Shown one piece after another: positions 1-64,000 of a stretch of DNA of 64,000 nucleotides. Within the stretch, counting starts at the first letter, position 1. The number at the start of each line of letters is the position of its first letter. The stretch comes from Micromonospora parva (lineage in GTDB: Bacteria; Actinomycetota; Actinomycetes; Mycobacteriales; Micromonosporaceae): assembly GCF_000718515.1 (NCBI RefSeq), contig NZ_JNZS01000002.1:124001-188000 (forward strand), given 5' to 3'. Below the pieces are notes generated by a model. That model saw only the letters and a program-made list of their open reading frames with translations. It did not search any database and was not told the DNA's origin. The translations under genes were made by a program, and so were the position numbers.

Positions 1-27
1 GACGCGGCCTGACTCATCGTCCGCCCC

Positions 28-453
28 CTACGCCCGCGGGAACATCTGGCCGATGCGGATCTTGTTTCCGAACGGGTCCCGGATGCCGAAGTCGATCCCG
101 TACGGACGCTCGGTCGGCTCGTCGGTGATCTCGACGCCCTTCGCCACCAGATCCTCGTGCGTCTTGCGGGCGTCGTCGGTGGTCATGAAGAGGTACCCGC
201 CGAGGGCACCCTTGGTGAGCAGCTCGCGGACCTGCTCGGCGGTGGCCGGGTCCAGCGCGGGCGGCCCCGGCTTCTCCAGCAGGATCTCCCGCTCCGGGTC
301 GCCGGGCAGGTTGACGGTCAACCACCGCATGAAACCGAGGTCCTGGTCGGTGTTGACCTCCATGCCGAGTTTGTTGACGTAGAAGTCAAGCGCGGCGTCC
401 TGGTCGAGGACGTAGATCTGGGAGCGGCTGATCGCGTTCATCGTCATGCCCAT
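28..453 (-). CDS. VOC (glyoxalase/bleomycin-resistance fold) family protein
   Basis: A 141-aa single-domain protein of the vicinal oxygen chelate fold. It opens with a beta-strand and helix of the type ISRSQIYVLDQDAALDFY and ends with the family-typical IDFGIRDPFGNKIRIGQ, where the last strand usually carries a metal ligand. The longer upstream reading frame runs through the AraC gene on the same strand in another frame, so the start was placed at ATG 453; ATGs at 447 and 441 are also possible. The AraC regulator lies 29 bp upstream on the same strand, an arrangement common in actinobacteria that suggests one transcript. Such proteins bind or process small electrophiles, but the substrate cannot be told from sequence. 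Confidence 0.85.
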   Translation of the reverse strand: MGMTMNAISRSQIYVLDQDAALDFYVNKLGMEVNTDQDLGFMRWLTVNLPGDPEREILLEKPGPPALDPATAEQVRELLTKGALGGYLFMTTDDARKTHEDLVAKGVEITDEPTERPYGIDFGIRDPFGNKIRIGQMFPRA

Positions 454-482
454 GACGCTAGAGGTTGGGCGTGACCTGCGGC

Positions 483-884
483 TTATCCAAAACTGCTGGG
501 TCGGGTCCAGGCTTTGGTGAAGCACGACGGCACGTTGGCCGGCGCGACGCGCTGACGCCGGAAATCCGTGGGCGACTCGCCGACGATCTGCCGGAACGTC
601 CGGCTGAACGTGCCGAGGCTGCCGAAGCCGACGGCGTAACAAATATCCGTCACGTCCCGGTCGGTCTCCACCAACAACGCCATCGCCCGCTCCACCCGGC
701 GGCGTTGCAGGTAGCGGTGCGGAGTCTCGCCGAAGGTGGCCCGGAAGGTACGGATGAAGTGCGCCTCGGATACGAGCGCGATCCGGGCCAACGCCGGGAT
801 GTCCAGGGGCTCGGCGTACGCCCGGTCCATCGCGTCCCGGGCGCGCAGCATCGCCCGGTTCGACTCCTCCACCGCGCGACTCAT
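483..884 (-). CDS. AraC-family transcriptional regulator, DNA-binding domain only
   Basis: The 133-aa protein consists almost entirely of the AraC double helix-turn-helix. The first HTH includes DIPALARIALVSEAHFIRTF and the second DVTDICYAVGFGSLGTFSRT, followed by the family-typical FRQIVGESPTDFR. There is no N-terminal sugar or effector-binding domain, so ligand sensing must come from elsewhere or be absent. ATG 884 is preceded by a GGCGGGGG stretch. It sits directly upstream of the VOC gene and probably regulates that unit. The last 20 residues past the second HTH look unstructured. Confidence 0.9.
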   Translation of the reverse strand: MSRAVEESNRAMLRARDAMDRAYAEPLDIPALARIALVSEAHFIRTFRATFGETPHRYLQRRRVERAMALLVETDRDVTDICYAVGFGSLGTFSRTFRQIVGESPTDFRRQRVAPANVPSCFTKAWTRPSSFG

Positions 885-1004
885 CGGCCCCCGCCTCGCT
901 CGCCCGTTGCCGGGCCCAGGCTACCGCCGACCCGGTGAGCCGGCGTTCAAACCCGTCTCCGTTGTGACATCGGCCTATGGCCGGGACGGACCGGCCACGC
1001 CAGC

Positions 1005-1670
1005 ATGGAGGGCATGACTCGTGCACTCATCGCCCTGACCAGTCACTCCGAGCTGGGCCGCACCGGCCGTTCGACCGGCTACTACGTCGGCGAGGCCGCC
1101 GAGCCGTGGGAAGTGTTCCGGGCCGCCGGCTACGACGTCGACCTGGTGTCCGTGGCCGGCGGCGAGCCGCCGGTAGACGGCCGGGACGAGAACGACAGCA
1201 CCCAGAACGACTTCCTCGCCACCGCCGGCGTCGCGGACACCCCGAGGGCCGCCGACGTCGACCCGGCGGGGTACGACGTGATCCTCTTCGCCGGCGGTCA
1301 CGGCACCATGTGGGACTTCCCCGACGACCCCGACCTGGCCCGCATCGCCCGCTCGGTCTACGAGCGCGGCGGCGTGGTGGCGGCCGTCTGCCACGGTCCG
1401 GCGGCGCTGGTGAACCTGACCCTCACCGACGGCTCCCGGCTGCTCGCCGGCAAGCGGGTGGCCGGCTTCACCAACAGCGAGGAGGCCTCCGTCGGCCTCA
1501 CCGACGAGGTGCCTTTCCTTCTCGCCGACAAGCTCACCGAGGCTGGCGCGCAGCACGTACCGGCACCGGACTTCACCGAGCACGCGGTGGTCGACGGCCG
1601 CCTGGTGACCGGTCAGAACCCACAGTCCGCCCGCGCCGTGGCCGCGGCCGTGGTGAAGCTGCTCGCCTGA
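1005..1670 (+). CDS. DJ-1/PfpI family protein (type 1 glutamine amidotransferase-like)
   Basis: A 221-aa protein with the class I glutamine amidotransferase-like fold. It shows DVILFAGGHGTMWDFPDD in the middle and the nucleophile elbow AAVCHGPAALVN with the conserved Cys followed by His. This matches the subgroup of chaperone/glyoxalase-type DJ-1 proteins, which act as glyoxalase III or stress hydrolases. ATG 1014 (nine bases downstream) is an alternative start because residues 1-3 are not conserved. It is transcribed divergently from the AraC gene. The exact reaction is not determinable from sequence. Confidence 0.88.
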   Translation: MEGMTRALIALTSHSELGRTGRSTGYYVGEAAEPWEVFRAAGYDVDLVSVAGGEPPVDGRDENDSTQNDFLATAGVADTPRAADVDPAGYDVILFAGGHGTMWDFPDDPDLARIARSVYERGGVVAAVCHGPAALVNLTLTDGSRLLAGKRVAGFTNSEEASVGLTDEVPFLLADKLTEAGAQHVPAPDFTEHAVVDGRLVTGQNPQSARAVAAAVVKLLA

Positions 1671-1829
1671 GCGCCGGTCGGATCCGGTAGTCGTCTGGCG
1701 GGCCAGTGGCACGCAGCTCGGGCGGCAGCGGGAAGGCCCGCGGCAAGCTCGACGGGAAACTGTCGTGAGTGCCGCTGCTGTCAACTGGTCGACTCGTGGC
1801 AGTGCCCATCGGGAAATGCCTGATGGAAT

Positions 1830-1906
1830 TGGAGCCCCCGGCCGGGATCGAACCGGCGACATCTCGCTTACAAGGCGAGTGCTCTGGCCAGCTGAGCTAC
1901 AGGGGC
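1830..1906 (-). tRNA. tRNA-Thr (anticodon UGU)
   Basis: Read on the minus strand, the 77 nt fold as a full cloverleaf. The acceptor stem GCCCCTG pairs with CGGGGGC, the D arm is GCTC/GAGC, the anticodon stem CTCGC/GCGAG carries loop CTTGTAA (anticodon TGT), the T stem is GCCGG/CCGGC, the discriminator is T, and CCA is encoded. A TATGCT hexamer (complement of 1922-1927) lies 15 nt upstream of the mature 5' end and could be its -10. The rest of the 1671-2246 interval holds no convincing protein gene, only the operators listed separately. Confidence 0.96.
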
Positions 1907-2097
1907 GCGTGCGTCGAGGTCAGCATAGCGACTGACGTCCGGATATCCCGATCGCGAGGCCTCCCGACCACGGGAATCGTCAACAACCCGACGCACACCG
2001 GTTCGCCGTGGCGTCGATTGATGTCTGACCGTGCCCGAGTGACCGGAATGCGTAGCCCGCCTGGTGGGCTCGGCGGCCCCCCGCCTTGGCAGCACGG

Positions 2098-2111
2098 GTA
2101 AACGCGTTTAC
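2098..2111. promoter_or_regulatory. 14-bp perfect palindrome, LacI/GalR-type operator candidate
   Basis: GTAAACGCGTTTAC is a perfect palindrome with a central CG, the symmetry typical of LacI/GalR-family operators. It lies 136 bp upstream of the sugar ABC ATPase start. Confidence 0.55.
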
Positions 2112-2167
2112 GGTTCACTCACACGGACGACGACCGGGCGCCCCCGCGACCGGGCCGCCGTCCGTTG

Positions 2168-2189
2168 ACCGGCACGGACACGTGCCGGT
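2168..2189 (+). promoter_or_regulatory. Leader hairpin upstream of the ABC ATPase gene
   Basis: ACCGGCACG (2168-2176) and CGTGCCGGT (2181-2189) form a perfect 9-bp stem with a 4-nt loop in the probable 5' leader. There is no T-tract, so it is not an obvious terminator. Confidence 0.45.
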
Positions 2190-2233
2190 TGCTCCTTCAC
2201 TCGGATCGTCCGGCACGTTCCTGCCGGTGAAAG

Positions 2234-2243
2234 GAAGCGCTTC
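2234..2243. promoter_or_regulatory. GAAGCGCTTC palindrome overlapping the ribosome-binding site
   Basis: A perfect 10-bp palindrome with the GCGC core seen in many actinobacterial LacI-type sugar operators. It overlaps the AAGGAAG Shine-Dalgarno (2231-2237) of the ABC ATPase, and GGTGAA/TTCACC half-sites flank it. A bound repressor, or an RNA fold, could affect expression here. Confidence 0.45.
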
Positions 2244-2246
2244 ACC

Positions 2247-3338
<1,092 letters not shown>

Positions 3339-3354
3339 CGTAACGCCGTACCGG

Positions 3355-3387
3355 AAGGGGCGGTCCGCTTCGGCGGGCCGCCCCTTT
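3355..3387 (+). terminator. Rho-independent-like terminator after the ABC ATPase gene
   Basis: AAGGGGCGG (3355-3363) pairs with CCGCCCCTT (3378-3386), with further pairing inside the loop and a short T run. It begins 17 bp after the stop codon. Confidence 0.7.
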
Positions 3388-3507
3388 CGTCGTACCGGCG
3401 GTGGCGCCTCACCCCCGGGAGCCAGCGCGCAGGTGGCTCTTCGGGGTGACTCGGCACGGCTGGCCGTTCCCCTACCGTCACGGCAACCCCGAACCGGAGG
3501 ACGTGCC

Positions 3508-4107
3508 GTGCCGACCGATCTCGCCCGACCCGCTGCCCACCAGCCGACCGCCCGCTGCCGGCCGTACCAGGTGGTTCGCCTGGCCGGCCGGAGCCTCGCC
3601 TACTGCGCGACGCTGATCCCGGTCGCCGTCCTCACGTTGGTGACCGCCCCGTTGGGCGGAGCCGACGCCGCCGTCACACGCTGGCGAGCCCTGCGTACCG
3701 GACTGCTCGGGATGCCACCGACGGCCGTGCCCGGCCGGCGGCCCGGCACCGTCGCGGTGCTCGGCCACGCGCTGCTCAGCCTGCTGGTGGGTGCCGTTGC
3801 CCTGCTGCCACTCGGCGTGCAGCTGCTGATGGTGCTGCGGGGTGTGCTGTACGGCCTGGTGGACCCGGGGCCGTACGACAACTCCTGGGGTGGTCCGACC
3901 CGGGCCGGCGCCTGGTTGGCGCACTTCCTGGTCGGCCTGCCGATGGCCGCCGCCGGGCTGGCCGCCCTGATCGGCATCGCCGCCGTGCACCAGCGGCTGA
4001 CCCGACGCCTGGAGGGCGAGCGCGGCCCGCTCTGGTTGCTCCCGACAGTGCTGCTGATGGCGTTTGCCGGGGCGCTGCTCTTCGTCGCGTGGACCCGGCA
4101 GATCTGA
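3508..4107 (+). CDS. Small integral membrane protein of unknown function
   Basis: A 199-aa protein with about four hydrophobic segments: SLAYCATLIPVAVLTLVTA near 30-48, a long stretch around VGAVALLPLGVQLLMVLRGV, FLVGLPMAAAGLAALIG, and LLPTVLLMAFAGALLF at the C-terminus. GTG 3508 was chosen because GGAGG (3496-3500) sits seven bases upstream; the longer open frame back to 3046 overlaps the ABC gene and is not coding. It is flanked by terminators on both sides, so it is probably monocistronic. It resembles the membrane part of actinobacterial sensor-domain proteins only loosely, and I do not assign a family. Confidence 0.75.
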   Translation: MPTDLARPAAHQPTARCRPYQVVRLAGRSLAYCATLIPVAVLTLVTAPLGGADAAVTRWRALRTGLLGMPPTAVPGRRPGTVAVLGHALLSLLVGAVALLPLGVQLLMVLRGVLYGLVDPGPYDNSWGGPTRAGAWLAHFLVGLPMAAAGLAALIGIAAVHQRLTRRLEGERGPLWLLPTVLLMAFAGALLFVAWTRQI

Positions 4108-4108
4108 G

Positions 4109-4150
4109 CACGAAGGCCCCTCCCGCGCGCGGCGGAAAGGGGCCTTCGTG
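4109..4150. terminator. Bidirectional terminator between convergent genes
   Basis: A perfect 13-bp stem: CACGAAGGCCCCT at 4109-4121 pairs with AGGGGCCTTCGTG at 4138-4150 across a 16-nt loop. It fills the gap between the membrane-protein gene and rlmB, which converge here. Confidence 0.85.
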
Positions 4151-4158
4151 GACGTGCG

Positions 4159-5289
4159 CTACATCTCGACGGAGCGCCGACGGGCGACCTCGGCCAGGGC
4201 GACCGCCGCCGCCACGCTGGCGTTGAGCGACTCGACCTCGGAGATCATCGGGATGCTGACGGTCAGGTCGCAGGTCTCCCCGACCAGGCGGGACAGGCCG
4301 CGCCCCTCGGAACCGACAACCACCACCAGCGGGCCGACAGCGGCCTCCAGGTTGTAGAGGTCGGTGTCGCCGTCGGCGTCCAGGCCGACAACCATGAAGC
4401 CGGCGTCGCGGCACGCCTTCAGCGACCGGGTCAGGTTGGTCACCTGCGCCACGGGAACCCGCGCGGCCGCGCCGGCACTGGTCCGCCAGGCGGTCGCGGT
4501 GATCCCGGCGGCACGACGCTCGGGTACGAAGACACCCTGCGCGCCGAACGCGGCAGCCGACCGGATCACGGCGCCCAGGTTGCGCGGGTCGGTGACACCG
4601 TCCAGCGCGACCAGCAGCGGAGCCTGCTGCTCAAGGGCGGCGGCGACCATGTCCTCGAACGGCTGGTACGCGAAGGGCGGCACCTGCAGACCGACGCCCT
4701 GGTGCAGCACCCCGCCGGTCATCCGGTCCAGCTCGGCGCGGCTGATCTCCAGGTTGGCGATGCCCCGGTCGGCGGCGGTCCGGATGATCTCGTTGACCCG
4801 GTCGTCCATGTCGATGCCCTGGGCGGTGTAGAGCGCCGTCGCCGGCACGTTGGCGCGCAGCGCCTCCAGCACCGGGTTACGCCCGACCAGCAGCTCAGGG
4901 GTGTCCTTGGACGGGTTGGACTTGCGCCCCGGCGTCACCCGGGGGCCGGACCGCCCGGTGGGCTTGCCGCCCCGCCCGCCGGTGGCACCCCGACCGGCCG
5001 GCACCCCCCGACCGCCGCCCCGGCCCCAGGTGGTGTCCTTGCTTCCGGGCTGCCCGATCTTGGGGGCTCGCCCCTCCTCGGCTGCCGCGCGGCGCTCCTT
5101 GTCCTGCTTCCAGGCGGTGCGCTGGGGCAGCTTCTCGGTGCCCGAGTAGCCCTTGTGCCACGGTCGCTCGTCAGCGGGCAGGGTGCGACCCCGGCCGGCC
5201 AACGAGTCCTTGTTCTTGCCACCAGAGCCCTTGGGGGCGGTCGCCTTCGACGTCAGTCGCCGGCCACGGCGCTGCGAGTTGCCGGCCAT
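4159..5289 (-). CDS. rlmB: 23S rRNA (guanosine-2'-O-)-methyltransferase RlmB (SpoU/TrmH family)
   Basis: A 376-aa enzyme expected to 2'-O-methylate a guanosine of 23S rRNA using SAM. The N-terminal ~130 residues are basic and Gly/Arg-rich ([20 protein letters not shown]), an extension common in actinobacteria. An L30e-like substrate-binding domain ([20 protein letters not shown]) follows, then the knotted SpoU domain with [32 protein letters not shown] and the C-terminal [20 protein letters not shown] 5289 overlaps the cysS stop codon by one base (TGATG), so translation is probably coupled to cysS. This cysS-rlmB order is conserved in actinobacteria. Confidence 0.94.
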
Positions 5290-6704
5290 CAGTCCTGCTC
5301 TCCAATAGTCCAACGGGGGCCCTGGGGGGTGTCCTCGACCACCACGCCGGCCAGCTTGAGCTGGTCACGCACCGCGTCCGCGGCGGCCCAGTCCTTGCGG
5401 CCCCGCGCCTGCGCACGCTGCTCCAGGGCCAGCGCGATCAGGGAGTCCACCACCGCACGAAGATCGTCCGATGGGCCGCCGCCGGTCCAGGCCGGGTCGA
5501 GAGGGTCGATCCCGAGGATATCCAGCATTGCCCGCACCACGGCCAGCGTGGTGCGGACGGTCACATCGTCGCTGGCGCTCAGGGCGGTGTTGCCGTCCCG
5601 AATGTGCTGTTGCAGCACGGCCAGCGCGGCGGACGTGTTGAGGTCGTCGTTCATCGCCGCGACGAAGCCCGCCGGCAGCTCACCGAGCTGCCCGGCACCG
5701 ACCCGCTCGGCGGCCCGCTGCACGAAACCCTCGATCCGTCGGTACGCGGTGGCCGCGTCCCGCAGCGAATCCTCCGAGTAGTCGATCACCGAGCGGTAGT
5801 GCGCGGCGGCGTAGTAGTAGCGCAGCTCCACCGGCCGCACCCCGAGCGAGTCCACGTACGCCAGGCCCAACGCGTTACCAGCGGACTTGCCCATCTTGGC
5901 CCCGCCGATGCTCAACAGCCCGTGGTGCACCCAGTACCGGGCGAACGGCAACCCGGCCGCCTTGGACTGGGCGATCTCGTTCTCGTGGTGCGGGAACGTC
6001 AGATCCAGGCCACCGCCGTGAATGTCGAACTCCGGGCCGAGATAGCGCCAGCACATCGCCGAGCACTCGATGTGCCAACCCGGACGGCCCAACCCCCACG
6101 GCGACGGCCAGTAGGCGTCCGCCGGCTCGTCCGGTTTGGCGCCCTTCCACAGCGCGAAGTCGCGCGGATCCCGCTTGCCCCGATCCGGGGCGTCCCCGGC
6201 GGACTGCATGGCGTCCGGAGACTGACCCGACAGCGACCCGTACGCCGGCCAGGACGCCACGTCGAAGTAGACGTCGCCCGAGCCGTCACTCGCCGGGTAC
6301 GCATGCCCGTCGGCGATCAACTTCGTGATCAGCTCGTGCATCTCGGGGATGTGCCCGGTGGCGCGCGGCTCATAGGTGGGCGGCAGCACGTTCAACGACC
6401 GGTACGACTGGGCGAGCAGCAACTCGTTGGCGTACGCGATCGACCAGAACGGACGCCCCTGCTCGCCCGCCTTGACCAGAATCTTGTCGTCGATGTCGGT
6501 CAGATTGCGAATGAAGGTGACCTCGTAGCCGGCGGCCATCAACCAACGACGCAGCACGTCATAGTTGACCCCGGAACGAAGGTGACCGATGTGCGGCGGA
6601 GCCTGAAGGGTGAGACCACACAGGTAAACCCCCACCTTGCCGGCTTCCCGCGGGACGAAGTCCCGCACCGATCGGGTGGCAGTGTCATACAGGCGTAGCG
6701 TCAC
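5289..6704 (-). CDS. cysS: Cysteine--tRNA ligase
   Basis: A 471-aa class I aminoacyl-tRNA synthetase of normal length. VYLCGLT carries zinc ligand Cys29, the HIGH motif is at residues 38-41, WHIECSAM and [19 protein letters not shown] supply the remaining zinc site, and the KMSKS motif appears as KMGKS. The long upstream open frame is not coding. GTG 6704 was selected because the homologous sequence begins [12 protein letters not shown] and a TACCCT hexamer lies six bases before it, giving a probable leaderless transcript. It is distinguished from the mycothiol ligase MshC by its length and C-terminal anticodon-binding part. Confidence 0.96.
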
Positions 6705-6710
6705 CGTACA

Positions 6711-6716
6711 AGGGTA
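6711..6716 (-). promoter_or_regulatory. -10 element of cysS (leaderless)
   Basis: On the minus strand TACCCT is followed by six bases and then GTG 6704, with no Shine-Dalgarno. This places the expected transcription start at or next to the start codon. Confidence 0.6.
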
Positions 6717-6754
6717 GCTGTCCGCGCCTGTCCGAGTCGGCCGGTGCCGGGTCG

Positions 6755-6760
6755 TACGCT
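6755..6760 (+). promoter_or_regulatory. -10 element of the IclR-family gene (leaderless)
   Basis: TACGCT is followed by seven bases and GTG 6768. It diverges from the cysS -10, and the two elements are 38 bp apart. Confidence 0.55.
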
Positions 6761-6767
6761 GCCAGGC

Positions 6768-7679
6768 GTGGATGCGACCGCACGCTCCGGTGGCTCCGGT
6801 GACCTGCCAGCCAACCCCACCGCCCCCGCCCCCGATTCGGCTGACGCCGACGCGAGGCGACCCGACGCGGCTGCGGGGCCGCCCCCCACCGGCGCAAGGC
6901 GGGCCGGCGCGGGCCCGGGGCGGGCCGACGCGGGCGCGGGGCCGCCTCCCACCGGCCCGGGGCGGGCCGATGCGGGCGCGGGGCGGGCCGACGCTGTTGC
7001 CCCGCCGTCCGGCGCGGGCCTGGGGCGGGCCGACGGGGTTGCCGGGCGGGGCGGGGAGACGTCGCAGACGCTGGACCGGGGGTTGCGGCTGCTGCACCTG
7101 GTCGCCGACGCTCCTGGCGGTCTGACCGTCACCGAGGCCGCGAATCGGCTCGGCATCGGCCGGGCAGCCGTCTACCGGCTGGTCAGTGCGTTGACCGGGC
7201 ACGGCATGCTGCGCCGCGACGATGAGGGTCGGCTGCGCCTGGGGGCCGGGTTGTTGCACCTGGCCCGGCGGGCCCAGCCGCTGCTCGCCGAGGGTGCGCT
7301 GCCCGCGCTGCGTCGCCTCGCCGAGCAGGCCGGCGCCACCGCCCACCTGACCGTCGTCGAAGGTGGAGAGGGTGTCGCCCTGGCCGTGGTGGAGCCGAGC
7401 TGGACGTCGTTCCACGTCGCGTACCGGGCCGGGGCGCGGCATCCACTGGACCGGGGAGCGGCGGGCCGGGCGATCCTGGCCGGGCGAGCCGGGGTGGCAG
7501 AGGCGGTCAGCAGCAGCGGAGAGTTGCAGGCCGGGGCGTACGGGGTGGCCGCACCGGTGCTCGACGTACCCGGGCTGGAGGCCAGCGTCGGCGTGGTCGC
7601 GCTCGCCCCGCTGGACGTCGACACGATCGGCCCCCAGGTGCTGGCCGCCGCCCGAGCCATCACCACCGCCCTCAGCTGA
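6768..7679 (+). CDS. IclR-family transcriptional regulator with a repetitive N-terminal extension
   Basis: A 303-aa regulator. Residues 1 to about 100 are low-complexity Ala/Gly/Pro/Arg sequence with GRADAGAG-type repeats. The IclR winged HTH follows (SQTLDRGLRLLHLVADAPGG, then LTVTEAANRLGIGRAAVYRL), and the C-terminal effector-binding domain includes GGEGVALAVVEPSW and the conserved HPLDRGAAGRAILAG. GTG 6768 fits the leaderless pattern; a start nearer the HTH cannot be excluded because the extension is poorly constrained. It is divergent from cysS. Effector and targets are unknown, and no catabolic operon is adjacent. Confidence 0.85.
   Translation: MDATARSGGSGDLPANPTAPAPDSADADARRPDAAAGPPPTGARRAGAGPGRADAGAGPPPTGPGRADAGAGRADAVAPPSGAGLGRADGVAGRGGETSQTLDRGLRLLHLVADAPGGLTVTEAANRLGIGRAAVYRLVSALTGHGMLRRDDEGRLRLGAGLLHLARRAQPLLAEGALPALRRLAEQAGATAHLTVVEGGEGVALAVVEPSWTSFHVAYRAGARHPLDRGAAGRAILAGRAGVAEAVSSSGELQAGAYGVAAPVLDVPGLEASVGVVALAPLDVDTIGPQVLAAARAITTALS
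6898..7036 (+). repeat. Imperfect GC-rich tandem repeats inside the IclR gene
   Basis: About four degenerate copies of a unit starting GGCGGGCCGACGCGGGCGCGG encode the GRADAGAG repeats of the N-terminal extension. Copies begin near 6898, 6919, 6961, 6982 and 7024. Confidence 0.6.
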
Positions 7680-7841
7680 CCCCGGCTCGCCGGCCAGGAT
7701 CGCCCGGCCTCGGGCGTGATCGACTCGGGTTCACGGAAGTCGCGGTATCCCATGGCCAACGACCGCCCGACTTTCAGGAACGCGAGTGGATCGTCGCCCA
7801 TCAGCGGCCCCGGGTGCCTCATCGGTCGGTGGGATCCGGTC

Positions 7842-7925
7842 GGTGACTCCTCAGTCGATGGACATGGCCGGTGACTCCTCGGTCGGCGGACATGGCCGGT
7901 GACTCCTCGGTCGGCGGATATGGCC
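7842..7925. repeat. 28-bp direct tandem repeat, three copies
   Basis: Copies start at 7842, 7870 and 7898, each beginning GGTGACTCCTC and ending in ATGGCC. Copies 2 and 3 differ at one base and copy 1 at a few more. The 365-bp interval 7680-8044 holds only this array and two DnaA-box-like sequences. Confidence 0.85.
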
Positions 7926-7960
7926 GGTTCTCATAGCACGATCGGCAGGCGGAGTCGCCG

Positions 7961-8003
7961 TTGTCCACAGGTCCGGCGGCAGGTGCAGGCCGGGTTGTCC
8001 ACA
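7961..8003 (+). promoter_or_regulatory. Pair of DnaA-box-like sequences
   Basis: TTGTCCACA occurs at 7961-7969 and 7995-8003 in the same orientation. This equals the high-GC actinobacterial DnaA box TTGTCCACA. The pair lies just before the DUF559-like gene. Confidence 0.5.
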
Positions 8004-8044
8004 GGGGTTTCGAGGGCCGCTCGGTGGTCGGCAGTCTGCTCGGT

Positions 8045-9271
8045 ATGCCACCACGTCCGCATCGCCCCGATGCCCTGACCTGGCAGGTCTTCCGCGGCTC
8101 CGACGCTGTCCGGGAAGGCCTGCTCACCGAACATCAGCTGCGCAACTCCGCCTGGGTGCGGTTGCGCCACGACATCTACGCCGACGCACGGCTGGACCGC
8201 GACCACGCCCTGGCGTGTCGCGCCGCCCTCCTCCGCCTACCGCAGGCAGTGGTGGTCGGCGGTCCGTCGGCCGCCTACCTGCACGGCGTCCACCACGCCG
8301 CGAGCTTCACCGACGACGTGCACGTCCTCGTGCCCCGATCGCTGCGGGTCGGTCCACAGCGTGGTCTCAGCGTGCACGTCAACACCATCACCCCGCTCGT
8401 GGCACCGCCCGACCCGAGACGACCGTCAGGCGTGGGGCCAACGCCCGACCCGGGACGACCGTCAGGCGCGGGGCCAACGCCCGACCCGGGGCGACCGTCA
8501 GGCGCGGGGCAACCGCCAGATGCGGGGCGTCCGTCGGGCGCTGGACGTCCACGTGATGCGACGCGACCGACGGGAGCAGGGCGACCACCTGTCGGCCGAA
8601 TGTCGCCACGGCCAGCACCGCTGCTGTCCCGCCAGGCCGCAGTGTCCGCCCGCGCAGGGGGTGTCATGACGGCGAGCGCGGGCGATGGGTGGTCGGCGGC
8701 CAGCCCGCTCAGGTCCAGCGAGCGCGATCTGCCGATCCGCCGGTCCGACCCCGGGCGGGCCGCCTGGGAGACGGCTGTCTGGCTCGACCCCGTCCGGGCG
8801 GTCGCCATCGTCGACTCGTTGCTCGGGCAGGGTCTGACCGGGCGCGACACCTTGGACGCCATCGCTGCCCGCAATGCCGATCGGCCCGGTGGACGACGGG
8901 CACGCTGGGTCTTCGACCTGGCCGACGGTGGAGCCGAGTCTCCGCCGGAGTCGCACCTTCGCGTGCGGCTGGTGCTGGGCGGGCTACCGCGTCCGGCGGT
9001 TCAACATCCGATACGTCTGCCCGTCGGGGTTGTCCTGCACCCCGATCTGGCCTGGCCGCAGTATCGGGTGGCGGTCGAGTACGACGGGACGTGGCATTCC
9101 GACGCGGAGCAGTTGCACCGCGACCGCCGCCGACTCAATCAGCTGGTCGCCGCGGGTTGGCTGGTCCTGCACGTGACCAGTCGACGGCTGTACGGCGATT
9201 TTCCGGCGGTCCTCCGAGAGGTGCGCGACGCGCTGGTCAGCCGCGGATGGCGACCGGCATCATCCAGATGA
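8045..9271 (+). CDS. DUF559/VSR-like endonuclease-fold protein with N-terminal AbiEi-like domain
   Basis: A 408-aa protein. The N-terminal half (LTWQVFRGSDAVREGLLTEHQLRN, then WVRLRHDIYADARLD) resembles the winged-helix domain of AbiEi-type antitoxins. The C-terminal ~110 residues (LHPDLAWPQYRVAVEYDG, TWHSDAEQLHRDRRRLNQL, GWLVLHVT) match the DUF559 PD-(D/E)XK fold with candidate acidic residues Asp and Glu. The two parts are separated by a 60-aa PDPGRPSGAGPT-type repeat insert. ATG 8045 begins at the conserved part. Such proteins are abundant in actinobacteria and are uncharacterised. Nuclease activity is inferred from fold only. Confidence 0.75.
   Translation: MPPRPHRPDALTWQVFRGSDAVREGLLTEHQLRNSAWVRLRHDIYADARLDRDHALACRAALLRLPQAVVVGGPSAAYLHGVHHAASFTDDVHVLVPRSLRVGPQRGLSVHVNTITPLVAPPDPRRPSGVGPTPDPGRPSGAGPTPDPGRPSGAGQPPDAGRPSGAGRPRDATRPTGAGRPPVGRMSPRPAPLLSRQAAVSARAGGVMTASAGDGWSAASPLRSSERDLPIRRSDPGRAAWETAVWLDPVRAVAIVDSLLGQGLTGRDTLDAIAARNADRPGGRRARWVFDLADGGAESPPESHLRVRLVLGGLPRPAVQHPIRLPVGVVLHPDLAWPQYRVAVEYDGTWHSDAEQLHRDRRRLNQLVAAGWLVLHVTSRRLYGDFPAVLREVRDALVSRGWRPASSR
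8408..8587 (+). repeat. 36-bp in-frame tandem repeat, five copies
   Basis: Five 12-codon units (PDPRRPSGVGPT, PDPGRPSGAGPT, PDPGRPSGAGQP, PDAGRPSGAGRP, RDATRPTGAGRP) start at 8408, 8444, 8480, 8516 and 8552. They become more diverged toward the 3' end. Confidence 0.9.
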
Positions 9272-9392
9272 CCAGGATCATCTCGGGTTTCCGGAAACCG
9301 CGCCCTCCCTCAGGCTCCGACACCGCGCCTTCAAGAATCCCGAGTCGATCATGACCGAGGCCAGGTAGGCGCGCCCCGGCAGGCGAGCCCGG

Positions 9393-9562
9393 GACGACGC
9401 CCCACGCCGAGACGACAGACCAGCCCCGGGACGACGGCCCGAGCCCGAGACGACAGACCAGCCCCGAGACGACAGACCAGGCCCGGGACGACAGACCAGC
9501 CCCGGGACGACAGACCAGCCCCGAGACGACAGACCAGGCCCGGGACGACGGACCAGGCCCGG
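9393..9562. repeat. 19-bp tandem repeat array, about nine copies
   Basis: Units of the form GACGACAGACCAGCCCCGA follow one another with a 19-bp period from 9411 to 9562, preceded by one 18-bp copy at 9393. Variation is mostly G/C at position 14 and A/G at the last position. No gene lies in the surrounding interval 9272-9643. Reading frames across it give only repetitive peptides. Confidence 0.9.
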
Positions 9563-9643
9563 ACACCACAGGGCCCGGTCGACAGGCGTCGGCCGGGCCC
9601 CGGGGCGTGGTGGCGGTTGGGCCACCTGGCAGTGCGATGTGCG

Positions 9644-11335
9644 CTACGGGCGCGCGTTCGGCTTGAGCGGGGTCTTCACCGCCGCGTAGGCATCGACGAT
9701 CCCGTAGCCGTAGAAGCCGTTGAAGTTGACCCCGCCGGCGCAGTACGCGTCGTAGGTCTCGTCCCGGCCTTCGTTGCGGTACTGCTGCAGGCGCGGCTCC
9801 GGGCAGGCGTGCTCGGCGGCCGTGCGGTAGAGGTGCTGTTCGACCTGGTCCGGCGACATCCCGAAGCCGGTCCGACCCTGCGCCTTGCCGTGCCGGCTGA
9901 CGATCAGCGCGGCGACGCCGGCGGCGTGCGGGGACGCCATCGAGGTGCCCTGGAGGTACGTGTAGTAGCCGCACTCACCGTTGGCCTTGCACTGCTTGAA
10001 GACCGAGTTTTCGAATCCGGCGACGATGTTGCCGTCGGCGTCGACCGACCCCTCCTCCTGAAGCACGTGCTTCGGGTACGTCGACAGGATCATGTTGGCG
10101 TCGGTACGGAAGGTGTCGGTGCCGAAGCCGTCCCGGAACCAACCGCCCGGCGCGGCGACGGAGATCTGCTCGGTGCCGTAGTTGGAGAAGTCCGACTTCT
10201 TGCCGGACGGGCCAACCGACGACACACCGATCACGTGCGGGCCTTCGGTGGGCAGGTCCCAGCAGCTCTCGTTGTCGATCGGCCGGGGGTACGGGTCAGC
10301 GCCGTAGTCGGGGCTCGTGACGTCGGTACGCGGTGCGCCCAGGTCCTCGTTGTTGTTGCCGAGCGCGCCGACGAGGGTGACGCCCTTGTTGTGCGCGAAG
10401 ATCAGCGCCCGCTTCATCGCCTTGATGATGGCCCGCTGCTCCGCCTGGTCCTCGGGCGAGTCGGCCGGGTTGGCGGTGCAGTTGTAGAGCCACGGGTCGA
10501 CGTAGAACGACATGTTGACCACGTCGATCCCGGACCGGCCGGCGTGGATCAGCGCGTTGACCACCGGGTCGAGGAAGAAGTAGCCGGAGTCCTGGCCGCC
10601 CTTGAGCTCGACCAGCGAGACGTTCGGGGCGACGCCGGAGAGGCCGAAGCCGTTGGCGGCGGCGCCGATGGTGCCGGCCACGTGGGTGCCGTGCCCGCCG
10701 TCGTCGGTGCCGACCGGGTCGAGGCAGCTCGGCACCTCGCAGGGGCCGTCCACATCGGTCAGGTCGGGCGCGAAGTTGCGCGACAGCGACCAGTTGAAGT
10801 TCGGCGCGATGTCCGGGTTGCTGGCGTCGACGCCGGTGTCCAGTACGCCGACGGTCACCCGACGGTCGCCCGGCTCGATCTTGCGGGCCTTGTCGGCCCG
10901 GATCATCTCCAGGCCCCACAGCTTGTCGTCGAGCGGATCGAGCTTGGCGCCCTTCTTGGCACCAGCACCGGCGCGAGCACCGGCACCGGCCAGCAGGTGC
11001 TCCTGCTCGACGCGGTCCAGCTTCGGCTTGCGGCCGATGGCCTTCTGCTCAGCGGCACCGATCAGCGTCGGCGCGGCGGTCGCCCTGGCCGCGAAGTCGG
11101 CCCGGTCGCTGCTGACCTGGAACATGCCGACCTCGTCGGACCGCGACACCACAGTGCCGCCAGCCGCCTTGATAGCGGCGATGGCGGTGTCGGCGGCGAC
11201 GCCATCCTCGGCGACGACGGTGAAGGCGCGGGAGTCGCTCGGCGCGGCGTTGGCCGGCACACCCAACCCCGTAGCCGTAAGTGCCAGTACTGCCGCTGTC
11301 GCGACCGTACGGGCGGTGAAGCGCTTGCTCACCAC
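9644..11335 (-). CDS. Secreted S8-family subtilisin-like serine protease
   Basis: A 563-aa exported protease. It starts with a signal peptide (KRFTARTVATAAVLALTATG, cleavage near ANA-AP). A prodomain-like region of ~100 residues follows, including the inhibitor-I9-like TVVSRSDEVGMFQVSSD, and then the peptidase domain. The catalytic triad is visible: Asp166 in VGVLDTGVD, His215 in GGHGTHVAGT and Ser465 in GTSMASPHAAG. The oxyanion Asn is in GALGNNNED. GTG 11335 has AGAGGA upstream; GTG 11332 is an equally good start. No C-terminal anchor is present, so the product is released. Substrate is unknown. Confidence 0.95.
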   Translation of the reverse strand: MVSKRFTARTVATAAVLALTATGLGVPANAAPSDSRAFTVVAEDGVAADTAIAAIKAAGGTVVSRSDEVGMFQVSSDRADFAARATAAPTLIGAAEQKAIGRKPKLDRVEQEHLLAGAGARAGAGAKKGAKLDPLDDKLWGLEMIRADKARKIEPGDRRVTVGVLDTGVDASNPDIAPNFNWSLSRNFAPDLTDVDGPCEVPSCLDPVGTDDGGHGTHVAGTIGAAANGFGLSGVAPNVSLVELKGGQDSGYFFLDPVVNALIHAGRSGIDVVNMSFYVDPWLYNCTANPADSPEDQAEQRAIIKAMKRALIFAHNKGVTLVGALGNNNEDLGAPRTDVTSPDYGADPYPRPIDNESCWDLPTEGPHVIGVSSVGPSGKKSDFSNYGTEQISVAAPGGWFRDGFGTDTFRTDANMILSTYPKHVLQEEGSVDADGNIVAGFENSVFKQCKANGECGYYTYLQGTSMASPHAAGVAALIVSRHGKAQGRTGFGMSPDQVEQHLYRTAAEHACPEPRLQQYRNEGRDETYDAYCAGGVNFNGFYGYGIVDAYAAVKTPLKPNARP

Positions 11336-11430
11336 ATCGGATCCTCTCGTTGAGGGACGTGGCAGCCATCACACAACACCGGGTCGGATTACGCCAGCTG
11401 AACGCCCGTTATGGTCGTGAATTTCTCCGC

Positions 11431-12186
11431 CTACGCACGCCCACCAAGAGCATCGACACCGGCCACGCCGACACGCGCAGCCGGGACAGTGTCGGCGCTG
11501 TCCGACTCGACGGCCAGGCCTGCGAGTGCGGCCGGCAGGTCGGCGATCGTCGACACCTCGGCGTCCGGCGGTCCACCGGGTGGGCGGGGCAGACCAAGCC
11601 GGTTCAGCCACACCGATCGCAGGCCGAACCGCCGGGGCCCCACCACGTCGTGCTCCCAGGAGTCACCGACGTACACGATCTGCCCGGCGGGCACACCGGC
11701 CGCCGCGACCACCGCTGCGTAGAACTCCGGGGCCGGCTTCTTGGGCAGGCCGTTCTCGTGCGCGTACAGCTCGAAGGCGAACTCGCCGGTGAGCCCACAT
11801 CGTTCGGCGCGGCTGTTGCCGTTGGTGGCGAAGCCCAGTGTGTAGCGGCGGCGCAGCGTGGCCAGCGCCGGTGTCACGTCCGGGAACGGTCGGGTGAGGG
11901 CGAACCGGCGGGCGAAGAAGAGATCCGCGAACTCGTCCAGGTGGTCGGCCAGCGCGGCGCGGGTCAGCGACCGGGCCAGCGCGGCACGCCGGATCTCCAT
12001 CACCGGGGCGGCCGTCAGCTCGCCGAAGACCGCACCCCAGTCGGACTCCAGTTCGGCGAGCGTCACGCCGGCCGCCGCCGGGGTGCGCCGCCGCATCTCG
12101 TCGAGGACGGCCACCAGCCCGCCGGTCACGGCGGGGCGCAAATCCAGCAGCGTCTCGTCAGCGTCGAACACCACAGTCGTCAGCAC
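11431..12186 (-). CDS. HAD-superfamily hydrolase
   Basis: A 251-aa haloacid dehalogenase-like phosphatase. Motif I is FDADETLLD with the nucleophile Asp, motif II is FATNGN, motif III is the Lys in LPKKPAPEFY, and motif IV is YVGDSWEHDVVGP. The helical cap between motifs I and II (type C1) contains ELESDWGAVFGELTAAP. The translation start is GTG 12186. It is followed by the subtilase on the same strand and preceded by the EamA exporter 12 bp upstream, so it may be cotranscribed with the exporter. Substrate is not predictable. Confidence 0.9.
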   Translation of the reverse strand: MLTTVVFDADETLLDLRPAVTGGLVAVLDEMRRRTPAAAGVTLAELESDWGAVFGELTAAPVMEIRRAALARSLTRAALADHLDEFADLFFARRFALTRPFPDVTPALATLRRRYTLGFATNGNSRAERCGLTGEFAFELYAHENGLPKKPAPEFYAAVVAAAGVPAGQIVYVGDSWEHDVVGPRRFGLRSVWLNRLGLPRPPGGPPDAEVSTIADLPAALAGLAVESDSADTVPAARVGVAGVDALGGRA

Positions 12187-12198
12187 GACGCCACTCTC

Positions 12199-13167
12199 TC
12201 ACCGACCGTCGAGCGCCAGCTCGGGTTCGCTCGTGACCGGTGCGGGTGCGGCAGTCGGGGGCGACCGCAGCTCGTCGAGGCGGACCAGGGCGACGCCGGC
12301 GACGATCAGCGCACCGCCGAACAGCTGCCACCCCGTGGGCAGCTCGTTCAGGAAGAGCCAGGCGATCAGCACCGCGAAGAGCACCTCGGTCAGCCCGACG
12401 AACGACGACAGTCGCGGGCCGAGGATCCGGGTGCCGGCGATGCCGGCGAGGTACGCGATGACGGCGGCGACCAGCGAGAGCCCGGCGATCGGCACCAACC
12501 AGCTGGTGGCTTGCCCGGCGAAGGTGACCTCGCCGAAGGTGGCGTGCAGCGGCAGCAGGCCGGTCAGCCCGATGAGGAGCAGCACGGCGGCGCCGACGGC
12601 CATTCCTCCGCTGGCCATGGCGACCGAGGGCAGTCGGGGGTCGACCCGGCCGGCGAGCACGAAGTAGCCCGCCAGGCCGAATGCCGCGCCGAGGCCCCAG
12701 AGCACGCCCACCGGGTGGAAGTCCGCGGTGCCGGCGAGGTCGAGCACGAATGCCAGCCCGGCCAGGGCGGCCATCGACCCGGCGATGGTGAGCCGGCGGG
12801 GTGGCTGCCCGTGTCGCAGCCACATCCAGACCACCACGAGGATGATGCCGAGGTATTCCAGCAGCAGCGCGACACCGACCGGGAGGTACCGCACGGCGTT
12901 GAAGAAGCACACCTGGGCCAGTGCCACCCCGAGGAGCCCGAACAACCCGATGGCCGCGGCGTTGCTCCGTAGCACGTGCCACCTGCCGCGCAGCGACAGC
13001 AGGGCGGGGATCGCCAGCACCAGGGCGGCCACGCCGACCCGGGCGATCACCGCGGACTCGGCTGACCAGCCGGCCTCGATGAGCGACCGCGCGAAGGTGC
13101 CGGAGGTGGCGAAGGTGACAGCGGAGAGCAGCGCCAACCCGACGCCGGCAGCAGGTCGTGAGTGCAT
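12199..13167 (-). CDS. EamA/DMT-superfamily transporter
   Basis: A 322-aa inner-membrane protein with about ten transmembrane helices arranged as two EamA repeats. The first is GVGLALLSAVTFATSGTFAR onward; the second begins around VGVLWGLGAAFGLAGYFVLA and ends in ELPTGWQLFGGALIVAGV. GAGGAGC precedes ATG 13167. It is divergent from the CGNR regulator gene, and their 86-bp intergenic region contains an inverted repeat. This pairing of a DMT exporter with a CGNR zinc-finger protein suggests regulator and target. The exported metabolite is unknown. Confidence 0.92.
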   Translation of the reverse strand: MHSRPAAGVGLALLSAVTFATSGTFARSLIEAGWSAESAVIARVGVAALVLAIPALLSLRGRWHVLRSNAAAIGLFGLLGVALAQVCFFNAVRYLPVGVALLLEYLGIILVVVWMWLRHGQPPRRLTIAGSMAALAGLAFVLDLAGTADFHPVGVLWGLGAAFGLAGYFVLAGRVDPRLPSVAMASGGMAVGAAVLLLIGLTGLLPLHATFGEVTFAGQATSWLVPIAGLSLVAAVIAYLAGIAGTRILGPRLSSFVGLTEVLFAVLIAWLFLNELPTGWQLFGGALIVAGVALVRLDELRSPPTAAPAPVTSEPELALDGR

Positions 13168-13193
13168 GTCGCGCTCCTCGCAATCGGCGTGGT

Positions 13194-13224
13194 GTCATGA
13201 GCAAACTATCCTTGTGCTGATGAC
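13194..13224. promoter_or_regulatory. Inverted-repeat operator between the EamA and CGNR genes
   Basis: GTCATGAGCA (13194-13203) and TGCTGATGAC (13215-13224) are complementary at nine of ten positions across an 11-nt spacer. A third half-site, GCTCATGACACC at 13263-13274, is the exact complement of 13191-13202 and lies in the first codons of the CGNR gene. Confidence 0.55.
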
Positions 13225-13253
13225 GCTAAGCGGAAGCCGTGACAGGAGTCAAG

Positions 13254-13799
13254 ATGCTATTCGCTCATGACACCGAGTGTTCGTTGATCGCCGCCGCGGC
13301 GCTGGTCAACACCGCAGGTCGAGACGGTGAGTTGCTGCCGGACGTCGCGGCCCTGGACGCGTTCTTCGTCCGCTACTCCTACAGCGGCCGGCACGAACGC
13401 ACCGACGCCGAGTTGCGGGCCGTCCGGGATCTGCGGCCCCAACTGCGCCGCATCTGGCACGCCGAGCCAGCCGAGATCGTCGCGGTGGTCAACGGCCTGC
13501 TGTTGGAACACAAGGCGCTACCGCAGCTCATCGAGCACGACGACGAGCCGTACCACCTGCACGCGGTGCCCCGCGACGCGCCGCTGGCCACCCGGATCGC
13601 GGTGGAGGCCGCCATGGCGATGGCCGACCTGGTCCGTAGCGGCGAGCTGAGCCGGCTGCGGATCTGCGAGTACCCGGACTGCGACAACGTGGTCGTCGAC
13701 CTGTCCCGCAACCGGTCCCGGCGGTTCTGCGAGGCCGGCTGCGGCAACCGCGCCGCGGTGACCGCCTACCGAGCCCGACGGGCCGCCGGCCGTTCCTGA
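13254..13799 (+). CDS. CGNR zinc-finger protein (ABATE domain), probable regulator
   Basis: A 181-aa protein. The N-terminal ABATE domain (ECSLIAAAALVNTAGRDGEL onward) binds unknown stress-related ligands. The C-terminal zinc finger has the order CEYPDCDNVV, SRNRSRRFC, CGNRAAVTAYRARR, with four Cys available to hold zinc. ATG 13254 was chosen because AGGAG lies six bases upstream; an in-frame GTG at 13239 has no such site. It is divergent from the EamA exporter. Its 3' end overlaps the convergent GNAT gene by 34 bp. Confidence 0.9.
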   Translation: MLFAHDTECSLIAAAALVNTAGRDGELLPDVAALDAFFVRYSYSGRHERTDAELRAVRDLRPQLRRIWHAEPAEIVAVVNGLLLEHKALPQLIEHDDEPYHLHAVPRDAPLATRIAVEAAMAMADLVRSGELSRLRICEYPDCDNVVVDLSRNRSRRFCEAGCGNRAAVTAYRARRAAGRS

Positions 13800-14377
13800 C
13801 CGGCTGTCGCCCATTCCTCGGCCCGCACCTCGTACTCCACCTCGCCCTGCTCGGTGCCCGGAATCGGGTCGTCCCACTGGAGGTGGAAGGTCCGCACGTA
13901 GTGCAGCCCGGCCTTCACCATCACCCGCCGGGAGCGTTCGTTGACAGTCATCGTCTCGGCCCAGACCCGACGCACCCCGACAGTGTCGAAGGCGTGCCGC
14001 ACCAGCGCCCGCGACCCTTCGGTGGCCAGCCCTCGCCCCCACGTCGCGCGGCGCAACCGGTAGCCCAACTCGGCCTCGGTGCCGTCCTCCGACGGGTCCA
14101 ACGCGAACCAACCGAGAAACTCCCCGGACTCCCGATCGTGCGCCGCCCACCGACCCAGCCCAGGATGCCTGTCGTACTGGGCCAGCAACCTCGGCAACTG
14201 CTCGTCCCGCACGGTGGCCAGCGGAGTCGCGACGCCACCGGTGAGGAACCGCATCACCTCGGGGTCGCTGTCCAACTCGACCAGCAGGCCCACGTCATCC
14301 ATGGTCAGCCGCCGCAACCGCAGCCGCTCGGTCCCCACCGGCGCGGCCACCTGATCGTCACCCATGGCCCGGATCAT
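13766..14377 (-). CDS. GNAT-family N-acetyltransferase (RimJ/RimL-like)
   Basis: A 203-aa acetyl-CoA-dependent acyltransferase. It begins with the RimJ/RimL pattern TERLRLRRLTMDDVGLLVEL, includes the acetyl-CoA pyrophosphate-binding loop region RRATWGRGLATEGSRALVRH, and continues with VWAETMTVNERSRRVMVKAGL, typical of the subfamily. ATG 14365 is an alternative start. Its 3' end overlaps the CGNR gene end on the other strand. The acceptor is unknown. Confidence 0.88.
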   Translation of the reverse strand: MIRAMGDDQVAAPVGTERLRLRRLTMDDVGLLVELDSDPEVMRFLTGGVATPLATVRDEQLPRLLAQYDRHPGLGRWAAHDRESGEFLGWFALDPSEDGTEAELGYRLRRATWGRGLATEGSRALVRHAFDTVGVRRVWAETMTVNERSRRVMVKAGLHYVRTFHLQWDDPIPGTEQGEVEYEVRAEEWATAGQERPAARRAR

Positions 14378-14466
14378 CCCGCCACCCTGTGGACACCGTC
14401 GAGCCGTTTACCCGGCCACCCCAGGTCCGCGCCCCCTCGCCCGCCGTCGCGGGCGAGCCGGTCGCG

Positions 14467-14649
14467 TCAGCGCGGGGGCGCGGCCACGAAGAGCCGCCAG
14501 GAGTACGCGTCGACAACGAGCACGGGTCCGCCCGAGTCCTTACTGTCCCGCACCCCGACCACGTCCCCCAGATTCGTAGCCACCTCGACGCACTGGTCGT
14601 TGGAACCACTCCGGCTGCTCTTACGCCACCGAGCCCGGCTCAACTCCAC
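14467..14649 (-). CDS. DUF397 domain protein
   Basis: A 60-aa protein matching DUF397: RWRKSSRSGSNDQCVEVATN, then GVRDSKDSGGPVLVV and WRLFVAAPPR. Its GTG start overlaps the end of the upstream XRE/DUF5753 gene by ten bases, so the two are translated from one message. DUF397 proteins accompany DUF5753 regulators throughout Streptomyces and Micromonospora and are thought to act as their partners; known pairs affect differentiation and antibiotic production. This is one of two DUF397 genes in the window. Confidence 0.88.
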   Translation of the reverse strand: MELSRARWRKSSRSGSNDQCVEVATNLGDVVGVRDSKDSGGPVLVVDAYSWRLFVAAPPR

Positions 14650-15452
14650 GACTCCGCCACTTCCCTCAGCAACTCGATCGACTCCTGCGGTGGCAACGCC
14701 TGCCCGAGGGTAGCTTCCCAGGTCCGTTGTAGACGCAACAGATCCGCAGGCCGGTCGAGTTCTTGGCCGCCGATCTGGCCGCCGAGATAGGCAAGATCGC
14801 TGTGGTCGGCCACGGTCGCGAGGATGAATGGCCCGTTCAGACCGGGATACTCCTCGGCCGAGCGGGGCACCACATGGAGTTGAACCCGTGGATGTTCGGT
14901 CGACAAGCGCGCCAGGTGCAGAGCTTGCTCGCACATCACCTTCCGACCGCCGACCCGTCGCCTCAGCACCGACTCGTCAAGCACCGCGACCACATGCGGC
15001 GGGCGATCCCCGTAGAGGACCCGCTGGCTGTCCATCCGGTCCGCCAGCCGACGCTCGACCTCGTCGGCGTCGAGCAGTCGGTCCGACTCGAAGATGGCGC
15101 GTGCATAGCCTTCGGTTTGCAGCAGCCCGGGGACGTGCAGCGGGTCGAACCATCGCAGGGCTCGCGCCTGCGCAAGGATCGCCTGCCAGCCCCGCAGCCA
15201 GGGCTGCGCCCGGTCCAGGCTCACCAGCTCGGTGGACATGCGGCCGAACAGGCCGCCGGTCTCCAGTGCCCGGTCGACGAGTTCCAGGTACTTGGCGGTG
15301 GGCACCTGCTGACCCAACTCGACGGCGCTGACCATCGACGCCGAGTAGTTGACCGCCTTCGCCAGCTCATCCTGACTCCAGCCGCGCCGCACCCGCGCCC
15401 GGCGCAGCTCCGCGACCAGGAACGCCGCCGCCGTCATCTGTCCATCGGCCAT
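14640..15452 (-). CDS. XRE-family regulator with DUF5753 domain
   Basis: A 270-aa regulator. The helix-turn-helix spans roughly residues 12-65 (ELRRARVRRGWSQDELAKAV, then NYSASMVSAVELGQQVP). The DUF5753 domain covers ~90-265 with PWLRGWQAI, FDPLHVPGLLQTEGYARAIF and RRLADRMDSQRVL. The start was placed at ATG 15452, just before the HTH; the much longer upstream frame crosses the inverted-repeat element and GC repeats and is not coding. It overlaps the DUF397 gene. The target is not identifiable. Confidence 0.92.
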   Translation of the reverse strand: MADGQMTAAAFLVAELRRARVRRGWSQDELAKAVNYSASMVSAVELGQQVPTAKYLELVDRALETGGLFGRMSTELVSLDRAQPWLRGWQAILAQARALRWFDPLHVPGLLQTEGYARAIFESDRLLDADEVERRLADRMDSQRVLYGDRPPHVVAVLDESVLRRRVGGRKVMCEQALHLARLSTEHPRVQLHVVPRSAEEYPGLNGPFILATVADHSDLAYLGGQIGGQELDRPADLLRLQRTWEATLGQALPPQESIELLREVAESWS

Positions 15453-15688
15453 ACCCAGCCACTCTCCAACCCGCCGACGATCAACTCCAGCCGACCAACA
15501 GAGCCGGCGCGGCCCGGGAACAGGGCAGCTACGACAGGCGGGCCGAACCCTTCCGACCGTAGTCGTCCGATCACCAGACTGTGAAGCGCGGCACCGCTCC
15601 CCGTCCCCCGGGCCCGGCGGCGCCGCACGGGACCGCCCGCTCCCCCGTGCCGGGCGGTCCCACCCCCACCCAAGACGACCAACCGCCC

Positions 15689-15764
15689 AAGATCGTGCTC
15701 GATCCTGGAAGTAGTGGGGTCCCAACGTGCGGAAACCACTACATCCAGGATCAAGCACGATCTT
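15689..15764. repeat. Dispersed inverted-repeat element, copy 1
   Basis: Two 29-nt arms (15689-15717 and 15736-15764) are complementary at 27 of 29 positions around an 18-nt centre. The left arm begins AAGATCGTGCTC and ends AAGTAGTGG, and it is identical over all 29 nt to 51697-51725 in copy 2. It lies upstream of the XRE gene in a gene-free interval (15453-16065) and encodes no transposase. Confidence 0.85.
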
Positions 15765-15862
15765 CACGCGCCGCCGCCCTCGGGAGCGCCGGGGGCGCGG
15801 GCGCAGGCGGCCCGCGAGCCCGGCGCACCGAGCGAGCAGCGAGCAGCGAGCCTGGGACGGAG

Positions 15863-15990
15863 CGCGGGCACGGGACGCGGGCACGGGACGCGGGCGCGGG
15901 ACGCGGGCGCGGGACGCGGGCGCGGGCGCGGGGCGAAGCGCGGGCGCGGGCGCGGGGCGCGGGGCGCGGGCGCGGGGCACGGGGTGCGGA
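15863..15990. repeat. GC-only simple repeat
   Basis: A run built from GGGACGCGGGCGC-like units of 12-13 nt, degenerating into GCGGGGC repeats. It is strongly G-skewed on the plus strand. No plausible coding function is seen. Confidence 0.7.
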
Positions 15991-16065
15991 GGCCAGCGCG
16001 AGGGCGGGGGCGCCGGGTCGGGGGGTGATGCCACAAACGAGTCAGCTCGAAAGGACCGCAACACC

Positions 16066-16356
16066 ATGCCCCGGACCAACCCGGACGACCGCGCGACCAC
16101 GCCCCGACGACCGCACCTGCCGCTGCGCCCGCTCTGGCTCTGCCGGGTCTGCGCCGCGCCCTGGCCGTGCGCGGTCGCCCGGCTCACCCTCCGCCGGGAG
16201 TACGCGCACGACTGCGTCGGGTTGAGCGTCTACCTGTGCGCGGTCCTGCACGAGGCGGTCGCCGACCTGTACCGGCTCAACCCGCACGATGGGCCGGACC
16301 CCGCGGCGCTCTTCACCCGCTTCGTCGGCTGGGCGAGGCCACAAAACCTGCGCTGA
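16066..16356 (+). CDS. Small Cys-containing hypothetical protein linked to DUF5753/DUF397 loci
   Basis: A 96-aa protein with a basic Pro/Arg-rich N-terminus and a core PLRPLWLCRVCAAPWPCAVA, in which CxxC and a later Cys could bind a metal. A helical segment follows (YLCAVLHEAVADLYRLNP). ATG 16066 has GAAAGGA about 11 bases upstream. It is divergent from the XRE/DUF397 pair, next to which such short proteins are commonly found. No enzymatic domain is recognisable. Confidence 0.65.
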   Translation: MPRTNPDDRATTPRRPHLPLRPLWLCRVCAAPWPCAVARLTLRREYAHDCVGLSVYLCAVLHEAVADLYRLNPHDGPDPAALFTRFVGWARPQNLR

Positions 16357-16377
16357 GCGGGCCGGCTCAGGGGTGGG

Positions 16378-17787
16378 TCAGGGGTGGGTCATCCGAAGCA
16401 GGTCCAACGTCTCGTCGAGCTGGGTGACGGTGAGCTTGCCGGAGTCGACGTGCCCCCGGGAGATCACCACCTCGCGGATCGAGATCTGCTTCGCCAACGC
16501 CTCCTTGGCGATCGACGCGGCCTCGTCGTACCCCAGGTAGCGGTTGAGCGGGGTCACGATCGACGGTGAGCCCTCGGCGTACGCCAGGCAGACCTCGGCG
16601 TCCGCGACCAGGCCGGCCACCAACCGGTCGGCGAAGAGCCGGCTCACCGCGGAGAGCAGCCGGATCGACTCCAACAGGTTGCGGCCCATCACCGGGAGCA
16701 TCACGTTCAGCTCGAAGTCGCCCTGCGAACCGGCGAACCCGACCGTCGCGTCGTTGCCGATCACCTGGGCGCAGACCTGCCGCATCGCCTCGGCGACCAC
16801 CGGGTTGACCTTGCCCGGCATGATCGACGAACCGGGCTGGAGGTCGGGGATGCGCAGCTCACGCAGACCGGCGCGAGGGCCGGAACCCATCCAGCGGATG
16901 TCGTTGGCGATCTTGTAGAGGCCCACGGCGATGGTCCGCAGTTGCCCCGAGGTCTCCACCAGCGCGTCGCGCGCGCCCTGCGCCTCGAAGTGGTTACGCG
17001 CCTCGGACAGCGGCAACCCGGTCGACTCACGCAGTTTGTCGATCACGGCGGCGGCGAAGCCGAGCGGGGTGTTGATTCCGGTGCCCACGGCGGTGCCACC
17101 CAGCGGCAGCTCGGCGAGCCGGGGCAGGGCGCCCTCCAGCCGTTCCATTCCGTAGCGGACCTGAGCGGCATACCCGCCGAACTCCTGGCCGAGGGTCACC
17201 GGCGTGGCGTCCATCAGGTGCGTACGCCCCGCCTTGACCACCGTCTCGAACTCCGCCGCCTTGGTTTCCAAGGTGGCCGCCAGATGCCCCAGCGACGGCA
17301 GCAGGTCCTCCACGATGAACTGGGTGGCCGCCAGGTGGATGGAGGACGGGAAGACGTCGTTGCTCGACTGGGAGGCGTTGACGTGGTCGTTCGGGTGCAC
17401 CGGCGAGCCCAGCTCACGACTCGCCAGGGTGGCGATCACCTCGTTGGTGTTCATGTTCGATGACGTGCCCGAGCCGGTCTGGAACACGTCCACCGGGAAC
17501 TGGTCGTCGTAACCACCGTCGGCCACGTGCGCGGCGGCGGCGGCGATGGCGGCGGCCACGTTGGCGTCGATCACACCCAGCTCGCCGTTGACCTCGGCCG
17601 CCGCGCCCTTGATCTGGGCGAGGGCCTTGATCTGGGCCGGCTCGATTCCCCGGCCGGAGATCGGGAAGTTTTGCACCGCCCGCTGGGTCTGCGCACGCCA
17701 CAGTGCCTCGGCGGGCACCTCCACCTCGCCCATCGAGTCACGTTCGATGCGGTAACCGGTCGCCTCTGGAGTCGTCACGCGTACCAT
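16378..17787 (-). CDS. fumC: Class II fumarate hydratase
   Basis: A 469-aa oxygen-stable fumarase of the aspartase/fumarase superfamily that interconverts fumarate and L-malate. It has the superfamily signature [12 protein letters not shown], the substrate-site stretch [16 protein letters not shown], the H-loop [17 protein letters not shown] and [22 protein letters not shown] 17787 is used. GTG 17778, with AGGA eight bases upstream, is an alternative that removes three residues. It follows the SARP gene by 36 bp on the same strand and may be cotranscribed with it. Aspartase is less likely because the TxxxAxxx region is fumarase-like. Confidence 0.95.
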
Positions 17788-17822
17788 CCTGCCGCGCCCG
17801 TGGCCGACTCGCAGATGATCCG

Positions 17823-20804
17823 TCAGCCCAACTCGGTGAGCAGCCGCTCCGCCTCGTGCCGGTCCGGCGACTCGACCTCCCGGAACAACACCAGCGCCTG
17901 CTCCAGGTGCGCGCGGGCCGCCGTCGGATCCGTGGTCAGCACGCACCGGGCGATGCCCTCCAACGCCCGGGCCTTCTCGTAGCGGGCAGCGAGCCGGCTG
18001 GCGTCGGCGAGCACCCGGCGGTGCAGGTCGAGCGCGCTGACCGCGTCACCCTGCTCCAACATCGCCCGGGCCAGCAGGTTCCGGGAAGCACACTGACCGA
18101 TTCGGTCGCCGGCGTCCACCATCGCCACCAGCGCCTCCCGGTGCAGGGCTGCGGCACGCTCCGGATCGCCGGCGACACGTTCCATCACACCGATCTCGTT
18201 GAGCACCTCCCCCTCACCGAATCGGTTGCTGGCCCGGCGCTTGAGGTACAACGCCGTCCGCAGCAGGCGACGGGCGGGGCCCAGGTCACCCATCCGGTGC
18301 CGGATCATGGCGAGGTGCCCCAACGCGTTGTCGGTCTGCCGGCGGTCCTTCGCCTGCCGGGCCGCCAGGAGGTGCAGCCGGGCCAGGCGTAGCGACTCGT
18401 CGTACCGGCCCCAGGCGATAAACGCGTAGGACACGTTGTTCAACAGATTGGTCAGCGCATGGACGTCGACCAAGCCGCGGATCATGTCGAGCGCCTCGTC
18501 GAACTTCGCCTTACCCAGCCGGTGGTCACCGTTCGCGGCGTAGGAGACGCCGAGGTTCCACAGCGTGCTGAGCGTGTCGTCACGGAGCCCGAGCCGGCGG
18601 CGCACTGTCAGTGCCACCTCCATCGCGCTGATCGCCTCCGGGAAGCGGGCCAACCGGAAGTACGCCGACGAGAGGTAGTTCAGCATGGTGGCGTAGGCCG
18701 CCTCGTCGCCCAGCCGCTCGGTCACCCGAAGCCCGATAGTGTGGGTCTCGATCAGCTCGTCGAGGTGCCCGCCGTCGAAGTTGAGCCGCCAGCAGGCCCG
18801 GGCCAGCTGCCAGCACTGAACCGGGAAGTTCTCCTCCTCCGCCTTCCGGACCAGGGCGGTGAGCGCGACATGGTTCTCCTCGAACCACGCCCGCCCCTCG
18901 GCCACCGGGACAGCCAACAGGTCCGGCCGACCGGGCGTGCGCTCGGGAATGTTGCGACGACTGCCCGCCGCCTCGACCGTCCGGGCGATCGCCAAGGTGA
19001 CCGACAGGTGATGATCCAACAGCCGCTCCACGGCGGCGCGGCGTTCGGTCTGCCGCTCCGGGCCGACGAGCAGCAGCCGAGCGTACTCGCGGAGCAGATC
19101 GTGCAACCGGTACCGACCCGGCTGCACCTCCTCCACCAGATGCGCGTCGACCAACTCGTCCAACTGCTCCTGGGTGTCGGCGAGGGGCAGGTCGACGAGG
19201 GCGGCGGCCACCCGACTGTCGAAGCGCCCCGTCGGGTACAGGCCGAGCAGCGGAAACAGCCGCTGCGCCGACGGTGAGACCTGCGCGTACGACAGTGCGA
19301 ACGCCTGCCCCACCGAGCGCTGCCCGGCGGTCAGCTCGGCCAGCGGGCCCGCCCCGGCGACCAGCCGCTCGGCGAGGTCGGCGACCCGCCAGCGCGGCCG
19401 GTGCGCCAACCGCGCGCCAGCCAGCCGGATAGCGAGCGGCAGGTGGCCGCAGCGACGCGCCACCTCGGCCGCCGCCTCCGGCTCGGCGGCGATCCGCTCC
19501 ATCCCGGCCACCCGACCGAGCAGCTCGATCGCCTCGTCGGCGTCAAGGACCGGCAACGACGACGGCCGGCCCTCGTCGACCCCGATGAGCCGGCGGCGAC
19601 TGGTGATGAGGACCAGGCTCTGCGCGCCGTTGGGCAGCAACGGCGCCACCTGGTCGGCACTGGCCGCGTTGTCCAGGACCACCAACGCACGGCGGCCGGC
19701 CAGCTCGATCCGCCAGAGCGCCAACCGGTCGTCCAGGTTCTCCGGCACCCGCTCCACCGGCACACCGAGCTGCCGCAGGAGGGCCGCCACGGCCGTTGCC
19801 GTTGTCAACGGTCGGCGTTCGCTGTGCCCGTGCAGGTCGATGAAGAGCTGGGCGTCGGGATAGCGGTCCGCGAGCGCGGTGGCGACGTGTACGGCAAGCG
19901 TGGTCTTGCCGCTGCCCGGCATCCCGTCGACCACCTGGATCCGGATGCCGTCCTCCTCGATCTCCTTGACCAGGCGGGCCACCGTCTCCTGCCGACCGAT
20001 GAAGTCCCCGATCGCCCGGGGCAGGGAACGAACCGGGCCGACGGGTGGGGCCGGCCGACCGGCCAGGGCCAGGTCGCCGGCGAGCACCCGTTGGTGCAGC
20101 TCCTGCAGCTCGGCACCCGGTTCGATGCCCAACTCCTCGGCGTACGTCCGCCGGCCCTCGCGGTAGACGGCGAGTGCGTCGGCCTGCCGCCCGACCGAGG
20201 ACAACGCCAGCATCAGCTGACCTCGCAGCCGCTCCCGCAACGGATTCCGGTCGACGCTCTCCGCCAACTCCTCGATCAGCTCAGCTGCCTGACCGAGGCG
20301 CAGTTCGACGTCGACGCACTCCTCCAACGCGGTGAGGCGTTGCTCGTCGAGCGTCTGGGCGCGACGGCGGACGCTCCGGCTCGCGATGCCACCGAGTGTC
20401 GGCCCCCGCCACAGGGCCAGCGCGGCGCGGAACTCCATACGCGCCTCGACCAGCCGGCCGGCGACGACCTGGGCACGGGCCACCTCCACGCGCCGGTTGA
20501 AGATCTCGGCGTCCAGGTCGTTCGGTGCGGTACGCAGTCCGTACCCCGCCGGGTCGGTGACGATCAGCTCAGGCGCCAGCCCGAGTTCGGTGAACCGGCG
20601 GCGCAGCCGCGACACGCAGGTCTGCAACTGCGCGCGGGCGGTGGCCGGCGGGTGGTCCTCCCACACCGCGTCGACGAGTTCGTCGACCGGCACGAGCCGG
20701 CCGGCCCGCAACAGCAGCATGGCGAGGACGGTCCGGTCGCGTCCCGCGGTGACAGTGGCTTCGCCACCGCCCACCCGCAGAGGCCCCAGGATCCCGAACC
20801 GCAT
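17823..20804 (-). CDS. SARP/AfsR-type regulator (OmpR-like HTH, BTAD, NB-ARC, TPR)
   Basis: A 993-aa multidomain regulator. An OmpR-like winged helix spans residues 1-95 ([19 protein letters not shown]), and a bacterial transcriptional activation domain spans ~96-245, including the conserved [20 protein letters not shown]. An NB-ARC ATPase follows with P-loop GMPGSGKTT at 294-302, Walker B-like [10 protein letters not shown] and the GLPL-type motif [12 protein letters not shown]. The last ~400 residues are TPR-like helical repeats. Domain order is that of AfsR of Streptomyces, which controls secondary metabolism on Ser/Thr phosphorylation. GGGAGAG precedes ATG 20804. No biosynthetic cluster is adjacent. 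Confidence 0.93.
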
Positions 20805-21015
20805 CTACTCTCCCGCGTCAGTGGTGCAACTTCCAGCAGAGTAGTCCGGTGGTGACAGATCGCCCCGGCCAGGCAAGAGTGATCTGAGAGCGGATCGACA
20901 GTGATGCGCAGCAAACTCACTTCGGGTTGTCGGTGACGGCATCCGACGGGGGCGGTGCGCCCGTCCCACCCCAGCGGGGCGGGCGTACCGATTGTCGGTA
21001 GAACACGGGCGACAG

Positions 21016-21047
21016 ACGGGTGCCGGGCGGATTCGCCCGGCACCCGT
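21016..21047 (-). terminator. Hairpin terminator after the class I fumarase gene
   Basis: A perfect 14-bp stem (21016-21029 with 21034-21047) closes a 4-nt GATT loop, 16 bp beyond the fumarase stop. There is no long T-tract, which is usual in high-GC actinobacteria. Confidence 0.7.
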
Positions 21048-21063
21048 TCGCGTTGCGGTCGGG

Positions 21064-22731
<1,668 letters not shown>

Positions 22732-22739
22732 GAGCGGCA

Positions 22740-22745
22740 AGCCTA
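22740..22745 (-). promoter_or_regulatory. -10 element of the class I fumarase gene (leaderless)
   Basis: On the minus strand TAGGCT, eight bases, then ATG 22731. There is no Shine-Dalgarno. Confidence 0.5.
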
Positions 22746-22856
22746 GGGCAGACCGGTCGATCACTCCCACCCGCCGGGCGGGTCCTGGGACGCCGCTCTC
22801 ATCCAGCAGGCGCGCCGTGCCCGGCCGCCGTGCGGATCGTCGGGCGAACGGCCGGC

Positions 22857-24320
22857 TCAGCCGTCCTTACCGCCGCCCGGGTCGGGGCAGAGTTCCCCCT
22901 TCGGCCCGCAGTCGTCGTTGTCCGGCTCGCCGGGGTCGGTGCCGCCCGGCCGGGGATTCCCACCGTCGCCGGGCGGTCGGGTGGACGAGCCGCCGGCCGC
23001 GCCGACGAAGCGGACGTACCCGATCTCCCGCCCCTCGCCAATGATCATCCCCTGTGATCCGACGGCGAGAGCGTTCGCCGAGGTGCGCAGGGCGGCCAGC
23101 TCCCGGCCGGTGCGCGGGTCCAGGGCGGCCAGCCGGGACGGCTTCTCGTCGGTCACCACCACCGCGTACGGGGTGAGCGCCGCGCCGGCCTTGCCGCTGG
23201 CCTGCCGTGTCCAGAGCACCTTGTCGGTGCCCAGCTCACGGGCGATGACGGAGCGTTTGTCGGCGGCCCGGAACACCGCGGAGCGGTCGTCCACAGCGAT
23301 CAACTTGGTGCCCGACTCACCGACCCAGAGCAGCCGTCCGTCGTACCCGTCGATGACCGCCTCACGGCCGTCGGGAGCGACACCGATCAGCACGTTCCGC
23401 GCGCCCTGCGGGTCCTCGCGTTGCACGCAGCCGGCCGAGTCAGCGGTGCGCAGGTTGACGCCGGCCCGCTGCCAGGCCTCCTGCCCCGTGGCCGAGTCGC
23501 GGGCGGAGATGGCGAAGTAACAGGTGCCGTCCTGGGAGCGGGCGGCGATCCGCAGCAGCCGACCGCCCACCACGGAGAGCCGCTCGTCCCGGGCCGGCTC
23601 GACGTTCTGCAACACCCGGCCGGTGGCGGTGTCGACCACGTGGACCCGACCGTCGACCGGGAAACCGAGCAGTGGCGGCGCGGCCTCGGCCCCGGCCACC
23701 CCGTCGTCGATCCGGTTGGCGGTGAGCCGGCGGGTGCCGCGCAGACCCGGGTTGTCGGCGAGCAGGCCGCTGTGCACCCCGGGCAGGAAAGCCGTCCACA
23801 GCGGCGCGGTGCCACGCGGGTCCCAGGCGCTCAGGGTGCAGTCGGTGGCGTCGGTGCAGCGGGCGTCGAGGAGCAGATTGCGGTACGTCCAGACGGCAAC
23901 CGCGTCGTCGTCACGTCGCCGGGTCACCCCGGTCGTCGGGTCGAGCAGCTCGTACCCCTTGACCAGCAGCTTGCCCACGGCCACGACCGGGTCACGGTCA
24001 CCGCCGGCGACCGCCGCCCAGTCGGCCTTGCGCTCCCAGAGCTGGGCGCCGGTGGCCAGGCTGCGGGCCTCGACCCGGGTGCGCTGCTCGACGACGACGG
24101 CGTCACCGGCGATGGTCACGCTGCGCGGGGTGCCGCCGACGCGTTGCTGCCAGACCACGTCGGGCTCGGAGATGGGTTCGCTGCGGTCCACCCAGTCCCA
24201 CAGGCCGGGGAACGGGTTCCACACGCCGGTCGCGGCGAGCGCGACGACCACGGCGAGGCCGAGCAGCAGCCCACCGCGCACGCTCCCCTTCGCCACACCG
24301 CACACCGTAGCCACGATCAC
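22857..24320 (-). CDS. Membrane-anchored PQQ-like beta-propeller protein
   Basis: A 487-aa protein with one N-terminal membrane segment ([19 protein letters not shown]). An extracellular beta-propeller follows, built from repeats with the PQQ-type pattern, for example [45 protein letters not shown] and [17 protein letters not shown] Gly/Pro-rich tail ends in two Cys (CGPKGELC). GTG 24320 is preceded by GGAAG; GTGs slightly downstream are possible. There is no evidence for PQQ binding residues, so a scaffold or ligand-binding role is more likely than dehydrogenase activity. A second such protein lies at 30824-32080. Confidence 0.8.
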
Positions 24321-24375
24321 GGATCTTCCGTACGCCCGCGTCGCCGTGTCGCCGCGCTTTCTGGGCGGGGAGGTG

Positions 24376-24879
24376 TTACAGCACCCTTCCGTCGGCCCGA
24401 ACGGCGCTGCGCACCAGTGGAAGCGTGCGGTAGGGAATCTGCTCGGCCAGCGCGATGATCGTGGAGGCCCGGGTGATGCCGGCGGACGAGACGATCTGGT
24501 CGATGACCCGTTGCAGATCCGTGTTGGAGCGGGCCACGATCCGGCAGAGCAGGTCGCTGGAGCCGGTGATGGTGTGCGCCTCCAGCACCTCGGGGATGGC
24601 GGCGAGGTGGGCGGTGACCGGGTCGTGGCCGTGCCGCTGACTGATCTCCAGGGTGACGAAGCTGGTCACCGCGAACCCGATCGCGGCCGGTGCGATCTCG
24701 GGGCCGAAGCCCTTGATGACCCGCCGCTCGATGAGCTTGTCCAGCCGGGCCTGCACGGTGCCCCGGGCCACCCCGAGCCGCCGGGAGCATTCCAGCACCC
24801 CGATCCGGGGTTCCTCGGCGAGCAGTTCGATCAAGCGCACGTCGAGCGCGTCGAGCTGTACATTCTGCTCACCATTCAT
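24376..24879 (-). CDS. Lrp/AsnC-family regulator, probably of hppD
   Basis: A 167-aa regulator with the AsnC-type HTH at residues ~8-60 (LDALDVRLIELLAEEPRIGV, LGVARGTVQARLDKLIE). The RAM ligand-binding domain follows (FVTLEISQRHGHDPVTAHLA, TGSSDLLCRIVARS, DQIVSSAGITRASTIIAL). ATG 24879 has no SD, but TATGGT lies eight bases upstream. It is divergent from hppD across 139 bp. Streptomyces hppD genes also have an adjacent Lrp/AsnC regulator, so control by an aromatic amino acid or 4-hydroxyphenylpyruvate is the likely role. Confidence 0.9.
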   Translation of the reverse strand: MNGEQNVQLDALDVRLIELLAEEPRIGVLECSRRLGVARGTVQARLDKLIERRVIKGFGPEIAPAAIGFAVTSFVTLEISQRHGHDPVTAHLAAIPEVLEAHTITGSSDLLCRIVARSNTDLQRVIDQIVSSAGITRASTIIALAEQIPYRTLPLVRSAVRADGRVL

Positions 24880-24887
24880 GAGTGCAG

Positions 24888-24893
24888 ACCATA
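24888..24893 (-). promoter_or_regulatory. -10 element of the Lrp/AsnC gene (leaderless)
   Basis: TATGGT on the minus strand, eight bases, then ATG 24879. CATTC (24875-24879) and GAATG (24896-24900) flank it and could be half-sites for the regulator. Confidence 0.5.
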
Positions 24894-24910
24894 CCGAATG
24901 CGCAACCTGA

Positions 24911-26224
<1,314 letters not shown>

Positions 26225-26258
26225 CACTTGCGAGCGTGACGCAACCTCCGTCGTACCC

Positions 26259-26301
26259 GACGCCGCCGGTCGGTGGGCCCCGACCCACCACCGGCGGCGT
26301 C
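26259..26301 (+). terminator. Strong hairpin after hppD
   Basis: GACGCCGCCGGT plus GGTGGG (26259-26277, one bulged C at 26271) pairs with CCCACC plus ACCGGCGGCGTC (26284-26301). It starts 35 bp past the hppD stop. No T-tract follows, so terminator function is inferred. Confidence 0.6.
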
Positions 26302-26378
26302 GCGCCGCTGCCCGGACCACACCCTTCGGGGTACGCCCCGCGACACGTCCATGACGAGTTCGCCGGGACGGTCGTCGT

Positions 26379-26384
26379 TAAGGT
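26379..26384 (+). promoter_or_regulatory. -10 element of the leaderless mini-ORF/RDD transcript
   Basis: TAAGGT, six bases, then GTG 26391, which begins the nine-codon ORF whose stop overlaps the RDD start. Confidence 0.45.
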
Positions 26385-26390
26385 GTCCTC

Positions 26391-26420
26391 GTGAGTGAGC
26401 GAAGCGGAACGGCCGCGTGA
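26391..26420 (+). CDS. Leaderless nine-codon leader ORF coupled to the RDD gene
   Basis: GTG 26391 opens a reading frame coding VSERSGTAA with stop TGA 26418-26420, which overlaps the RDD start as GTGA. TAAGGT lies six bases upstream of GTG 26391, while the RDD start itself has no good SD. This suggests ribosomes load on the mini-ORF and re-initiate at the RDD gene. The peptide shows no attenuator-like codon run. The call rests on start/stop geometry alone. Confidence 0.4.
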   Translation: MSERSGTAA

Positions 26421-27439
26421 GCGTTCAACCTGGTTGGTACGTCGACCCCGCCGACACCGAGACCCGGCGTTACTGGGACGGCGAGGGTTGGCTCGGCGCG
26501 CCCATCCCCGTCGACGCGACCCCGCCGGACGGCCCGCCGCCACCCGAGCCACCACCCGCGCCGGTCGGCCCGGCCGAGCCCGCGACGTCGGCAACCCGCG
26601 ACGCGGCGACCGCCGCGCCGGGCTGGCCGCCGCAGCAGGGCCCACCCCCCGGGTACGGCCCGCAGCAGGGCCCACCCCCGGGGTACGGCCCGCAGCCGGG
26701 GCACGGCCCGGGTTGGGGACCCCAGGCCGGCCCACCCGGATGGGGACCGCAGGCCGGGCCACCCGGATGGGGACCGCAGGCCGGCCCACCCGGATGGGGA
26801 CCACAGGCCGGTCATCCTGGCTGGCCCGGACGGCCGCCCGAGCCACGACCGCACGGCCACCGGCTGGCCGGCTACGGCCGTCGGCTCGCCGCCCGGGTGA
26901 TCGACTTCGGCCTCGTCTTCGCCCTGAACGTGGTCGTCAACGGCTGGTTCGTCTGGCGCTGGGCGCAGGAGTGGGCACCGTACTGGCAGGAGGTCTTCCG
27001 GCGCGCGGCGCGCGGCGACACCTCCGCCGAGGGCCTTCCGCTCCCCAGTGAGCAGTCCAACTCCCTCCTGGTGGCGATCCTGCTGATCGCCACCGCGCTC
27101 TGGCTGGCGTACGAGGTGCCCGCCATGGCCGCCGGTGGGCAGACCGTCGGCAAGCGGATGATGCGGATCCGGGCGGTGCCGATCGCCGCCGACCAGCCGC
27201 TGGGCTTCCGCCGGGCGTTGAGCCGGTGGAGCACGCTGGGCCTGCCGACGCTGCTCTGGTACTGCGCCGGGCTGGGCCTGGTGCTGCAACTGGTCGACGC
27301 CCTCTCCCCCCTCTTCGACCACCCGCTGCGCATGGCGCTGCACGACAAGCGCGCGCAGACGGTGGTCGTCGAAGTCCCCAACCGGCCCGATTCCGCCCCC
27401 TCGAACGACCGCAACCAGCCCCCGGGAGACACCCCATGA
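26417..27439 (+). CDS. RDD-family membrane protein with DUF2510 and proline-rich repeats
   Basis: A 340-aa protein. Residues 1-30 form a DUF2510 motif ([20 protein letters not shown]). Residues ~35-140 are Pro/Gly-rich, with two 10-aa [10 protein letters not shown] units and four 9-aa [13 protein letters not shown] units. The C-terminal ~190 residues are an RDD domain ([15 protein letters not shown], then [15 protein letters not shown]) with about three membrane helices. GTG 27-bp-type DNA repeats underlie the linker. Its stop overlaps the aminotransferase start (ATGA). RDD proteins are suspected transporters or ion exchangers; no function can be assigned here. Confidence 0.85.
26640..26820 (+). 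repeat. In-frame 30-bp and 27-bp tandem repeats in the RDD gene
   Basis: Two 30-bp units encode [10 protein letters not shown] and are followed by a variant unit and four 27-bp units encoding GPQAGPPGW or GPQAGHPGW. The 27-bp copies are almost identical at DNA level. Confidence 0.8.
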
Positions 27440-28539
27440 CCGACTCCGGACGTCACCAGCCGGCACTGCGGCTGACCCGCGCCGACCTGGACGCGCTGCC
27501 CAACTACGTGCCGGGGCGCAGTCCTGCCGACCTGGCCCGCGAGTTGGGCCTGCCGGAGGCCATCAAGCTGGCCAGCAACGAGGTGCCGTACGGCCCGCTG
27601 CCCGGCGTGGTGGAGGCGGTCACCGAGGCGATCACCACGTCGCACCGCTACCCGGACATGGGCGTTGTCGCGCTGCGGGACGCATTGGCCGAGCGGTACG
27701 GCGTCGACGCCGACCGGATCGCCACCGGCTGCGGCTCGGTGGCGCTCGCCGAGCACCTGGTGCGGGCCACCTGCCTGCCGGGTGACGAGGTGCTCTACTC
27801 GTGGCGGTCCTTCGAGGCGTACCCGATCATCGTGGCGACCAGCGGCGCGACCAGCGTGCGGGTGCCCAACGACGCCGGGCACGGGCACGACCTGGCGGCG
27901 ATGGCCGCGGCGGTGACCGACCGAACCAGGGTGATCTTCGTCTGCAACCCGAACAACCCCACGGGTACGGCGGTGCGCCGGGCCGAGTTGGACCGGTTCC
28001 TCAACGGGGTGCCGGACGACGTGCTGGTGGTGATCGACGAGGCGTACCGGGAGTTCGTCACCGACCCGGAGGTGCCGGACGGTCTCGACTACCTGGACCG
28101 GCCCAACGTGGCGGTGCTGCGCACCCTGTCGAAGGCGTGGGGGCTCGCCGGGCTGCGAATGGGCTGGCTGGTGGCCCAGCCGGTGGTGGCCGCCGCCATC
28201 CGCAAGGTGGCGACCCCGTTCTCCAGCAGCACGGCGGCCCAGGCCGGGGCGCTGGCCGCGCTGACCCAGGCGACGGAGATGGAGCGCCGCTGCGCCCTGG
28301 TCGTCGCCGAGCGGGACCGGGTCACCGAGGCGCTGCGCAAGTTCGTGCCCGAGGCGCCGACGAGCCAGGCCAACTTCGTCTGGCTGCCGTTGGGCGAGCG
28401 TGCCGTGGCGTTCGGCAAGGCGTGCGAGTCGCGCGGGGTGATCGTGCGGCCGTTCGCCGGGGACGGCGTCCGGGTCACCATCGGCACCCCGGCGGAGAAC
28501 GACGCATTCCTGGCCGCTGCGGAGACGGCGCTGACCTGA
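27436..28539 (+). CDS. Class I/II aminotransferase (HisC-like; histidinol-phosphate or aromatic aminotransferase)
   Basis: A 367-aa PLP enzyme of the HisC/Pat subgroup. Visible are [14 protein letters not shown] near the N-terminus, the cofactor-ring-stacking region [44 protein letters not shown] and the Schiff-base Lys in [16 protein letters not shown], followed by [11 protein letters not shown] with the carboxylate-binding Arg. ATG 27436 overlaps the RDD stop and has GGGAG upstream. No histidine gene is near, whereas hppD is 1.2 kb upstream, so transamination of tyrosine or phenylalanine is a reasonable inference. HisC identity cannot be excluded. Confidence 0.88.
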
Positions 28540-28617
28540 GGACCGACCGGCCATCTGTGACCAATTAATGACGGATGGACGGTTTGTCCGGTTTGCTCCA
28601 TTTTTTGCCCTATCTTC

Positions 28618-28658
28618 CGAAGTAGTCGACGCGCCGAGGATCGCGTCGACTCACTTCG
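28618..28658 (+). promoter_or_regulatory. Hairpin in the 5' region of the surface-protein gene
   Basis: CGAAGT plus GTCGACGCG on the left pairs with CGCGTCGAC plus ACTTCG on the right, with one bulge on each side and an 8-nt loop. It lies between a TATCTT hexamer (28611-28616), a possible -10, and the GTG at 28676. Confidence 0.5.
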
Positions 28659-28675
28659 AGAACGGGGTAAAACAC

Positions 28676-29230
28676 GTGCGTACTGCCAAGATCTGTCTGG
28701 CCGGCGCGGCCGCCGCGGCGATGGTCGGCTTCCTCGCCGCTCCGGCCGCCGCCGCGCCCGACGACACCACCGCCACCACGTTCGAGGTGCTCGCCGGCAC
28801 CCTCGACATCGTCGCGCCGACCACCGCCGACCTTGGTACTGGTGCCCCCGGTGGCACCATCACCGGGCAGCTCGGCACCGTGACCGTCGACGACTCCCGA
28901 GGCGCCGCCGACGCCTCCTGGGTCGCCTCGGTGACCTCGACGGTCTTCCAGACCGGCGGCGGCTCGCCGCCCGAGACGGTCCTGCCGGCCGAGATCGACT
29001 ACTGGTCCGGCCCGGCGACGGCGACCACCGGTGACGGCACCTTCACCCCCGGGCAGACCACCGCCGGCGACGCCGCACCGCTGGACAGCGTCACCCTGCT
29101 CACCGCGTTCACCCACAGCGGCGGCACCGGCGGCAACACCGCCAGCTGGAACCCCACCCTGGTGGTCAACGTCCCGCTGGACAGCATCGCGGGCGTCTAC
29201 ACGGGCACGGTGACACATTCCGTGGCGTAG
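28676..29230 (+). CDS. Secreted WxL-like surface protein
   Basis: A 184-aa exported protein. A signal peptide (TAKICLAGAAAAAMVGFLAA, cleavage near AAA-APDD) precedes a Thr/Gly-rich all-beta domain: TTFEVLAGTLDIVAP, GTVTVDDSRGAADASWVASV, and a final NPTLVVNVPLDSIAGVYTGT. The strands before DSRG..ASW and the terminal GxYTGTVTHSVA are like the WxL surface domain of Gram-positives, although only one such motif (SWVASV) is seen. GTG 28676 was chosen at the signal peptide. It overlaps the following gene and probably forms an operon with it. Confidence 0.75.
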   Translation: MRTAKICLAGAAAAAMVGFLAAPAAAAPDDTTATTFEVLAGTLDIVAPTTADLGTGAPGGTITGQLGTVTVDDSRGAADASWVASVTSTVFQTGGGSPPETVLPAEIDYWSGPATATTGDGTFTPGQTTAGDAAPLDSVTLLTAFTHSGGTGGNTASWNPTLVVNVPLDSIAGVYTGTVTHSVA

Positions 29231-30281
29231 CCGCCGGGGGCGGTCGACCATCGCGGTCGCGCTCGCCCTGTTCTGCCTCGCCGGTCCGGGTCTGTCGACC
29301 CGGGCCGGCGCGGTCGAACCGGATGCGGGTTCGGACGACGGCACCATCGGGATCCGGTTGCTGGAAGCCCCGACCGAGCGCCGCGCCGACCCCCGGGCGC
29401 TGCGTTACATCGTCGACCACCTACCGCCGGGGACCACCATCAAGCGGCAACTGCTGATCGTCAACCGCACCGACCAGACCCGTCGGGTCGACGTGTACCC
29501 GGCGGCCGCGACAGTGGAGGGTGCGGCGTTCCGCTTCGGCGAGGGCCGCGCCGAGAACGAGCTGACCTCCTGGGTCACCCTCGACGAGCGCTCCGTCCAG
29601 CTGGGACCGCGGGGCGAGACCCGGGTCCGCGCGACTGTCACGGTGCCGCCGGCTGCCTCCCGGGGCGAGCGGTACGGGGTGATCTGGGCGTCCACCACCT
29701 CGCCTCCCCGAGCCGGCGGCGAGATCAGTCAGGTCCACCGGGTCGGCGTCCGGATGTACCTCGACGTCGGGCCCGGCGGCGAACCCGCCTCCGACTTCTC
29801 GATCGGCGAGGTGCGCCCGGCCCGCAGCCCCGCCGGCGAACCGTCGTTGACCGTCCAGGTCACCAACACCGGAGGCCGTGCCATCGACCTGACCGGCGCG
29901 GTCGCCCTGGCCGACGGCCCGGCGGGCAGCCGGGCCGGCCCGTTTCCGGTCGGGCAGGGCGTCACGCTGGCGCCGGGCGCATCCGGGCAGGTCATCGCCC
30001 GGTTCCCGGCCGCGCTGCCGAACGGCCCCTGGAAGGCGGAGGTGAACCTGGAGAGCGGTCTGGTGAAGCGCGGCGTCACCGCGCAGATCACCTTCCCCGA
30101 CCCCGGTCAGGTCGGAAAGCAGGGCAGCGTCGTCTCCCGGATCGTTTCCGGGTGGACGGTGGCGGCGGCCGGCGCGGGGCTGCTGCTGGTTGTCGGCCTC
30201 GCAGTGCTGGTCCGCCGCTCGCGCCGGTCCGATCGGCCAGCCAGCAGCGAGCCGAGGGAGCGCGTCCCGGCCGGTCGTTGA
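29217..30281 (+). CDS. DUF916/WxL-interacting-type surface protein with C-terminal membrane anchor, non-canonical start
   Basis: A ~354-aa exported protein. The in-frame sequence upstream of the first TTG (29358) encodes a clear signal peptide (RSRRGRSTIAVALALFCLAG, LSTRAGA), yet no ATG, GTG or TTG occurs between it and the in-frame TGA at 29211. ATT 29217 is the best candidate start; GGTG lies about five bases upstream. The mature part has DUF916-like beta domains (PPGTTIKRQLLIVNRTDQTR, RGERYGVIWAS), then a second Ig-like domain, a membrane segment (GWTVAAAGAGLLLVVGLAVL) and a basic tail. It overlaps the WxL-like gene by 14 bases. Confidence 0.75.
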   Translation: MPWRSRRGRSTIAVALALFCLAGPGLSTRAGAVEPDAGSDDGTIGIRLLEAPTERRADPRALRYIVDHLPPGTTIKRQLLIVNRTDQTRRVDVYPAAATVEGAAFRFGEGRAENELTSWVTLDERSVQLGPRGETRVRATVTVPPAASRGERYGVIWASTTSPPRAGGEISQVHRVGVRMYLDVGPGGEPASDFSIGEVRPARSPAGEPSLTVQVTNTGGRAIDLTGAVALADGPAGSRAGPFPVGQGVTLAPGASGQVIARFPAALPNGPWKAEVNLESGLVKRGVTAQITFPDPGQVGKQGSVVSRIVSGWTVAAAGAGLLLVVGLAVLVRRSRRSDRPASSEPRERVPAGR

Positions 30282-30372
30282 CCCCGCACCACAACCCGCC
30301 CTTCGCCGAAACCCGCCCCTCGCCGAGGCCGTCAGCCCGGCCGCCGCCGGCCAGGCCCGTCAGCCCGGCCGA

Positions 30373-30723
30373 TCAACTCGGTCGGCGGCGGCGGGCGGCG
30401 AACCAACCGATGACGATCAGGGCCGCGCCCAGCATGGCGAGCGGCAGCGCCGACCCGCCTGATCCGGTGACCGGCAACTCGCCGTGACTGGGCGAGGGTT
30501 GCGGTGGTGCCGTCGGCGTGGACGTGGGTGGCGGCTGCGGGGTCGGCGACGCCGGCAGGATCTCGAAGGTGACGCCGGTACCTCCGGACGGCTCGGGCCG
30601 CGCGACACTGAACCCGGGTACCGAGGCGGGTTCCGCAGCCAGCACCGGCGACACCGCCAGCGTCAGGCTCGCGGCGGCGGCGAGCGCGCCGCCCACGAGG
30701 TAGTTGGCTGCTGTCCTGGCCAT
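30373..30723 (-). CDS. LPXTG-anchored secreted protein, sortase substrate
   Basis: A 116-aa protein. A signal peptide (ANYLVGGALAAAASLTLAVS) leads to a short variable region and a Pro/Thr/Ser-rich spacer (SPTPQPPPTSTPTAPPQPSP). The C-terminal sorting signal is complete: LPVTG, hydrophobic SALPLAMLGAALIVIGWF and basic AARRRRPS. GGAAGGGG precedes ATG 30723. It converges on the DUF916-like gene and probably belongs to the same surface system. No sortase gene is in the window. With little folded sequence it may act as a wall-linked stalk. Confidence 0.82.
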   Translation of the reverse strand: MARTAANYLVGGALAAAASLTLAVSPVLAAEPASVPGFSVARPEPSGGTGVTFEILPASPTPQPPPTSTPTAPPQPSPSHGELPVTGSGGSALPLAMLGAALIVIGWFAARRRRPS

Positions 30724-30823
30724 GCGCCGACCCCTTCCACCGGAAACCCGAACCGTGAAAAACATACCCTTTTCGGACAAAGAGGTAGAACGGTTCACGA
30801 TTCCGCGGTCGAAGACGCCACCA

Positions 30824-32080
30824 TCAGGTGGCGGCCAGGATCACCGCCTCGCCGGTGTAGTAGTAACGCCGGTCGTCGCCGGCGGGGTCGACCGGCTTAC
30901 GGAGCCGCTCGACCGCGACGAACCCGTCCTCGGCCGTCACCGCACCGGGCGCCCAGCCGGTGCCGTCCGAGCCGACGTTGAGCACGAAGCGCGACAACTG
31001 CCTACCGGTCACCGGGTCCACAGTCACCAACTCGTTCGCCTCGGTCAGCAGGTGCACCCGGCCCGGCTGCGCGGCCAACACCCGGGCCACCCCCAGGCCC
31101 GCGGACCGCCACAGCTCGCTGCCCGTACGCGCCGATCGACCCACCACCACCCCGTCGAGTACGGCGACCGACTGCTCACCGACCAGCACCGCACCGGCCG
31201 GGTCCAGCGCGGGGGCGGCGACCGGCCGGCCGGCGTCCACCAGCCAACCCCGACCACCCTCGTCACCCGGCCCGGCGGTCCGCAGCCCCAGACAGTCCGA
31301 CCAGCCGGTACGGCAACCGAGCGGCGTCACCACCAACGCGTCCGGGCCGTTCGGCGGTCGCCAACGCTCCCGTACCGCGCCCGTCGCCGCGTCCCGGAAC
31401 TCGACAGTCGCCGCCCCGGCGCAGGTGTCCAGACCGATCAGCTGCCCGGCGGCGGTGGTGCCGACGTCGCTGCGGCAACTGCCGGGCAGCTCGACCCGCC
31501 ACAGCTCCCGACCGCTGCTCAGCTCGACCCCGCGCGCCTGGGCATCCCCGGTCACCACCAGCACGGTCCGCCCGTCGGGGAGGTCGGTGAGCTGGAGCCC
31601 TGGCGCATCCCAGACGGTCGCCGCCCCGGTACGCCGCACCAGCGCCGCGCTCTCGGCGGGCTCCGGGCCGTCGGCTCGCCAGAGCACCCCGCCGGTGCGG
31701 GCGTCGAGTGCGACGAGTTGCCCATCGGACCAGCGGCTGACCACCGTGCTGCCGCTGGCCACCACCCCGCTCAGCTCTGCCGGCCACCGCCGGTACGACC
31801 AGTAGGGGCTGGTCCGGTACCGTCCGTCGACCGGTCGGTCGGCGTAGACCTGGCGGTGTGCGGCGTACACCCGCAGCCTCCCGTCGACGATCAACGGGGC
31901 GACCGGCAACCGACCGATCACTCCGGCAGCCGGTCGGGCCGGGGCCGGATAGTCGGCCCGCGCCACGGTGCTCACCTCTGCCGGCGCGAGGACCCGGTGG
32001 ACGATGACCGCGACCGCCGCCGTCGCGAGCAGCGCCGCGACCGCGATCACGAGCCGTCGCCGGCCTCTCGGGAACCTCAT
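30824..32080 (-). CDS. PQQ-like beta-propeller protein, membrane-anchored
   Basis: A 418-aa protein with an N-terminal membrane anchor (RLVIAVAALLATAAVAVIV) and an extracellular propeller whose blades show the PQQ-repeat pattern: LVALDARTGGVLWRAD, GVELSSGRELWRVELP, GRSARTGSELWRSA and VTVDPVTGRQLSRF. GGAGGT lies upstream of ATG 32080. It is similar in architecture to the 22857-24320 product but lacks that protein's Gly/Pro-rich tail. Function unknown; PQQ binding is not indicated. Confidence 0.8.
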   Translation of the reverse strand: MRFPRGRRRLVIAVAALLATAAVAVIVHRVLAPAEVSTVARADYPAPARPAAGVIGRLPVAPLIVDGRLRVYAAHRQVYADRPVDGRYRTSPYWSYRRWPAELSGVVASGSTVVSRWSDGQLVALDARTGGVLWRADGPEPAESAALVRRTGAATVWDAPGLQLTDLPDGRTVLVVTGDAQARGVELSSGRELWRVELPGSCRSDVGTTAAGQLIGLDTCAGAATVEFRDAATGAVRERWRPPNGPDALVVTPLGCRTGWSDCLGLRTAGPGDEGGRGWLVDAGRPVAAPALDPAGAVLVGEQSVAVLDGVVVGRSARTGSELWRSAGLGVARVLAAQPGRVHLLTEANELVTVDPVTGRQLSRFVLNVGSDGTGWAPGAVTAEDGFVAVERLRKPVDPAGDDRRYYYTGEAVILAAT

Positions 32081-32159
32081 GCCGCACCTCCGCCCGGCAC
32101 CCTACCCAGCGGAGGCGGCCGGACCCCGGTCAGGTCGTGGCGGGGCTGCTGGTTGGCGT

Positions 32160-32642
32160 TCAGGCGGCTTCGACAGTGCCGGTGGCACCGGCCGCGACGG
32201 CCAGATCGGCGAGATCACGCCAGAGTGCCGCCTCCACCGCCCGGGCGGCCAGGCCGCCGAGCAGCAGCGCCACCACCCGACCGTATGGAGCGGTCGGCAC
32301 CGCCTCCTGGGTGACGGTGATCGCTGTGCAGCCCCGGCTGCGGCGACGGACCGGCCGCAGGCCCCAGGTGATGCGATAGTCGGCGCCGGCGCCGGAGGAG
32401 CAGAGCACCAGTCGCTGCGGGGCGAGCGCCTCCACCACCAGGAACTCCTCGGTGAGCGTGCCGCCGCCCGGCTGGACGCGCTCCTCACGCCAGGAGGTGC
32501 CCGGACCGAACGGGCCGGGGGTGAGCACCTCGATCGGGCCGGCGGCGGTCAGCCGCGCGGCGCGGCCGGACAGGTCGGTCAGCAGACGCCAGACGTCGAC
32601 AGTGTCGGCCTCGATGATCCCGGTAATCGCCACCGTCGACAT
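32160..32642 (-). CDS. SRPBCC (START-like) family protein
   Basis: A 160-aa single-domain protein. It starts with the typical SRPBCC pattern STVAITGIIEADTVDVWRLL and has GTSWREERVQPGGGTLTEEF and RLVLCSSGAGADYRITWGL, consistent with the helix-grip fold that binds hydrophobic ligands. GGGAGGG precedes ATG 32642. It lies 79 bp downstream of the beta-propeller gene's start, on the same strand, and its neighbours give no ligand hint. Confidence 0.8.
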   Translation of the reverse strand: MSTVAITGIIEADTVDVWRLLTDLSGRAARLTAAGPIEVLTPGPFGPGTSWREERVQPGGGTLTEEFLVVEALAPQRLVLCSSGAGADYRITWGLRPVRRRSRGCTAITVTQEAVPTAPYGRVVALLLGGLAARAVEAALWRDLADLAVAAGATGTVEAA

Positions 32643-32786
32643 GCCACCCTCCCGTGTCCCCGACGGTACGCGGAGTGAGGGCCGGACGGGGCCCCCGGGA
32701 CGGAATTTCCACCTCCCGGGGGCGATGCTGTCCGATTGGGCGGTCGCTTCGGCACCGGTCGTCGTCGACCGGTGCCGAAGAGCCGG

Positions 32787-32996
32787 TCAGCGCTCGAAGC
32801 GACCGGCCCGAATCGCGCCGATGAACGCTGTCCACCCCGGCGGGCTGACCGCGAGTGTGGGGCCGGCCTGATCCTTGGAGTCGCGGACCCCGACCAGACC
32901 ATGGACATCGACCAGGTTGTCCGCCACTTCCACGCAGAGCCCCTGGTCGTTTGAGCGGCTACTGGTACGCCAGACCGCGCCCGCAAGATCGTGCAT
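32787..32996 (-). CDS. DUF397 domain protein, solitary
   Basis: A 69-aa protein with WRTSSRSNDQGLCVEVADNL, VGVRDSKDQAGPTLAV and GWTAFIGAIRAGRFER. ATG 32996 has GGAGG eight bases upstream, so the longer upstream frame was not used. Unlike the 14467-14649 copy, no XRE/DUF5753 partner is adjacent. It may pair with a regulator elsewhere. Confidence 0.88.
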   Translation of the reverse strand: MHDLAGAVWRTSSRSNDQGLCVEVADNLVDVHGLVGVRDSKDQAGPTLAVSPPGWTAFIGAIRAGRFER

Positions 32997-33170
32997 CGTC
33001 GTTACCTCCGTGTGCGTCGGGATGCCCACCGCTGGCGGCCGGGTGGAGCCCGGCTCGGATTGCGCGGTGTGGCAACGGAATCCGGACGATCAACGGGTCA
33101 ACAAGGGCCGGTGATCGCACAGCCGGTGCGATCACGGGTCCCGTGCACGAGACGGATGGCGGGTGCCCGC

Positions 33171-34367
33171 TCAGCGGGCCGGACGAACCGTGCCGGATAC
33201 CTCACCGAGGGCGATGGTGGTGCCGTCCGGGCCGGGGGCGGTGGCCGTGATGGTCACCGTGTCACCGTCGTCGAGGAAGGTGCGGCTCTCGCCGCCCACA
33301 GTGACCGGCTCGGCCCCACCCCAGGTCAGTTCCAGGAAGGACCCGACCTGTCCCCGCTCGGGCCCGGAGACGGTGCCGGAGGCGTACAGGTCACCGGTGC
33401 GCAGCGAAGCCCCGTTGACGGTGAGGTGCGCCAACTGCTGTGCGGGGGTCCAGTACATGGTGGCGAACGGTGGCTCGCTGACCCGCTCGCCGTTCCACTC
33501 GACAGCCAGTCGGAGGTCCAGGCCCAGGTGCGGCACGTCCCGCAGGTAGTCGACGACCGGCGGGTCCTGGTCGGGAGCGGGCACGAAGGCGTCGCCGAGC
33601 GCGTCCAACGGCGTCACCCAGGCCGAGACCGAGGTGGCGAACGACTTGCCGAGGAACGGGCCGAGGGGTTGGTACTCCCAGGCCTGGATGTCCCGGGCGG
33701 ACCAGTCGTTGACCAGCACCACCCCGAAGATGTGCTCGGCGAAGTCGTCCACGGAAACCCGATCGCCCAACGCGCTGGGTACGCCCACCACGAAGCCGAC
33801 CTCGGCCTCGATGTCGAGGCGTACCGACGGGCCGGTGACCGGGCCGTCGGCGGAGGCCCGCTGCCCGGTCGGCCGGGTCACCGGCGTGCCGGAGACGACA
33901 ACGGTGCCGGCCCGACCGTGGTAGCCGATCGGCAGGTGCTTCCAGTTCGGCAGCAGCGGCGGCTGGCCGGGGCGGAAGATCTGCCCGACGTTCGCGGCGT
34001 GGTGCTCGGAGGAGTAGAAGTCGACGTAGTCGGCCACCTCGATGGGGAGCAGCAGCTCCACGTCGTCGAGGGGCACCAGCAGCGGCTCCACGGCGGCCCG
34101 GTGCGCCGGGTCGGTCAGCAGCTCGGTGATCCGCTGGCGTACCGCCGTCCACTGCGGACGTCCGAGCGCCATGAAGTCGTTGAGCACGGGCCGGCACAGC
34201 GCGCCGGCGGCCAGCACCAGCTCGGCGGCCTCCGCAGCGGCGAGGTCGAGGACCCAGGACCCGATCCGTACGCCGATCCGCGCCGGACCGCCGTTCTGTC
34301 GGAACACCCCGTACGGCAGGTTCGTCACCCCGTACGGCGAACCGTCGGCGCCGGTCACCCAGGTCAT
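33171..34367 (-). CDS. fahA: Fumarylacetoacetase
   Basis: A 398-aa hydrolase that cleaves fumarylacetoacetate to fumarate and acetoacetate, the last step of homogentisate catabolism. The N-terminal SH3-like domain (GVTNLPYGVFRQNGGPARIG) precedes the FAH catalytic domain: DYVDFYSSEHHAANVGQIFR with metal and catalytic residues, KHLPIGYHGRAGTVVVSGTP, LDIEAEVGFVVGV, VVLVNDWSARDIQAWEY and the Lys in LGKSFATSVS. ATG 34367 overlaps the upstream gene's stop (ATGA), indicating translational coupling with that uncharacterised gene. Confidence 0.96.
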   Translation of the reverse strand: MTWVTGADGSPYGVTNLPYGVFRQNGGPARIGVRIGSWVLDLAAAEAAELVLAAGALCRPVLNDFMALGRPQWTAVRQRITELLTDPAHRAAVEPLLVPLDDVELLLPIEVADYVDFYSSEHHAANVGQIFRPGQPPLLPNWKHLPIGYHGRAGTVVVSGTPVTRPTGQRASADGPVTGPSVRLDIEAEVGFVVGVPSALGDRVSVDDFAEHIFGVVLVNDWSARDIQAWEYQPLGPFLGKSFATSVSAWVTPLDALGDAFVPAPDQDPPVVDYLRDVPHLGLDLRLAVEWNGERVSEPPFATMYWTPAQQLAHLTVNGASLRTGDLYASGTVSGPERGQVGSFLELTWGGAEPVTVGGESRTFLDDGDTVTITATAPGPDGTTIALGEVSGTVRPAR

Positions 34368-35233
34368 GCGTCGTAGCCCCCGTTCACCAGCCCCAGCCGG
34401 ATCAGATCGGTCAGTGGTTCCAGGATGCTGCACGAGCCGAAGCCCACCCACAGCGGGCGGGGCGCGTCCAGCCATGCCGTCGCGCGCTCCACCAGGGGCC
34501 GCGGGTCGACAACGGTCAGCAGCTCGGCGACCGAGCGCACCCCGTCGCCGTCGGCGGCGGCCAGTGTCGCGGCCAGCACGTTGGCGTAGCCGTGGTGGGT
34601 GAACCCGGTCTCCGGGTCCAGGTGCCGGATCGCCTGGTGCAGGCCGGCGGTGAGCTTGAACGGCAGGTCCCGGTCCCGGCAGGCGCAGATCACCGCGGCC
34701 AGGTCGGCCGGGGTGGGGAAGAGCTCAGCGGCCAGGCCGCCGGTGCGGAACTTGGCCGCGACAGGCACCCCGTCGGCCCGCGCGGCGACGAGCGCGTCCA
34801 GCGCACCCATCAGACCGAAGGTCAGCGGCAGTTCGGCGTAGATGGCTTCCACACCGGCCAGCTCGCCGGTCAGCCGCAGCAGCTCGGCGATGCCGGGCAG
34901 CGGGTCCTCGCCGCGCTTGGCGACCGCCACCTCGACCTGACGCGCGGTGACGCCGTCCGGGGCGAGGAACGACAGCGCGAACGGCAGGTTCCCGATCCCG
35001 GTGTCACCGATGACGCCGACCACCAGGCCCTCGTCCGGGTCGACGAGCCCGCTCAGCTCGCCGGCCGCCACCGTCGAGGCGGGGACCAGCAGCGGTCCGA
35101 CCAGGTCGGCGTACCAGGCGGCGCGGTGCTGGCGGTGGGCGGCCAGGGCGTCGGGCAGCGTGGCGCTGCCCGGAGGGAAGACGGCGGCGTCGTCCACCAG
35201 GCCGGTCAGGAGTGCGGGCACCTGCGTTGACAC
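34364..35233 (-). CDS. Uncharacterised protein coupled to fahA (TIM-barrel-like sequence)
   Basis: A 289-aa cytosolic protein. Alternating strand/helix stretches (LVVGVIGDTGIGNLPFALSF, GVPVAAKFRTGG, LPFKLTAGLHQAI) resemble a beta/alpha barrel. A conserved-looking TGFTHHGYANVLAAT carries a His pair. Its GTG start has TACATT eight bases upstream and no SD, so it heads a leaderless fahA operon divergent from hmgA. The stop overlaps the fahA ATG. No maleylacetoacetate isomerase is recognisable nearby, so a role in that step or in pathway quality control is possible but unproven. I do not recognise the family by name. Confidence 0.8.
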   Translation of the reverse strand: MSTQVPALLTGLVDDAAVFPPGSATLPDALAAHRQHRAAWYADLVGPLLVPASTVAAGELSGLVDPDEGLVVGVIGDTGIGNLPFALSFLAPDGVTARQVEVAVAKRGEDPLPGIAELLRLTGELAGVEAIYAELPLTFGLMGALDALVAARADGVPVAAKFRTGGLAAELFPTPADLAAVICACRDRDLPFKLTAGLHQAIRHLDPETGFTHHGYANVLAATLAAADGDGVRSVAELLTVVDPRPLVERATAWLDAPRPLWVGFGSCSILEPLTDLIRLGLVNGGYDA

Positions 35234-35241
35234 GGAACAAG

Positions 35242-35247
35242 AATGTA
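35242..35247 (-). promoter_or_regulatory. -10 element of the fahA operon (leaderless)
   Basis: TACATT on the minus strand, eight bases, then GTG 35233. Confidence 0.5.
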
Positions 35248-35273
35248 CGGGACGCTACGAGGAACGGACAACA

Positions 35274-35292
35274 GCGTCCGATTATCGGACGC
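35274..35292. promoter_or_regulatory. Operator candidate between hmgA and the fahA operon
   Basis: GCGTCCGA-TTA-TCGGACGC is a perfect 8-bp inverted repeat with a 3-nt centre. A further GGACGC half-site lies at 35250-35255. The position in the divergent promoter region suggests joint control of both operons. Confidence 0.55.
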
Positions 35293-35327
35293 CTTCGGCC
35301 GGTGGACGGAACCCCTCGGGAGGCGAG

Positions 35328-36494
35328 ATGCCGTATTACCGCAGCGTCGGCGAGGTGCCGCGCAAGCGCCACACCCAGTTCCGGCAGCCCGACGGCAGCC
35401 TCTACGCCGAGGAGCTGATGGGCCAGGAGGGCTTCTCCTCCGACTCGTCGCTGCTCTACCACCGGCACGCGCCCACCGCGATCCTGGCCGCCGACGAGTT
35501 CACCCCGCCCACGTTCACCCGGGCACCGAACCTGCCGCTCAAGCCCCGCCACCTGCGCACCCACAAACTGGACACCGGCGGCTCCGACCCCATCCTCGGC
35601 CGGCAGTACCTGCTCGCCAACGACGACGTCCGGATCGGGTACGTCCTCGCCGACCGGCCCTCGCCGCTGTTCCGCGACGCCACCGGCGACCACTGCCTCT
35701 ACGTCGAGGCCGGCACGCTGCGCGTCGAGTCTCCGTTCGGGGTGCTGGACGCGGTCGCCGGCGACTACGTCGTCATCCCCACCTCGACCATCCACCGGCT
35801 GGTGCCCACCGGCGACCAGCCCGTCCGGCTGCTCGCCGTCGAGGCGTCCGGGCACATCGGCCCGCCCAAGCGTTACCTCTCCGTACGCGGCCAGTTCCTG
35901 GAGCACTCGCCGTACTGCGAGCGGGACGTCCGGGGCCCCGACGCCCCGCTGCTCGTCGACGACGAAGAGGTCGAGGTGCTCGTCCGGCACCGGCGCGGTT
36001 GGACCCGCTACGTCTACGCCAACCACCCGTTCGACGTGGTCGGCTGGGACGGGCACCTCTACCCGTGGGCGTTCTCCATCCACGACTTCGAGCCGATCAC
36101 CGGCCGCATCCACCAGCCCCCACCGGTGCACCAGACCTTCCAGGGGCCCAACTTCGTCATCTGCTCGTTCGTGCCCCGCAAGGTCGACTACCACCCACAG
36201 TCGATCCCGGTGCCGTACAACCACCACAACGTCGACTCCGACGAGATGCTCTTCTACACCGGGGGCAACTACGAGGCACGGCGCGGCTCCGGCATCGAGC
36301 AGGGCTCGATCTCGCTGCACCCGTCCGGTTTCACCCACGGCCCCCAGCCGGGTGCCGCCGAGCGTTCCATCGGCGCGGACTACTTCGACGAGTTGGCCGT
36401 CATGGTCGACACCTTCCGCCCGCTGGATCTCTGCGACGCCGCCAGCGCCTGTGAGGACGAGGGGTACGCCTGGACGTGGGCGCGTCGCGCCTAG
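35328..36494 (+). CDS. hmgA: Homogentisate 1,2-dioxygenase
   Basis: A 388-aa cupin-fold Fe(II) dioxygenase that opens the homogentisate ring to maleylacetoacetate. It begins YYRSVGEVPRKRHTQFR and contains LYVEAGTLRVESPFGVLDAV, GDYVVIPTSTIHRL and the iron-site region PVPYNHHNVDSDEMLFYTGG, ISLHPSGFTHGPQPG, with His and Glu ligands. GGGAGG lies just before ATG 35328. It is slightly shorter than the human enzyme and fits the bacterial branch. Its stop codon shares CTAG with the convergent TPR gene. Confidence 0.95.
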   Translation: MPYYRSVGEVPRKRHTQFRQPDGSLYAEELMGQEGFSSDSSLLYHRHAPTAILAADEFTPPTFTRAPNLPLKPRHLRTHKLDTGGSDPILGRQYLLANDDVRIGYVLADRPSPLFRDATGDHCLYVEAGTLRVESPFGVLDAVAGDYVVIPTSTIHRLVPTGDQPVRLLAVEASGHIGPPKRYLSVRGQFLEHSPYCERDVRGPDAPLLVDDEEVEVLVRHRRGWTRYVYANHPFDVVGWDGHLYPWAFSIHDFEPITGRIHQPPPVHQTFQGPNFVICSFVPRKVDYHPQSIPVPYNHHNVDSDEMLFYTGGNYEARRGSGIEQGSISLHPSGFTHGPQPGAAERSIGADYFDELAVMVDTFRPLDLCDAASACEDEGYAWTWARRA

Positions 36495-37519
36495 CGGACG
36501 GCGGTTCGGGTGAAGACGGCGAACTCGGCAACCGCTGTGACGGCGATGGCCAGCACCAGGGGCCACGGTGAGCCGACCATGGCGTACACCAGCAGCAGCA
36601 GCGGCGCGGCGGCCACGGCGTAGATCGCCAGGGCCATCGTGCGGTCCGCGCGCAGCAGAGCGGGCAGGACGCTCCGGGTCAGCCCCGGCAGCCGGGCACC
36701 GAGCTGCCAGACGACGATGCCCCCGGTCAGCGCGGCGAGCACCGCCAGGATGCGGGAGAACCCGTCGCCCGCCGACGCCGCGAACGCGACGAGCACCGCC
36801 GCGATCAGCGACCAGCCCGCGCCGTAGAGCACCAGGCGGTGCAGCCCGTACGTGAGGGTCCGTGGCGAGTCGATCCGGCTCGGGCTGACCGTCACCGCCT
36901 CGGCGATGTGCGCCAACGCCTCCGACCAGCGGCGCTGCTCCAGTCGCATGACCCCCACGTCGTGGCCGGCCTCGGCGATCCGCGGGTCGAGCCGCAGCGC
37001 CTCCCGGTAGGCCCGCTCCGCCAGGTCGAACAGGTCCAACCGGGCGGCGACCAGGCTGAGCACCAGGTGCGCCTGCGGCTCCTGTGGGGCCAACTCGACA
37101 CCACGCCAGGCCGCGTTCAGCGCCGGCTGACCGTTGCGGGCGCCAGCCAGGATCGCCGCCGCGCTCCGCTGGGCGTACGCGTCTGCCGGGCCGAGGGCGA
37201 GGATCCGGTCGGCGGTGGCCGCCGCCTCCGCGTAGCGCTCCAGATCGGAAAGCGCCATCCCCCTGGCGACCAGCGGTGGCACCGCCTCCGCCGCGACGGC
37301 CACTGCCGTGTCGGCGGCGGTGAGCGCCTCAGCCGGGCGGTCGGCGGCCAGGTGCACCCGGGCCAGCACGGTGAGCGCGTCCACGTCATCCGGCTGGAGG
37401 GCCAACCCGTAGGCCAACTCCCCCGCCGCCTCGTCGTAGCGGCCGAGCTCGGCGAGGAGTTGGGCCCGCTGGACGTAGCCGTCGGCGGCGGACTGGTCGG
37501 GGGCGGGGTCGCTGGACAT
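36491..37519 (-). CDS. TPR protein with C-terminal membrane domain
   Basis: A 342-aa protein. Residues ~15-210 form about five tetratricopeptide repeats (QLLAELGRYDEAAGELAYGL, ALSDLERYAEAAATADRILA, DLFDLAERAYREALRLDPRI, VMRLEQRRWSEALAHIAEAV). The C-terminal third has four membrane helices (WSLIAAVLVAFAASAG, RILAVLAALTGGIVVW, MALAIYAVAAAPLLLLVYAM, PLVLAIAVTAVAEFAV). ATG 37519 has TAGGCT seven bases upstream, which overlaps the ispF stop. It is last in the carD-ispD-ispF row. It probably scaffolds a membrane complex; partners are unknown. Confidence 0.82.
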   Translation of the reverse strand: MSSDPAPDQSAADGYVQRAQLLAELGRYDEAAGELAYGLALQPDDVDALTVLARVHLAADRPAEALTAADTAVAVAAEAVPPLVARGMALSDLERYAEAAATADRILALGPADAYAQRSAAAILAGARNGQPALNAAWRGVELAPQEPQAHLVLSLVAARLDLFDLAERAYREALRLDPRIAEAGHDVGVMRLEQRRWSEALAHIAEAVTVSPSRIDSPRTLTYGLHRLVLYGAGWSLIAAVLVAFAASAGDGFSRILAVLAALTGGIVVWQLGARLPGLTRSVLPALLRADRTMALAIYAVAAAPLLLLVYAMVGSPWPLVLAIAVTAVAEFAVFTRTAVR

Positions 37520-37526
37520 CGCGGCG

Positions 37527-37532
37527 AGCCTA
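37527..37532 (-). promoter_or_regulatory. -10 element of the TPR gene (leaderless), overlapping the ispF stop
   Basis: TAGGCT on the minus strand contains the ispF TAG stop and is followed by seven bases and ATG 37519. Confidence 0.45.
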
Positions 37533-38012
37533 GGCGGCCGGAGCGTCGTACACCAGGGCCACCGCGATCCCGGCCAGCCCTTCCTCACGACCGGCGAAGC
37601 CGAGCCCGTCGGTGGTCGCCGCCGAGACGGTGACCGGGGCGCCGACCGCGGCGGAGAGGACCTCCTGCGCCTCCGCGCGACGCCGGCCGATCTTGGGACG
37701 GTTGCCGATGACCTGCACCGACACGTTGCCGATCTCCAGGCCGACGGCCCGCACCCGGCGGGCCGTCTCGGTCAGCAGCGCCACCCCGGACGCGCCGGCC
37801 CACTCCGGCTGGTCAACCCCGAAGGCGGAACCGAGATCACCGAGACCGGCGGCGGAGAGCAGCGCGTTGCAGGCGGCGTGCGCGACCACGTCGGCGTCCG
37901 AGTGCCCGGCGAGGCCGTCCTGGTCGGGCCAGAGCAGCCCGGCCACCCAGCACGGCCGGCCCGGCTCGAACGCGTGCACGTCGGTCCCGATGGCCACCCG
38001 AGGAACGATCAT
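37530..38012 (-). CDS. ispF: 2-C-methyl-D-erythritol 2,4-cyclodiphosphate synthase
   Basis: A 160-aa MEP-pathway enzyme that cyclises CDP-methylerythritol phosphate with release of CMP. Metal ligands are in [10 protein letters not shown] (Asp11, His13) and [21 protein letters not shown] and [14 protein letters not shown] match the substrate-binding region, and [20 protein letters not shown] is the family C-terminus. ATG 38012 is supported by TACCCT six bases upstream and by family length; a TTG at 38045 would overlap ispD. It lies 16 bp after ispD. Confidence 0.96.
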
Positions 38013-38018
38013 GATCAG

Positions 38019-38024
38019 AGGGTA
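38019..38024 (-). promoter_or_regulatory. Internal -10 element before ispF (leaderless)
   Basis: TACCCT on the minus strand, six bases, then ATG 38012. It sits in the ispD-ispF gap and would allow ispF expression independent of carD-ispD. Confidence 0.5.
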
Positions 38025-38028
38025 CGCG

Positions 38029-38724
38029 TCAACCGGTCGTGGCAAGCAGATGCTCCGCCAGGGCCAGGTCGAACGGTCGGGTGATTTTCACTGCGTACTC
38101 CGAGCCGGGCACGCAGCTCACCTCGACACCCTGCTTCTCGACCAGCCCGGCGTCGTCGGTGAGGGAGTCACCGGCAGTGGCGTGCGCGGCGCTGAGCACG
38201 GCCCGGCGGAAACCCTGCGGGGTCTGCACCGCGCGCAGGGCGGATCTGTCGACGGTGCCGAGCACCACCTCGCCGGCGCCGACCTCCTTGATGGTGTCGA
38301 CGACCGGCAGGACCGGGATCACCGCGTCACGCCCGCTCCGGACCGCCGCCGCGACGGATTCGACAAGCTCGGGCGGGGTGAGCGCCCTGGCGGCATCGTG
38401 CACCAGGACGATCGTCGGGCCGGCCGGCACGGCGGCCAGCGCGGCGGCGACCGATGCCTGCCGTTCCGCCCCTCCGGGCACCACGATCACCGGCGCGACC
38501 GGGGCCAACAGCTCGCGGACGGCCTGCACCTCGGCGGTCGGCGCGGCCACCACGATGGTGTGCACGGAGGGCGCGGCAGCCAGTCGACGTACGGTGTGCA
38601 CCAACAGCGGCTCACCGGCGAGCAGGCGCAGCGCCTTGGGTCGGCCGGGGCCGAGCCGTACGCCGGCACCCGCCGCGGGCACGAGGACCGCGACGTCACC
38701 GCGCGGATTGAGCTGCGCGGTCAC
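38029..38724 (-). CDS. ispD: 2-C-methyl-D-erythritol 4-phosphate cytidylyltransferase
   Basis: A 231-aa MEP-pathway nucleotidyltransferase. The CTP-binding loop is [20 protein letters not shown], a slightly divergent form of the AAGxGxRxG motif. [33 protein letters not shown] and [14 protein letters not shown] follow in the usual order. GTG 38724 has GAGGA upstream. It is between carD and ispF, an order conserved in actinobacteria. Confidence 0.95.
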
Positions 38725-38780
38725 GTCGCGGTCCTCGGTGGTTTCTTCACTACGAAGTGGGTACGACGATGCTGTGCGGA

Positions 38781-39266
38781 CTAGGCCTCGGTGAGAACCT
38801 TGTCGAGCAGCGTCTCCGCCTCATCCTTGGTGCTCTTCTCAGCCAGCGCGACCTCGCCGACGAGAATGTCGCGGGCCTTGGCGAGCATCCGCTTCTCGCC
38901 CGCAGAGAGGCCCCGCTCCCGCTCCCGGCGCCACAGGTCACGCACGACCTCGGCGACCTTCAGCGGGTTGCCGGAAGCCAGCTTTTCCAGATTGGCCTTG
39001 TAACGCCGCGACCAGTTGGTCGGCTCCTCGGTGTGCGGAGCCCGCAGAACGTCGAAGACCTTCCCGAGGCCCTCTTCGCCGACCACCTCACGGACGCCCA
39101 CGATCTCGGCGTTCTCGGCCGGCACCCGGACCGTCAGGTCACCCTGCGCGACCCTCAGGACGAGGTATTGCTTAGGCTCGCCCTTGATGACCCGAGTCTC
39201 GATTGCCTCGATGAGTGCGGCCCCGTGGTGGGGGTAAACAACGGTCTCGCCGACACTGAAAACCAT
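38781..39266 (-). CDS. carD: CarD-family RNA polymerase-binding transcription regulator
   Basis: A 161-aa global regulator that binds the RNA polymerase beta subunit and stabilises open complexes. The N-terminal RNAP-interaction domain is [20 protein letters not shown] to about residue 65. The C-terminal helical DNA-binding domain carries the Trp in [13 protein letters not shown] (the residue that wedges at the -10 upstream edge) and [23 protein letters not shown] 39266 is preceded by AAAGGGG. It leads the carD-ispD-ispF row. Confidence 0.97.
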
Positions 39267-39293
39267 AGGTTCGAAACCCCTTTCGCTGTGTCT

Positions 39294-39331
39294 AGGGTAA
39301 CACGCTCAGGCACCGATGTCTCACCGATGTC
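39294..39331 (-). promoter_or_regulatory. carD promoter with phased direct repeats
   Basis: TACCCT (complement of 39294-39299) is a good -10 about 27 bases before the carD ATG. CACCGATGTC occurs at 39311-39320 and again at 39322-39331, an 11-bp period that spans the -35 region. The remaining interval up to 39594 holds a TTGAC-AGGCG-GTCAA palindrome at 39380-39394 but no gene. Confidence 0.5.
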
Positions 39332-39594
39332 CTGACCGTTGGCGCAGCTCAGGGGCCCTGTGAGAGGTCTTGCTTCAGCTTGACAGGCGGTCAAACCGAT
39401 GGTTCGAACACGCTCCGTAACGCGCAAATGACTGCCCGGTACGGGTGAACAGAACGTCGAGATCAAGGGCTATGCGCTCCTCCCATGGTAGCCCGGCCAG
39501 CCGGACCGCGCCCAGATGTAGCGGGAGGAGCCCCCGGTGCGCGACCCTGGAGACCGAGCCGCACTCAGCTCTCGAGACGCTTCCAGGAGGTCCG

Positions 39595-40287
39595 ATGGGC
39601 AAGCCGGACGCAGAAGGTAACGGGCCAGCCGACGGCCTGCCCGGCCTGCCTCCCGAATGGGGCCGGGTGGTGGTCCCCGACGACGCCTCCGCGCTGGCCG
39701 CCGAGGCGGCCCAGGTCCGCCGTGAGCTCCGTCGGGCCAGCGGCCTCCCCGGCGGTCACCGGGCTCTGGGGCTGCCGCTGCTGGTCCTGCTGGTGGCGGT
39801 CGTCACCACACTGGCCGGCCTGCTGGTGGTCACCTGGCCCCGGGCCAACCGCGGCACCGAGCGCCCGAGCCCGACCCCCTACTCACCACCGGCCAGCCTG
39901 ACCGGGCAGGCGCTGCCCGCACTGGACCTGGTCGACGCCCAGGACGCACCAGTGCCACTGCGCGGCCTGCTACCCGCCATGATCATCCTGTTGGACGGCT
40001 GCCCCTGCCCGGACCGGGTCAGCGAGGCCCTGGCAGCAGCACCCGCCGACGTCTCCGTGGTCACCGTCACCGCAGGGCGCAGTGCCCCGGCCGGGCCGAC
40101 CACCCAGCGGCAGGCGCACGTCCTGGCCGACCCGGCCGGCGGGCTGCGCTCGTTCCTGGGTCAACCGGCCCGCCCCGGCGTCGCGACCGCCGTGCTTGTC
40201 GACAGGGCCGGCACAGTGACCCGGGTCCTGCCCGACCTGGGCACCGTCGAGTCCTACCGGAGCGACCTGAGCGCCCTCGCCGCCTGA
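39595..40287 (+). CDS. Membrane-anchored thioredoxin-fold-like protein with CPC motif
   Basis: A 230-aa protein. An acidic cytosolic N-terminus leads to one membrane helix (LGLPLLVLLVAVVTTLAGLLVV) and an extracellular domain. PPASLTGQALPALDLVDAQD followed by RGLLPAMIILLDGCPCPDRV looks like a redoxin fold in which a CPC motif replaces the usual CxxC. Later LADPAGGLRSFLGQP, GVATAVLVDRAGTVTRVLPD matches the AhpC/TlpA-type end. CAGGAGG lies before ATG 39595. Redox activity is inferred, not shown. Confidence 0.7.
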   Translation: MGKPDAEGNGPADGLPGLPPEWGRVVVPDDASALAAEAAQVRRELRRASGLPGGHRALGLPLLVLLVAVVTTLAGLLVVTWPRANRGTERPSPTPYSPPASLTGQALPALDLVDAQDAPVPLRGLLPAMIILLDGCPCPDRVSEALAAAPADVSVVTVTAGRSAPAGPTTQRQAHVLADPAGGLRSFLGQPARPGVATAVLVDRAGTVTRVLPDLGTVESYRSDLSALAA

Positions 40288-40296
40288 GCGCCGGAT

Positions 40297-40941
40297 CTAG
40301 CGGGGCAGCGCGACGAGCTGCACCTCGATGTCTATGGGCCGGTCGACGGTCGACAGCGACACCAGGAACGACCCGTTTTCGGGCAGCACCTCGGCAGTGG
40401 CGATCGTGCCGTCGCAGTCGATGCGCGACTCGCCGGCGATCCTGGCCCCGGCGCTCGTCACGACCATCGTGCCGAGCCGGGTGCACCGGTACTGGAGCAG
40501 GTAGCGGTCGGCGCCGTTGCCGGCCTGCCGGGTCACTTCCTGACCAGGAGCCAGCTCCCGCTCCTCCCGCCAGATCGTCTCGTGGAACTGTGGCAGTTCA
40601 CCAGCAGGGGAGAGCACTGCGGGGCCGCCCTCGGTCTCGGTGGGCGAGCCCGTTGCCGGGTCGAGCACCGCCCACGCGCCGTTCCGCCCCCGGGTAATCT
40701 CGCCGCTGTCCGGGTCCAGCCGCACCGTCACCCGCTCGTCGGGCTCCGCCCCCGCCATGGCCCGCTCCAACGGGGTGCTGACGCTCTGCTCGGCCCTCGG
40801 CGCCGCCGAGGGAGTGGCAGCCGCCCCGGCCGTCGACGACGGTTCGGCAGCGTGCCACCACCAGCCACCGACGACCAGGACGGCCGCCGCGGCGCCGAAC
40901 AGCACCACCGAGCGCAGCCGATCGTCCGCTGTCGCATCCAC
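40297..40941 (-). CDS. Exported single-pass hypothetical protein
   Basis: A 214-aa protein with one N-terminal membrane segment (RSVVLFGAAAAVLVVGGWWW), an Ala/Ser/Pro-rich spacer and a beta-rich extracellular part (ERVTVRLDPDSGEITRGRNG, RYLLQYRCTRLGTMVVTS, SRIDCDGTIATAEVLPENG) containing two Cys that may pair. GTG 40941 has TACGCT six bases upstream. It converges on the CPC protein gene with a nine-bp gap. No family recognised. Confidence 0.7.
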   Translation of the reverse strand: MDATADDRLRSVVLFGAAAAVLVVGGWWWHAAEPSSTAGAAATPSAAPRAEQSVSTPLERAMAGAEPDERVTVRLDPDSGEITRGRNGAWAVLDPATGSPTETEGGPAVLSPAGELPQFHETIWREERELAPGQEVTRQAGNGADRYLLQYRCTRLGTMVVTSAGARIAGESRIDCDGTIATAEVLPENGSFLVSLSTVDRPIDIEVQLVALPR

Positions 40942-40947
40942 GGCACG

Positions 40948-40953
40948 AGCGTA
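40948..40953 (-). promoter_or_regulatory. -10 element of the 40297-40941 gene (leaderless)
   Basis: TACGCT on the minus strand, six bases, then GTG 40941. Confidence 0.5.
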
Positions 40954-40965
40954 CCGGTCGGAGGT

Positions 40966-42024
40966 TCAGTCCTGTCGATCGAGAAGGGCGGCGTACAGGG
41001 TGAGGCCGGGGCCGAAGGCCAGCATGACGATGCGCCGGGCCGCCGGTGTCGCCCGGCCCAACCGGTCCAGGATCAGCAGCACCGTCGGCGACGAGCAGTT
41101 GCCGTGCTCGTCGAGCGTCGCCCGGGACGCCGCCAGCCCCAGCGGGGGCAGCGCCAGCTCCCGCTCGACCACGTTGAGGATCCGCGGCCCGCCCGGGTGC
41201 ACCGCCCAACCGTCCACCTCGGAGCTGGTGACGCCGTGCCGGGCCAACAGCTCGTCGACGAGCCCACGGACGTGCCTGGACAGCACCTGCGGCACCTTCG
41301 GCGACAGCCCCATCCGGAACCCCGCGTCGGTGACGTCCCAGGTCATGTGATCGGCGGTCGAGGTGTCGGTGACGGCGGTGACCTCGCGCACCGCGTACCC
41401 CGGGCCGCCCGGCACGACCACGGCGGCGACCGCGGCGTCCGAGAAGAGCGCGTGGGAGACGATCTGCTGGGTGTCCACCCGGGCGCTGGACGGCTGGATG
41501 TGCAGGCTGGTCAGCTCCGCGCAGAGCAGCAGCGCCGGACGCCCCCGGGCGGTGACGAAGTCACTCGCCGCGCCGAGACCCGGCAGTGCCGCGTAACAAC
41601 CCATGTGGCCGATGACCATCCGCTGGGTGTCCGCGGCCATGCCCAGGTCCCGGGCGAGCAGGATGTCCAGCCCCGGAGTGGCGTACCCGGTGCAGGAGCA
41701 GACGATGAACAGCCCGATGTCGCCGGCGCTCAACCCGGCGGCTGTCAACGCGCGGCCCACCGCCTCCTTGCCCAACGGCAGCGCCTCCACCTGGTAGCGG
41801 CGCATCCGGCGCTCGGTCGGCCAGTCCGAAACGTCCTCCAGCAGCGGGTTCACCGCAGCCTGCCGCCGGGTCACCCCGGAGTTGGCGAAAATTCGCTGCG
41901 CCAACGACCGGGTGGTGCCGGAGAAGTGCCGGGAGAAGAAGCCCTCCCACAACTCGTCCTGCGAAGCGGACGGCGGCTGCGCTGTCCCGAGCCCCGCGAT
42001 CACTGGTACGGACACGATCCCCAC
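40966..42024 (-). CDS. Type III polyketide synthase
   Basis: A 352-aa chalcone-synthase-like enzyme. The thiolase-fold triad is complete: Cys143 in GHMGCYAALPGL, His276 in WAVHPGGPRIL and Asn309 in EHGNCSSPTV. VCSCTGYATPGLDILLARDL and GFGPGLTLYA-like AFGPGLTLYAALL fit bacterial type III PKSs of the alkylresorcinol/RppA group. The enzyme condenses malonyl-CoA extenders onto an acyl-CoA starter without an acyl carrier protein. GTG 42024 has GAGAG upstream. It follows the flavoenzyme gene by 85 bp, with a methyltransferase and a UbiA prenyltransferase in the same locus. The product is unknown. Confidence 0.95.
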   Translation of the reverse strand: MGIVSVPVIAGLGTAQPPSASQDELWEGFFSRHFSGTTRSLAQRIFANSGVTRRQAAVNPLLEDVSDWPTERRMRRYQVEALPLGKEAVGRALTAAGLSAGDIGLFIVCSCTGYATPGLDILLARDLGMAADTQRMVIGHMGCYAALPGLGAASDFVTARGRPALLLCAELTSLHIQPSSARVDTQQIVSHALFSDAAVAAVVVPGGPGYAVREVTAVTDTSTADHMTWDVTDAGFRMGLSPKVPQVLSRHVRGLVDELLARHGVTSSEVDGWAVHPGGPRILNVVERELALPPLGLAASRATLDEHGNCSSPTVLLILDRLGRATPAARRIVMLAFGPGLTLYAALLDRQD

Positions 42025-42109
42025 CTCTCGTCAGATGCTGTCCTCCCCCTGGCCGTCCCACCAGCCACCCCGGCTGGTCGTTCTCCCGTACGAGCCCGGT
42101 GGCGCGGGC

Positions 42110-43276
42110 TCACCAACGTGGTGCCGATCCGTCACGATCCGGGTCGCCACCCAGTGCGGCGATGCCGAGCCAGTCGGCGCAGACATCCGACGTGGCCGGG
42201 TGCAGTGACCCGCAGCGGGCATCGCGGTAGAGCCGCTCCAGCGGATGACCACGGCGGGTCGCCGAGGTGCCCGCCGCCTCCAACACCGACGCCGCCACCT
42301 CGGCGGCTGTGGTGCCGGCCAGCAGCTTCGCCCGCCACACCCACCGGTTGGTCTCCTCGTCACCGGGCGCCTCGTCCACCCGGCGGGCCGCCTCCGCCAC
42401 CACCAGCTGCGCGGCGGCCGTCGCCGCGTCCGCCCGACCCAGCCGGGCCCGCACCGCCGGCAGACCGGCCAGATTGCGGGCGTTGAGGTGCTCGGCCGCC
42501 GCGTCGATCGCCGCGCGGGCCACCCCCACGTAGACCGCCGCGTAGCTGGCCACCAGCCAGTGCGGCATCAGTTGGGCGACCACCAGCGCCAGCCCTTCCA
42601 CCCCACCGAGCAGCCGGTCGGCGGGCACGCTGACGTCCAGGTGCAGGTCGTGGGAGGAGGTGGCGCGCATGCCGAGCGAATCCCAGGTCGGCTCCACTGT
42701 CAGCCCGTCACCGGCCGGCACCAGGAACTGGGACACCACCGACTGGTCGGCAGCGCTGCGTGCCGCCACCAGGTAGCCGTCCGCGTGCCCGGCACCGGAG
42801 CAGAAGGTCTTGCTGCCCTTGAGCTGCCAGCCCCCGTCGACCGGCGTGTACGAGGTGCTCAGCTGGGACAACCGCGCGCCCGCGCCCCGCTCGCTCATCG
42901 CGACCGCGTACCAGGAGCCCTGCGCCGCCGCGCTGAGCAGCCGGTCGCGGGCGGCCAGCGCCTCGTCCGGTACGCCCAGCGCCTCGGCCAACTCCTCGGT
43001 GACCGCACCGAGCGCACCGGTCACCGAGGCGTGCATGTTGAACACCAGGGCGGTCGCACCGTTGCCCCGGGCAAGCTCAGTGGCCACCGCGGCGTACTCG
43101 GCGAAGGTGGCGCCCAGGCCGCCGAGCGCCCGGGGCACCATCAGCCCGAACAGGCCAGCCTCGCGCAGGTCGGCGAAGTCGTCCACAGGGAAGGAACCGT
43201 CCCGGTCGTGCTCGGCCGCGCGCGCGGCGAACCGTGGTGCCAACCGGCGAGCTGCCTCAAGCGCGTGCACCGTCAT
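42110..43276 (-). CDS. Acyl-CoA dehydrogenase-fold flavoenzyme of the type III PKS locus
   Basis: A 388-aa protein with all three ACAD domains: N-terminal helices (DDFADLREAGLFGLMVPRAL, GGLGATFAEYAAVATELARG), the central beta domain (AMSERGAGARLSQLSTSYTP, LKGSKTFCSGAGHADGYLVA) and the C-terminal bundle. Near the C-terminus the YEGT segment with the catalytic Glu of classical acyl-CoA dehydrogenases is replaced by CGSLHPATSD. It may therefore act as a flavin monooxygenase or oxidase of the DszC/HpaB-like branch. AAGGAGGGG precedes ATG 43276. Its position suggests it prepares the PKS starter or oxidises the ring. Confidence 0.85.
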   Translation of the reverse strand: MTVHALEAARRLAPRFAARAAEHDRDGSFPVDDFADLREAGLFGLMVPRALGGLGATFAEYAAVATELARGNGATALVFNMHASVTGALGAVTEELAEALGVPDEALAARDRLLSAAAQGSWYAVAMSERGAGARLSQLSTSYTPVDGGWQLKGSKTFCSGAGHADGYLVAARSAADQSVVSQFLVPAGDGLTVEPTWDSLGMRATSSHDLHLDVSVPADRLLGGVEGLALVVAQLMPHWLVASYAAVYVGVARAAIDAAAEHLNARNLAGLPAVRARLGRADAATAAAQLVVAEAARRVDEAPGDEETNRWVWRAKLLAGTTAAEVAASVLEAAGTSATRRGHPLERLYRDARCGSLHPATSDVCADWLGIAALGGDPDRDGSAPRW

Positions 43277-43318
43277 CTCGTCCCCTCCTTGGCGTTCCAT
43301 ACCCCCGCCACGGCCTGA

Positions 43319-44092
43319 CTATCCTTTGCGGACCCCCCGGCCCTGGTAGAGCACGGCGGTGGAGCGGGTCGGCACGATGCGCGGCGCCCGACCGGCGGGC
43401 ACCGTACCGGGCGTTCCGGCCGCGCGGGCGCGGCGCAACAGCCAGGCGAGCACCCCGCCGACCTGCGGCCGGATGCCGCGCAACCGCAGGTCGACACCGT
43501 GTCGGGCGCACTCGGCGACCAGCGCCCGGGCGTCCACGAACAACCGAGGATCGTGAATGCCACGCGGCACCGTCGGCAGCCGTTCGGCGATCCGGACCGC
43601 GACGAGCCGGGCCAGCGCCGTGTCGTTCAGGGTGTCCAGCACCAGCACGCCACCCGGGCGCAACAGCCGGCACGCCTCGGCCACCGCCCGCGGCCAGTCC
43701 GGCACGTGCTCCAGCAACTCGCCGGCGGAGACCACGTCGGCACAGCCGTCGGGCAGCGGAACAGCGGTGGCGTCACCCTGGATCACGCTGACCCCGTGCT
43801 CGGCCGCCTGGACGAGGGCCGAGCGGGTCAGATCCACCCCGACGTGGCGGTAGCCCCTGCCGGCCAGGTGCGGCGCGAGCAGGCCGGCACCGCAACCCAG
43901 ATCGACGAGCACCGCGCCCGCACGGGTGGCCGGCGGCACCAGCGCCGCACGCGCCTCCGCCAACCAGTGCAGCATCGCGAACGCGCCGTCGGGCCGCCAC
44001 CACTCACCGGCCAGATCGTCGTACTGACGCGGATCGTTTCGCGGCAGCACCCTCGGCCCGGTGGACGCCCCGGCCGCAGCCACGTCTCGCAT
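43319..44092 (-). CDS. UbiG-like SAM-dependent O-methyltransferase
   Basis: A 257-aa class I methyltransferase. It starts like UbiG (DPRQYDDLAGEWWRPDGAFA), with SAM-binding motif I VLVDLGCGAGLLAPHLAGRG, the acidic post-I VGVDLTRSALVQA, CADVVSAGELLEHVPDW and RLLRPGGVLVLDTLND. UbiG O-methylates catechol-type rings in ubiquinone synthesis; here menaquinone is expected instead, so an aromatic polyketide from the neighbouring PKS is the likely acceptor. It starts 46 bp from the divergent UbiA gene and lies 42 bp upstream of the flavoenzyme gene. Confidence 0.9.
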   Translation of the reverse strand: MRDVAAAGASTGPRVLPRNDPRQYDDLAGEWWRPDGAFAMLHWLAEARAALVPPATRAGAVLVDLGCGAGLLAPHLAGRGYRHVGVDLTRSALVQAAEHGVSVIQGDATAVPLPDGCADVVSAGELLEHVPDWPRAVAEACRLLRPGGVLVLDTLNDTALARLVAVRIAERLPTVPRGIHDPRLFVDARALVAECARHGVDLRLRGIRPQVGGVLAWLLRRARAAGTPGTVPAGRAPRIVPTRSTAVLYQGRGVRKG

Positions 44093-44138
44093 GGAACCGA
44101 GCGTGGCACGACTGCTCGGTAACGACCAGACTTCCCTT

Positions 44139-44978
44139 ATGTCGTCGAGGGTGTTAGGGCTGGTCAGAGCGAGCCATCCGGAACCGGCCGCGGCGGTGAC
44201 CACGGTGGCCGGTCTGCTGGCGTGGGGAGTGGGCCACCGGCCGGCCGGAATCGTCTCGGTGGTGCTCGCCGTGCTGGCGAGCCAGCTCGCTGTCGGCTGG
44301 ACCAACGACGCGCTGGACGCCGAGCGGGACGCCACTGTGGGGCGTACCGACAAGCCGGTCGCCAGTGGCGCGGTCGGTCGGCGCGTCACGGCCTGGGCCG
44401 CCGTCGTGGCCGCGGTGGCCTGCCCTCTGCTGGCGCTGACCACGAACCCGGCGGCGGCGTTCTGGCTGACCCTCGCCCTGGTCTCCGCCCTGCTCTACGA
44501 CTGGCCGCTCAAGGCCACCGCGTTCTCGGTGCTGCCCTACGCCGTGTCGTTCGGCGCGCTGCCCGCCTTCGTGGTGCTGGCACTGCCCGGTCAGCCGGCC
44601 CCGCCCGTCTGGCTGGTGGCGGCGGCGGCCTGTCTGGGCGCCGGCGCGCACTTCGCCAACGTGCTGCCCGACCTGGCCGACGACGCCCGCACCGGCGTGC
44701 GCGGCCTGCCCCACCGGTTGGGCGCCGCCGGCAGCCGGGTGGCCGCGGCGGGTCTCCTGCTCGCGGCGACCGCGGCCCTGGTCCTCGGGCCACCAGGGCC
44801 GCCGTCGGCGATCGGCTGGGCGGCGGTCGGCACGGCCGCCGTGGTGCCGCCACTGAGCTGGTACGCCGGACGCTCGGCGAGCCGGGCCGGTCAGCGGCCG
44901 GTGGCGGCCTTCCGGGCGGTCATGCTGGTGGCCCTCATCGACGTGGTTCTGCTGGTGGCGAGCGGTCGGGTGGTCTGA
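44139..44978 (+). CDS. UbiA-family prenyltransferase
   Basis: A 279-aa membrane prenyltransferase with about eight helices. The two Asp-rich substrate-binding motifs are TNDALDAERDATVGRTDK and DLADDARTGVRGLPHRLG, which coordinate Mg-prenyl diphosphate. ATG 44139 was preferred because the conserved region begins directly afterwards; CAGACT lies six bases upstream as a possible weak -10. It diverges from the methyltransferase, flavoenzyme and PKS genes and would transfer a prenyl group onto an aromatic acceptor. MenA identity is less likely in this context. Confidence 0.9.
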   Translation: MSSRVLGLVRASHPEPAAAVTTVAGLLAWGVGHRPAGIVSVVLAVLASQLAVGWTNDALDAERDATVGRTDKPVASGAVGRRVTAWAAVVAAVACPLLALTTNPAAAFWLTLALVSALLYDWPLKATAFSVLPYAVSFGALPAFVVLALPGQPAPPVWLVAAAACLGAGAHFANVLPDLADDARTGVRGLPHRLGAAGSRVAAAGLLLAATAALVLGPPGPPSAIGWAAVGTAAVVPPLSWYAGRSASRAGQRPVAAFRAVMLVALIDVVLLVASGRVV

Positions 44979-44980
44979 AC

Positions 44981-44998
44981 GCCACCCGGCCAGGTGGC
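44981..44998 (+). terminator. Weak hairpin after the UbiA gene
   Basis: GCCACC-CGGCCA-GGTGGC directly follows the stop codon. The stem is only 6 bp, with no T-tract. Confidence 0.35.
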
Positions 44999-45118
44999 AT
45001 TGCCGGGTCCGCGTGCGGGCCTCGATCAGCCCCAACTACCCTGGAGCGCGGTCTGCGCGGGTATGGCCACCGTGCCCGGCGTACGGCCCGGGTGGGGATT
45101 GTGACGAGGAGGACCGAC

Positions 45119-45898
45119 GTGACGCGCTCGATCAGGGGATCCCGGCGGGCGGCCCTGTTGCTGTCCGGGATTGCGGCGGCCAGCCTGCTGGCTTCGGGAT
45201 GCGGCGCCGGTCAGATCGCCGAGACCGCGTTGAAGGAGCCGTCGGTCCAGGGCGTCAACCTCACGACCGACAACGGTTCCTTCTCGGTGCGGGGCCTGCT
45301 GGTGGACTACCCGGGCACCGAGGGTTACCGGGCCGGGCAGGACGCCGGCCTCGGCGCAGTGATCTACAACGACTCCAAGGAGACGGTGACGGTCACCGTC
45401 ACCACCGAGAGCGCCCGCGAGGTGGTGATCAGCGGCGGCTCGGCGAGCCCGTCGCCATCCGCCTCGGAGTCCGCCTCGGAGAGCCCGTCGCCGTCCGGTT
45501 CGGCCAGCCCGTCGAACTCCACCTCGGGTTCGCCGAGCCCGTCGGCGACGCCGTCCGAGACCGGGTCGTCCTCGGCCACGCCGTCCGCCCCGGAGTCGGC
45601 GCGGGCGTCCGGTTCGGCCAGCCCGGCCGCTCCGGGCCAGCCGGCCCGGATCGAGCTGGCGCCGTTGAGCTACATCCAGTTCAACTCCGAGGCCACCTCG
45701 CAGCTCCGGCTGATCGGCCTGACCGAGGCGCTGCGCTCCGGTCAGAACGTCGTGGTGACCTTCGACTTCGGCAACGGCAACACGGTCACCGGCCAGGCGC
45801 CGGTCGCGGTGCCGCTCACCCCGGCGGCCCCTCCGTCGCCGATCATCGAGCGCGAGGGCGGCTACGAGGGCGACGAGGGCGGCACGACCCACGAGTGA
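45119..45898 (+). CDS. Lipoprotein with Ser/Pro-rich linker
   Basis: A 259-aa exported lipoprotein. The signal peptide ends in the lipobox LLASGC (SIRGSRRAALLLSGIAAASL before it), so the mature protein starts at the Cys. A first beta domain (GVNLTTDNGSFSVRGLLVDY, GLGAVIYNDSKETVTVTV) and a second (LAPLSYIQFNSEATSQLRLI, NVVVTFDFGNGNTVTGQAPV) are joined by ~75 residues of SPSASESASESPSPSG-type repeats. AGGAGG lies six to seven bases before GTG 45119. The two halves together resemble one copper-chaperone-like or DUF461-type beta sandwich interrupted by the linker. Function not assigned. Confidence 0.85.
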   Translation: MTRSIRGSRRAALLLSGIAAASLLASGCGAGQIAETALKEPSVQGVNLTTDNGSFSVRGLLVDYPGTEGYRAGQDAGLGAVIYNDSKETVTVTVTTESAREVVISGGSASPSPSASESASESPSPSGSASPSNSTSGSPSPSATPSETGSSSATPSAPESARASGSASPAAPGQPARIELAPLSYIQFNSEATSQLRLIGLTEALRSGQNVVVTFDFGNGNTVTGQAPVAVPLTPAAPPSPIIEREGGYEGDEGGTTHE

Positions 45899-45921
45899 CC
45901 CGTAGCGCACATCGACGAACG

Positions 45922-45956
45922 CCCCGGCGTGGTGACCACCACGCCGGGGTGTTTTC
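45922..45956 (+). terminator. Rho-independent terminator of the lipoprotein gene
   Basis: CCCCGGCGTGGTG (45922-45934) pairs with CACCACGCCGGGG (45937-45949), followed by TGTTTT. It is the clearest terminator in the window and insulates radA. Confidence 0.9.
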
Positions 45957-45971
45957 GTCGTACGCGGGGGC

Positions 45972-45977
45972 TAGCGT
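45972..45977 (+). promoter_or_regulatory. -10 element of radA (leaderless)
   Basis: TAGCGT, six bases, then GTG 45984. There is no Shine-Dalgarno. Confidence 0.55.
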
Positions 45978-45983
45978 CCTGAT

Positions 45984-47441
45984 GTGACCACGTCCCGATC
46001 GACCCCTCCGCGTGGCGGCACGGCCGGTGCCGCCCGTGCTCGGTCCGCCGCCCGCGAGCCGCGTCCGGCCTACCAGTGCGACGCCTGCGGGCACCAGCCG
46101 CCCAAGTGGGTGGGGCGCTGCCCGGAGTGCGGCGAGTGGGGGGCGGTGGTCGAGAGCACGGTGACCGGCCCGACCGTCTCCGGTCGGGTGGTCAGCTCCC
46201 GGATGCCGGCCGAGCCGGCCCGGCCGATCGCCACCATCAGCGCCGCTCCGGCCCGCGCCCGTCCCACCGGGGTCAGCGAGCTGGACCGGGTGCTCGGCGG
46301 CGGCCTGGTCCCCGGTGCCGTGGTGTTGCTCGCCGGCGAGCCCGGCGTGGGCAAGTCGACCCTCCTGCTCGATGTGGCACAGCAGTGGGCGGTCAATGCC
46401 GGCAGCCCTTCGCTGGTGGTCAGCGGCGAAGAGTCGGTGAGTCAGGTGCGGCTGCGCGCCGAGCGGATGGGCACCCTGCACGAGCAGCTCTACCTCGCCG
46501 CGGAGAGCGACCTGGCCTCGGTGCTCGGGCACCTCGACGCGGTCAAGCCGGGCCTGTTGGTGCTCGACTCGGTGCAGACCATCTCGACGACCGGCACCGA
46601 AGGGGTGCCCGGTGGGGTGACCCAGGTCCGCGCGGTCACCGCGGCGCTGGTGTCGGTCGCCAAGGAGCGGGGCATCGCCACCGTGCTGGTCGGGCACGTC
46701 ACCAAGGACGGCCAGGTGGCCGGGCCTCGGGTGCTTGAGCACCTGGTCGATGTGGTGCTGCACTTCGAGGGCGACAAGCACTCGTCGCTGCGCCTGGTGC
46801 GCGGCGTGAAGAACAGGTTCGGCGCGGCCGACGAGGTCGGCTGCTTCGAGATGCACGAGGGCGGCATCAGCAGCCTGGCCGACCCGTCCGGGCTGTTCCT
46901 GACCCGCTACGCGGAGCCGGTCCCGGGCACCTGCGTCACGGTGGCAATGGAAGGGCGGCGGGCGCTGGTCACCGAGGTGCAGGCGCTGATCGGCGCGACG
47001 GTGGCGGGCTCTCCCCGACGCACCGTCTCCGGCCTCGACTCGGCGCGACTGGCGATGGTGCTCGCGGTGCTGCAACGGCGCACCGAGCGGCTGACCCTGC
47101 ACGACCGGGAGGTTTTCGCCGCCACCGTGGGCGGGATCCGGGTGGTGGAGCCGGCCGCCGACCTGGCGGTGGCCCTGGCGGTCGCCTCCGGCGGGCTCAA
47201 CCTGGCGATCGCGCCGCACCTGGTGGCGATCGGTGAGGTGGGGCTGACCGGCGAGGTGCGGCGGGTCGGGGCGGTGCCGCGCCGACTGGCCGAGGCGGCC
47301 CGGCTGGGGTTCAAGGTGGCCCTGGTGCCGCCCGGCTGCGGCCCGGCCAGCACCGGCGCCGGGCCCGAGCAGATGCGGGTGACCGAGGTCACCGACGTCC
47401 GTTCGGCGCTACACCATGCGGCCCGTGCGTCCGCCGAGTGA
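45984..47441 (+). CDS. radA: DNA repair protein RadA
   Basis: A 485-aa RecA-like branch-migration ATPase that helps process recombination intermediates. The N-terminal C4 zinc finger is YQCDACGHQPPKWVGRCPEC. The ATPase core has Walker A GEPGVGKSTLL, Walker B-like LLVLDSVQTI and the RadA-specific VKNRFGAADEVG. The C-terminal Lon-protease-like domain (AVALAVASGGLNLAIAP, GEVGLTGEVRRVGAVPRRLA) completes it. GTG 45984 fits the leaderless pattern. radA-disA adjacency is conserved in Gram-positives and links repair to c-di-AMP signalling. Confidence 0.97.
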   Translation: MTTSRSTPPRGGTAGAARARSAAREPRPAYQCDACGHQPPKWVGRCPECGEWGAVVESTVTGPTVSGRVVSSRMPAEPARPIATISAAPARARPTGVSELDRVLGGGLVPGAVVLLAGEPGVGKSTLLLDVAQQWAVNAGSPSLVVSGEESVSQVRLRAERMGTLHEQLYLAAESDLASVLGHLDAVKPGLLVLDSVQTISTTGTEGVPGGVTQVRAVTAALVSVAKERGIATVLVGHVTKDGQVAGPRVLEHLVDVVLHFEGDKHSSLRLVRGVKNRFGAADEVGCFEMHEGGISSLADPSGLFLTRYAEPVPGTCVTVAMEGRRALVTEVQALIGATVAGSPRRTVSGLDSARLAMVLAVLQRRTERLTLHDREVFAATVGGIRVVEPAADLAVALAVASGGLNLAIAPHLVAIGEVGLTGEVRRVGAVPRRLAEAARLGFKVALVPPGCGPASTGAGPEQMRVTEVTDVRSALHHAARASAE

Positions 47442-47560
47442 CCCACCGTGCCGACGAGGGCGGCGAAACCGGACAGCGGGTCGTAAGCGGGAAACGCCGG
47501 AGAGGGCGGCATCGTGACACATCACAGTAACCACGACAGCACCCACCGCACGGCAGTCCG

Positions 47561-47566
47561 TAGACT
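47561..47566 (+). promoter_or_regulatory. -10 element of disA (leaderless)
   Basis: TAGACT, six bases, then GTG 47573. This favours 47573 over the in-frame GTG 47567 directly after the hexamer. Confidence 0.55.
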
Positions 47567-47572
47567 GTGCCC

Positions 47573-48757
47573 GTGCCGATCGACCGCGATACCACCAAGC
47601 CAGCCGGCGCGCCGCCCCAGGCCCGCACCGGCGCCGTGGGCTCGCCCGCCCGCCCGATCAGCGTGAGCGTGACTGCGGGGGCCGCCGGGAGCGCCGGAGA
47701 TCCGCTGCGGGCCAACCTCGCCCTGATGGCCCCGGGCACCGCCCTGCGCGACGGTCTGGAGCGCATTCTGCGGGGTCGCACGGGTGCGCTCATCGTGCTC
47801 GGCTACGACAAGGTGGTCGAGGGCCTGTGCACCGGCGGCTTCCCGCTGGACGTGGAGTTCTCCGCGACCCGGGTGCGCGAGCTGTGCAAGATGGACGGCG
47901 CCGTTGTGCTCTCCAGCGACGGCACCAGGATCGTCCGGGCCGCCGTGCACCTGATGCCTGACCCGTCCATCCCGACCGAAGAGTCCGGCACCCGGCACCG
48001 CACCGCCGAGCGGGTGGCCCGCCAGACCGGCTATCCGGTCATCTCGGTCAGCCAGTCCATGCGGATCATCAGCCTCTACGTCAACGGTCAACGACACGTG
48101 CTCGACGACTCGGCGGCCATCCTCTCCCGCGCCAACCAGGCGCTCGCCACCCTGGAGCGCTACAAGCTCCGGCTGGATGAGGTCTCCGGCACGCTCTCCG
48201 CCCTGGAGATCGAGGATCTGGTCACCGTGCGGGACGCGGTGGCAGTGGTGCAGCGACTGGAGATGGTCCGCCGGATCGCCGACGAGATCGCCGGCTACGT
48301 GGTGGAGCTGGGCACCGACGGCCGCCTGCTCGCCCTGCAACTCGACGAGCTGATGGCCGGCGTGGACGCCGACCGGACCTTGGTCATCCGGGACTACCTC
48401 CCGGTCGGCCGCAAGTCCCGCACCCTGGACGAGGCTCTTGTCGAGCTGGACCTGCTCGGTGCCACCGAGCTGATCGACCTGGTGTCGGTCGCCAAGGCGA
48501 TCGGCTACCCGGCGGCGTCCGACGCGCTCGACGCCGCGGTCAGTCCGCGCGGCTTCCGACTGCTGGCCAAGGTGCCCCGGCTCCCGGTGGCGGTGGTCGA
48601 CCGCCTGGTGCTGCACTTCGGCAGCCTCCAGCGGCTGCTCGGCGCGACAGTGGAGGACCTGCAAGCCGTCGAAGGGGTCGGCGACGCCCGGGCCCGTGGC
48701 GTCCGTGAAGGGCTGTCCCGGCTCGCCGAGGCATCCATCCTGGAACGCTACGTCTGA
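47573..48757 (+). CDS. disA: DNA integrity scanning protein / diadenylate cyclase DisA
   Basis: A 394-aa octameric enzyme that makes c-di-AMP from two ATP and scans DNA for branched intermediates. After a ~40-aa variable extension, the DAC domain has [20 protein letters not shown], the catalytic [11 protein letters not shown] and the RHR motif in [16 protein letters not shown] helical spine follows, and a C-terminal HhH DNA-binding domain ([32 protein letters not shown]). It lies 131 bp after radA with its own leaderless start. Its stop is six bp from a convergent gene. Confidence 0.97.
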
Positions 48758-48763
48758 GCGGGC

Positions 48764-49480
48764 TCAGCCGGCGACGGTCAGCTTCACCGGCTCGCTGAGC
48801 TTCGTGCCGACCCTGGCGAACACCTGGTACGACCCGACCGGCGCGAACGGCCCACCGGCCAGCGCACCGTCGCAGCGGCTGGTGTCCCGCCCGTTCCACG
48901 GCACCTCGTAGGAGCGCACGAAGCCCGGCGTGAAGGTCTGCACGTCCGACCCCTGGACCTTGCCGCAGGTGTCCGACGACCAGACCTTCTCGGCACCGGA
49001 CTTGATGAAGATCTCCTGCAGGTCGGCGCCGACGTTGCGACTGCACGTCCGGTCCGACGTGTTCTTGATCTTCAGTTGCAGCTCGACCACCGCGCCTCGC
49101 TGCACCGAGGTCTGGCTCGCCGACGAGACCACGCTGATCTCCCCGTCGGTGCAGGTGCCGTCGTCCTCCGAACCGGCCGCCGCGCCCAGCGGCGGGGTGT
49201 TGCTGGTGATCGCCGGGCTCGGAGTCGTCGCAGTCGAATCAGCGGGCGCGGGCGGTGACGGAGACCCGGTCTGCGGTGTCAACACCGGCCCGCCGGGATC
49301 AGACGTCGCGGAGGACGTCGCCGACGGGGTGCCTCCCGCCGTCGGCTTCTGACCGCCGGACCGATCCGAACCGGTGCAGGAGTAGAGCAGGACAATCAGG
49401 AACAGAAACCCCGCTCCGAGTACGACGGCGCGACGCCGCCAGTACACGGCGGGTGGCAGGGGGCCGACCGTCAGACGCAT
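48764..49480 (-). CDS. Single-pass membrane protein with extracellular beta domain
   Basis: A 238-aa protein. A short cytosolic N-terminus leads to one membrane helix (AVVLGAGFLFLIVLLYSC), a ~70-aa Pro/Ser/Thr-rich linker and a beta-sandwich domain: GEISVVSSASQTSVQRGAVV, LQLKIKNTSDRTCSRNVGAD, SYEVPWNGRDTSRCDGALAG, GSYQVFARVGTKLSEPVKL. Four Cys in the domain are probably paired. The domain resembles bacterial Ig-like/DUF4232-type modules. ATG 49480 with GGAGGG was used instead of the longer frame. Function unknown. Confidence 0.75.
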   Translation of the reverse strand: MRLTVGPLPPAVYWRRRAVVLGAGFLFLIVLLYSCTGSDRSGGQKPTAGGTPSATSSATSDPGGPVLTPQTGSPSPPAPADSTATTPSPAITSNTPPLGAAAGSEDDGTCTDGEISVVSSASQTSVQRGAVVELQLKIKNTSDRTCSRNVGADLQEIFIKSGAEKVWSSDTCGKVQGSDVQTFTPGFVRSYEVPWNGRDTSRCDGALAGGPFAPVGSYQVFARVGTKLSEPVKLTVAG

Positions 49481-49586
49481 GATGCCCTCCACCGTAGCCG
49501 CGCCGTACCCGGCAGTGCGGCGCGACGCGCCGGAACCGATTCGAGGGCTACGCCCCACCGTCCACTGAGGACGGACGACGCACCGG

Positions 49587-50171
49587 TCACAGGTAGACCT
49601 TGCGCTGATAGATCGCGTGCGCACCGGCCACCCGGTCCAGGAAGAGCAGCCCCGCGCAGTGGTCGATCTCGTGCTGCAACGCCCGAGCCTCGAAGCCGTC
49701 GGTCACCAGCCGGACCGGCTCGCCACTGCCCGGCAGGTCACCCTCCACCACCAGCCGGCTGGCCCGCTTCACGTCACCGGTCAGGTCCGGCACCGACATG
49801 CAGCCCTCCCGGCCCGGCTTCCACCGGGTCGCCTCGACCACCCGCGCGTTGCACAGCACGAACGTGCCGTGCACCGTCACCGCCTTCGGATGCCCGGTCA
49901 CGTCGACAGCGAAGACCCGAGCGCCCACCCCGACCTGCGGTGCGGCCAGCCCGACGCAGCCCGGCGAGACCCGCATCGTGGCCACCAGGTCGGCCGCCAA
50001 CTGGACCGTCTCCGCGGCGGTGGGATCGACCTCGTCCGAGGCCCGGCTCAACACCGCGTGCGGGGCGGATACCACCGGCCGCACCACGCCAGGCACCAAC
50101 AGCGAGTCCGGCGTCCAGTCACCCAGACCGGTGTACGCCTCGACGTCCGGCACGCGCTCCTCGCCCGTCAC
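49587..50171 (-). CDS. def: Peptide deformylase
   Basis: A 194-aa metalloenzyme that removes the formyl group from nascent N-terminal Met. All three motifs are present: GCVGLAAPQVG (motif 1), EGCMSVP (motif 2, with Met in place of the usual Leu) and QHEIDHCAG (motif 3, HExxH metal site). GTG 50171 overlaps the upstream ACT-gene stop (GTGA), so it is translationally coupled. The ~30-aa N-terminal extension is typical of an actinobacterial second deformylase. Another def copy probably exists elsewhere in the genome. Confidence 0.95.
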   Translation of the reverse strand: MTGEERVPDVEAYTGLGDWTPDSLLVPGVVRPVVSAPHAVLSRASDEVDPTAAETVQLAADLVATMRVSPGCVGLAAPQVGVGARVFAVDVTGHPKAVTVHGTFVLCNARVVEATRWKPGREGCMSVPDLTGDVKRASRLVVEGDLPGSGEPVRLVTDGFEARALQHEIDHCAGLLFLDRVAGAHAIYQRKVYL

Positions 50172-50680
50172 AGCAGATCCGGGTCCGCCGGCCGGAGGGT
50201 GACCTCCACGCCCAGCTCGGCAGCCGTCCGGTGTAGCCGGTCAACCAGAGTGTCCGCCACCCCGGCCGGCAACTCGACCTCCGCCAGGACCACGTAGAGC
50301 TCACCGGTCAACCGGGTGCTCAGGTCGGTGACATTCCCCCCGGCGTCCACCAGCACCCGGGTCATCGCCGCGACGATCCCCATCCGGTCCGAACCGTGCA
50401 CCGCCATCACGTACGGCTCACCGGCCGGCGGCACGTCGCCGTCCGGGGTGACCGCGCGTACCGTCGCCAGCAGCTGGCCCTCGGCGGTCAGTGACGCCAG
50501 TGCGGCCTCGACCTCGGCGGCGGCCGGCCCGGTGCAGATGAGGGTCATCGCGAAATGCCCCCGCAGGCGCGTCATCGTGCTGTCGGTGAGGTTCGCGCCC
50601 AGTCGGGCCAGCACCTCCGCGACGTCGGCCACGATGCCCGGCCGGTCCCGACCGATGACGGTGATCGCGAGCTCGTTCAT
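50168..50680 (-). CDS. Tandem ACT-domain protein (glycine-cleavage repressor-like)
   Basis: A 170-aa protein made of two ACT domains: LAITVIGRDRPGIVADVAEV and VMAVHGSDRMGIVAAMTRVL, each opening its domain with the DRPGI or DRMGI loop that binds small ligands. There is no DNA-binding domain, as in E. coli GcvR, which binds its partner activator. GGGGAG is nine bases before ATG 50680. It is coupled to def and divergent from mutY. The ligand is probably an amino acid. Confidence 0.88.
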   Translation of the reverse strand: MNELAITVIGRDRPGIVADVAEVLARLGANLTDSTMTRLRGHFAMTLICTGPAAAEVEAALASLTAEGQLLATVRAVTPDGDVPPAGEPYVMAVHGSDRMGIVAAMTRVLVDAGGNVTDLSTRLTGELYVVLAEVELPAGVADTLVDRLHRTAAELGVEVTLRPADPDLL

Positions 50681-50776
50681 CCGGGCATTCTCCCCCGTCC
50701 GCCGGACGACGATGTGGCACCCCGCCCGAGCCGCCCATCCAACGGGAACGCCGGGCGTGACATCATCGACGACGCC

Positions 50777-51688
50777 ATGACTCAACCCGACTTCGCCACG
50801 GCGGTCAGCCGATGGTTCCAGCAGCACGCCCGGGACCTGCCGTGGCGCGAGCCCGGTGTCACCCCGTGGGCCATCCTGGTCAGCGAGGTCATGCTTCAGC
50901 AGACGCCAGTCGTCCGGGTGGTGCCGGCCTGGGAGGCCTGGCTGGCGCGATGGCCGGAGCCGGCCGCGTTGGCGGCGGACACCCCCGCCGAGGCGATCCG
51001 GATGTGGGGACGCCTCGGCTACCCCCGTCGGGCGGTGCGGCTGCGCGAATGCGCGGTCGCGATCGTCGACCGGCACGCCGGCCAGGTGCCGGACCGGCTG
51101 GAGCACCTGCTGGCACTGCCCGGCGTCGGCACCTACACCGCGCGGGCGGTGGCCGCCTTCGCGTACGGGCAGCGGCACCCGGTGGTCGACACCAATGTAC
51201 GCCGGGTCGTGTGCCGGGCAGTGGCCGGTGAACCGGACGCCGGGCCGGTCACCCGACCCGCCGACCTGGTCGCCACCGAAGAACTGCTCCCACTGGAACC
51301 GGCAGCGGCAGCGCTGGCCAGTGCCGCGTTCATGGAGCTGGGAGCGGTGATCTGCACCGCCCGGTCGCCGCGCTGCACGGCCTGCCCCGTCGAGTCGACC
51401 TGCGCCTGGCGGGCGTCCGGCCAGCAGGCACCGGCGGGGCCGACCCGTCGGCCCCAGCGGTACGCGGGTACCGACAGACAGGTACGCGGCCTGCTGCTCG
51501 GGGTGCTGCGGGACAGCACCGGACCGGTTCCGCACCAGCGGCTGGACCAGGTCTGGACCGACGACGTGCAGCGCGCCCGCGCCCTCGCCGGCCTGGTGCA
51601 GGACGGGCTGGTCGAGCCCGCCGGCACCGACTCCTTCCGCCTGGTCGGTGACGGCCCCTCCCTGCCAACGGCCGACCTCACGACCTGA
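50777..51688 (+). CDS. mutY: A/G-specific adenine glycosylase
   Basis: A 303-aa base-excision repair enzyme that removes adenine opposite 8-oxoguanine. Catalytic Glu37 (SEVMLQQT) and Asp138 (VVDTNVRR) fall at the same numbers as in E. coli MutY. The HhH is LPGVGTYTARAVAAFA. The [4Fe-4S] Cys are 193, 200, 203 and 209 (C-x6-C-x2-C-x5-C). The C-terminal 8-oxoG-recognition domain is short, as in other actinobacteria. ATG 50777 begins the conserved region and has no SD. It lies 96 bp from the divergent ACT gene. Confidence 0.95.
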   Translation: MTQPDFATAVSRWFQQHARDLPWREPGVTPWAILVSEVMLQQTPVVRVVPAWEAWLARWPEPAALAADTPAEAIRMWGRLGYPRRAVRLRECAVAIVDRHAGQVPDRLEHLLALPGVGTYTARAVAAFAYGQRHPVVDTNVRRVVCRAVAGEPDAGPVTRPADLVATEELLPLEPAAAALASAAFMELGAVICTARSPRCTACPVESTCAWRASGQQAPAGPTRRPQRYAGTDRQVRGLLLGVLRDSTGPVPHQRLDQVWTDDVQRARALAGLVQDGLVEPAGTDSFRLVGDGPSLPTADLTT

Positions 51689-51692
51689 CCGT

Positions 51693-51776
51693 CCGCAAGA
51701 TCGTGCTCGATCCTGGAAGTAGTGGTGTCAGGCGCGACGGATGCCACTACATCCTGGATGTTGTGCGATCTTGCGG
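51693..51776. repeat. Dispersed inverted-repeat element, copy 2
   Basis: Imperfect arms at about 51693-51731 and 51738-51776 begin and end with CCGCAAGATCG/CGATCTTGCGG and meet at AGTAGTGG/CCACTA-type inner ends. The segment 51697-51725 is identical to 15689-15717 of copy 1, while the right arm has diverged. It starts four bp after the mutY stop and may also act as its terminator. Confidence 0.85.
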
Positions 51777-51908
51777 GCGGAAGCGCTCCACCGGGACGAG
51801 GCCACCGCCGAGCGGGTGCGACGGGTCGGGCGGGTCGGGCGGTCCTGGAGGGTGGTCGGCCGGGCGGCGGCGGGGTGGCGGGTGTTGTTCGTGCGGGTGG
51901 CGCACGAA

Positions 51909-51946
51909 GGCGGGGCCCCGGTGGCTTGCGCCACCGGGGCCCCGCC
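51909..51946. terminator. Strong bidirectional hairpin between mutY and clpC
   Basis: A perfect 17-bp stem: 51909-51925 (GGCGGGGCCCCGGTGGC) pairs with 51930-51946 around loop TTGC. It ends 14 bp from the clpC stop codon. Confidence 0.85.
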
Positions 51947-51960
51947 CCTTGCCGGTTGTG

Positions 51961-54504
51961 CTACTCGTCCACGCCTGCGGCGGCGGTGCCAGCGGCAGTG
52001 CCACCGAGATCGGCCGGGACGGCGTCCGGAACTTCGACCGGCTTGTCCGAGCCCCGGAAGACGAGCTTGGACTTGTCGATGTCGTCCGGGTCGCCCTCGC
52101 AGTCGACCACCACGATCTGACCGGGGGTCAGCTCGTTGAACAGGATCCGCTCGGAGAGGTTGTCCTCGATGTCGCGCTGGATCGTGCGACGCAGCGGACG
52201 GGCACCGAGCACCGGGTCGAAGCCCTTCGCGGCCAGGTACTTCTTGGCGTTGTCGGTCAGCTCCAGACCCATGTCCTTGTTCCGCAGCTGGCCCTCGATC
52301 CGCTGGATCATGATGTCCACGATCGAGAGGATCTCGGTCTGACGCAGCTGGTGGAAGACGATGGTGTCGTCGATCCGGTTGAGGAACTCAGGCCGGAAGT
52401 GCTGCTTGAGCTCGTCGTTGACCTTCTGCTTCATCCGGTCGTAGTTGGACTCGGAGTCCTCCGACTGCTGGAAGCCCAGCGACACCGCCTTGGCGACGTC
52501 TCGGGTGCCCAGGTTGGTGGTCAGGATGATGACCGTGTTCTTGAAGTCCACGATCCGACCCTGACCGTCGGTGAGCCGACCGTCTTCGAGGATCTGCAGG
52601 AGCGTGTTGAACACGTCCGGGTGGGCCTTCTCGATCTCGTCGAAGAGGACCACCGAGAACGGCCGACGCCGCACCTTCTCGGTCAGCTGCCCGCCCTCGT
52701 CGTAACCGACGTAGCCGGGAGGGGCACCCACGAGCCGGGAGACCGTGTAACGGTCGTGGAACTCGGACATGTCCAGCTGGATGAGGGCGTCCTCGCTGCC
52801 GAAGAGGAACTCGGCGAGCGCCTTGGACAGCTCGGTCTTACCGACACCGGACGGGCCGGCGAAGATGAACGAGCCCGACGGGCGCTTCGGGTCCTTCAGG
52901 CCGGCCCGGGTACGCCGGATCGCCTTCGAGACCGCCTTGACCGCGTCCTCCTGGCCGATGACGCGCTTGTGCAGCTCGTCCTCCATGCGCAGCAGGCGCG
53001 AGGTCTCCTCCTCGGTCAGCTTGTAGACCGGGATGCCGGTCCAGTTGCCGAGCACCTCGGCGATCTGCTCGTCGTCAACCTCGCTGACGACGTCCAGGTC
53101 ACCGGCCTTCCACTCCTTCTCCCGCTGGGCCTTCTGGCCGAGCAGCTGCTTCTCCTTGTCGCGCAGCTGGGCGGCGCGCTCGAAGTCCTGCGCGTCGATC
53201 GCGGACTCCTTGTCGCGACGCACCTGGGCGATGCGCTCGTCGAAGTCACGCAGGTCTGGCGGCGCGGTCATCCGGCGGATCCGCATCCGGGCACCGGCCT
53301 CGTCGATCAGGTCGATCGCCTTGTCCGGCAGGAAGCGGTCGGAGATGTACCGGTCGGCCAGCGTCGCGGCGGCCACGAGCGCCGCGTCGGTGATGCTCAC
53401 CCGGTGGTGGGCCTCGTACCGGTCGCGCAGACCCTTGAGGATCTCGATGGTGTGGGCCAGCGACGGCTCACCCACCTGGATCGGCTGGAACCGGCGCTCG
53501 AGAGCGGCGTCCTTCTCCAGGTGCTTGCGGTACTCGTCGAGGGTGGTGGCACCGATGGTCTGCAGCTCGCCACGGGCCAGCATCGGCTTCAGGATGCTGG
53601 CGGCGTCGATGGCGCCCTCGGCGGCACCCGCACCCACCAGGGTGTGGATCTCGTCGATGAACAGGATGATGTCGCCGCGGGTGCGGATCTCCTTGAGCAC
53701 CTTCTTGAGGCGCTCCTCGAAGTCACCGCGGTAGCGGGAACCCGCGACCAGCGCACCCAGGTCGAGCGTGTAGAGCTGCTTGTCCTTGAGGGTCTCGGGC
53801 ACCTCGCCCTTGATGATCTTCTGGGACAGCCCCTCCACCACAGCGGTCTTACCGACGCCGGGCTCACCGATCAGGACCGGGTTGTTCTTGGTACGGCGGG
53901 AGAGCACCTGCATGACCCGCTCGATTTCCTTCTCGCGCCCGATGACCGGGTCGAGCTTGCCCTCGCGGGCGGCCTGGGTCAGGTTGCGGCCGAACTGGTC
54001 CAGCACCAGGCTGGTCGACGGCGCGGCCTCACCCGGCGCGGCGCCCGCCGCGGCAGGCTCCTTGCCCTGGTAGCCGGAGAGCAGCTGGATCACCTGCTGG
54101 CGGACCCGGTTGAGGTCGGCGCCGAGCTTGACCAGCACCTGGGCGGCGACGCCCTCGCCCTCACGGATCAGCCCGAGCAGGATGTGCTCAGTGCCGATGT
54201 AGTTGTGGCCGAGCTGCAGCGCCTCGCGCAGCGACAGCTCCAGCACCTTCTTCGCCCGCGGCGTGAACGGGATGTGCCCGCTCGGCGCCTGCTGGCCCTG
54301 GCCGATGATCTCCTCGACCTGCTGGCGGACGCCCTCCAGGGAGATGCCGAGGCTCTCCAGGGCCTTAGCCGCGACGCCTTCACCTTCGTGGATCAGGCCC
54401 AGCAGGATGTGTTCCGTACCGATGTAGTTGTGGTTGAGCATCCGGGCCTCTTCTTGGGCCAGGACGACAACCCGTCGCGCTCGGTCGGTGAACCGCTCGA
54501 ACAT
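51961..54504 (-). CDS. clpC: ATP-dependent Clp protease ATP-binding subunit ClpC
   Basis: An 847-aa Hsp100 unfoldase that feeds ClpP. Two N-terminal Clp repeats each carry [15 protein letters not shown]1 has Walker [15 protein letters not shown] and Walker [16 protein letters not shown], a UVR/M-domain covers about residues 420-460, and D2 has [14 protein letters not shown] and [14 protein letters not shown]. The C-terminal part has [17 protein letters not shown]. The last ~30 residues are Ala/Gly-rich. GAGG is near the ATG 54504. A ClgR-like box and DnaA-box-like sequences lie upstream. Confidence 0.97.
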
Positions 54505-54711
54505 GCCCTCGTGCTCCTCACGTGCCGTGCGCCTTGATGGTCAAGATCTTGGCGGGGCCGGTGCACGAACGTCCAGGACGGGCGTCCGTGCCTCCTTACT
54601 CTATCGTCGCTGACCGACTCAGCTGAGGTCGTGTGTCTCCGGTCTGGGTCAGTTCCACGTCGTTTTGAACAACCGTCCGCGCTCAGGAGGTGTTCCGGTA
54701 GCCCTGTCGCT

Positions 54712-54725
54712 ACGCGCAGAGCGAA
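54712..54725 (-). promoter_or_regulatory. ClgR-like box upstream of clpC
   Basis: ACGCGCAGAGCGAA matches the actinobacterial ClgR pattern WCGCYNANRGCGWW at all but the Y position. On the minus strand, toward clpC, the same stretch reads TTCGC-TCTGC-GCG, close to the Streptomyces form GTTCGC-N5-GCG. It is 208 bp upstream of the clpC start. ClgR activates clp genes in Streptomyces, Corynebacterium and Mycobacterium. Confidence 0.45.
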
Positions 54726-54833
54726 ATCCGACTGGCGCCACCGAAGCCCGATCCGGGGTCCGGAAGCGCTCCCGGAGGCTCCGGGCGGCCGGACCGGCGG
54801 TCGCGACAAGCGTCGCGCCGGACCCTGGGGAGG

Positions 54834-54876
54834 TTGTCCACAGGTTGTGGACAGCTGGTCCACTGGTTGTGGACAA
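54834..54876. promoter_or_regulatory. Cluster of three DnaA-box-like sequences
   Basis: TTGTCCACA at 54834-54842 on the plus strand, and inverted copies TGTGGACAG (54846-54854) and TGTGGACAA (54868-54876), all within 43 bp between lsr2 and clpC. Confidence 0.55.
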
Positions 54877-55087
54877 CGACGGTCGGCTCGAATTGCTTCC
54901 CGGCCCGGACCGGACCCGACGACGCCGCCCCCGAGCGGCCACCGCGACCCCAGCGGCGAAACGGTCACTCACCCCGAACGGGCACACGACGCGACATCCC
55001 GGATACGGCGACGCCGGCCCGGAGAACTCCTCCGGCCCGGCGTCGGTGTCGCCTGCGGTGGCGGCTGGCCACCACGCTGCTGACAGG

Positions 55088-55432
55088 TCAGCGCTTCGCG
55101 TGGAACTCGTCCACGATCTCCTGGGGGATACGACCCCGGTCCGAGATGTCCTTGCCGGCCTTCTTGGCCCACTCCCGGATCGCCTTGTTCTGTTCCCGAT
55201 CGGCGGTCGCGCCACCGCGACCGCGGGCAGCCCGCCCACCGATCACGACACCACCACGGCCGACCTTGGTGCCGGCGCCAACGTACGCGGCAAATGCATC
55301 ACGCAATTTCGCGGCGTTGGCGCTCGACAGGTCGATCTCGTACTGAACGCCGTCGAGGGCGAACTTGACGGTCTCGTCCGCGTCCCCGCCGTCCAGGTCA
55401 TCGACCAGCTTGTGAATGATCTGCTTGGCCAC
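55088..55432 (-). CDS. lsr2: Lsr2 nucleoid-associated protein
   Basis: A 114-aa H-NS-like protein that bridges AT-rich DNA and silences acquired genes. The N-terminal oligomerisation domain is AKQIIHKLVDDLDGGDADET and following. The C-terminal DNA-binding domain has the AT-hook-like RGR in WAKKAGKDISDRGRIPQEI. GTG 55432 was chosen over ATG 55441 because AAGGA is nine bases before the GTG but directly abuts the ATG, and because Lsr2 proteins start (M/V)AKQ. It precedes clpC on the same strand with a 583-bp gap. Confidence 0.95.
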   Translation of the reverse strand: MAKQIIHKLVDDLDGGDADETVKFALDGVQYEIDLSSANAAKLRDAFAAYVGAGTKVGRGGVVIGGRAARGRGGATADREQNKAIREWAKKAGKDISDRGRIPQEIVDEFHAKR

Positions 55433-55545
55433 GTCCCACATTCCTTTCGAGCAGGGCGCTCCTGCTAACTAGAGCACAATAACCCCCGCGCCGCTCGTCG
55501 CGTCAATAGGACCCCGTTACGGCCCGCCGTGAGCTCCGGCCCGGA

Positions 55546-57054
55546 CTACTCCTGGCGGACCAAGGGGAAGAGGATCGTTTCCCGAATTCCGAGGCCGGTC
55601 AGCGCCATCAACAGCCGGTCGATTCCCATTCCCATACCGCCGGCCGGCGGCATTCCATACTCCATCGCCCGAAGAAAGTCCTCATCGAGACGCATCGCCT
55701 CGTCGTCGCCACGGGCGGCCAACTGCGCCTGGGCGACCAGCCGCTCCCGCTGCACGATCGGGTCGACCAGCTCGGAGTACCCGGTGCCCAGCTCGAAGCC
55801 GAGCACGTAGAGGTCCCACTTCTCGGCCAACCCCGGCTCGCTGCGGTGGCCCCGGGTGAGCGGGCTGGTCTCCTCCGGGTAGTCCCGGACGAAGGTGGGC
55901 GCCTCCAGGCCGGGAACGACCAGCTCCTCGAACAACTCCTCGGCCAGCTTGCCCGGGCCCCACTTCGGGTCCACCGCCAATCCGACCTTGTCCGCGTACT
56001 CCACCAGGCGTGAGCGTTCGGTGCGGACCGTGACCTCCTCGCCCAGCGCTTCGGAAAGCACACCGAACAACGTCACGGACCGCCACTCGCCGCCGAGGTC
56101 GAACTCGCGCCCGTCGGCGTGGGTCACCACAGTCGAACCGCTCACCGCGATCGCCGCCTGTTGCACGAGATTACGGGTCAACTCGCCGATCGTGTCGTAG
56201 TCGCCGTACGCCTGGTACGTCTCCAGCATCGCGAACTCCGGCGAGTGCGAAGAGTCGACACCCTCATTACGGAAGTTGCGGTTGATCTCGAAGACGCGGT
56301 CGACGCCGCCGACCACAGCGCGCTTGAGAAACAGTTCGGGAGCGATTCGCAGATACAGATCGGTGTTCAACGCATTGCTGTGGGTCACGAACGGTCGAGC
56401 CGTCGCGCCGCCATGCAGCAGTTGCAACATCGGCGTTTCCACCTCGATGAAGCCCTGCCCGTGCAGTGAATCGCGCAGACTGCGTACGGCGGCGGCCCGG
56501 GTACGCACCATCTCCCGTGCCTGCGGCCGGACAATCAGGTCGACGTAACGCTGCCGGACGCGCGCCTCCTCGGACAGCGGCTTGTGGGCCACCGGCAACG
56601 GTCGCAGCGCCTTCGCCGTCATCTCCCAGTGCTGGGCCAACACCGACAGCTCACCCCGGCGGCTGGTGATCACCTCACCGGTGACGCCGACGTGGTCGCC
56701 GAGGTCGACCAGGCGCTTCCACGCCTCCAGCCGCTCCGGCCCGACCCGGTCCAGCGAGAGCATCGCCTGCAACTCGGTGCCGTCGCCGTCCCGCAGGGTC
56801 GCGAAGCAGAGCTTGCCGGTGTTGCGTACGAAGATCACCCGGCCGGTGACAGCGACCTGGTCGCCGGTCGCGGTGTCGGTCGGCAGGTCGGCGTAGGCCG
56901 CCCGGACCTGCGCCAGGGTGGTGGTGCGGGGGAAGCCGACCGGGTAGGGCTCGACACCCTCGGCGAGCATCCGGTCCCGCTTCTCCCGGCGGACCTTCAT
57001 CTGCTCGGGAAGGTCGTCGGCGGGGTCCACTGGCACGGGGTTCTGCTCGCTCAC
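55546..57054 (-). CDS. lysS: Lysine--tRNA ligase (class II)
   Basis: A 502-aa class IIb synthetase. The N-terminal OB-fold anticodon-binding domain includes [20 protein letters not shown]. Motif 1 is in [20 protein letters not shown], motif 2 is [20 protein letters not shown] and motif 3 is [19 protein letters not shown] 57054 was preferred to GTG 57072 because AGGAAG lies about seven bases upstream of it. The gene precedes lsr2 by 113 bp. lysS-lsr2-clpC order is conserved in actinobacteria. Confidence 0.96.
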
Positions 57055-57130
57055 GGCACGCTTCCTCGTCACGATGACTACGGGGGGTCAGGCCCGAGCG
57101 TACTCAAGCGCTCAGGTGGCTGTTACCGGA

Positions 57131-57136
57131 TAACCT
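57131..57136 (+). promoter_or_regulatory. -10 element of the frameshifted methyltransferase gene (leaderless)
   Basis: TAACCT, seven bases, then ATG 57144. Confidence 0.5.
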
Positions 57137-57143
57137 GCCCGTC

Positions 57144-57885
57144 ATGGCGGATCACACTCACGCCCTGTCCTTCGGCGTCGCGGCGAGTGACTATGACCGC
57201 TTTCGGCCACGTTATCCCGAAGCTGCGGTCCGCTGGGCCCTCGGCGGGCTGCGGGCGGGCCAAGTGGTGGATCTCGCGGCCGGCACCGGCATCCTGACCC
57301 GCGCCGTGCTGGCCCTGGGCCACCAGGTCGTACCGGTCGAGCCCGATCCGGGGATGCGGGCGCAACTCGCCGTCAGCACCCCGGGCACGACCGCGCTGGC
57401 GGGCACCGCCGAGGCCCTGCCGCTGCCCGACTCGGCCGCGGACGCGGTGCTGGTGGGCACGGCGTACCACTGGTTCGACCGGGAGCCCGCGCACGCCGAG
57501 ATCGCCCGGGTGCTCCGTGGCGGTGGCACCTTCGCCCCCCCTGTGGAACATCCGTGACGACAGCGTCGACTGGGTGGCCGAGCTGGGTCGTATCGCCCAC
57601 TTCGGCGACAACTCAGCCAGCCTGGCGGGCAACGACCACCCCGACTTCGGCTCCGCCTTCGACCCGATCGAGCGGCGCGAGTTCCGGCACCACAGCACGC
57701 TCACGCCGGACGAGCTGCGCGGCGTGGTCCGCACCCGTTCGTACTGGCTCACCGCCACCACGGACGATCAACGGCGGGTCGAGCGGGAACTGACCGAACT
57801 CCTGAACACCCACCCCGCCCTCGCTGGCCGGGACACCATCGAGCTGCCGTACCGGACGCTGGTGCTGCGCGCCCGACGCCGCTGA
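57144..57885 (+). pseudogene. SAM-dependent methyltransferase disrupted by a +1 frameshift in a C7 run
   Basis: Frame 1 (57144-57557) has a class I methyltransferase N-terminus: FGVAASDYDRFRPRYPEAAV, motif I VVDLAAGTGILTRAVLALG, TAEALPLPDSAADAVLVGTA and HWFDREPAHAEIARVLRGGG, then a stop after APPVEHP. The normal continuation PLWNIRDDSVDWVAELGRIA is in another frame and runs to 57885 (ELPYRTLVLRARRR). The break is at 57535-57541, where seven C follow G; six would give TFAPLWNIRDD and one 246-aa protein. It may be a true mutation, phase-variable slippage or a sequencing error. Confidence 0.8.
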
Positions 57886-57896
57886 GGTCCACCCGA

Positions 57897-57918
57897 CGGC
57901 CGCCCCCGACGGCGGCCG
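57897..57918. terminator. Hairpin between the methyltransferase and coaX
   Basis: CGGCCGCC (57897-57904) pairs with GGCGGCCG (57911-57918) around a 6-nt loop, between convergent genes. Confidence 0.5.
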
Positions 57919-57921
57919 GGG

Positions 57922-58680
57922 TCACCGGTTGCGCTCGTAGACCATCCGCAGGCCGATCAGCGTGATCATCGGCTCGTGGTGGGTGATGGTGCGGCACTCG
58001 TTGATCACCAGGGAGGCGAGGCCGCCGGTGGCGATCACCGCCCGCACCTCGCCCAACTCCTCGGTCATCCGCTCGACGATCCGGTCCACCTGCCCGGCGA
58101 AGCCGAAGTACAGGCCGGCCTGAAGGCACTCCACGGTGTTCTTACCGATCACCGAGCGGGGCTTGGTGGCCTCCACCTTGCGCAACTGCGCCGCCCGAGC
58201 GGCCAGCGCGTCGAAGGAGATCTCGATACCCGGGGCGAACGCGCCGCCCAGGAACTCACCGCGCTCGCTGATCACGTCGAAGTTGGTGGTGGTGCCGAAG
58301 TCCACAACAATCGACGGGCCGCCGTAGAGGGTGTACGCCGCCAGGGTGTTCACCACCCGGTCGGCGCCCACCTCCTTCGGGTTGTCGATCGCCAACTGCA
58401 CGCCGGTCCGCACACCGGGCTCCACGATCACGCTCGGCAGGTCGGCGTAGTAACGGCCGAGCATGGTCCGCAGCGACCGCAACGCGGCCGGCACGGTGGA
58501 GCAGGCGGCCACGCCGGTGATCTCGACGTTGTCCCCGGCGAGCAGACCCCGGAACTTCAGGCCCAGCTCGTCCGCCGTCGAGCGGGCATCGGTCTTGATC
58601 CGCCAGGAGTGCACCAGCTTGTCGCCGTCGAAGGTCGCCAGCACGGTGTTGGTGTTTCCGATGTCGATGCAGAGCAGCAC
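57922..58680 (-). CDS. coaX: Type III pantothenate kinase
   Basis: A 252-aa ASKHA-fold kinase that phosphorylates pantothenate in the first committed CoA step. The phosphate-binding motif is CIDIGNTNTVLATFDGD, GADRVVNTLAAYTLYG holds the family GADR, and the adenosine/metal motif is VVDFGTTTNFDVI. The C-terminal ATGGLASLV region completes the fold. It starts at GTG 58680, 17 bp after the nadC stop, so it is the last gene of a nadB-nadC-coaX operon. Type III enzymes need a monovalent cation and are not inhibited by CoA. Confidence 0.96.
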   Translation of the reverse strand: MLLCIDIGNTNTVLATFDGDKLVHSWRIKTDARSTADELGLKFRGLLAGDNVEITGVAACSTVPAALRSLRTMLGRYYADLPSVIVEPGVRTGVQLAIDNPKEVGADRVVNTLAAYTLYGGPSIVVDFGTTTNFDVISERGEFLGGAFAPGIEISFDALAARAAQLRKVEATKPRSVIGKNTVECLQAGLYFGFAGQVDRIVERMTEELGEVRAVIATGGLASLVINECRTITHHEPMITLIGLRMVYERNR

Positions 58681-58697
58681 GCACGCAGCCTAGACAA

Positions 58698-59615
58698 CTA
58701 GTCGGTACGCAGGTCCATCGCGATGTCCAGGATCGGCGACGAGTGCGTCAACGCGCCCACCGAGAGGAAGTCCACGCCGGTGGCCGCGTACCGGCCGGCC
58801 ACCTCCAGGGTCAGCCCACCGGTCGCCTCCAGCTCCGCCCGGTCACCCACCGCGGCCACCGCCTCGGCCAGCGCCTCCGGCGTCATGTTGTCGCAGAGCA
58901 GGAAGTTCGCCCCGGCCTCCACCGCCTCCACCGCCTCGTCGACGCTGGTCACCTCGACCTGCACCGGCACCTCCGGGAACGCCTCCCGGACCCGCCGGTA
59001 GGCCGCCGTGATGCCCCCGGCCGCCAGCTTGTGGTTGTCCTTGATCATGGCGACGTCGTAGAGGCCCATCCGCTTGTTGGTGCCACCGCCCGCCCGCACC
59101 GCATACTTCTCCAGAGCCCGCAGGCCCGGCGTCGTCTTGCGGGTGTCCAGCACCATCGCCTTCGTACCGGCCAGCGCGTCCGCCCAGGCCCGGGTGTGGG
59201 TGGCCACCCCGGACATCCGGCAGAGCAGGTTGAGCGCCGTCCGCTCGGCCGTCAGCAGCAACCGGGTCGGGCCGGTCACCGTCGCCAGCACGTCACCGCG
59301 GGCCACCCGCTCACCGTCGCGGGCCAGCACCGACACCTCGACGGTACGACCGAAGCCCGTCACCTCACCCACCAGCTCGAACACGGCGGCGGCCACCGCC
59401 ATCCCGGCCAACACCCCGTCCGCGCGGGCCACCAGGTCGGCCGTGTCGGTCTGCTCCGCCGGGACGGTGGCCACGCTGGTGACGTCCAGGAAGTCCGGGC
59501 CCAGATCCTCGACCAGCGTGCCCTCGATCACCTGCCGCACCTGTGCCGGGTCCAGCCCGGCCGCCTGCAACGCCACCGCCGTCGGCCCCGTCAACGCCAT
59601 CTCCGTCGCGCTCAC
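58698..59615 (-). CDS. nadC: Nicotinate-nucleotide pyrophosphorylase (quinolinate phosphoribosyltransferase)
   Basis: A 305-aa enzyme that converts quinolinate and PRPP to nicotinate mononucleotide. It has RTALNLLCRMSGVATHTRAW, VLDTRKTTPGLRALEKYAVR with the conserved TRKT/PGLR and Lys, GGGTNKRMGLYDVAMIKDNH and LEATGGLTLEVAGRYAATG. GTG 59615 has GGAGGGGAG six to seven bases upstream and overlaps the nadB stop (GTGA). ATG 59600 is a less likely alternative. Confidence 0.96.
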   Translation of the reverse strand: MSATEMALTGPTAVALQAAGLDPAQVRQVIEGTLVEDLGPDFLDVTSVATVPAEQTDTADLVARADGVLAGMAVAAAVFELVGEVTGFGRTVEVSVLARDGERVARGDVLATVTGPTRLLLTAERTALNLLCRMSGVATHTRAWADALAGTKAMVLDTRKTTPGLRALEKYAVRAGGGTNKRMGLYDVAMIKDNHKLAAGGITAAYRRVREAFPEVPVQVEVTSVDEAVEAVEAGANFLLCDNMTPEALAEAVAAVGDRAELEATGGLTLEVAGRYAATGVDFLSVGALTHSSPILDIAMDLRTD

Positions 59616-61309
59616 CGTGAACTCCCCTCCCACTGTTGCGTCACCCGGCCCTGCGCCCCGACCGCCCCGACGAGATGGCCCAGCCACCGTTCGTCGGCCG
59701 TCGGAAAGTCCTCCCGCCAGTGGCAGCCCCGAGTCTCACCACGGGCGTACGCGGCGGCGACCAGCGTCGACGCCACGGTCAGCAGGTTCGTCGCCTCCCA
59801 GTCGGCGGTGCGCGGGCGACCCCGGGCAACACCCAGCTCGGTCAACGTCCCGGCCGTCTCGGCCAGCGTCGCCGCGGATCGGAGCACCCCGGCCCCCCGG
59901 GTCATCGCCCGCTGCAGGGTCGGCGTCACCTCCGCCGGCAGCACCCAGCCCGTGCCGCCACGCCAGGCGCCGACGTCCGCCGGCTGGGCCTGCTCGGGCA
60001 GGCCGGCCGCGATGTCCTCGGCGATCCGCCGGGAGAAGACCAGCCCTTCCAGCAGCGAGTTGCTGGCCAGCCGGTTCGCGCCGTGCACGCCGGTGCAGGC
60101 CACCTCGCCGCAGGCGTACAGGCCGGGGATGGAGGTACGGCCGCGCAGGTCGGTCCGGACCCCGCCGGAGGCGTAGTGGGCGGCCGGCGCCACCGGGATC
60201 AGGTCGGTCGCCGGGTCCACGCCGATCGCCAGGCAGGACGCCACGATGGTGGGGAACCGACCGGCCAGGAAGTCGCCGCCCAGGTGCCGCGCGTCGAGGA
60301 AGACGTGGTCCGCGCCGGTGGCCACCAATACCCGGTGGATGCCCTTGGCCACCACGTCCCGGGGGGCCAACTCGGCCAACTCGTGCTGGCCCACCATGAA
60401 CCGCTTGCCGTCCGCGTCCACCAGGTACGCGCCCTCGCCGCGCAACGCCTCGGAGACCAGCGGCTGCTGCGCGTGCCCGGCCCCGGGCACCCCCGCGCCG
60501 GCCGGGGTGATCAGGGCGGTCGGGTGGAACTGGACGAACTCCACGTCGGTCACCGCCGCGCCGGCCCGCAGCGCCAGCGCCACCCCGTCCCCTGTGGAGA
60601 CCGCCGGGTTGGTGGTGGCCGAGAAGACCTGCCCCATTCCGCCGGTGGCGAGCACCACCGCGCGGGCCAGCAGTGCGCCGACGCCGTCCTCGCTGCCCTC
60701 GCCCAACACGTGCAGGGTGATCCCGCACGCCGGTCCGAGCCCGTCCGGGCCGTCGCCGGGCGCGCGCAGCAGGTCCAGCACGAGGGCGTGCTCGACCAGC
60801 CGGATCCACGGGTCGCGCTGCACGGCGGCGTGCAGGGCACGCTGCACCTCCGCGCCGGTGGCGTCCCCGCCGGCGTGCACGATCCGGTCCGCCCGGTGCC
60901 CGCCCTCGCGGGTCAACATCAACGAGCCGTCCGGGTGTCTGTCGAACTCGGCGCCGATCCGCATCAGCTCACGCAGCCGGGTCGGGCCCTCCTCGACCAG
61001 CACCCGGACCGCCGCCGGGTCGCACAGCCCGACCCCGGCGACCTCGGTGTCCCGGGCATGCGCCGCCGGGGAGTCGGCCGGGTCGAGCACGGCGGCGATG
61101 CCGCCCTGCGCCCAGCGGGTCGAGCCATCGTCGATGTTGACCTTGGTGACCACCGTGACGTGCAGACCCGCCTCGCGCAGGTGCAGCGCCGCGGTCAACC
61201 CGGCCACGCCGGAACCCACCACGATCACGTCGGTGGTCTCCACCCAGCCGGGCGCTGGCGCGGCCAGCAGCGTGGGCAGGGCGGGCAGGTCGACGGTCGG
61301 GAAACGCAT
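59612..61309 (-). CDS. nadB: L-aspartate oxidase
   Basis: A 565-aa FAD enzyme that makes iminoaspartate for quinolinate. The FAD-binding loop is VIVVGSGVAGLTAALHLREA. STRWAQGGIAAVLDP, EGGHRADRIVHAGGDATGAE, FVQFHPTALITPAG and the catalytic-region SCLAIGVDPATDLIPVAPAA plus CTGVHGANRLASNSLLEGLV follow in family order. ATG 61309 is used; TTG 61321 is an alternative. It overlaps nadC. No nadA is upstream in the window, so quinolinate synthase must be encoded elsewhere. Confidence 0.95.
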   Translation of the reverse strand: MRFPTVDLPALPTLLAAPAPGWVETTDVIVVGSGVAGLTAALHLREAGLHVTVVTKVNIDDGSTRWAQGGIAAVLDPADSPAAHARDTEVAGVGLCDPAAVRVLVEEGPTRLRELMRIGAEFDRHPDGSLMLTREGGHRADRIVHAGGDATGAEVQRALHAAVQRDPWIRLVEHALVLDLLRAPGDGPDGLGPACGITLHVLGEGSEDGVGALLARAVVLATGGMGQVFSATTNPAVSTGDGVALALRAGAAVTDVEFVQFHPTALITPAGAGVPGAGHAQQPLVSEALRGEGAYLVDADGKRFMVGQHELAELAPRDVVAKGIHRVLVATGADHVFLDARHLGGDFLAGRFPTIVASCLAIGVDPATDLIPVAPAAHYASGGVRTDLRGRTSIPGLYACGEVACTGVHGANRLASNSLLEGLVFSRRIAEDIAAGLPEQAQPADVGAWRGGTGWVLPAEVTPTLQRAMTRGAGVLRSAATLAETAGTLTELGVARGRPRTADWEATNLLTVASTLVAAAYARGETRGCHWREDFPTADERWLGHLVGAVGAQGRVTQQWEGSSR

Positions 61310-61417
61310 TCCCCCAGTCAACCCGAACCGTCCTCGCCCGGGGCGGCGGGGGCGGGACGAGTGGTTTGGGCGACGCCGTCCGGCGCCCGCCGCGCCGCGT
61401 CGACCGTCAGGCCAGTG

Positions 61418-62314
61418 TCACTTCGTCCGCACCGGCAGACCCGCCGGGCCCGCGCCCTTCAGGGAGGCGGTCACCGTACGGTCGCTGAGCCACAGATAGC
61501 AGCGGACCCCCCGATCACCGACCTTCCACCGCCCCGCCCCCGGCGGCCGGACCACCACCCCGCTGCGGAAACGCAGCGTGGCGTCGTCCGGTACGCCCGC
61601 GTACCGGGCGAGGACGCTGCGACAACCCGTGTAGAGCGGCAGCCAATCGGCGTCCTGGGTCGGGTACGGCCGATCCGGTGCCCGCCACACCCCGACGAAC
61701 TCCGCGTCGTGCTGTGCGCCGCACTCCACCGGGATCAACGTCTGCACCCCCCGGGCGGCGCCCGCGCGGGTCTGCTGGCAACCCAGGCGCAGCGCGGTGG
61801 GCCCTTTCAGGGCGTCCCGCAGACTGCCCGACCGGACCACCACGGTGGCCGCCGCCTCGACGGTGGTCAGCTCGGTGACGTCACAGCGGAACCACCGGGA
61901 ACCCGCCGCCCAACCCGGCCCGTTGGGCAGCGCCACTGACAGCCGCAGCCGGCCCGACCGCCAGTCGTCACCCAGGTAGCCGGCCGCCCGGGTGTCGCAC
62001 TCGGCGAACGCGCCGCGCAACTCCGCCGAACCACCCGCCGGGGCGGTCGTCCGCTCGACCGGGAACGCCCCCACGTGCACGGTCTCCAGCCGGTGCGGGC
62101 CGGCGCAGTCCACCGGCTGGTAGCTGGCCAGGCTGACCAGATCGGTGAAGTCGGCGGCGTGACACACGCCGGCTGCCGGGGTGAACGCCGACGGCGCCGG
62201 CAGGGCCGCCCAGTCGTCGGTCAGATCACCGTCCAGGCCGTCGGACCCGGCACAGGCCACCAGCAGCGCCGCCGCGGCAACAGCGGCGAACAGGGTCGTC
62301 ATGGCACGGCGCAT
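61418..62314 (-). CDS. Septum-formation-family lipoprotein
   Basis: A 298-aa lipoprotein. The lipobox is LLVAC following TTLFAAVAAAA. The mature part consists of two similar modules with conserved Cys: AGVCHAADFTDLVSLASYQP then VDCAGPHRLETVHVGAFP, and LGCQQTRAGAARGVQTLIPV then CGAQHDAEFVGVWRAPDRPY. This matches the actinobacterial Septum_form (PF13845) pattern, a repeat also found in membrane-anchored septation proteins. GGGGAGG precedes ATG 62314. Its role in division is inferred from the family name only. Confidence 0.8.
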   Translation of the reverse strand: MRRAMTTLFAAVAAAALLVACAGSDGLDGDLTDDWAALPAPSAFTPAAGVCHAADFTDLVSLASYQPVDCAGPHRLETVHVGAFPVERTTAPAGGSAELRGAFAECDTRAAGYLGDDWRSGRLRLSVALPNGPGWAAGSRWFRCDVTELTTVEAAATVVVRSGSLRDALKGPTALRLGCQQTRAGAARGVQTLIPVECGAQHDAEFVGVWRAPDRPYPTQDADWLPLYTGCRSVLARYAGVPDDATLRFRSGVVVRPPGAGRWKVGDRGVRCYLWLSDRTVTASLKGAGPAGLPVRTK

Positions 62315-62410
62315 CGCGGCCTCCCCCAGCCACCGACCGGCTTCCGCCAGCGCGCCCAGGGTAACCGGAAATGACAGTCCGGTGACAGACCGGAATCGTG
62401 CTACCCGGGA

Positions 62411-62839
62411 TCAGACTCCGGACACGGCCAACGGGCTGGGCACCGGGTTCCCGGCCGTGCCGGGTGCCGCCGCAGCCGGGTCGGCACCCAACTCGATCAC
62501 CCGGTTGTCGGCGTCGACGTGCACCACCCGGGGCCGGTACGACCGGGCCTCGGCGTCGTCCATCTGCCCGTACGAGATCAGGATGACCAGGTCACCGGGG
62601 TGCACCAGGTGCGCGGCGGCACCGTTGATACCGATCACGCCGCTGCCCCGCTCGCCCGGGATCACGTACGTCTCCAGCCGGGCGCCATTGGTGATGTCCA
62701 CGATCGCCACCTGCTCGCCGGGGAGCAGGTCGGCGGCGTCGAGCAGGTCCTCGTCCACCGTCACCGAACCGACGTAGTGCAGGTCGGCCTGGGTCACCGT
62801 GGCTCGGTGGATCTTCGACTTGAGCATGGTCCGCAACAT
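62411..62839 (-). CDS. panD: Aspartate 1-decarboxylase
   Basis: A 142-aa pyruvoyl enzyme that makes beta-alanine. The self-cleavage site Gly24-Ser25 is in [14 protein letters not shown], with Lys9 in [11 protein letters not shown], Arg54 region [12 protein letters not shown], and [20 protein letters not shown]. The C-terminal ~20 residues (Ala/Pro-rich) are disordered. AAAGG is about eight bases before ATG 62839. It follows panC by 44 bp on the same strand and is part of the pantothenate cluster. Confidence 0.96.
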
Positions 62840-62883
62840 CGGGATGGCCTTTCGCGGGATTGGTGGAGGGTGGTGCGGCCGGG

Positions 62884-63732
62884 TCAGGGGCGCGGGGCGA
62901 GGTGGATCGCCGCGTTGTCGATCAACCGGGTGGCACCCACCCAGGCGGCGATCACCAACCGGGCCGGCCCGGACACCGGTCCCGGTTCCAGGTCGGGGTC
63001 GGTGAGCACCAGGTAGTCGAGGCGGGAACCGGGCGTACCGGCACCAAACGCGGCGTGCGCCGCGGTCAGCACCGCCCCCGCGTCCCGACCGTCGTCGGCG
63101 GCCCGCGCGCCGGCCCGCAACGCGGCGGACAGGCTCAGCGCGGCGGCCCGCTCCGACTCGCTCAGGTAGCGGTTGCGGCTGGACAGGGCGAGCCCGTCCG
63201 GCTCGCGGACGGTCGGCACGCCGACCACCTCGACCGGCACGTCCAGGTCCCGGGCCATCCGTCGGACCAGGGTCAGCTGCTGGTAGTCCTTCTCGCCGAA
63301 GAACGCCAGGTCCGGCCGGGTGAGCTGGAGCAACTTCAGCACCACGGTGAGCACGCCGTGGAAGAAGCCGGGACGACTCGCCCCCTCCAGCTCAGCGCCG
63401 AGCGGACCCGGGTCGAGGCGGACCCGGGGCTGCCCGTCCGGGTACATGTCCGCCACCGACGGGGCGAAGACCAGATCGGCGCCCGCCCGCCGGCACACCT
63501 CCAGGTCGGCGTCGAGGGTGCGCGGGTAGCGGTCGAAGTCCTCGTTCGGCCCGAACTGCAACGGGTTCACGAAGATCGTCACCAGCACGTGGTCGGCCTG
63601 TTCCCGGGCCGCGCGCAGCAGCGTCTCGTGCCCGGAGTGCAGCGCACCCATGGTCATCACCACCCCGACCGTGCCCTTCAGCCCGGCCCGGGCCTCGGCC
63701 AACTCGGCCCGCGTGTGCACCACCTGGGTCAT
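62884..63732 (-). CDS. panC: Pantoate--beta-alanine ligase (pantothenate synthetase)
   Basis: A 282-aa ATP-dependent ligase. The HIGH-like motif is [20 protein letters not shown], followed by [60 protein letters not shown] and the KMSKS-equivalent [14 protein letters not shown] 63732 overlaps the stop of the upstream DUF2520 gene (ATGA). With panD and coaX in the window, most of the route from aspartate and pantoate to phosphopantothenate is present. Confidence 0.97.
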
Positions 63733-64000
63733 GCCGCCACCTCCCGACCGCTGTCGGCCAGCACACCGAGCAGCGACTGTGCGTCCACCGGCCGGAGGCG
63801 GCCGGCGGCGATCGCCCGGTCGGCGGTACGACGGGCCAACGCCAGGTACGCGGGGACGGACTCCGGCGCGGTGGCCACCAACCGGTCCAGGTGCCGCCGT
63901 ACGGTGCCCGCGTCGCCACGGGAGACCGGGCCGGTCAACGCGTCGTCGCCGAGCCGCAGCGCGTTCTCCAGGGCGGCCCGCAGCAGCGGGGCGAGCACCT
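63729..64000 (-). CDS. DUF2520/Rossmann-like protein, C-terminal part only
   Basis: Only the last ~89 residues are in the window; the gene continues beyond 64000. [40 protein letters not shown] and [20 protein letters not shown] match the helical DUF2520 domain that follows an NADP-binding Rossmann domain in proteins next to panC. It resembles ketopantoate-reductase-type C-domains, so a role in pantoate formation is often suspected but not shown. Its stop overlaps the panC start. Confidence 0.85.

Follow-up and report, generated by a model that had tools for sequence, protein, structure and literature searches.

Dispersed palindromic elements at gene ends in Micromonospora: a possible RAYT-independent relative of REPINs

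A large set of dispersed palindromes was found in an actinomycete, Micromonospora parva, and in its relatives, with no source in a RAYT or an insertion sequence (IS) found and with some copies constrained in place. The usual explanation for short dispersed palindromes is a RAYT or an origin in the ends of an IS. Our preferred reading, to which we assign a probability of roughly 45%, is that these palindromes form a RAYT-independent, REPIN-like superfamily of the Micromonosporaceae that the host keeps as two-way end-of-transcript elements, a role suggested by their position and conservation. Two questions would thereby become testable: how repeats spread without a RAYT, and whether such repeats act as gene-end elements in GC-rich bacteria. 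No description of such repeats in Micromonospora was found in the titles and abstract openings of open-licence papers.

Two palindromes in the window

Two members of the set lie in the window, the whole 64,000-nucleotide stretch of M. parva DNA analyzed here. Copy 1 occupies positions 15689-15764, with arms at 15689-15717 and 15736-15764, and copy 2 occupies 51697-51772, with arms at 51697-51725 and 51744-51772; they score 94.1 and 90.0 bits, respectively, with the covariance model R1 described below. An earlier note on this DNA had reported identical 29-nt left arms starting at 15689 and 51697, and direct comparison across the 64-kb window extends the identity to 30 nt (15688-15717 and 51696-51725). 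The note was also right that both elements are palindromic, that copy 2 has a right arm and that the right arms have diverged, but both copies are exactly 76 bp rather than 76-84 nt, and the right arm of copy 2 does not lie at 51748-51776. In copy 1 the right arm is a near-perfect complement of the left, while in copy 2 the outer part of this arm has the sequence ATGTTGTGCGATCTT and resembles that of family B (below); complementarity around copy 2 reaches 51693-51776 in a palindrome scan.

The window repeats are far above chance level. The inner 17-mer of the arm, allowing up to three mismatches, has four matches in the window, which are the four arms, against 0.06 expected from shuffles. Two palindromes in the window score 16 or more, copy 1 among them, whereas three shuffled windows contain none. 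The score of copy 2 is 15.5, and with the threshold lowered to 14 the window holds seven palindromes versus 0.33 per shuffled window. The predicted folds have energies of -53.2 kcal/mol for copy 1 and about -54 kcal/mol for copy 2. A search of the window with Rfam covariance models returned only tRNA and msiK, with no family reaching its gathering score at the elements.

Copy 2 starts 8 nt past the stop codon of a gene for an HhH-GPD family base-excision repair protein (50777-51688, plus strand; Pfam PF00730; start from a homemade gene caller), which is convergent across the element with a Clp AAA+ ATPase gene (51961-54504, minus strand; PF02861, PF07724, PF10431). We refer to this gap as the clpB slot. 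Copy 1 lies upstream of an HTH_31-DUF5753 regulator (open reading frame 14643-15500 to its left, minus strand; PF19054, PF13560), whose true start falls somewhere within 14643-15500 and which the homemade gene caller missed. The placement of copy 1 is ambiguous, with no clear gene 3' end.

A repeat family in the M. parva genome

When the 29-nt arm was searched against the genome with up to three mismatches, 25 matches were obtained, versus none for a backward control pattern. These represent 21 different palindromes, four of them matched in both arms, from which the covariance model R1 was built. Against the 7.1-Mb genome, R1 gave 138 matches on both strands, corresponding to at least 73 places (E ≤ 0.1); this is a lower bound because scoring covered 150 of the 8605 candidates from the first look, and the tail is weak, with the weakest match at E 0.096. 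The two copies recorded in the earlier note were thus too few, and instead of two copies alone with none in relatives, the outcome it had set against a family, many copies exist in both.

The elements comprise three or more sequence families, A, B and C, which share one architecture with the ends CAWGATC...GATCWTG. Sorting the 73 places by arm sequence gave about 52 in family A, 10 in B and 11 in C, by a crude rule that misplaces, for example, copies 26, 49 and 66 in B and copies 44 and 47 in C. GATC occurs near the ends of 92/104 A arms, 16/20 B arms and all 22 C arms, and the GATC-to-GATC length is 72-75 bp in 54 of 63 measured copies (10 of the 73 were dropped). An inverted doublet at fixed spacing is therefore present: of 111 exact family A arms, all but two are accompanied by an inverted partner no more than 75 bp away. 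A typical member has a middle stretch like TYCWKGAWGTNGNGG and a variable centre. Arm parts look exchangeable, since in some copies, including copy 2 of the window, the left arm is of type A and the outer right arm is B-like. The median identity among family A paralogues of this genome is 0.72, with 95% up to 0.80.

A second model, R2, was built on family C and has at least 72 matches in the whole genome; a third, R3, was applied to the window alone. R2 adds two family C members to the window, one at 7711-7799 that the earlier note had missed (55.6 bits, E 3.1e-13) and a weaker one at 9269-9357 (42.9 bits, E 1.2e-9). The latter lies between an open reading frame ending at 9271 (plus strand) and a subtilase gene with its 3' end at 9644 (minus strand).

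Distribution among genomes

At E 1e-3, R1 matched 23 of the 41 genomes searched, the M. parva genome included, and 22 of the 23 belong to the genus Micromonospora. Among 61 Micromonospora genomes at E 1e-4, family A is present in 50 and family C in 55, with copy numbers from none to dozens between species (per-genome counts by R1 and R2 cover both strands and are lower bounds). Families A and C vary independently between species: one genome (G005) has many family A matches, counted as a minimum, and no family C, three (G018, G019 and G021) have no family A at E 1e-4 and 67, 52 and 46 family C matches, respectively, and one (G058) has neither. Scanning named genomes for exact arms gave 107 stretches, and the 80 titles listed are all from Micromonospora, with several loci from M. 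saelicesensis. In a survey of 121 Micromonosporaceae genomes, 15 matched, representing 8 of 44 genera (M. parva's own and seven others). Twelve copies read from one of these genomes (G084, genus g25) have the form CAAGATCGCGCT..TTCCCGGAAGTAGTCCCCTC, several of them being near-perfect palindromes.

Placement relative to genes

The elements favour gene 3' ends, chiefly between convergent genes. Of 58 occupied gaps of 100-1500 bp, 34 are convergent, 20 codirectional and 4 divergent, versus 5, 69 and 42, respectively, of 116 unoccupied gaps of the same size taken from the same stretches as the elements (Fisher odds ratio 31, P 1.8e-15; genes were called with the homemade caller, which misses some). 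None of 73 copies lies inside a called gene, 8 being unclassifiable, and 17 of 22 codirectional copies are closer to the upstream stop. The same placement would arise if insertions at other positions were deleterious.

Gene-end location and stable predicted folds are likewise what ordinary intrinsic terminators of independent origin would show. We consider that explanation very improbable because sequence is shared between copies: 30 nt are identical between unrelated gaps and the sequence families are common to species, while 11 of the 61 Micromonospora genomes have no family A match and 6 have no family C match at E 1e-4.

Persistence of elements in place

The clpB gap was sought by gene homology in 61 genomes, which yielded 29 relative loci and 23 usable slots. 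Five relatives keep the copy at 0.86-0.95 identity, one (L128) has a diverged A-like palindrome at 0.48 and one (L130) reads N at the element site; the remaining slots hold C-like palindromes, other palindromes or nothing. Eight slots located by gene homology, five with A and three with C references, yielded 61 comparisons, of which 13 retain the element with an identity of 0.82-0.95. The L324 references were three palindromes scoring at least 13.5, with two family A copies left out. In the other 48 comparisons the element is not kept at 0.8, and certain gaps (L124 and L127, and also L259 and L288) lack any palindrome of the kind, so that copies are dispensable. Other species can thus be without the element or carry a different palindrome in its slot.

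The flanks of the kept slots are at the level of unrelated sequence, with a median identity of 0.53 over 26 values where the baseline from unrelated flanks is 0.51, and 25 of the 26 values stay within the 95% level of that baseline. The kept copies are best interpreted as inherited vertically rather than re-inserted because they exceed the identity between paralogues (0.72, 95% at or below 0.80), whereas slot comparisons at 0.71-0.77 could reflect either inheritance or re-insertion. Across the five relatives that keep the clpB copy, 24/320 arm positions (7.5%) and 12/60 loop or centre positions (20%) have changed, versus 205/796 fourfold sites (26%) of the gene upstream of the slot, these rates being sums over five comparisons with one common reference. 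Arms that change at less than one third of the fourfold-site rate, in elements kept amid random-level flanks, indicate constraint on some copies at their sites. A set of 174 orthologous pairs has median identities of 0.86 for elements, 0.55 for flanks and 0.92 for genes, although it overstates arm conservation because loci L151-L257 were picked up through an exact match to the arm and because paired arms are more readily detected as palindromes. Vertical inheritance and constraint while the flanks change are therefore evident at some slots. An early view that the elements decay neutrally in place was dropped after the slot, orthologue and fourfold-site comparisons.

These data bear directly on the explanation that the palindromes are selfish, REPIN- or MITE-like miniature mobile elements with no host function, seen at tolerated sites as surviving detectable copies. 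Such an origin would fit the patchy copy number, the independence of families A and C, the hybrid arms, the slots that hold other families or none in related species, and the retention of a copy in few slot comparisons. We nevertheless judge it unlikely: the clpB-slot arms change slowly, kept copies are closer than paralogues while their flanks are at random level, and, as described below, no mobilizer, target duplication or clean empty site was found.

Arm sequence and pairing

Paired and unpaired stem positions change at similar rates between orthologues, 0.063 and 0.068, and compensated double changes number 2 versus 268 single pair-changing ones (79 of the 174 pairs, a set that overstates arm conservation). 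At gene-anchored slots, which were located by gene homology and include only those keeping the element at 0.8 or more, the rates are 0.088 paired and 0.119 unpaired, with 3 compensated versus 58 single changes. An earlier orthologue subset gave 55 single and 2 double changes (20 of 43 pairs, ungapped, at least 0.7). Rapid arm-to-arm correction within the palindrome is unsupported, as changes between orthologues are almost all one-sided. Covariation scores were reached by 168/500 shuffles for subset A1, which was chosen by left arm, 33/500 for A2 and 191/500 for A3, so that A1 and A3 are not above shuffles and A2 is marginal.

Arms are more alike within than between elements in family A (P 0.0002), B (0.0009), C (0.0045) and G084 (0.006), where the B and C sets include misplaced copies; either pairing or shared descent would explain this likeness. 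We conclude from these comparisons that the arm sequence is constrained and that any pairing that is required would tolerate single mismatches. The arms contain a dyad core, W[TC]C-N2/3-GAW, as in ATCCTGGAT and TTCCCGGAA, which is present in 73/104 A, 18/20 B, 16/22 C and 37/40 other-genus arms versus 2.6, 0.8, 0.9 and 1.1, respectively, in shuffled arms; part of this excess stems from selection, as the own-genome list and the other-genus copies were found with R1.

That sequence rather than pairing is kept, that the dyad core is far commoner than in shuffles (in part by selection) and that nearly every exact A arm has its inverted partner close by would all suit paired inverted sites for a DNA-binding protein, acting as roadblock, insulator or nucleoid organizer, with the palindrome as a by-product. 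We regard this as quite unlikely, there being no candidate protein. Two independent sites would also not need to be alike within an element, though descent within subfamilies suffices to make them so.

The conservation data similarly divide the earlier suggestion of a terminator or conserved RNA module. Gene-end location and conservation in place are in line with it, while over a short time scale sequence is kept and not pairing, and Rfam offers no match.

Mobilization

The check for a co-occurring RAYT that the earlier note had proposed was negative for the M. parva genome (G000), in which no match to PF01797 (RAYT, Y1 transposase) was found. Such matches occur in 17 of the 61 Micromonospora genomes and do not track copy number: they are absent from ten copy-rich genomes (G004, G005, G008, G012, G024, G049, G054, G067, G069 and G071), with exceptions in one copy-rich genome with a single match (G002) and one with partial matches (G062). 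A classical REPIN mobilized by a RAYT would share the size, the inverted-doublet layout and the GTAG/CTAC inside family A arms, but given this distribution of PF01797 we attach almost no credence to it.

A search for target-site duplications, also proposed in the note, found none in 63 copies: with k from 2 to 9 and offsets of 0-6 to either side, the highest z was 2.6 across the 49 offset pairs for each k. No longer or autonomous element with family A ends was found, and none of the 107 stretches has an unpaired arm beside a transposase; of the two unpaired A arms in them, one is cut by a contig end and one is rearranged. The possibility that the copies are remnants of one insertion sequence was rejected for family A because exact arms are nearly always paired. 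No transposase-like gene family was seen to recur beside copies, the recurrent clusters being small and without annotation (the largest has 8 proteins in 6 stretches), and none was seen by eye between close element pairs in five stretches. A clean empty site was likewise not found; the three polymorphic locus pairs singled out, L186/L235, L138/L142 and L290/L288, also differ in 27-32 bp of flank. The closest pair of copies in the genome (C26/C9, 96% identical) also shares about 55 bp of left flank, so that it is not clean dispersal and may be a longer duplication; this too counts against a selfish element.

The earlier note's suggestion of a REP/REPIN- or MITE-like family is therefore upheld as regards many copies, many of them in other Micromonospora and with patchy distribution, while the RAYT is missing and so are the usual signs of a MITE, there being neither target-site duplication nor a longer element with family A arms.

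Comparison with known systems and a proposed role

The elements are REPIN-like in layout and dispersal and terminator-like in placement, and they fail tested hallmarks of REPIN/RAYT systems and of MITEs. REPINs, described in Pseudomonas fluorescens SBW25, are REP doublets that form hairpins (PMC3116915). As that study describes them, they resemble the Micromonospora elements as dispersed, extragenic inverted doublets of similar length (71 bp between the 16-mers of the GI group) that form a single-strand hairpin with a spacer less conserved than the ends (PMC3116915). The Micromonospora elements differ in having no RAYT association and CAWGATC ends, and by inspection no short hairpin of the arm's own is conserved across all their families. 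Compensatory changes, reported there as common in REPINs (PMC3116915), are weak or absent here.

A REP has a terminal GTAG and its own short palindrome, a feature absent from the Micromonospora arms. By inspection, the GTAG of family A and genus g25 arms is internal rather than terminal, and GATCGTGCTCGATC is foldable in many A arms with no counterpart seen in B or C. The GTAG and CGTC REP superfamilies are also palindromic and extragenic, and the CGTC repeats are described as lacking a dedicated transposase (PMC3733652). They are given as 20-40 bp with a tag at one end (PMC3733652), whereas the Micromonospora elements span 76-80 bp and have GATC close to each end. There is no mention of "actinobacteri", Salinispora, Micromonospora or Streptomyces in the main text of PMC3733652.

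Bacterial MITEs such as YPAL/RU-2, Correia/NEMIS and RUP are, as described, small, non-coding, dispersed inverted repeats as well (PMC2229807, PMC3733652). The Micromonospora elements differ in having no detected target-site duplication or parent element, and they are neither TA-ended nor A+T-rich, as most MITEs are said to be (PMC2229807). In Streptomyces clavuligerus, highly structured 3' ends with no U-tract and bidirectional 3' ends are reported (PMC8269248). Bidirectional or I-shaped terminators of this kind resemble the Micromonospora elements as structured 3' ends that have no U-tract, some serving both strands, but the excerpted text of that report describes no interspersed sequence family (PMC8269248), and a terminator role in Micromonospora is putative.

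Under the preferred reading, of a RAYT-independent, REPIN-like superfamily kept at gene ends, the near-symmetric sequence, transcribed from either side, would fold into a long hairpin just past the stop codon and could in this way stop the polymerase or protect the RNA 3' end. A putative arm-reading protein may take part, since the arm sequence is kept even where unpaired. Spreading would be due to a trans-acting, non-RAYT machinery that leaves no detectable target duplication. We advance as possible, and more tentatively, a history in which a RAYT-independent, REPIN-like lineage turned into a host-maintained gene-end element, with exchangeable arm modules whose outer and inner parts have mixed between families, a novel form of dispersal and then purifying selection as a transcript end or insulator while the surrounding gap was replaced.

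The clpB gap also holds a GC-rich, terminator-like hairpin at 51908-51947, detected in the palindrome scan beside the Clp gene stop and outside the repeat family. A similar hairpin was seen by eye in the clpB slots of relatives that were inspected. The presence of another hairpin in this gap counts against an end-of-transcript role, as do the unclear placement of copy 1, the dispensability of copies, the poor retention of pairing between orthologues and covariation that is at most marginal.

On the practical side, the copies probably break genome assemblies, as at least 7 of the 73 are no more than 300 bp from the end of a contig, versus 0.5 expected.

Interspersed elements and probable assembly breaks

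The palindromic elements appear to be break points of assemblies, because they occur in excess within 300 bp of contig ends. In the M. parva genome, a contig end lies less than 300 bp away for at least 7 of the 73 elements, compared with 0.5 expected (P = 1e-6); end lengths were verified on eight contigs only. The contigs carrying end-adjacent elements are C2, C16, C30, C35, C42, and C47.

The flanks are C-rich before the element and G-rich after it, an arrangement that might be compatible with Rho-dependent termination. Short GC-rich tandem arrays also adjoin elements, for example at window positions 15860-16000 and at 10680-10725 of the fetched stretch L104. In another fetched stretch, L076, an element copy at 2506-2595 has an internal duplication in one arm (GATCATTGATCTCGATCATTGATG).

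Other palindromes and features

Two family C palindromes in the window, at 7711-7799 and 9269-9357, were absent from the earlier note. A palindrome scan returned a 56-bp palindrome at 38682-38737 (score 20.5), unrelated in sequence to the elements. Interspersed palindromes, unrelated or distantly related, seem to be abundant across Micromonospora. Gaps in stretches L051, L054, L083, L093, L096, L097, L105, L145, and L290 hold further palindromes whose sequence differs from that of the elements, for example TGATCAAGAAGTTTGCGTCA.., AGATCTTGGACAGTTTCCGTCA.., and GATCATGAGGTTGGC... Window positions 2184-2242 match the msiK RNA motif (Rfam RF01747).
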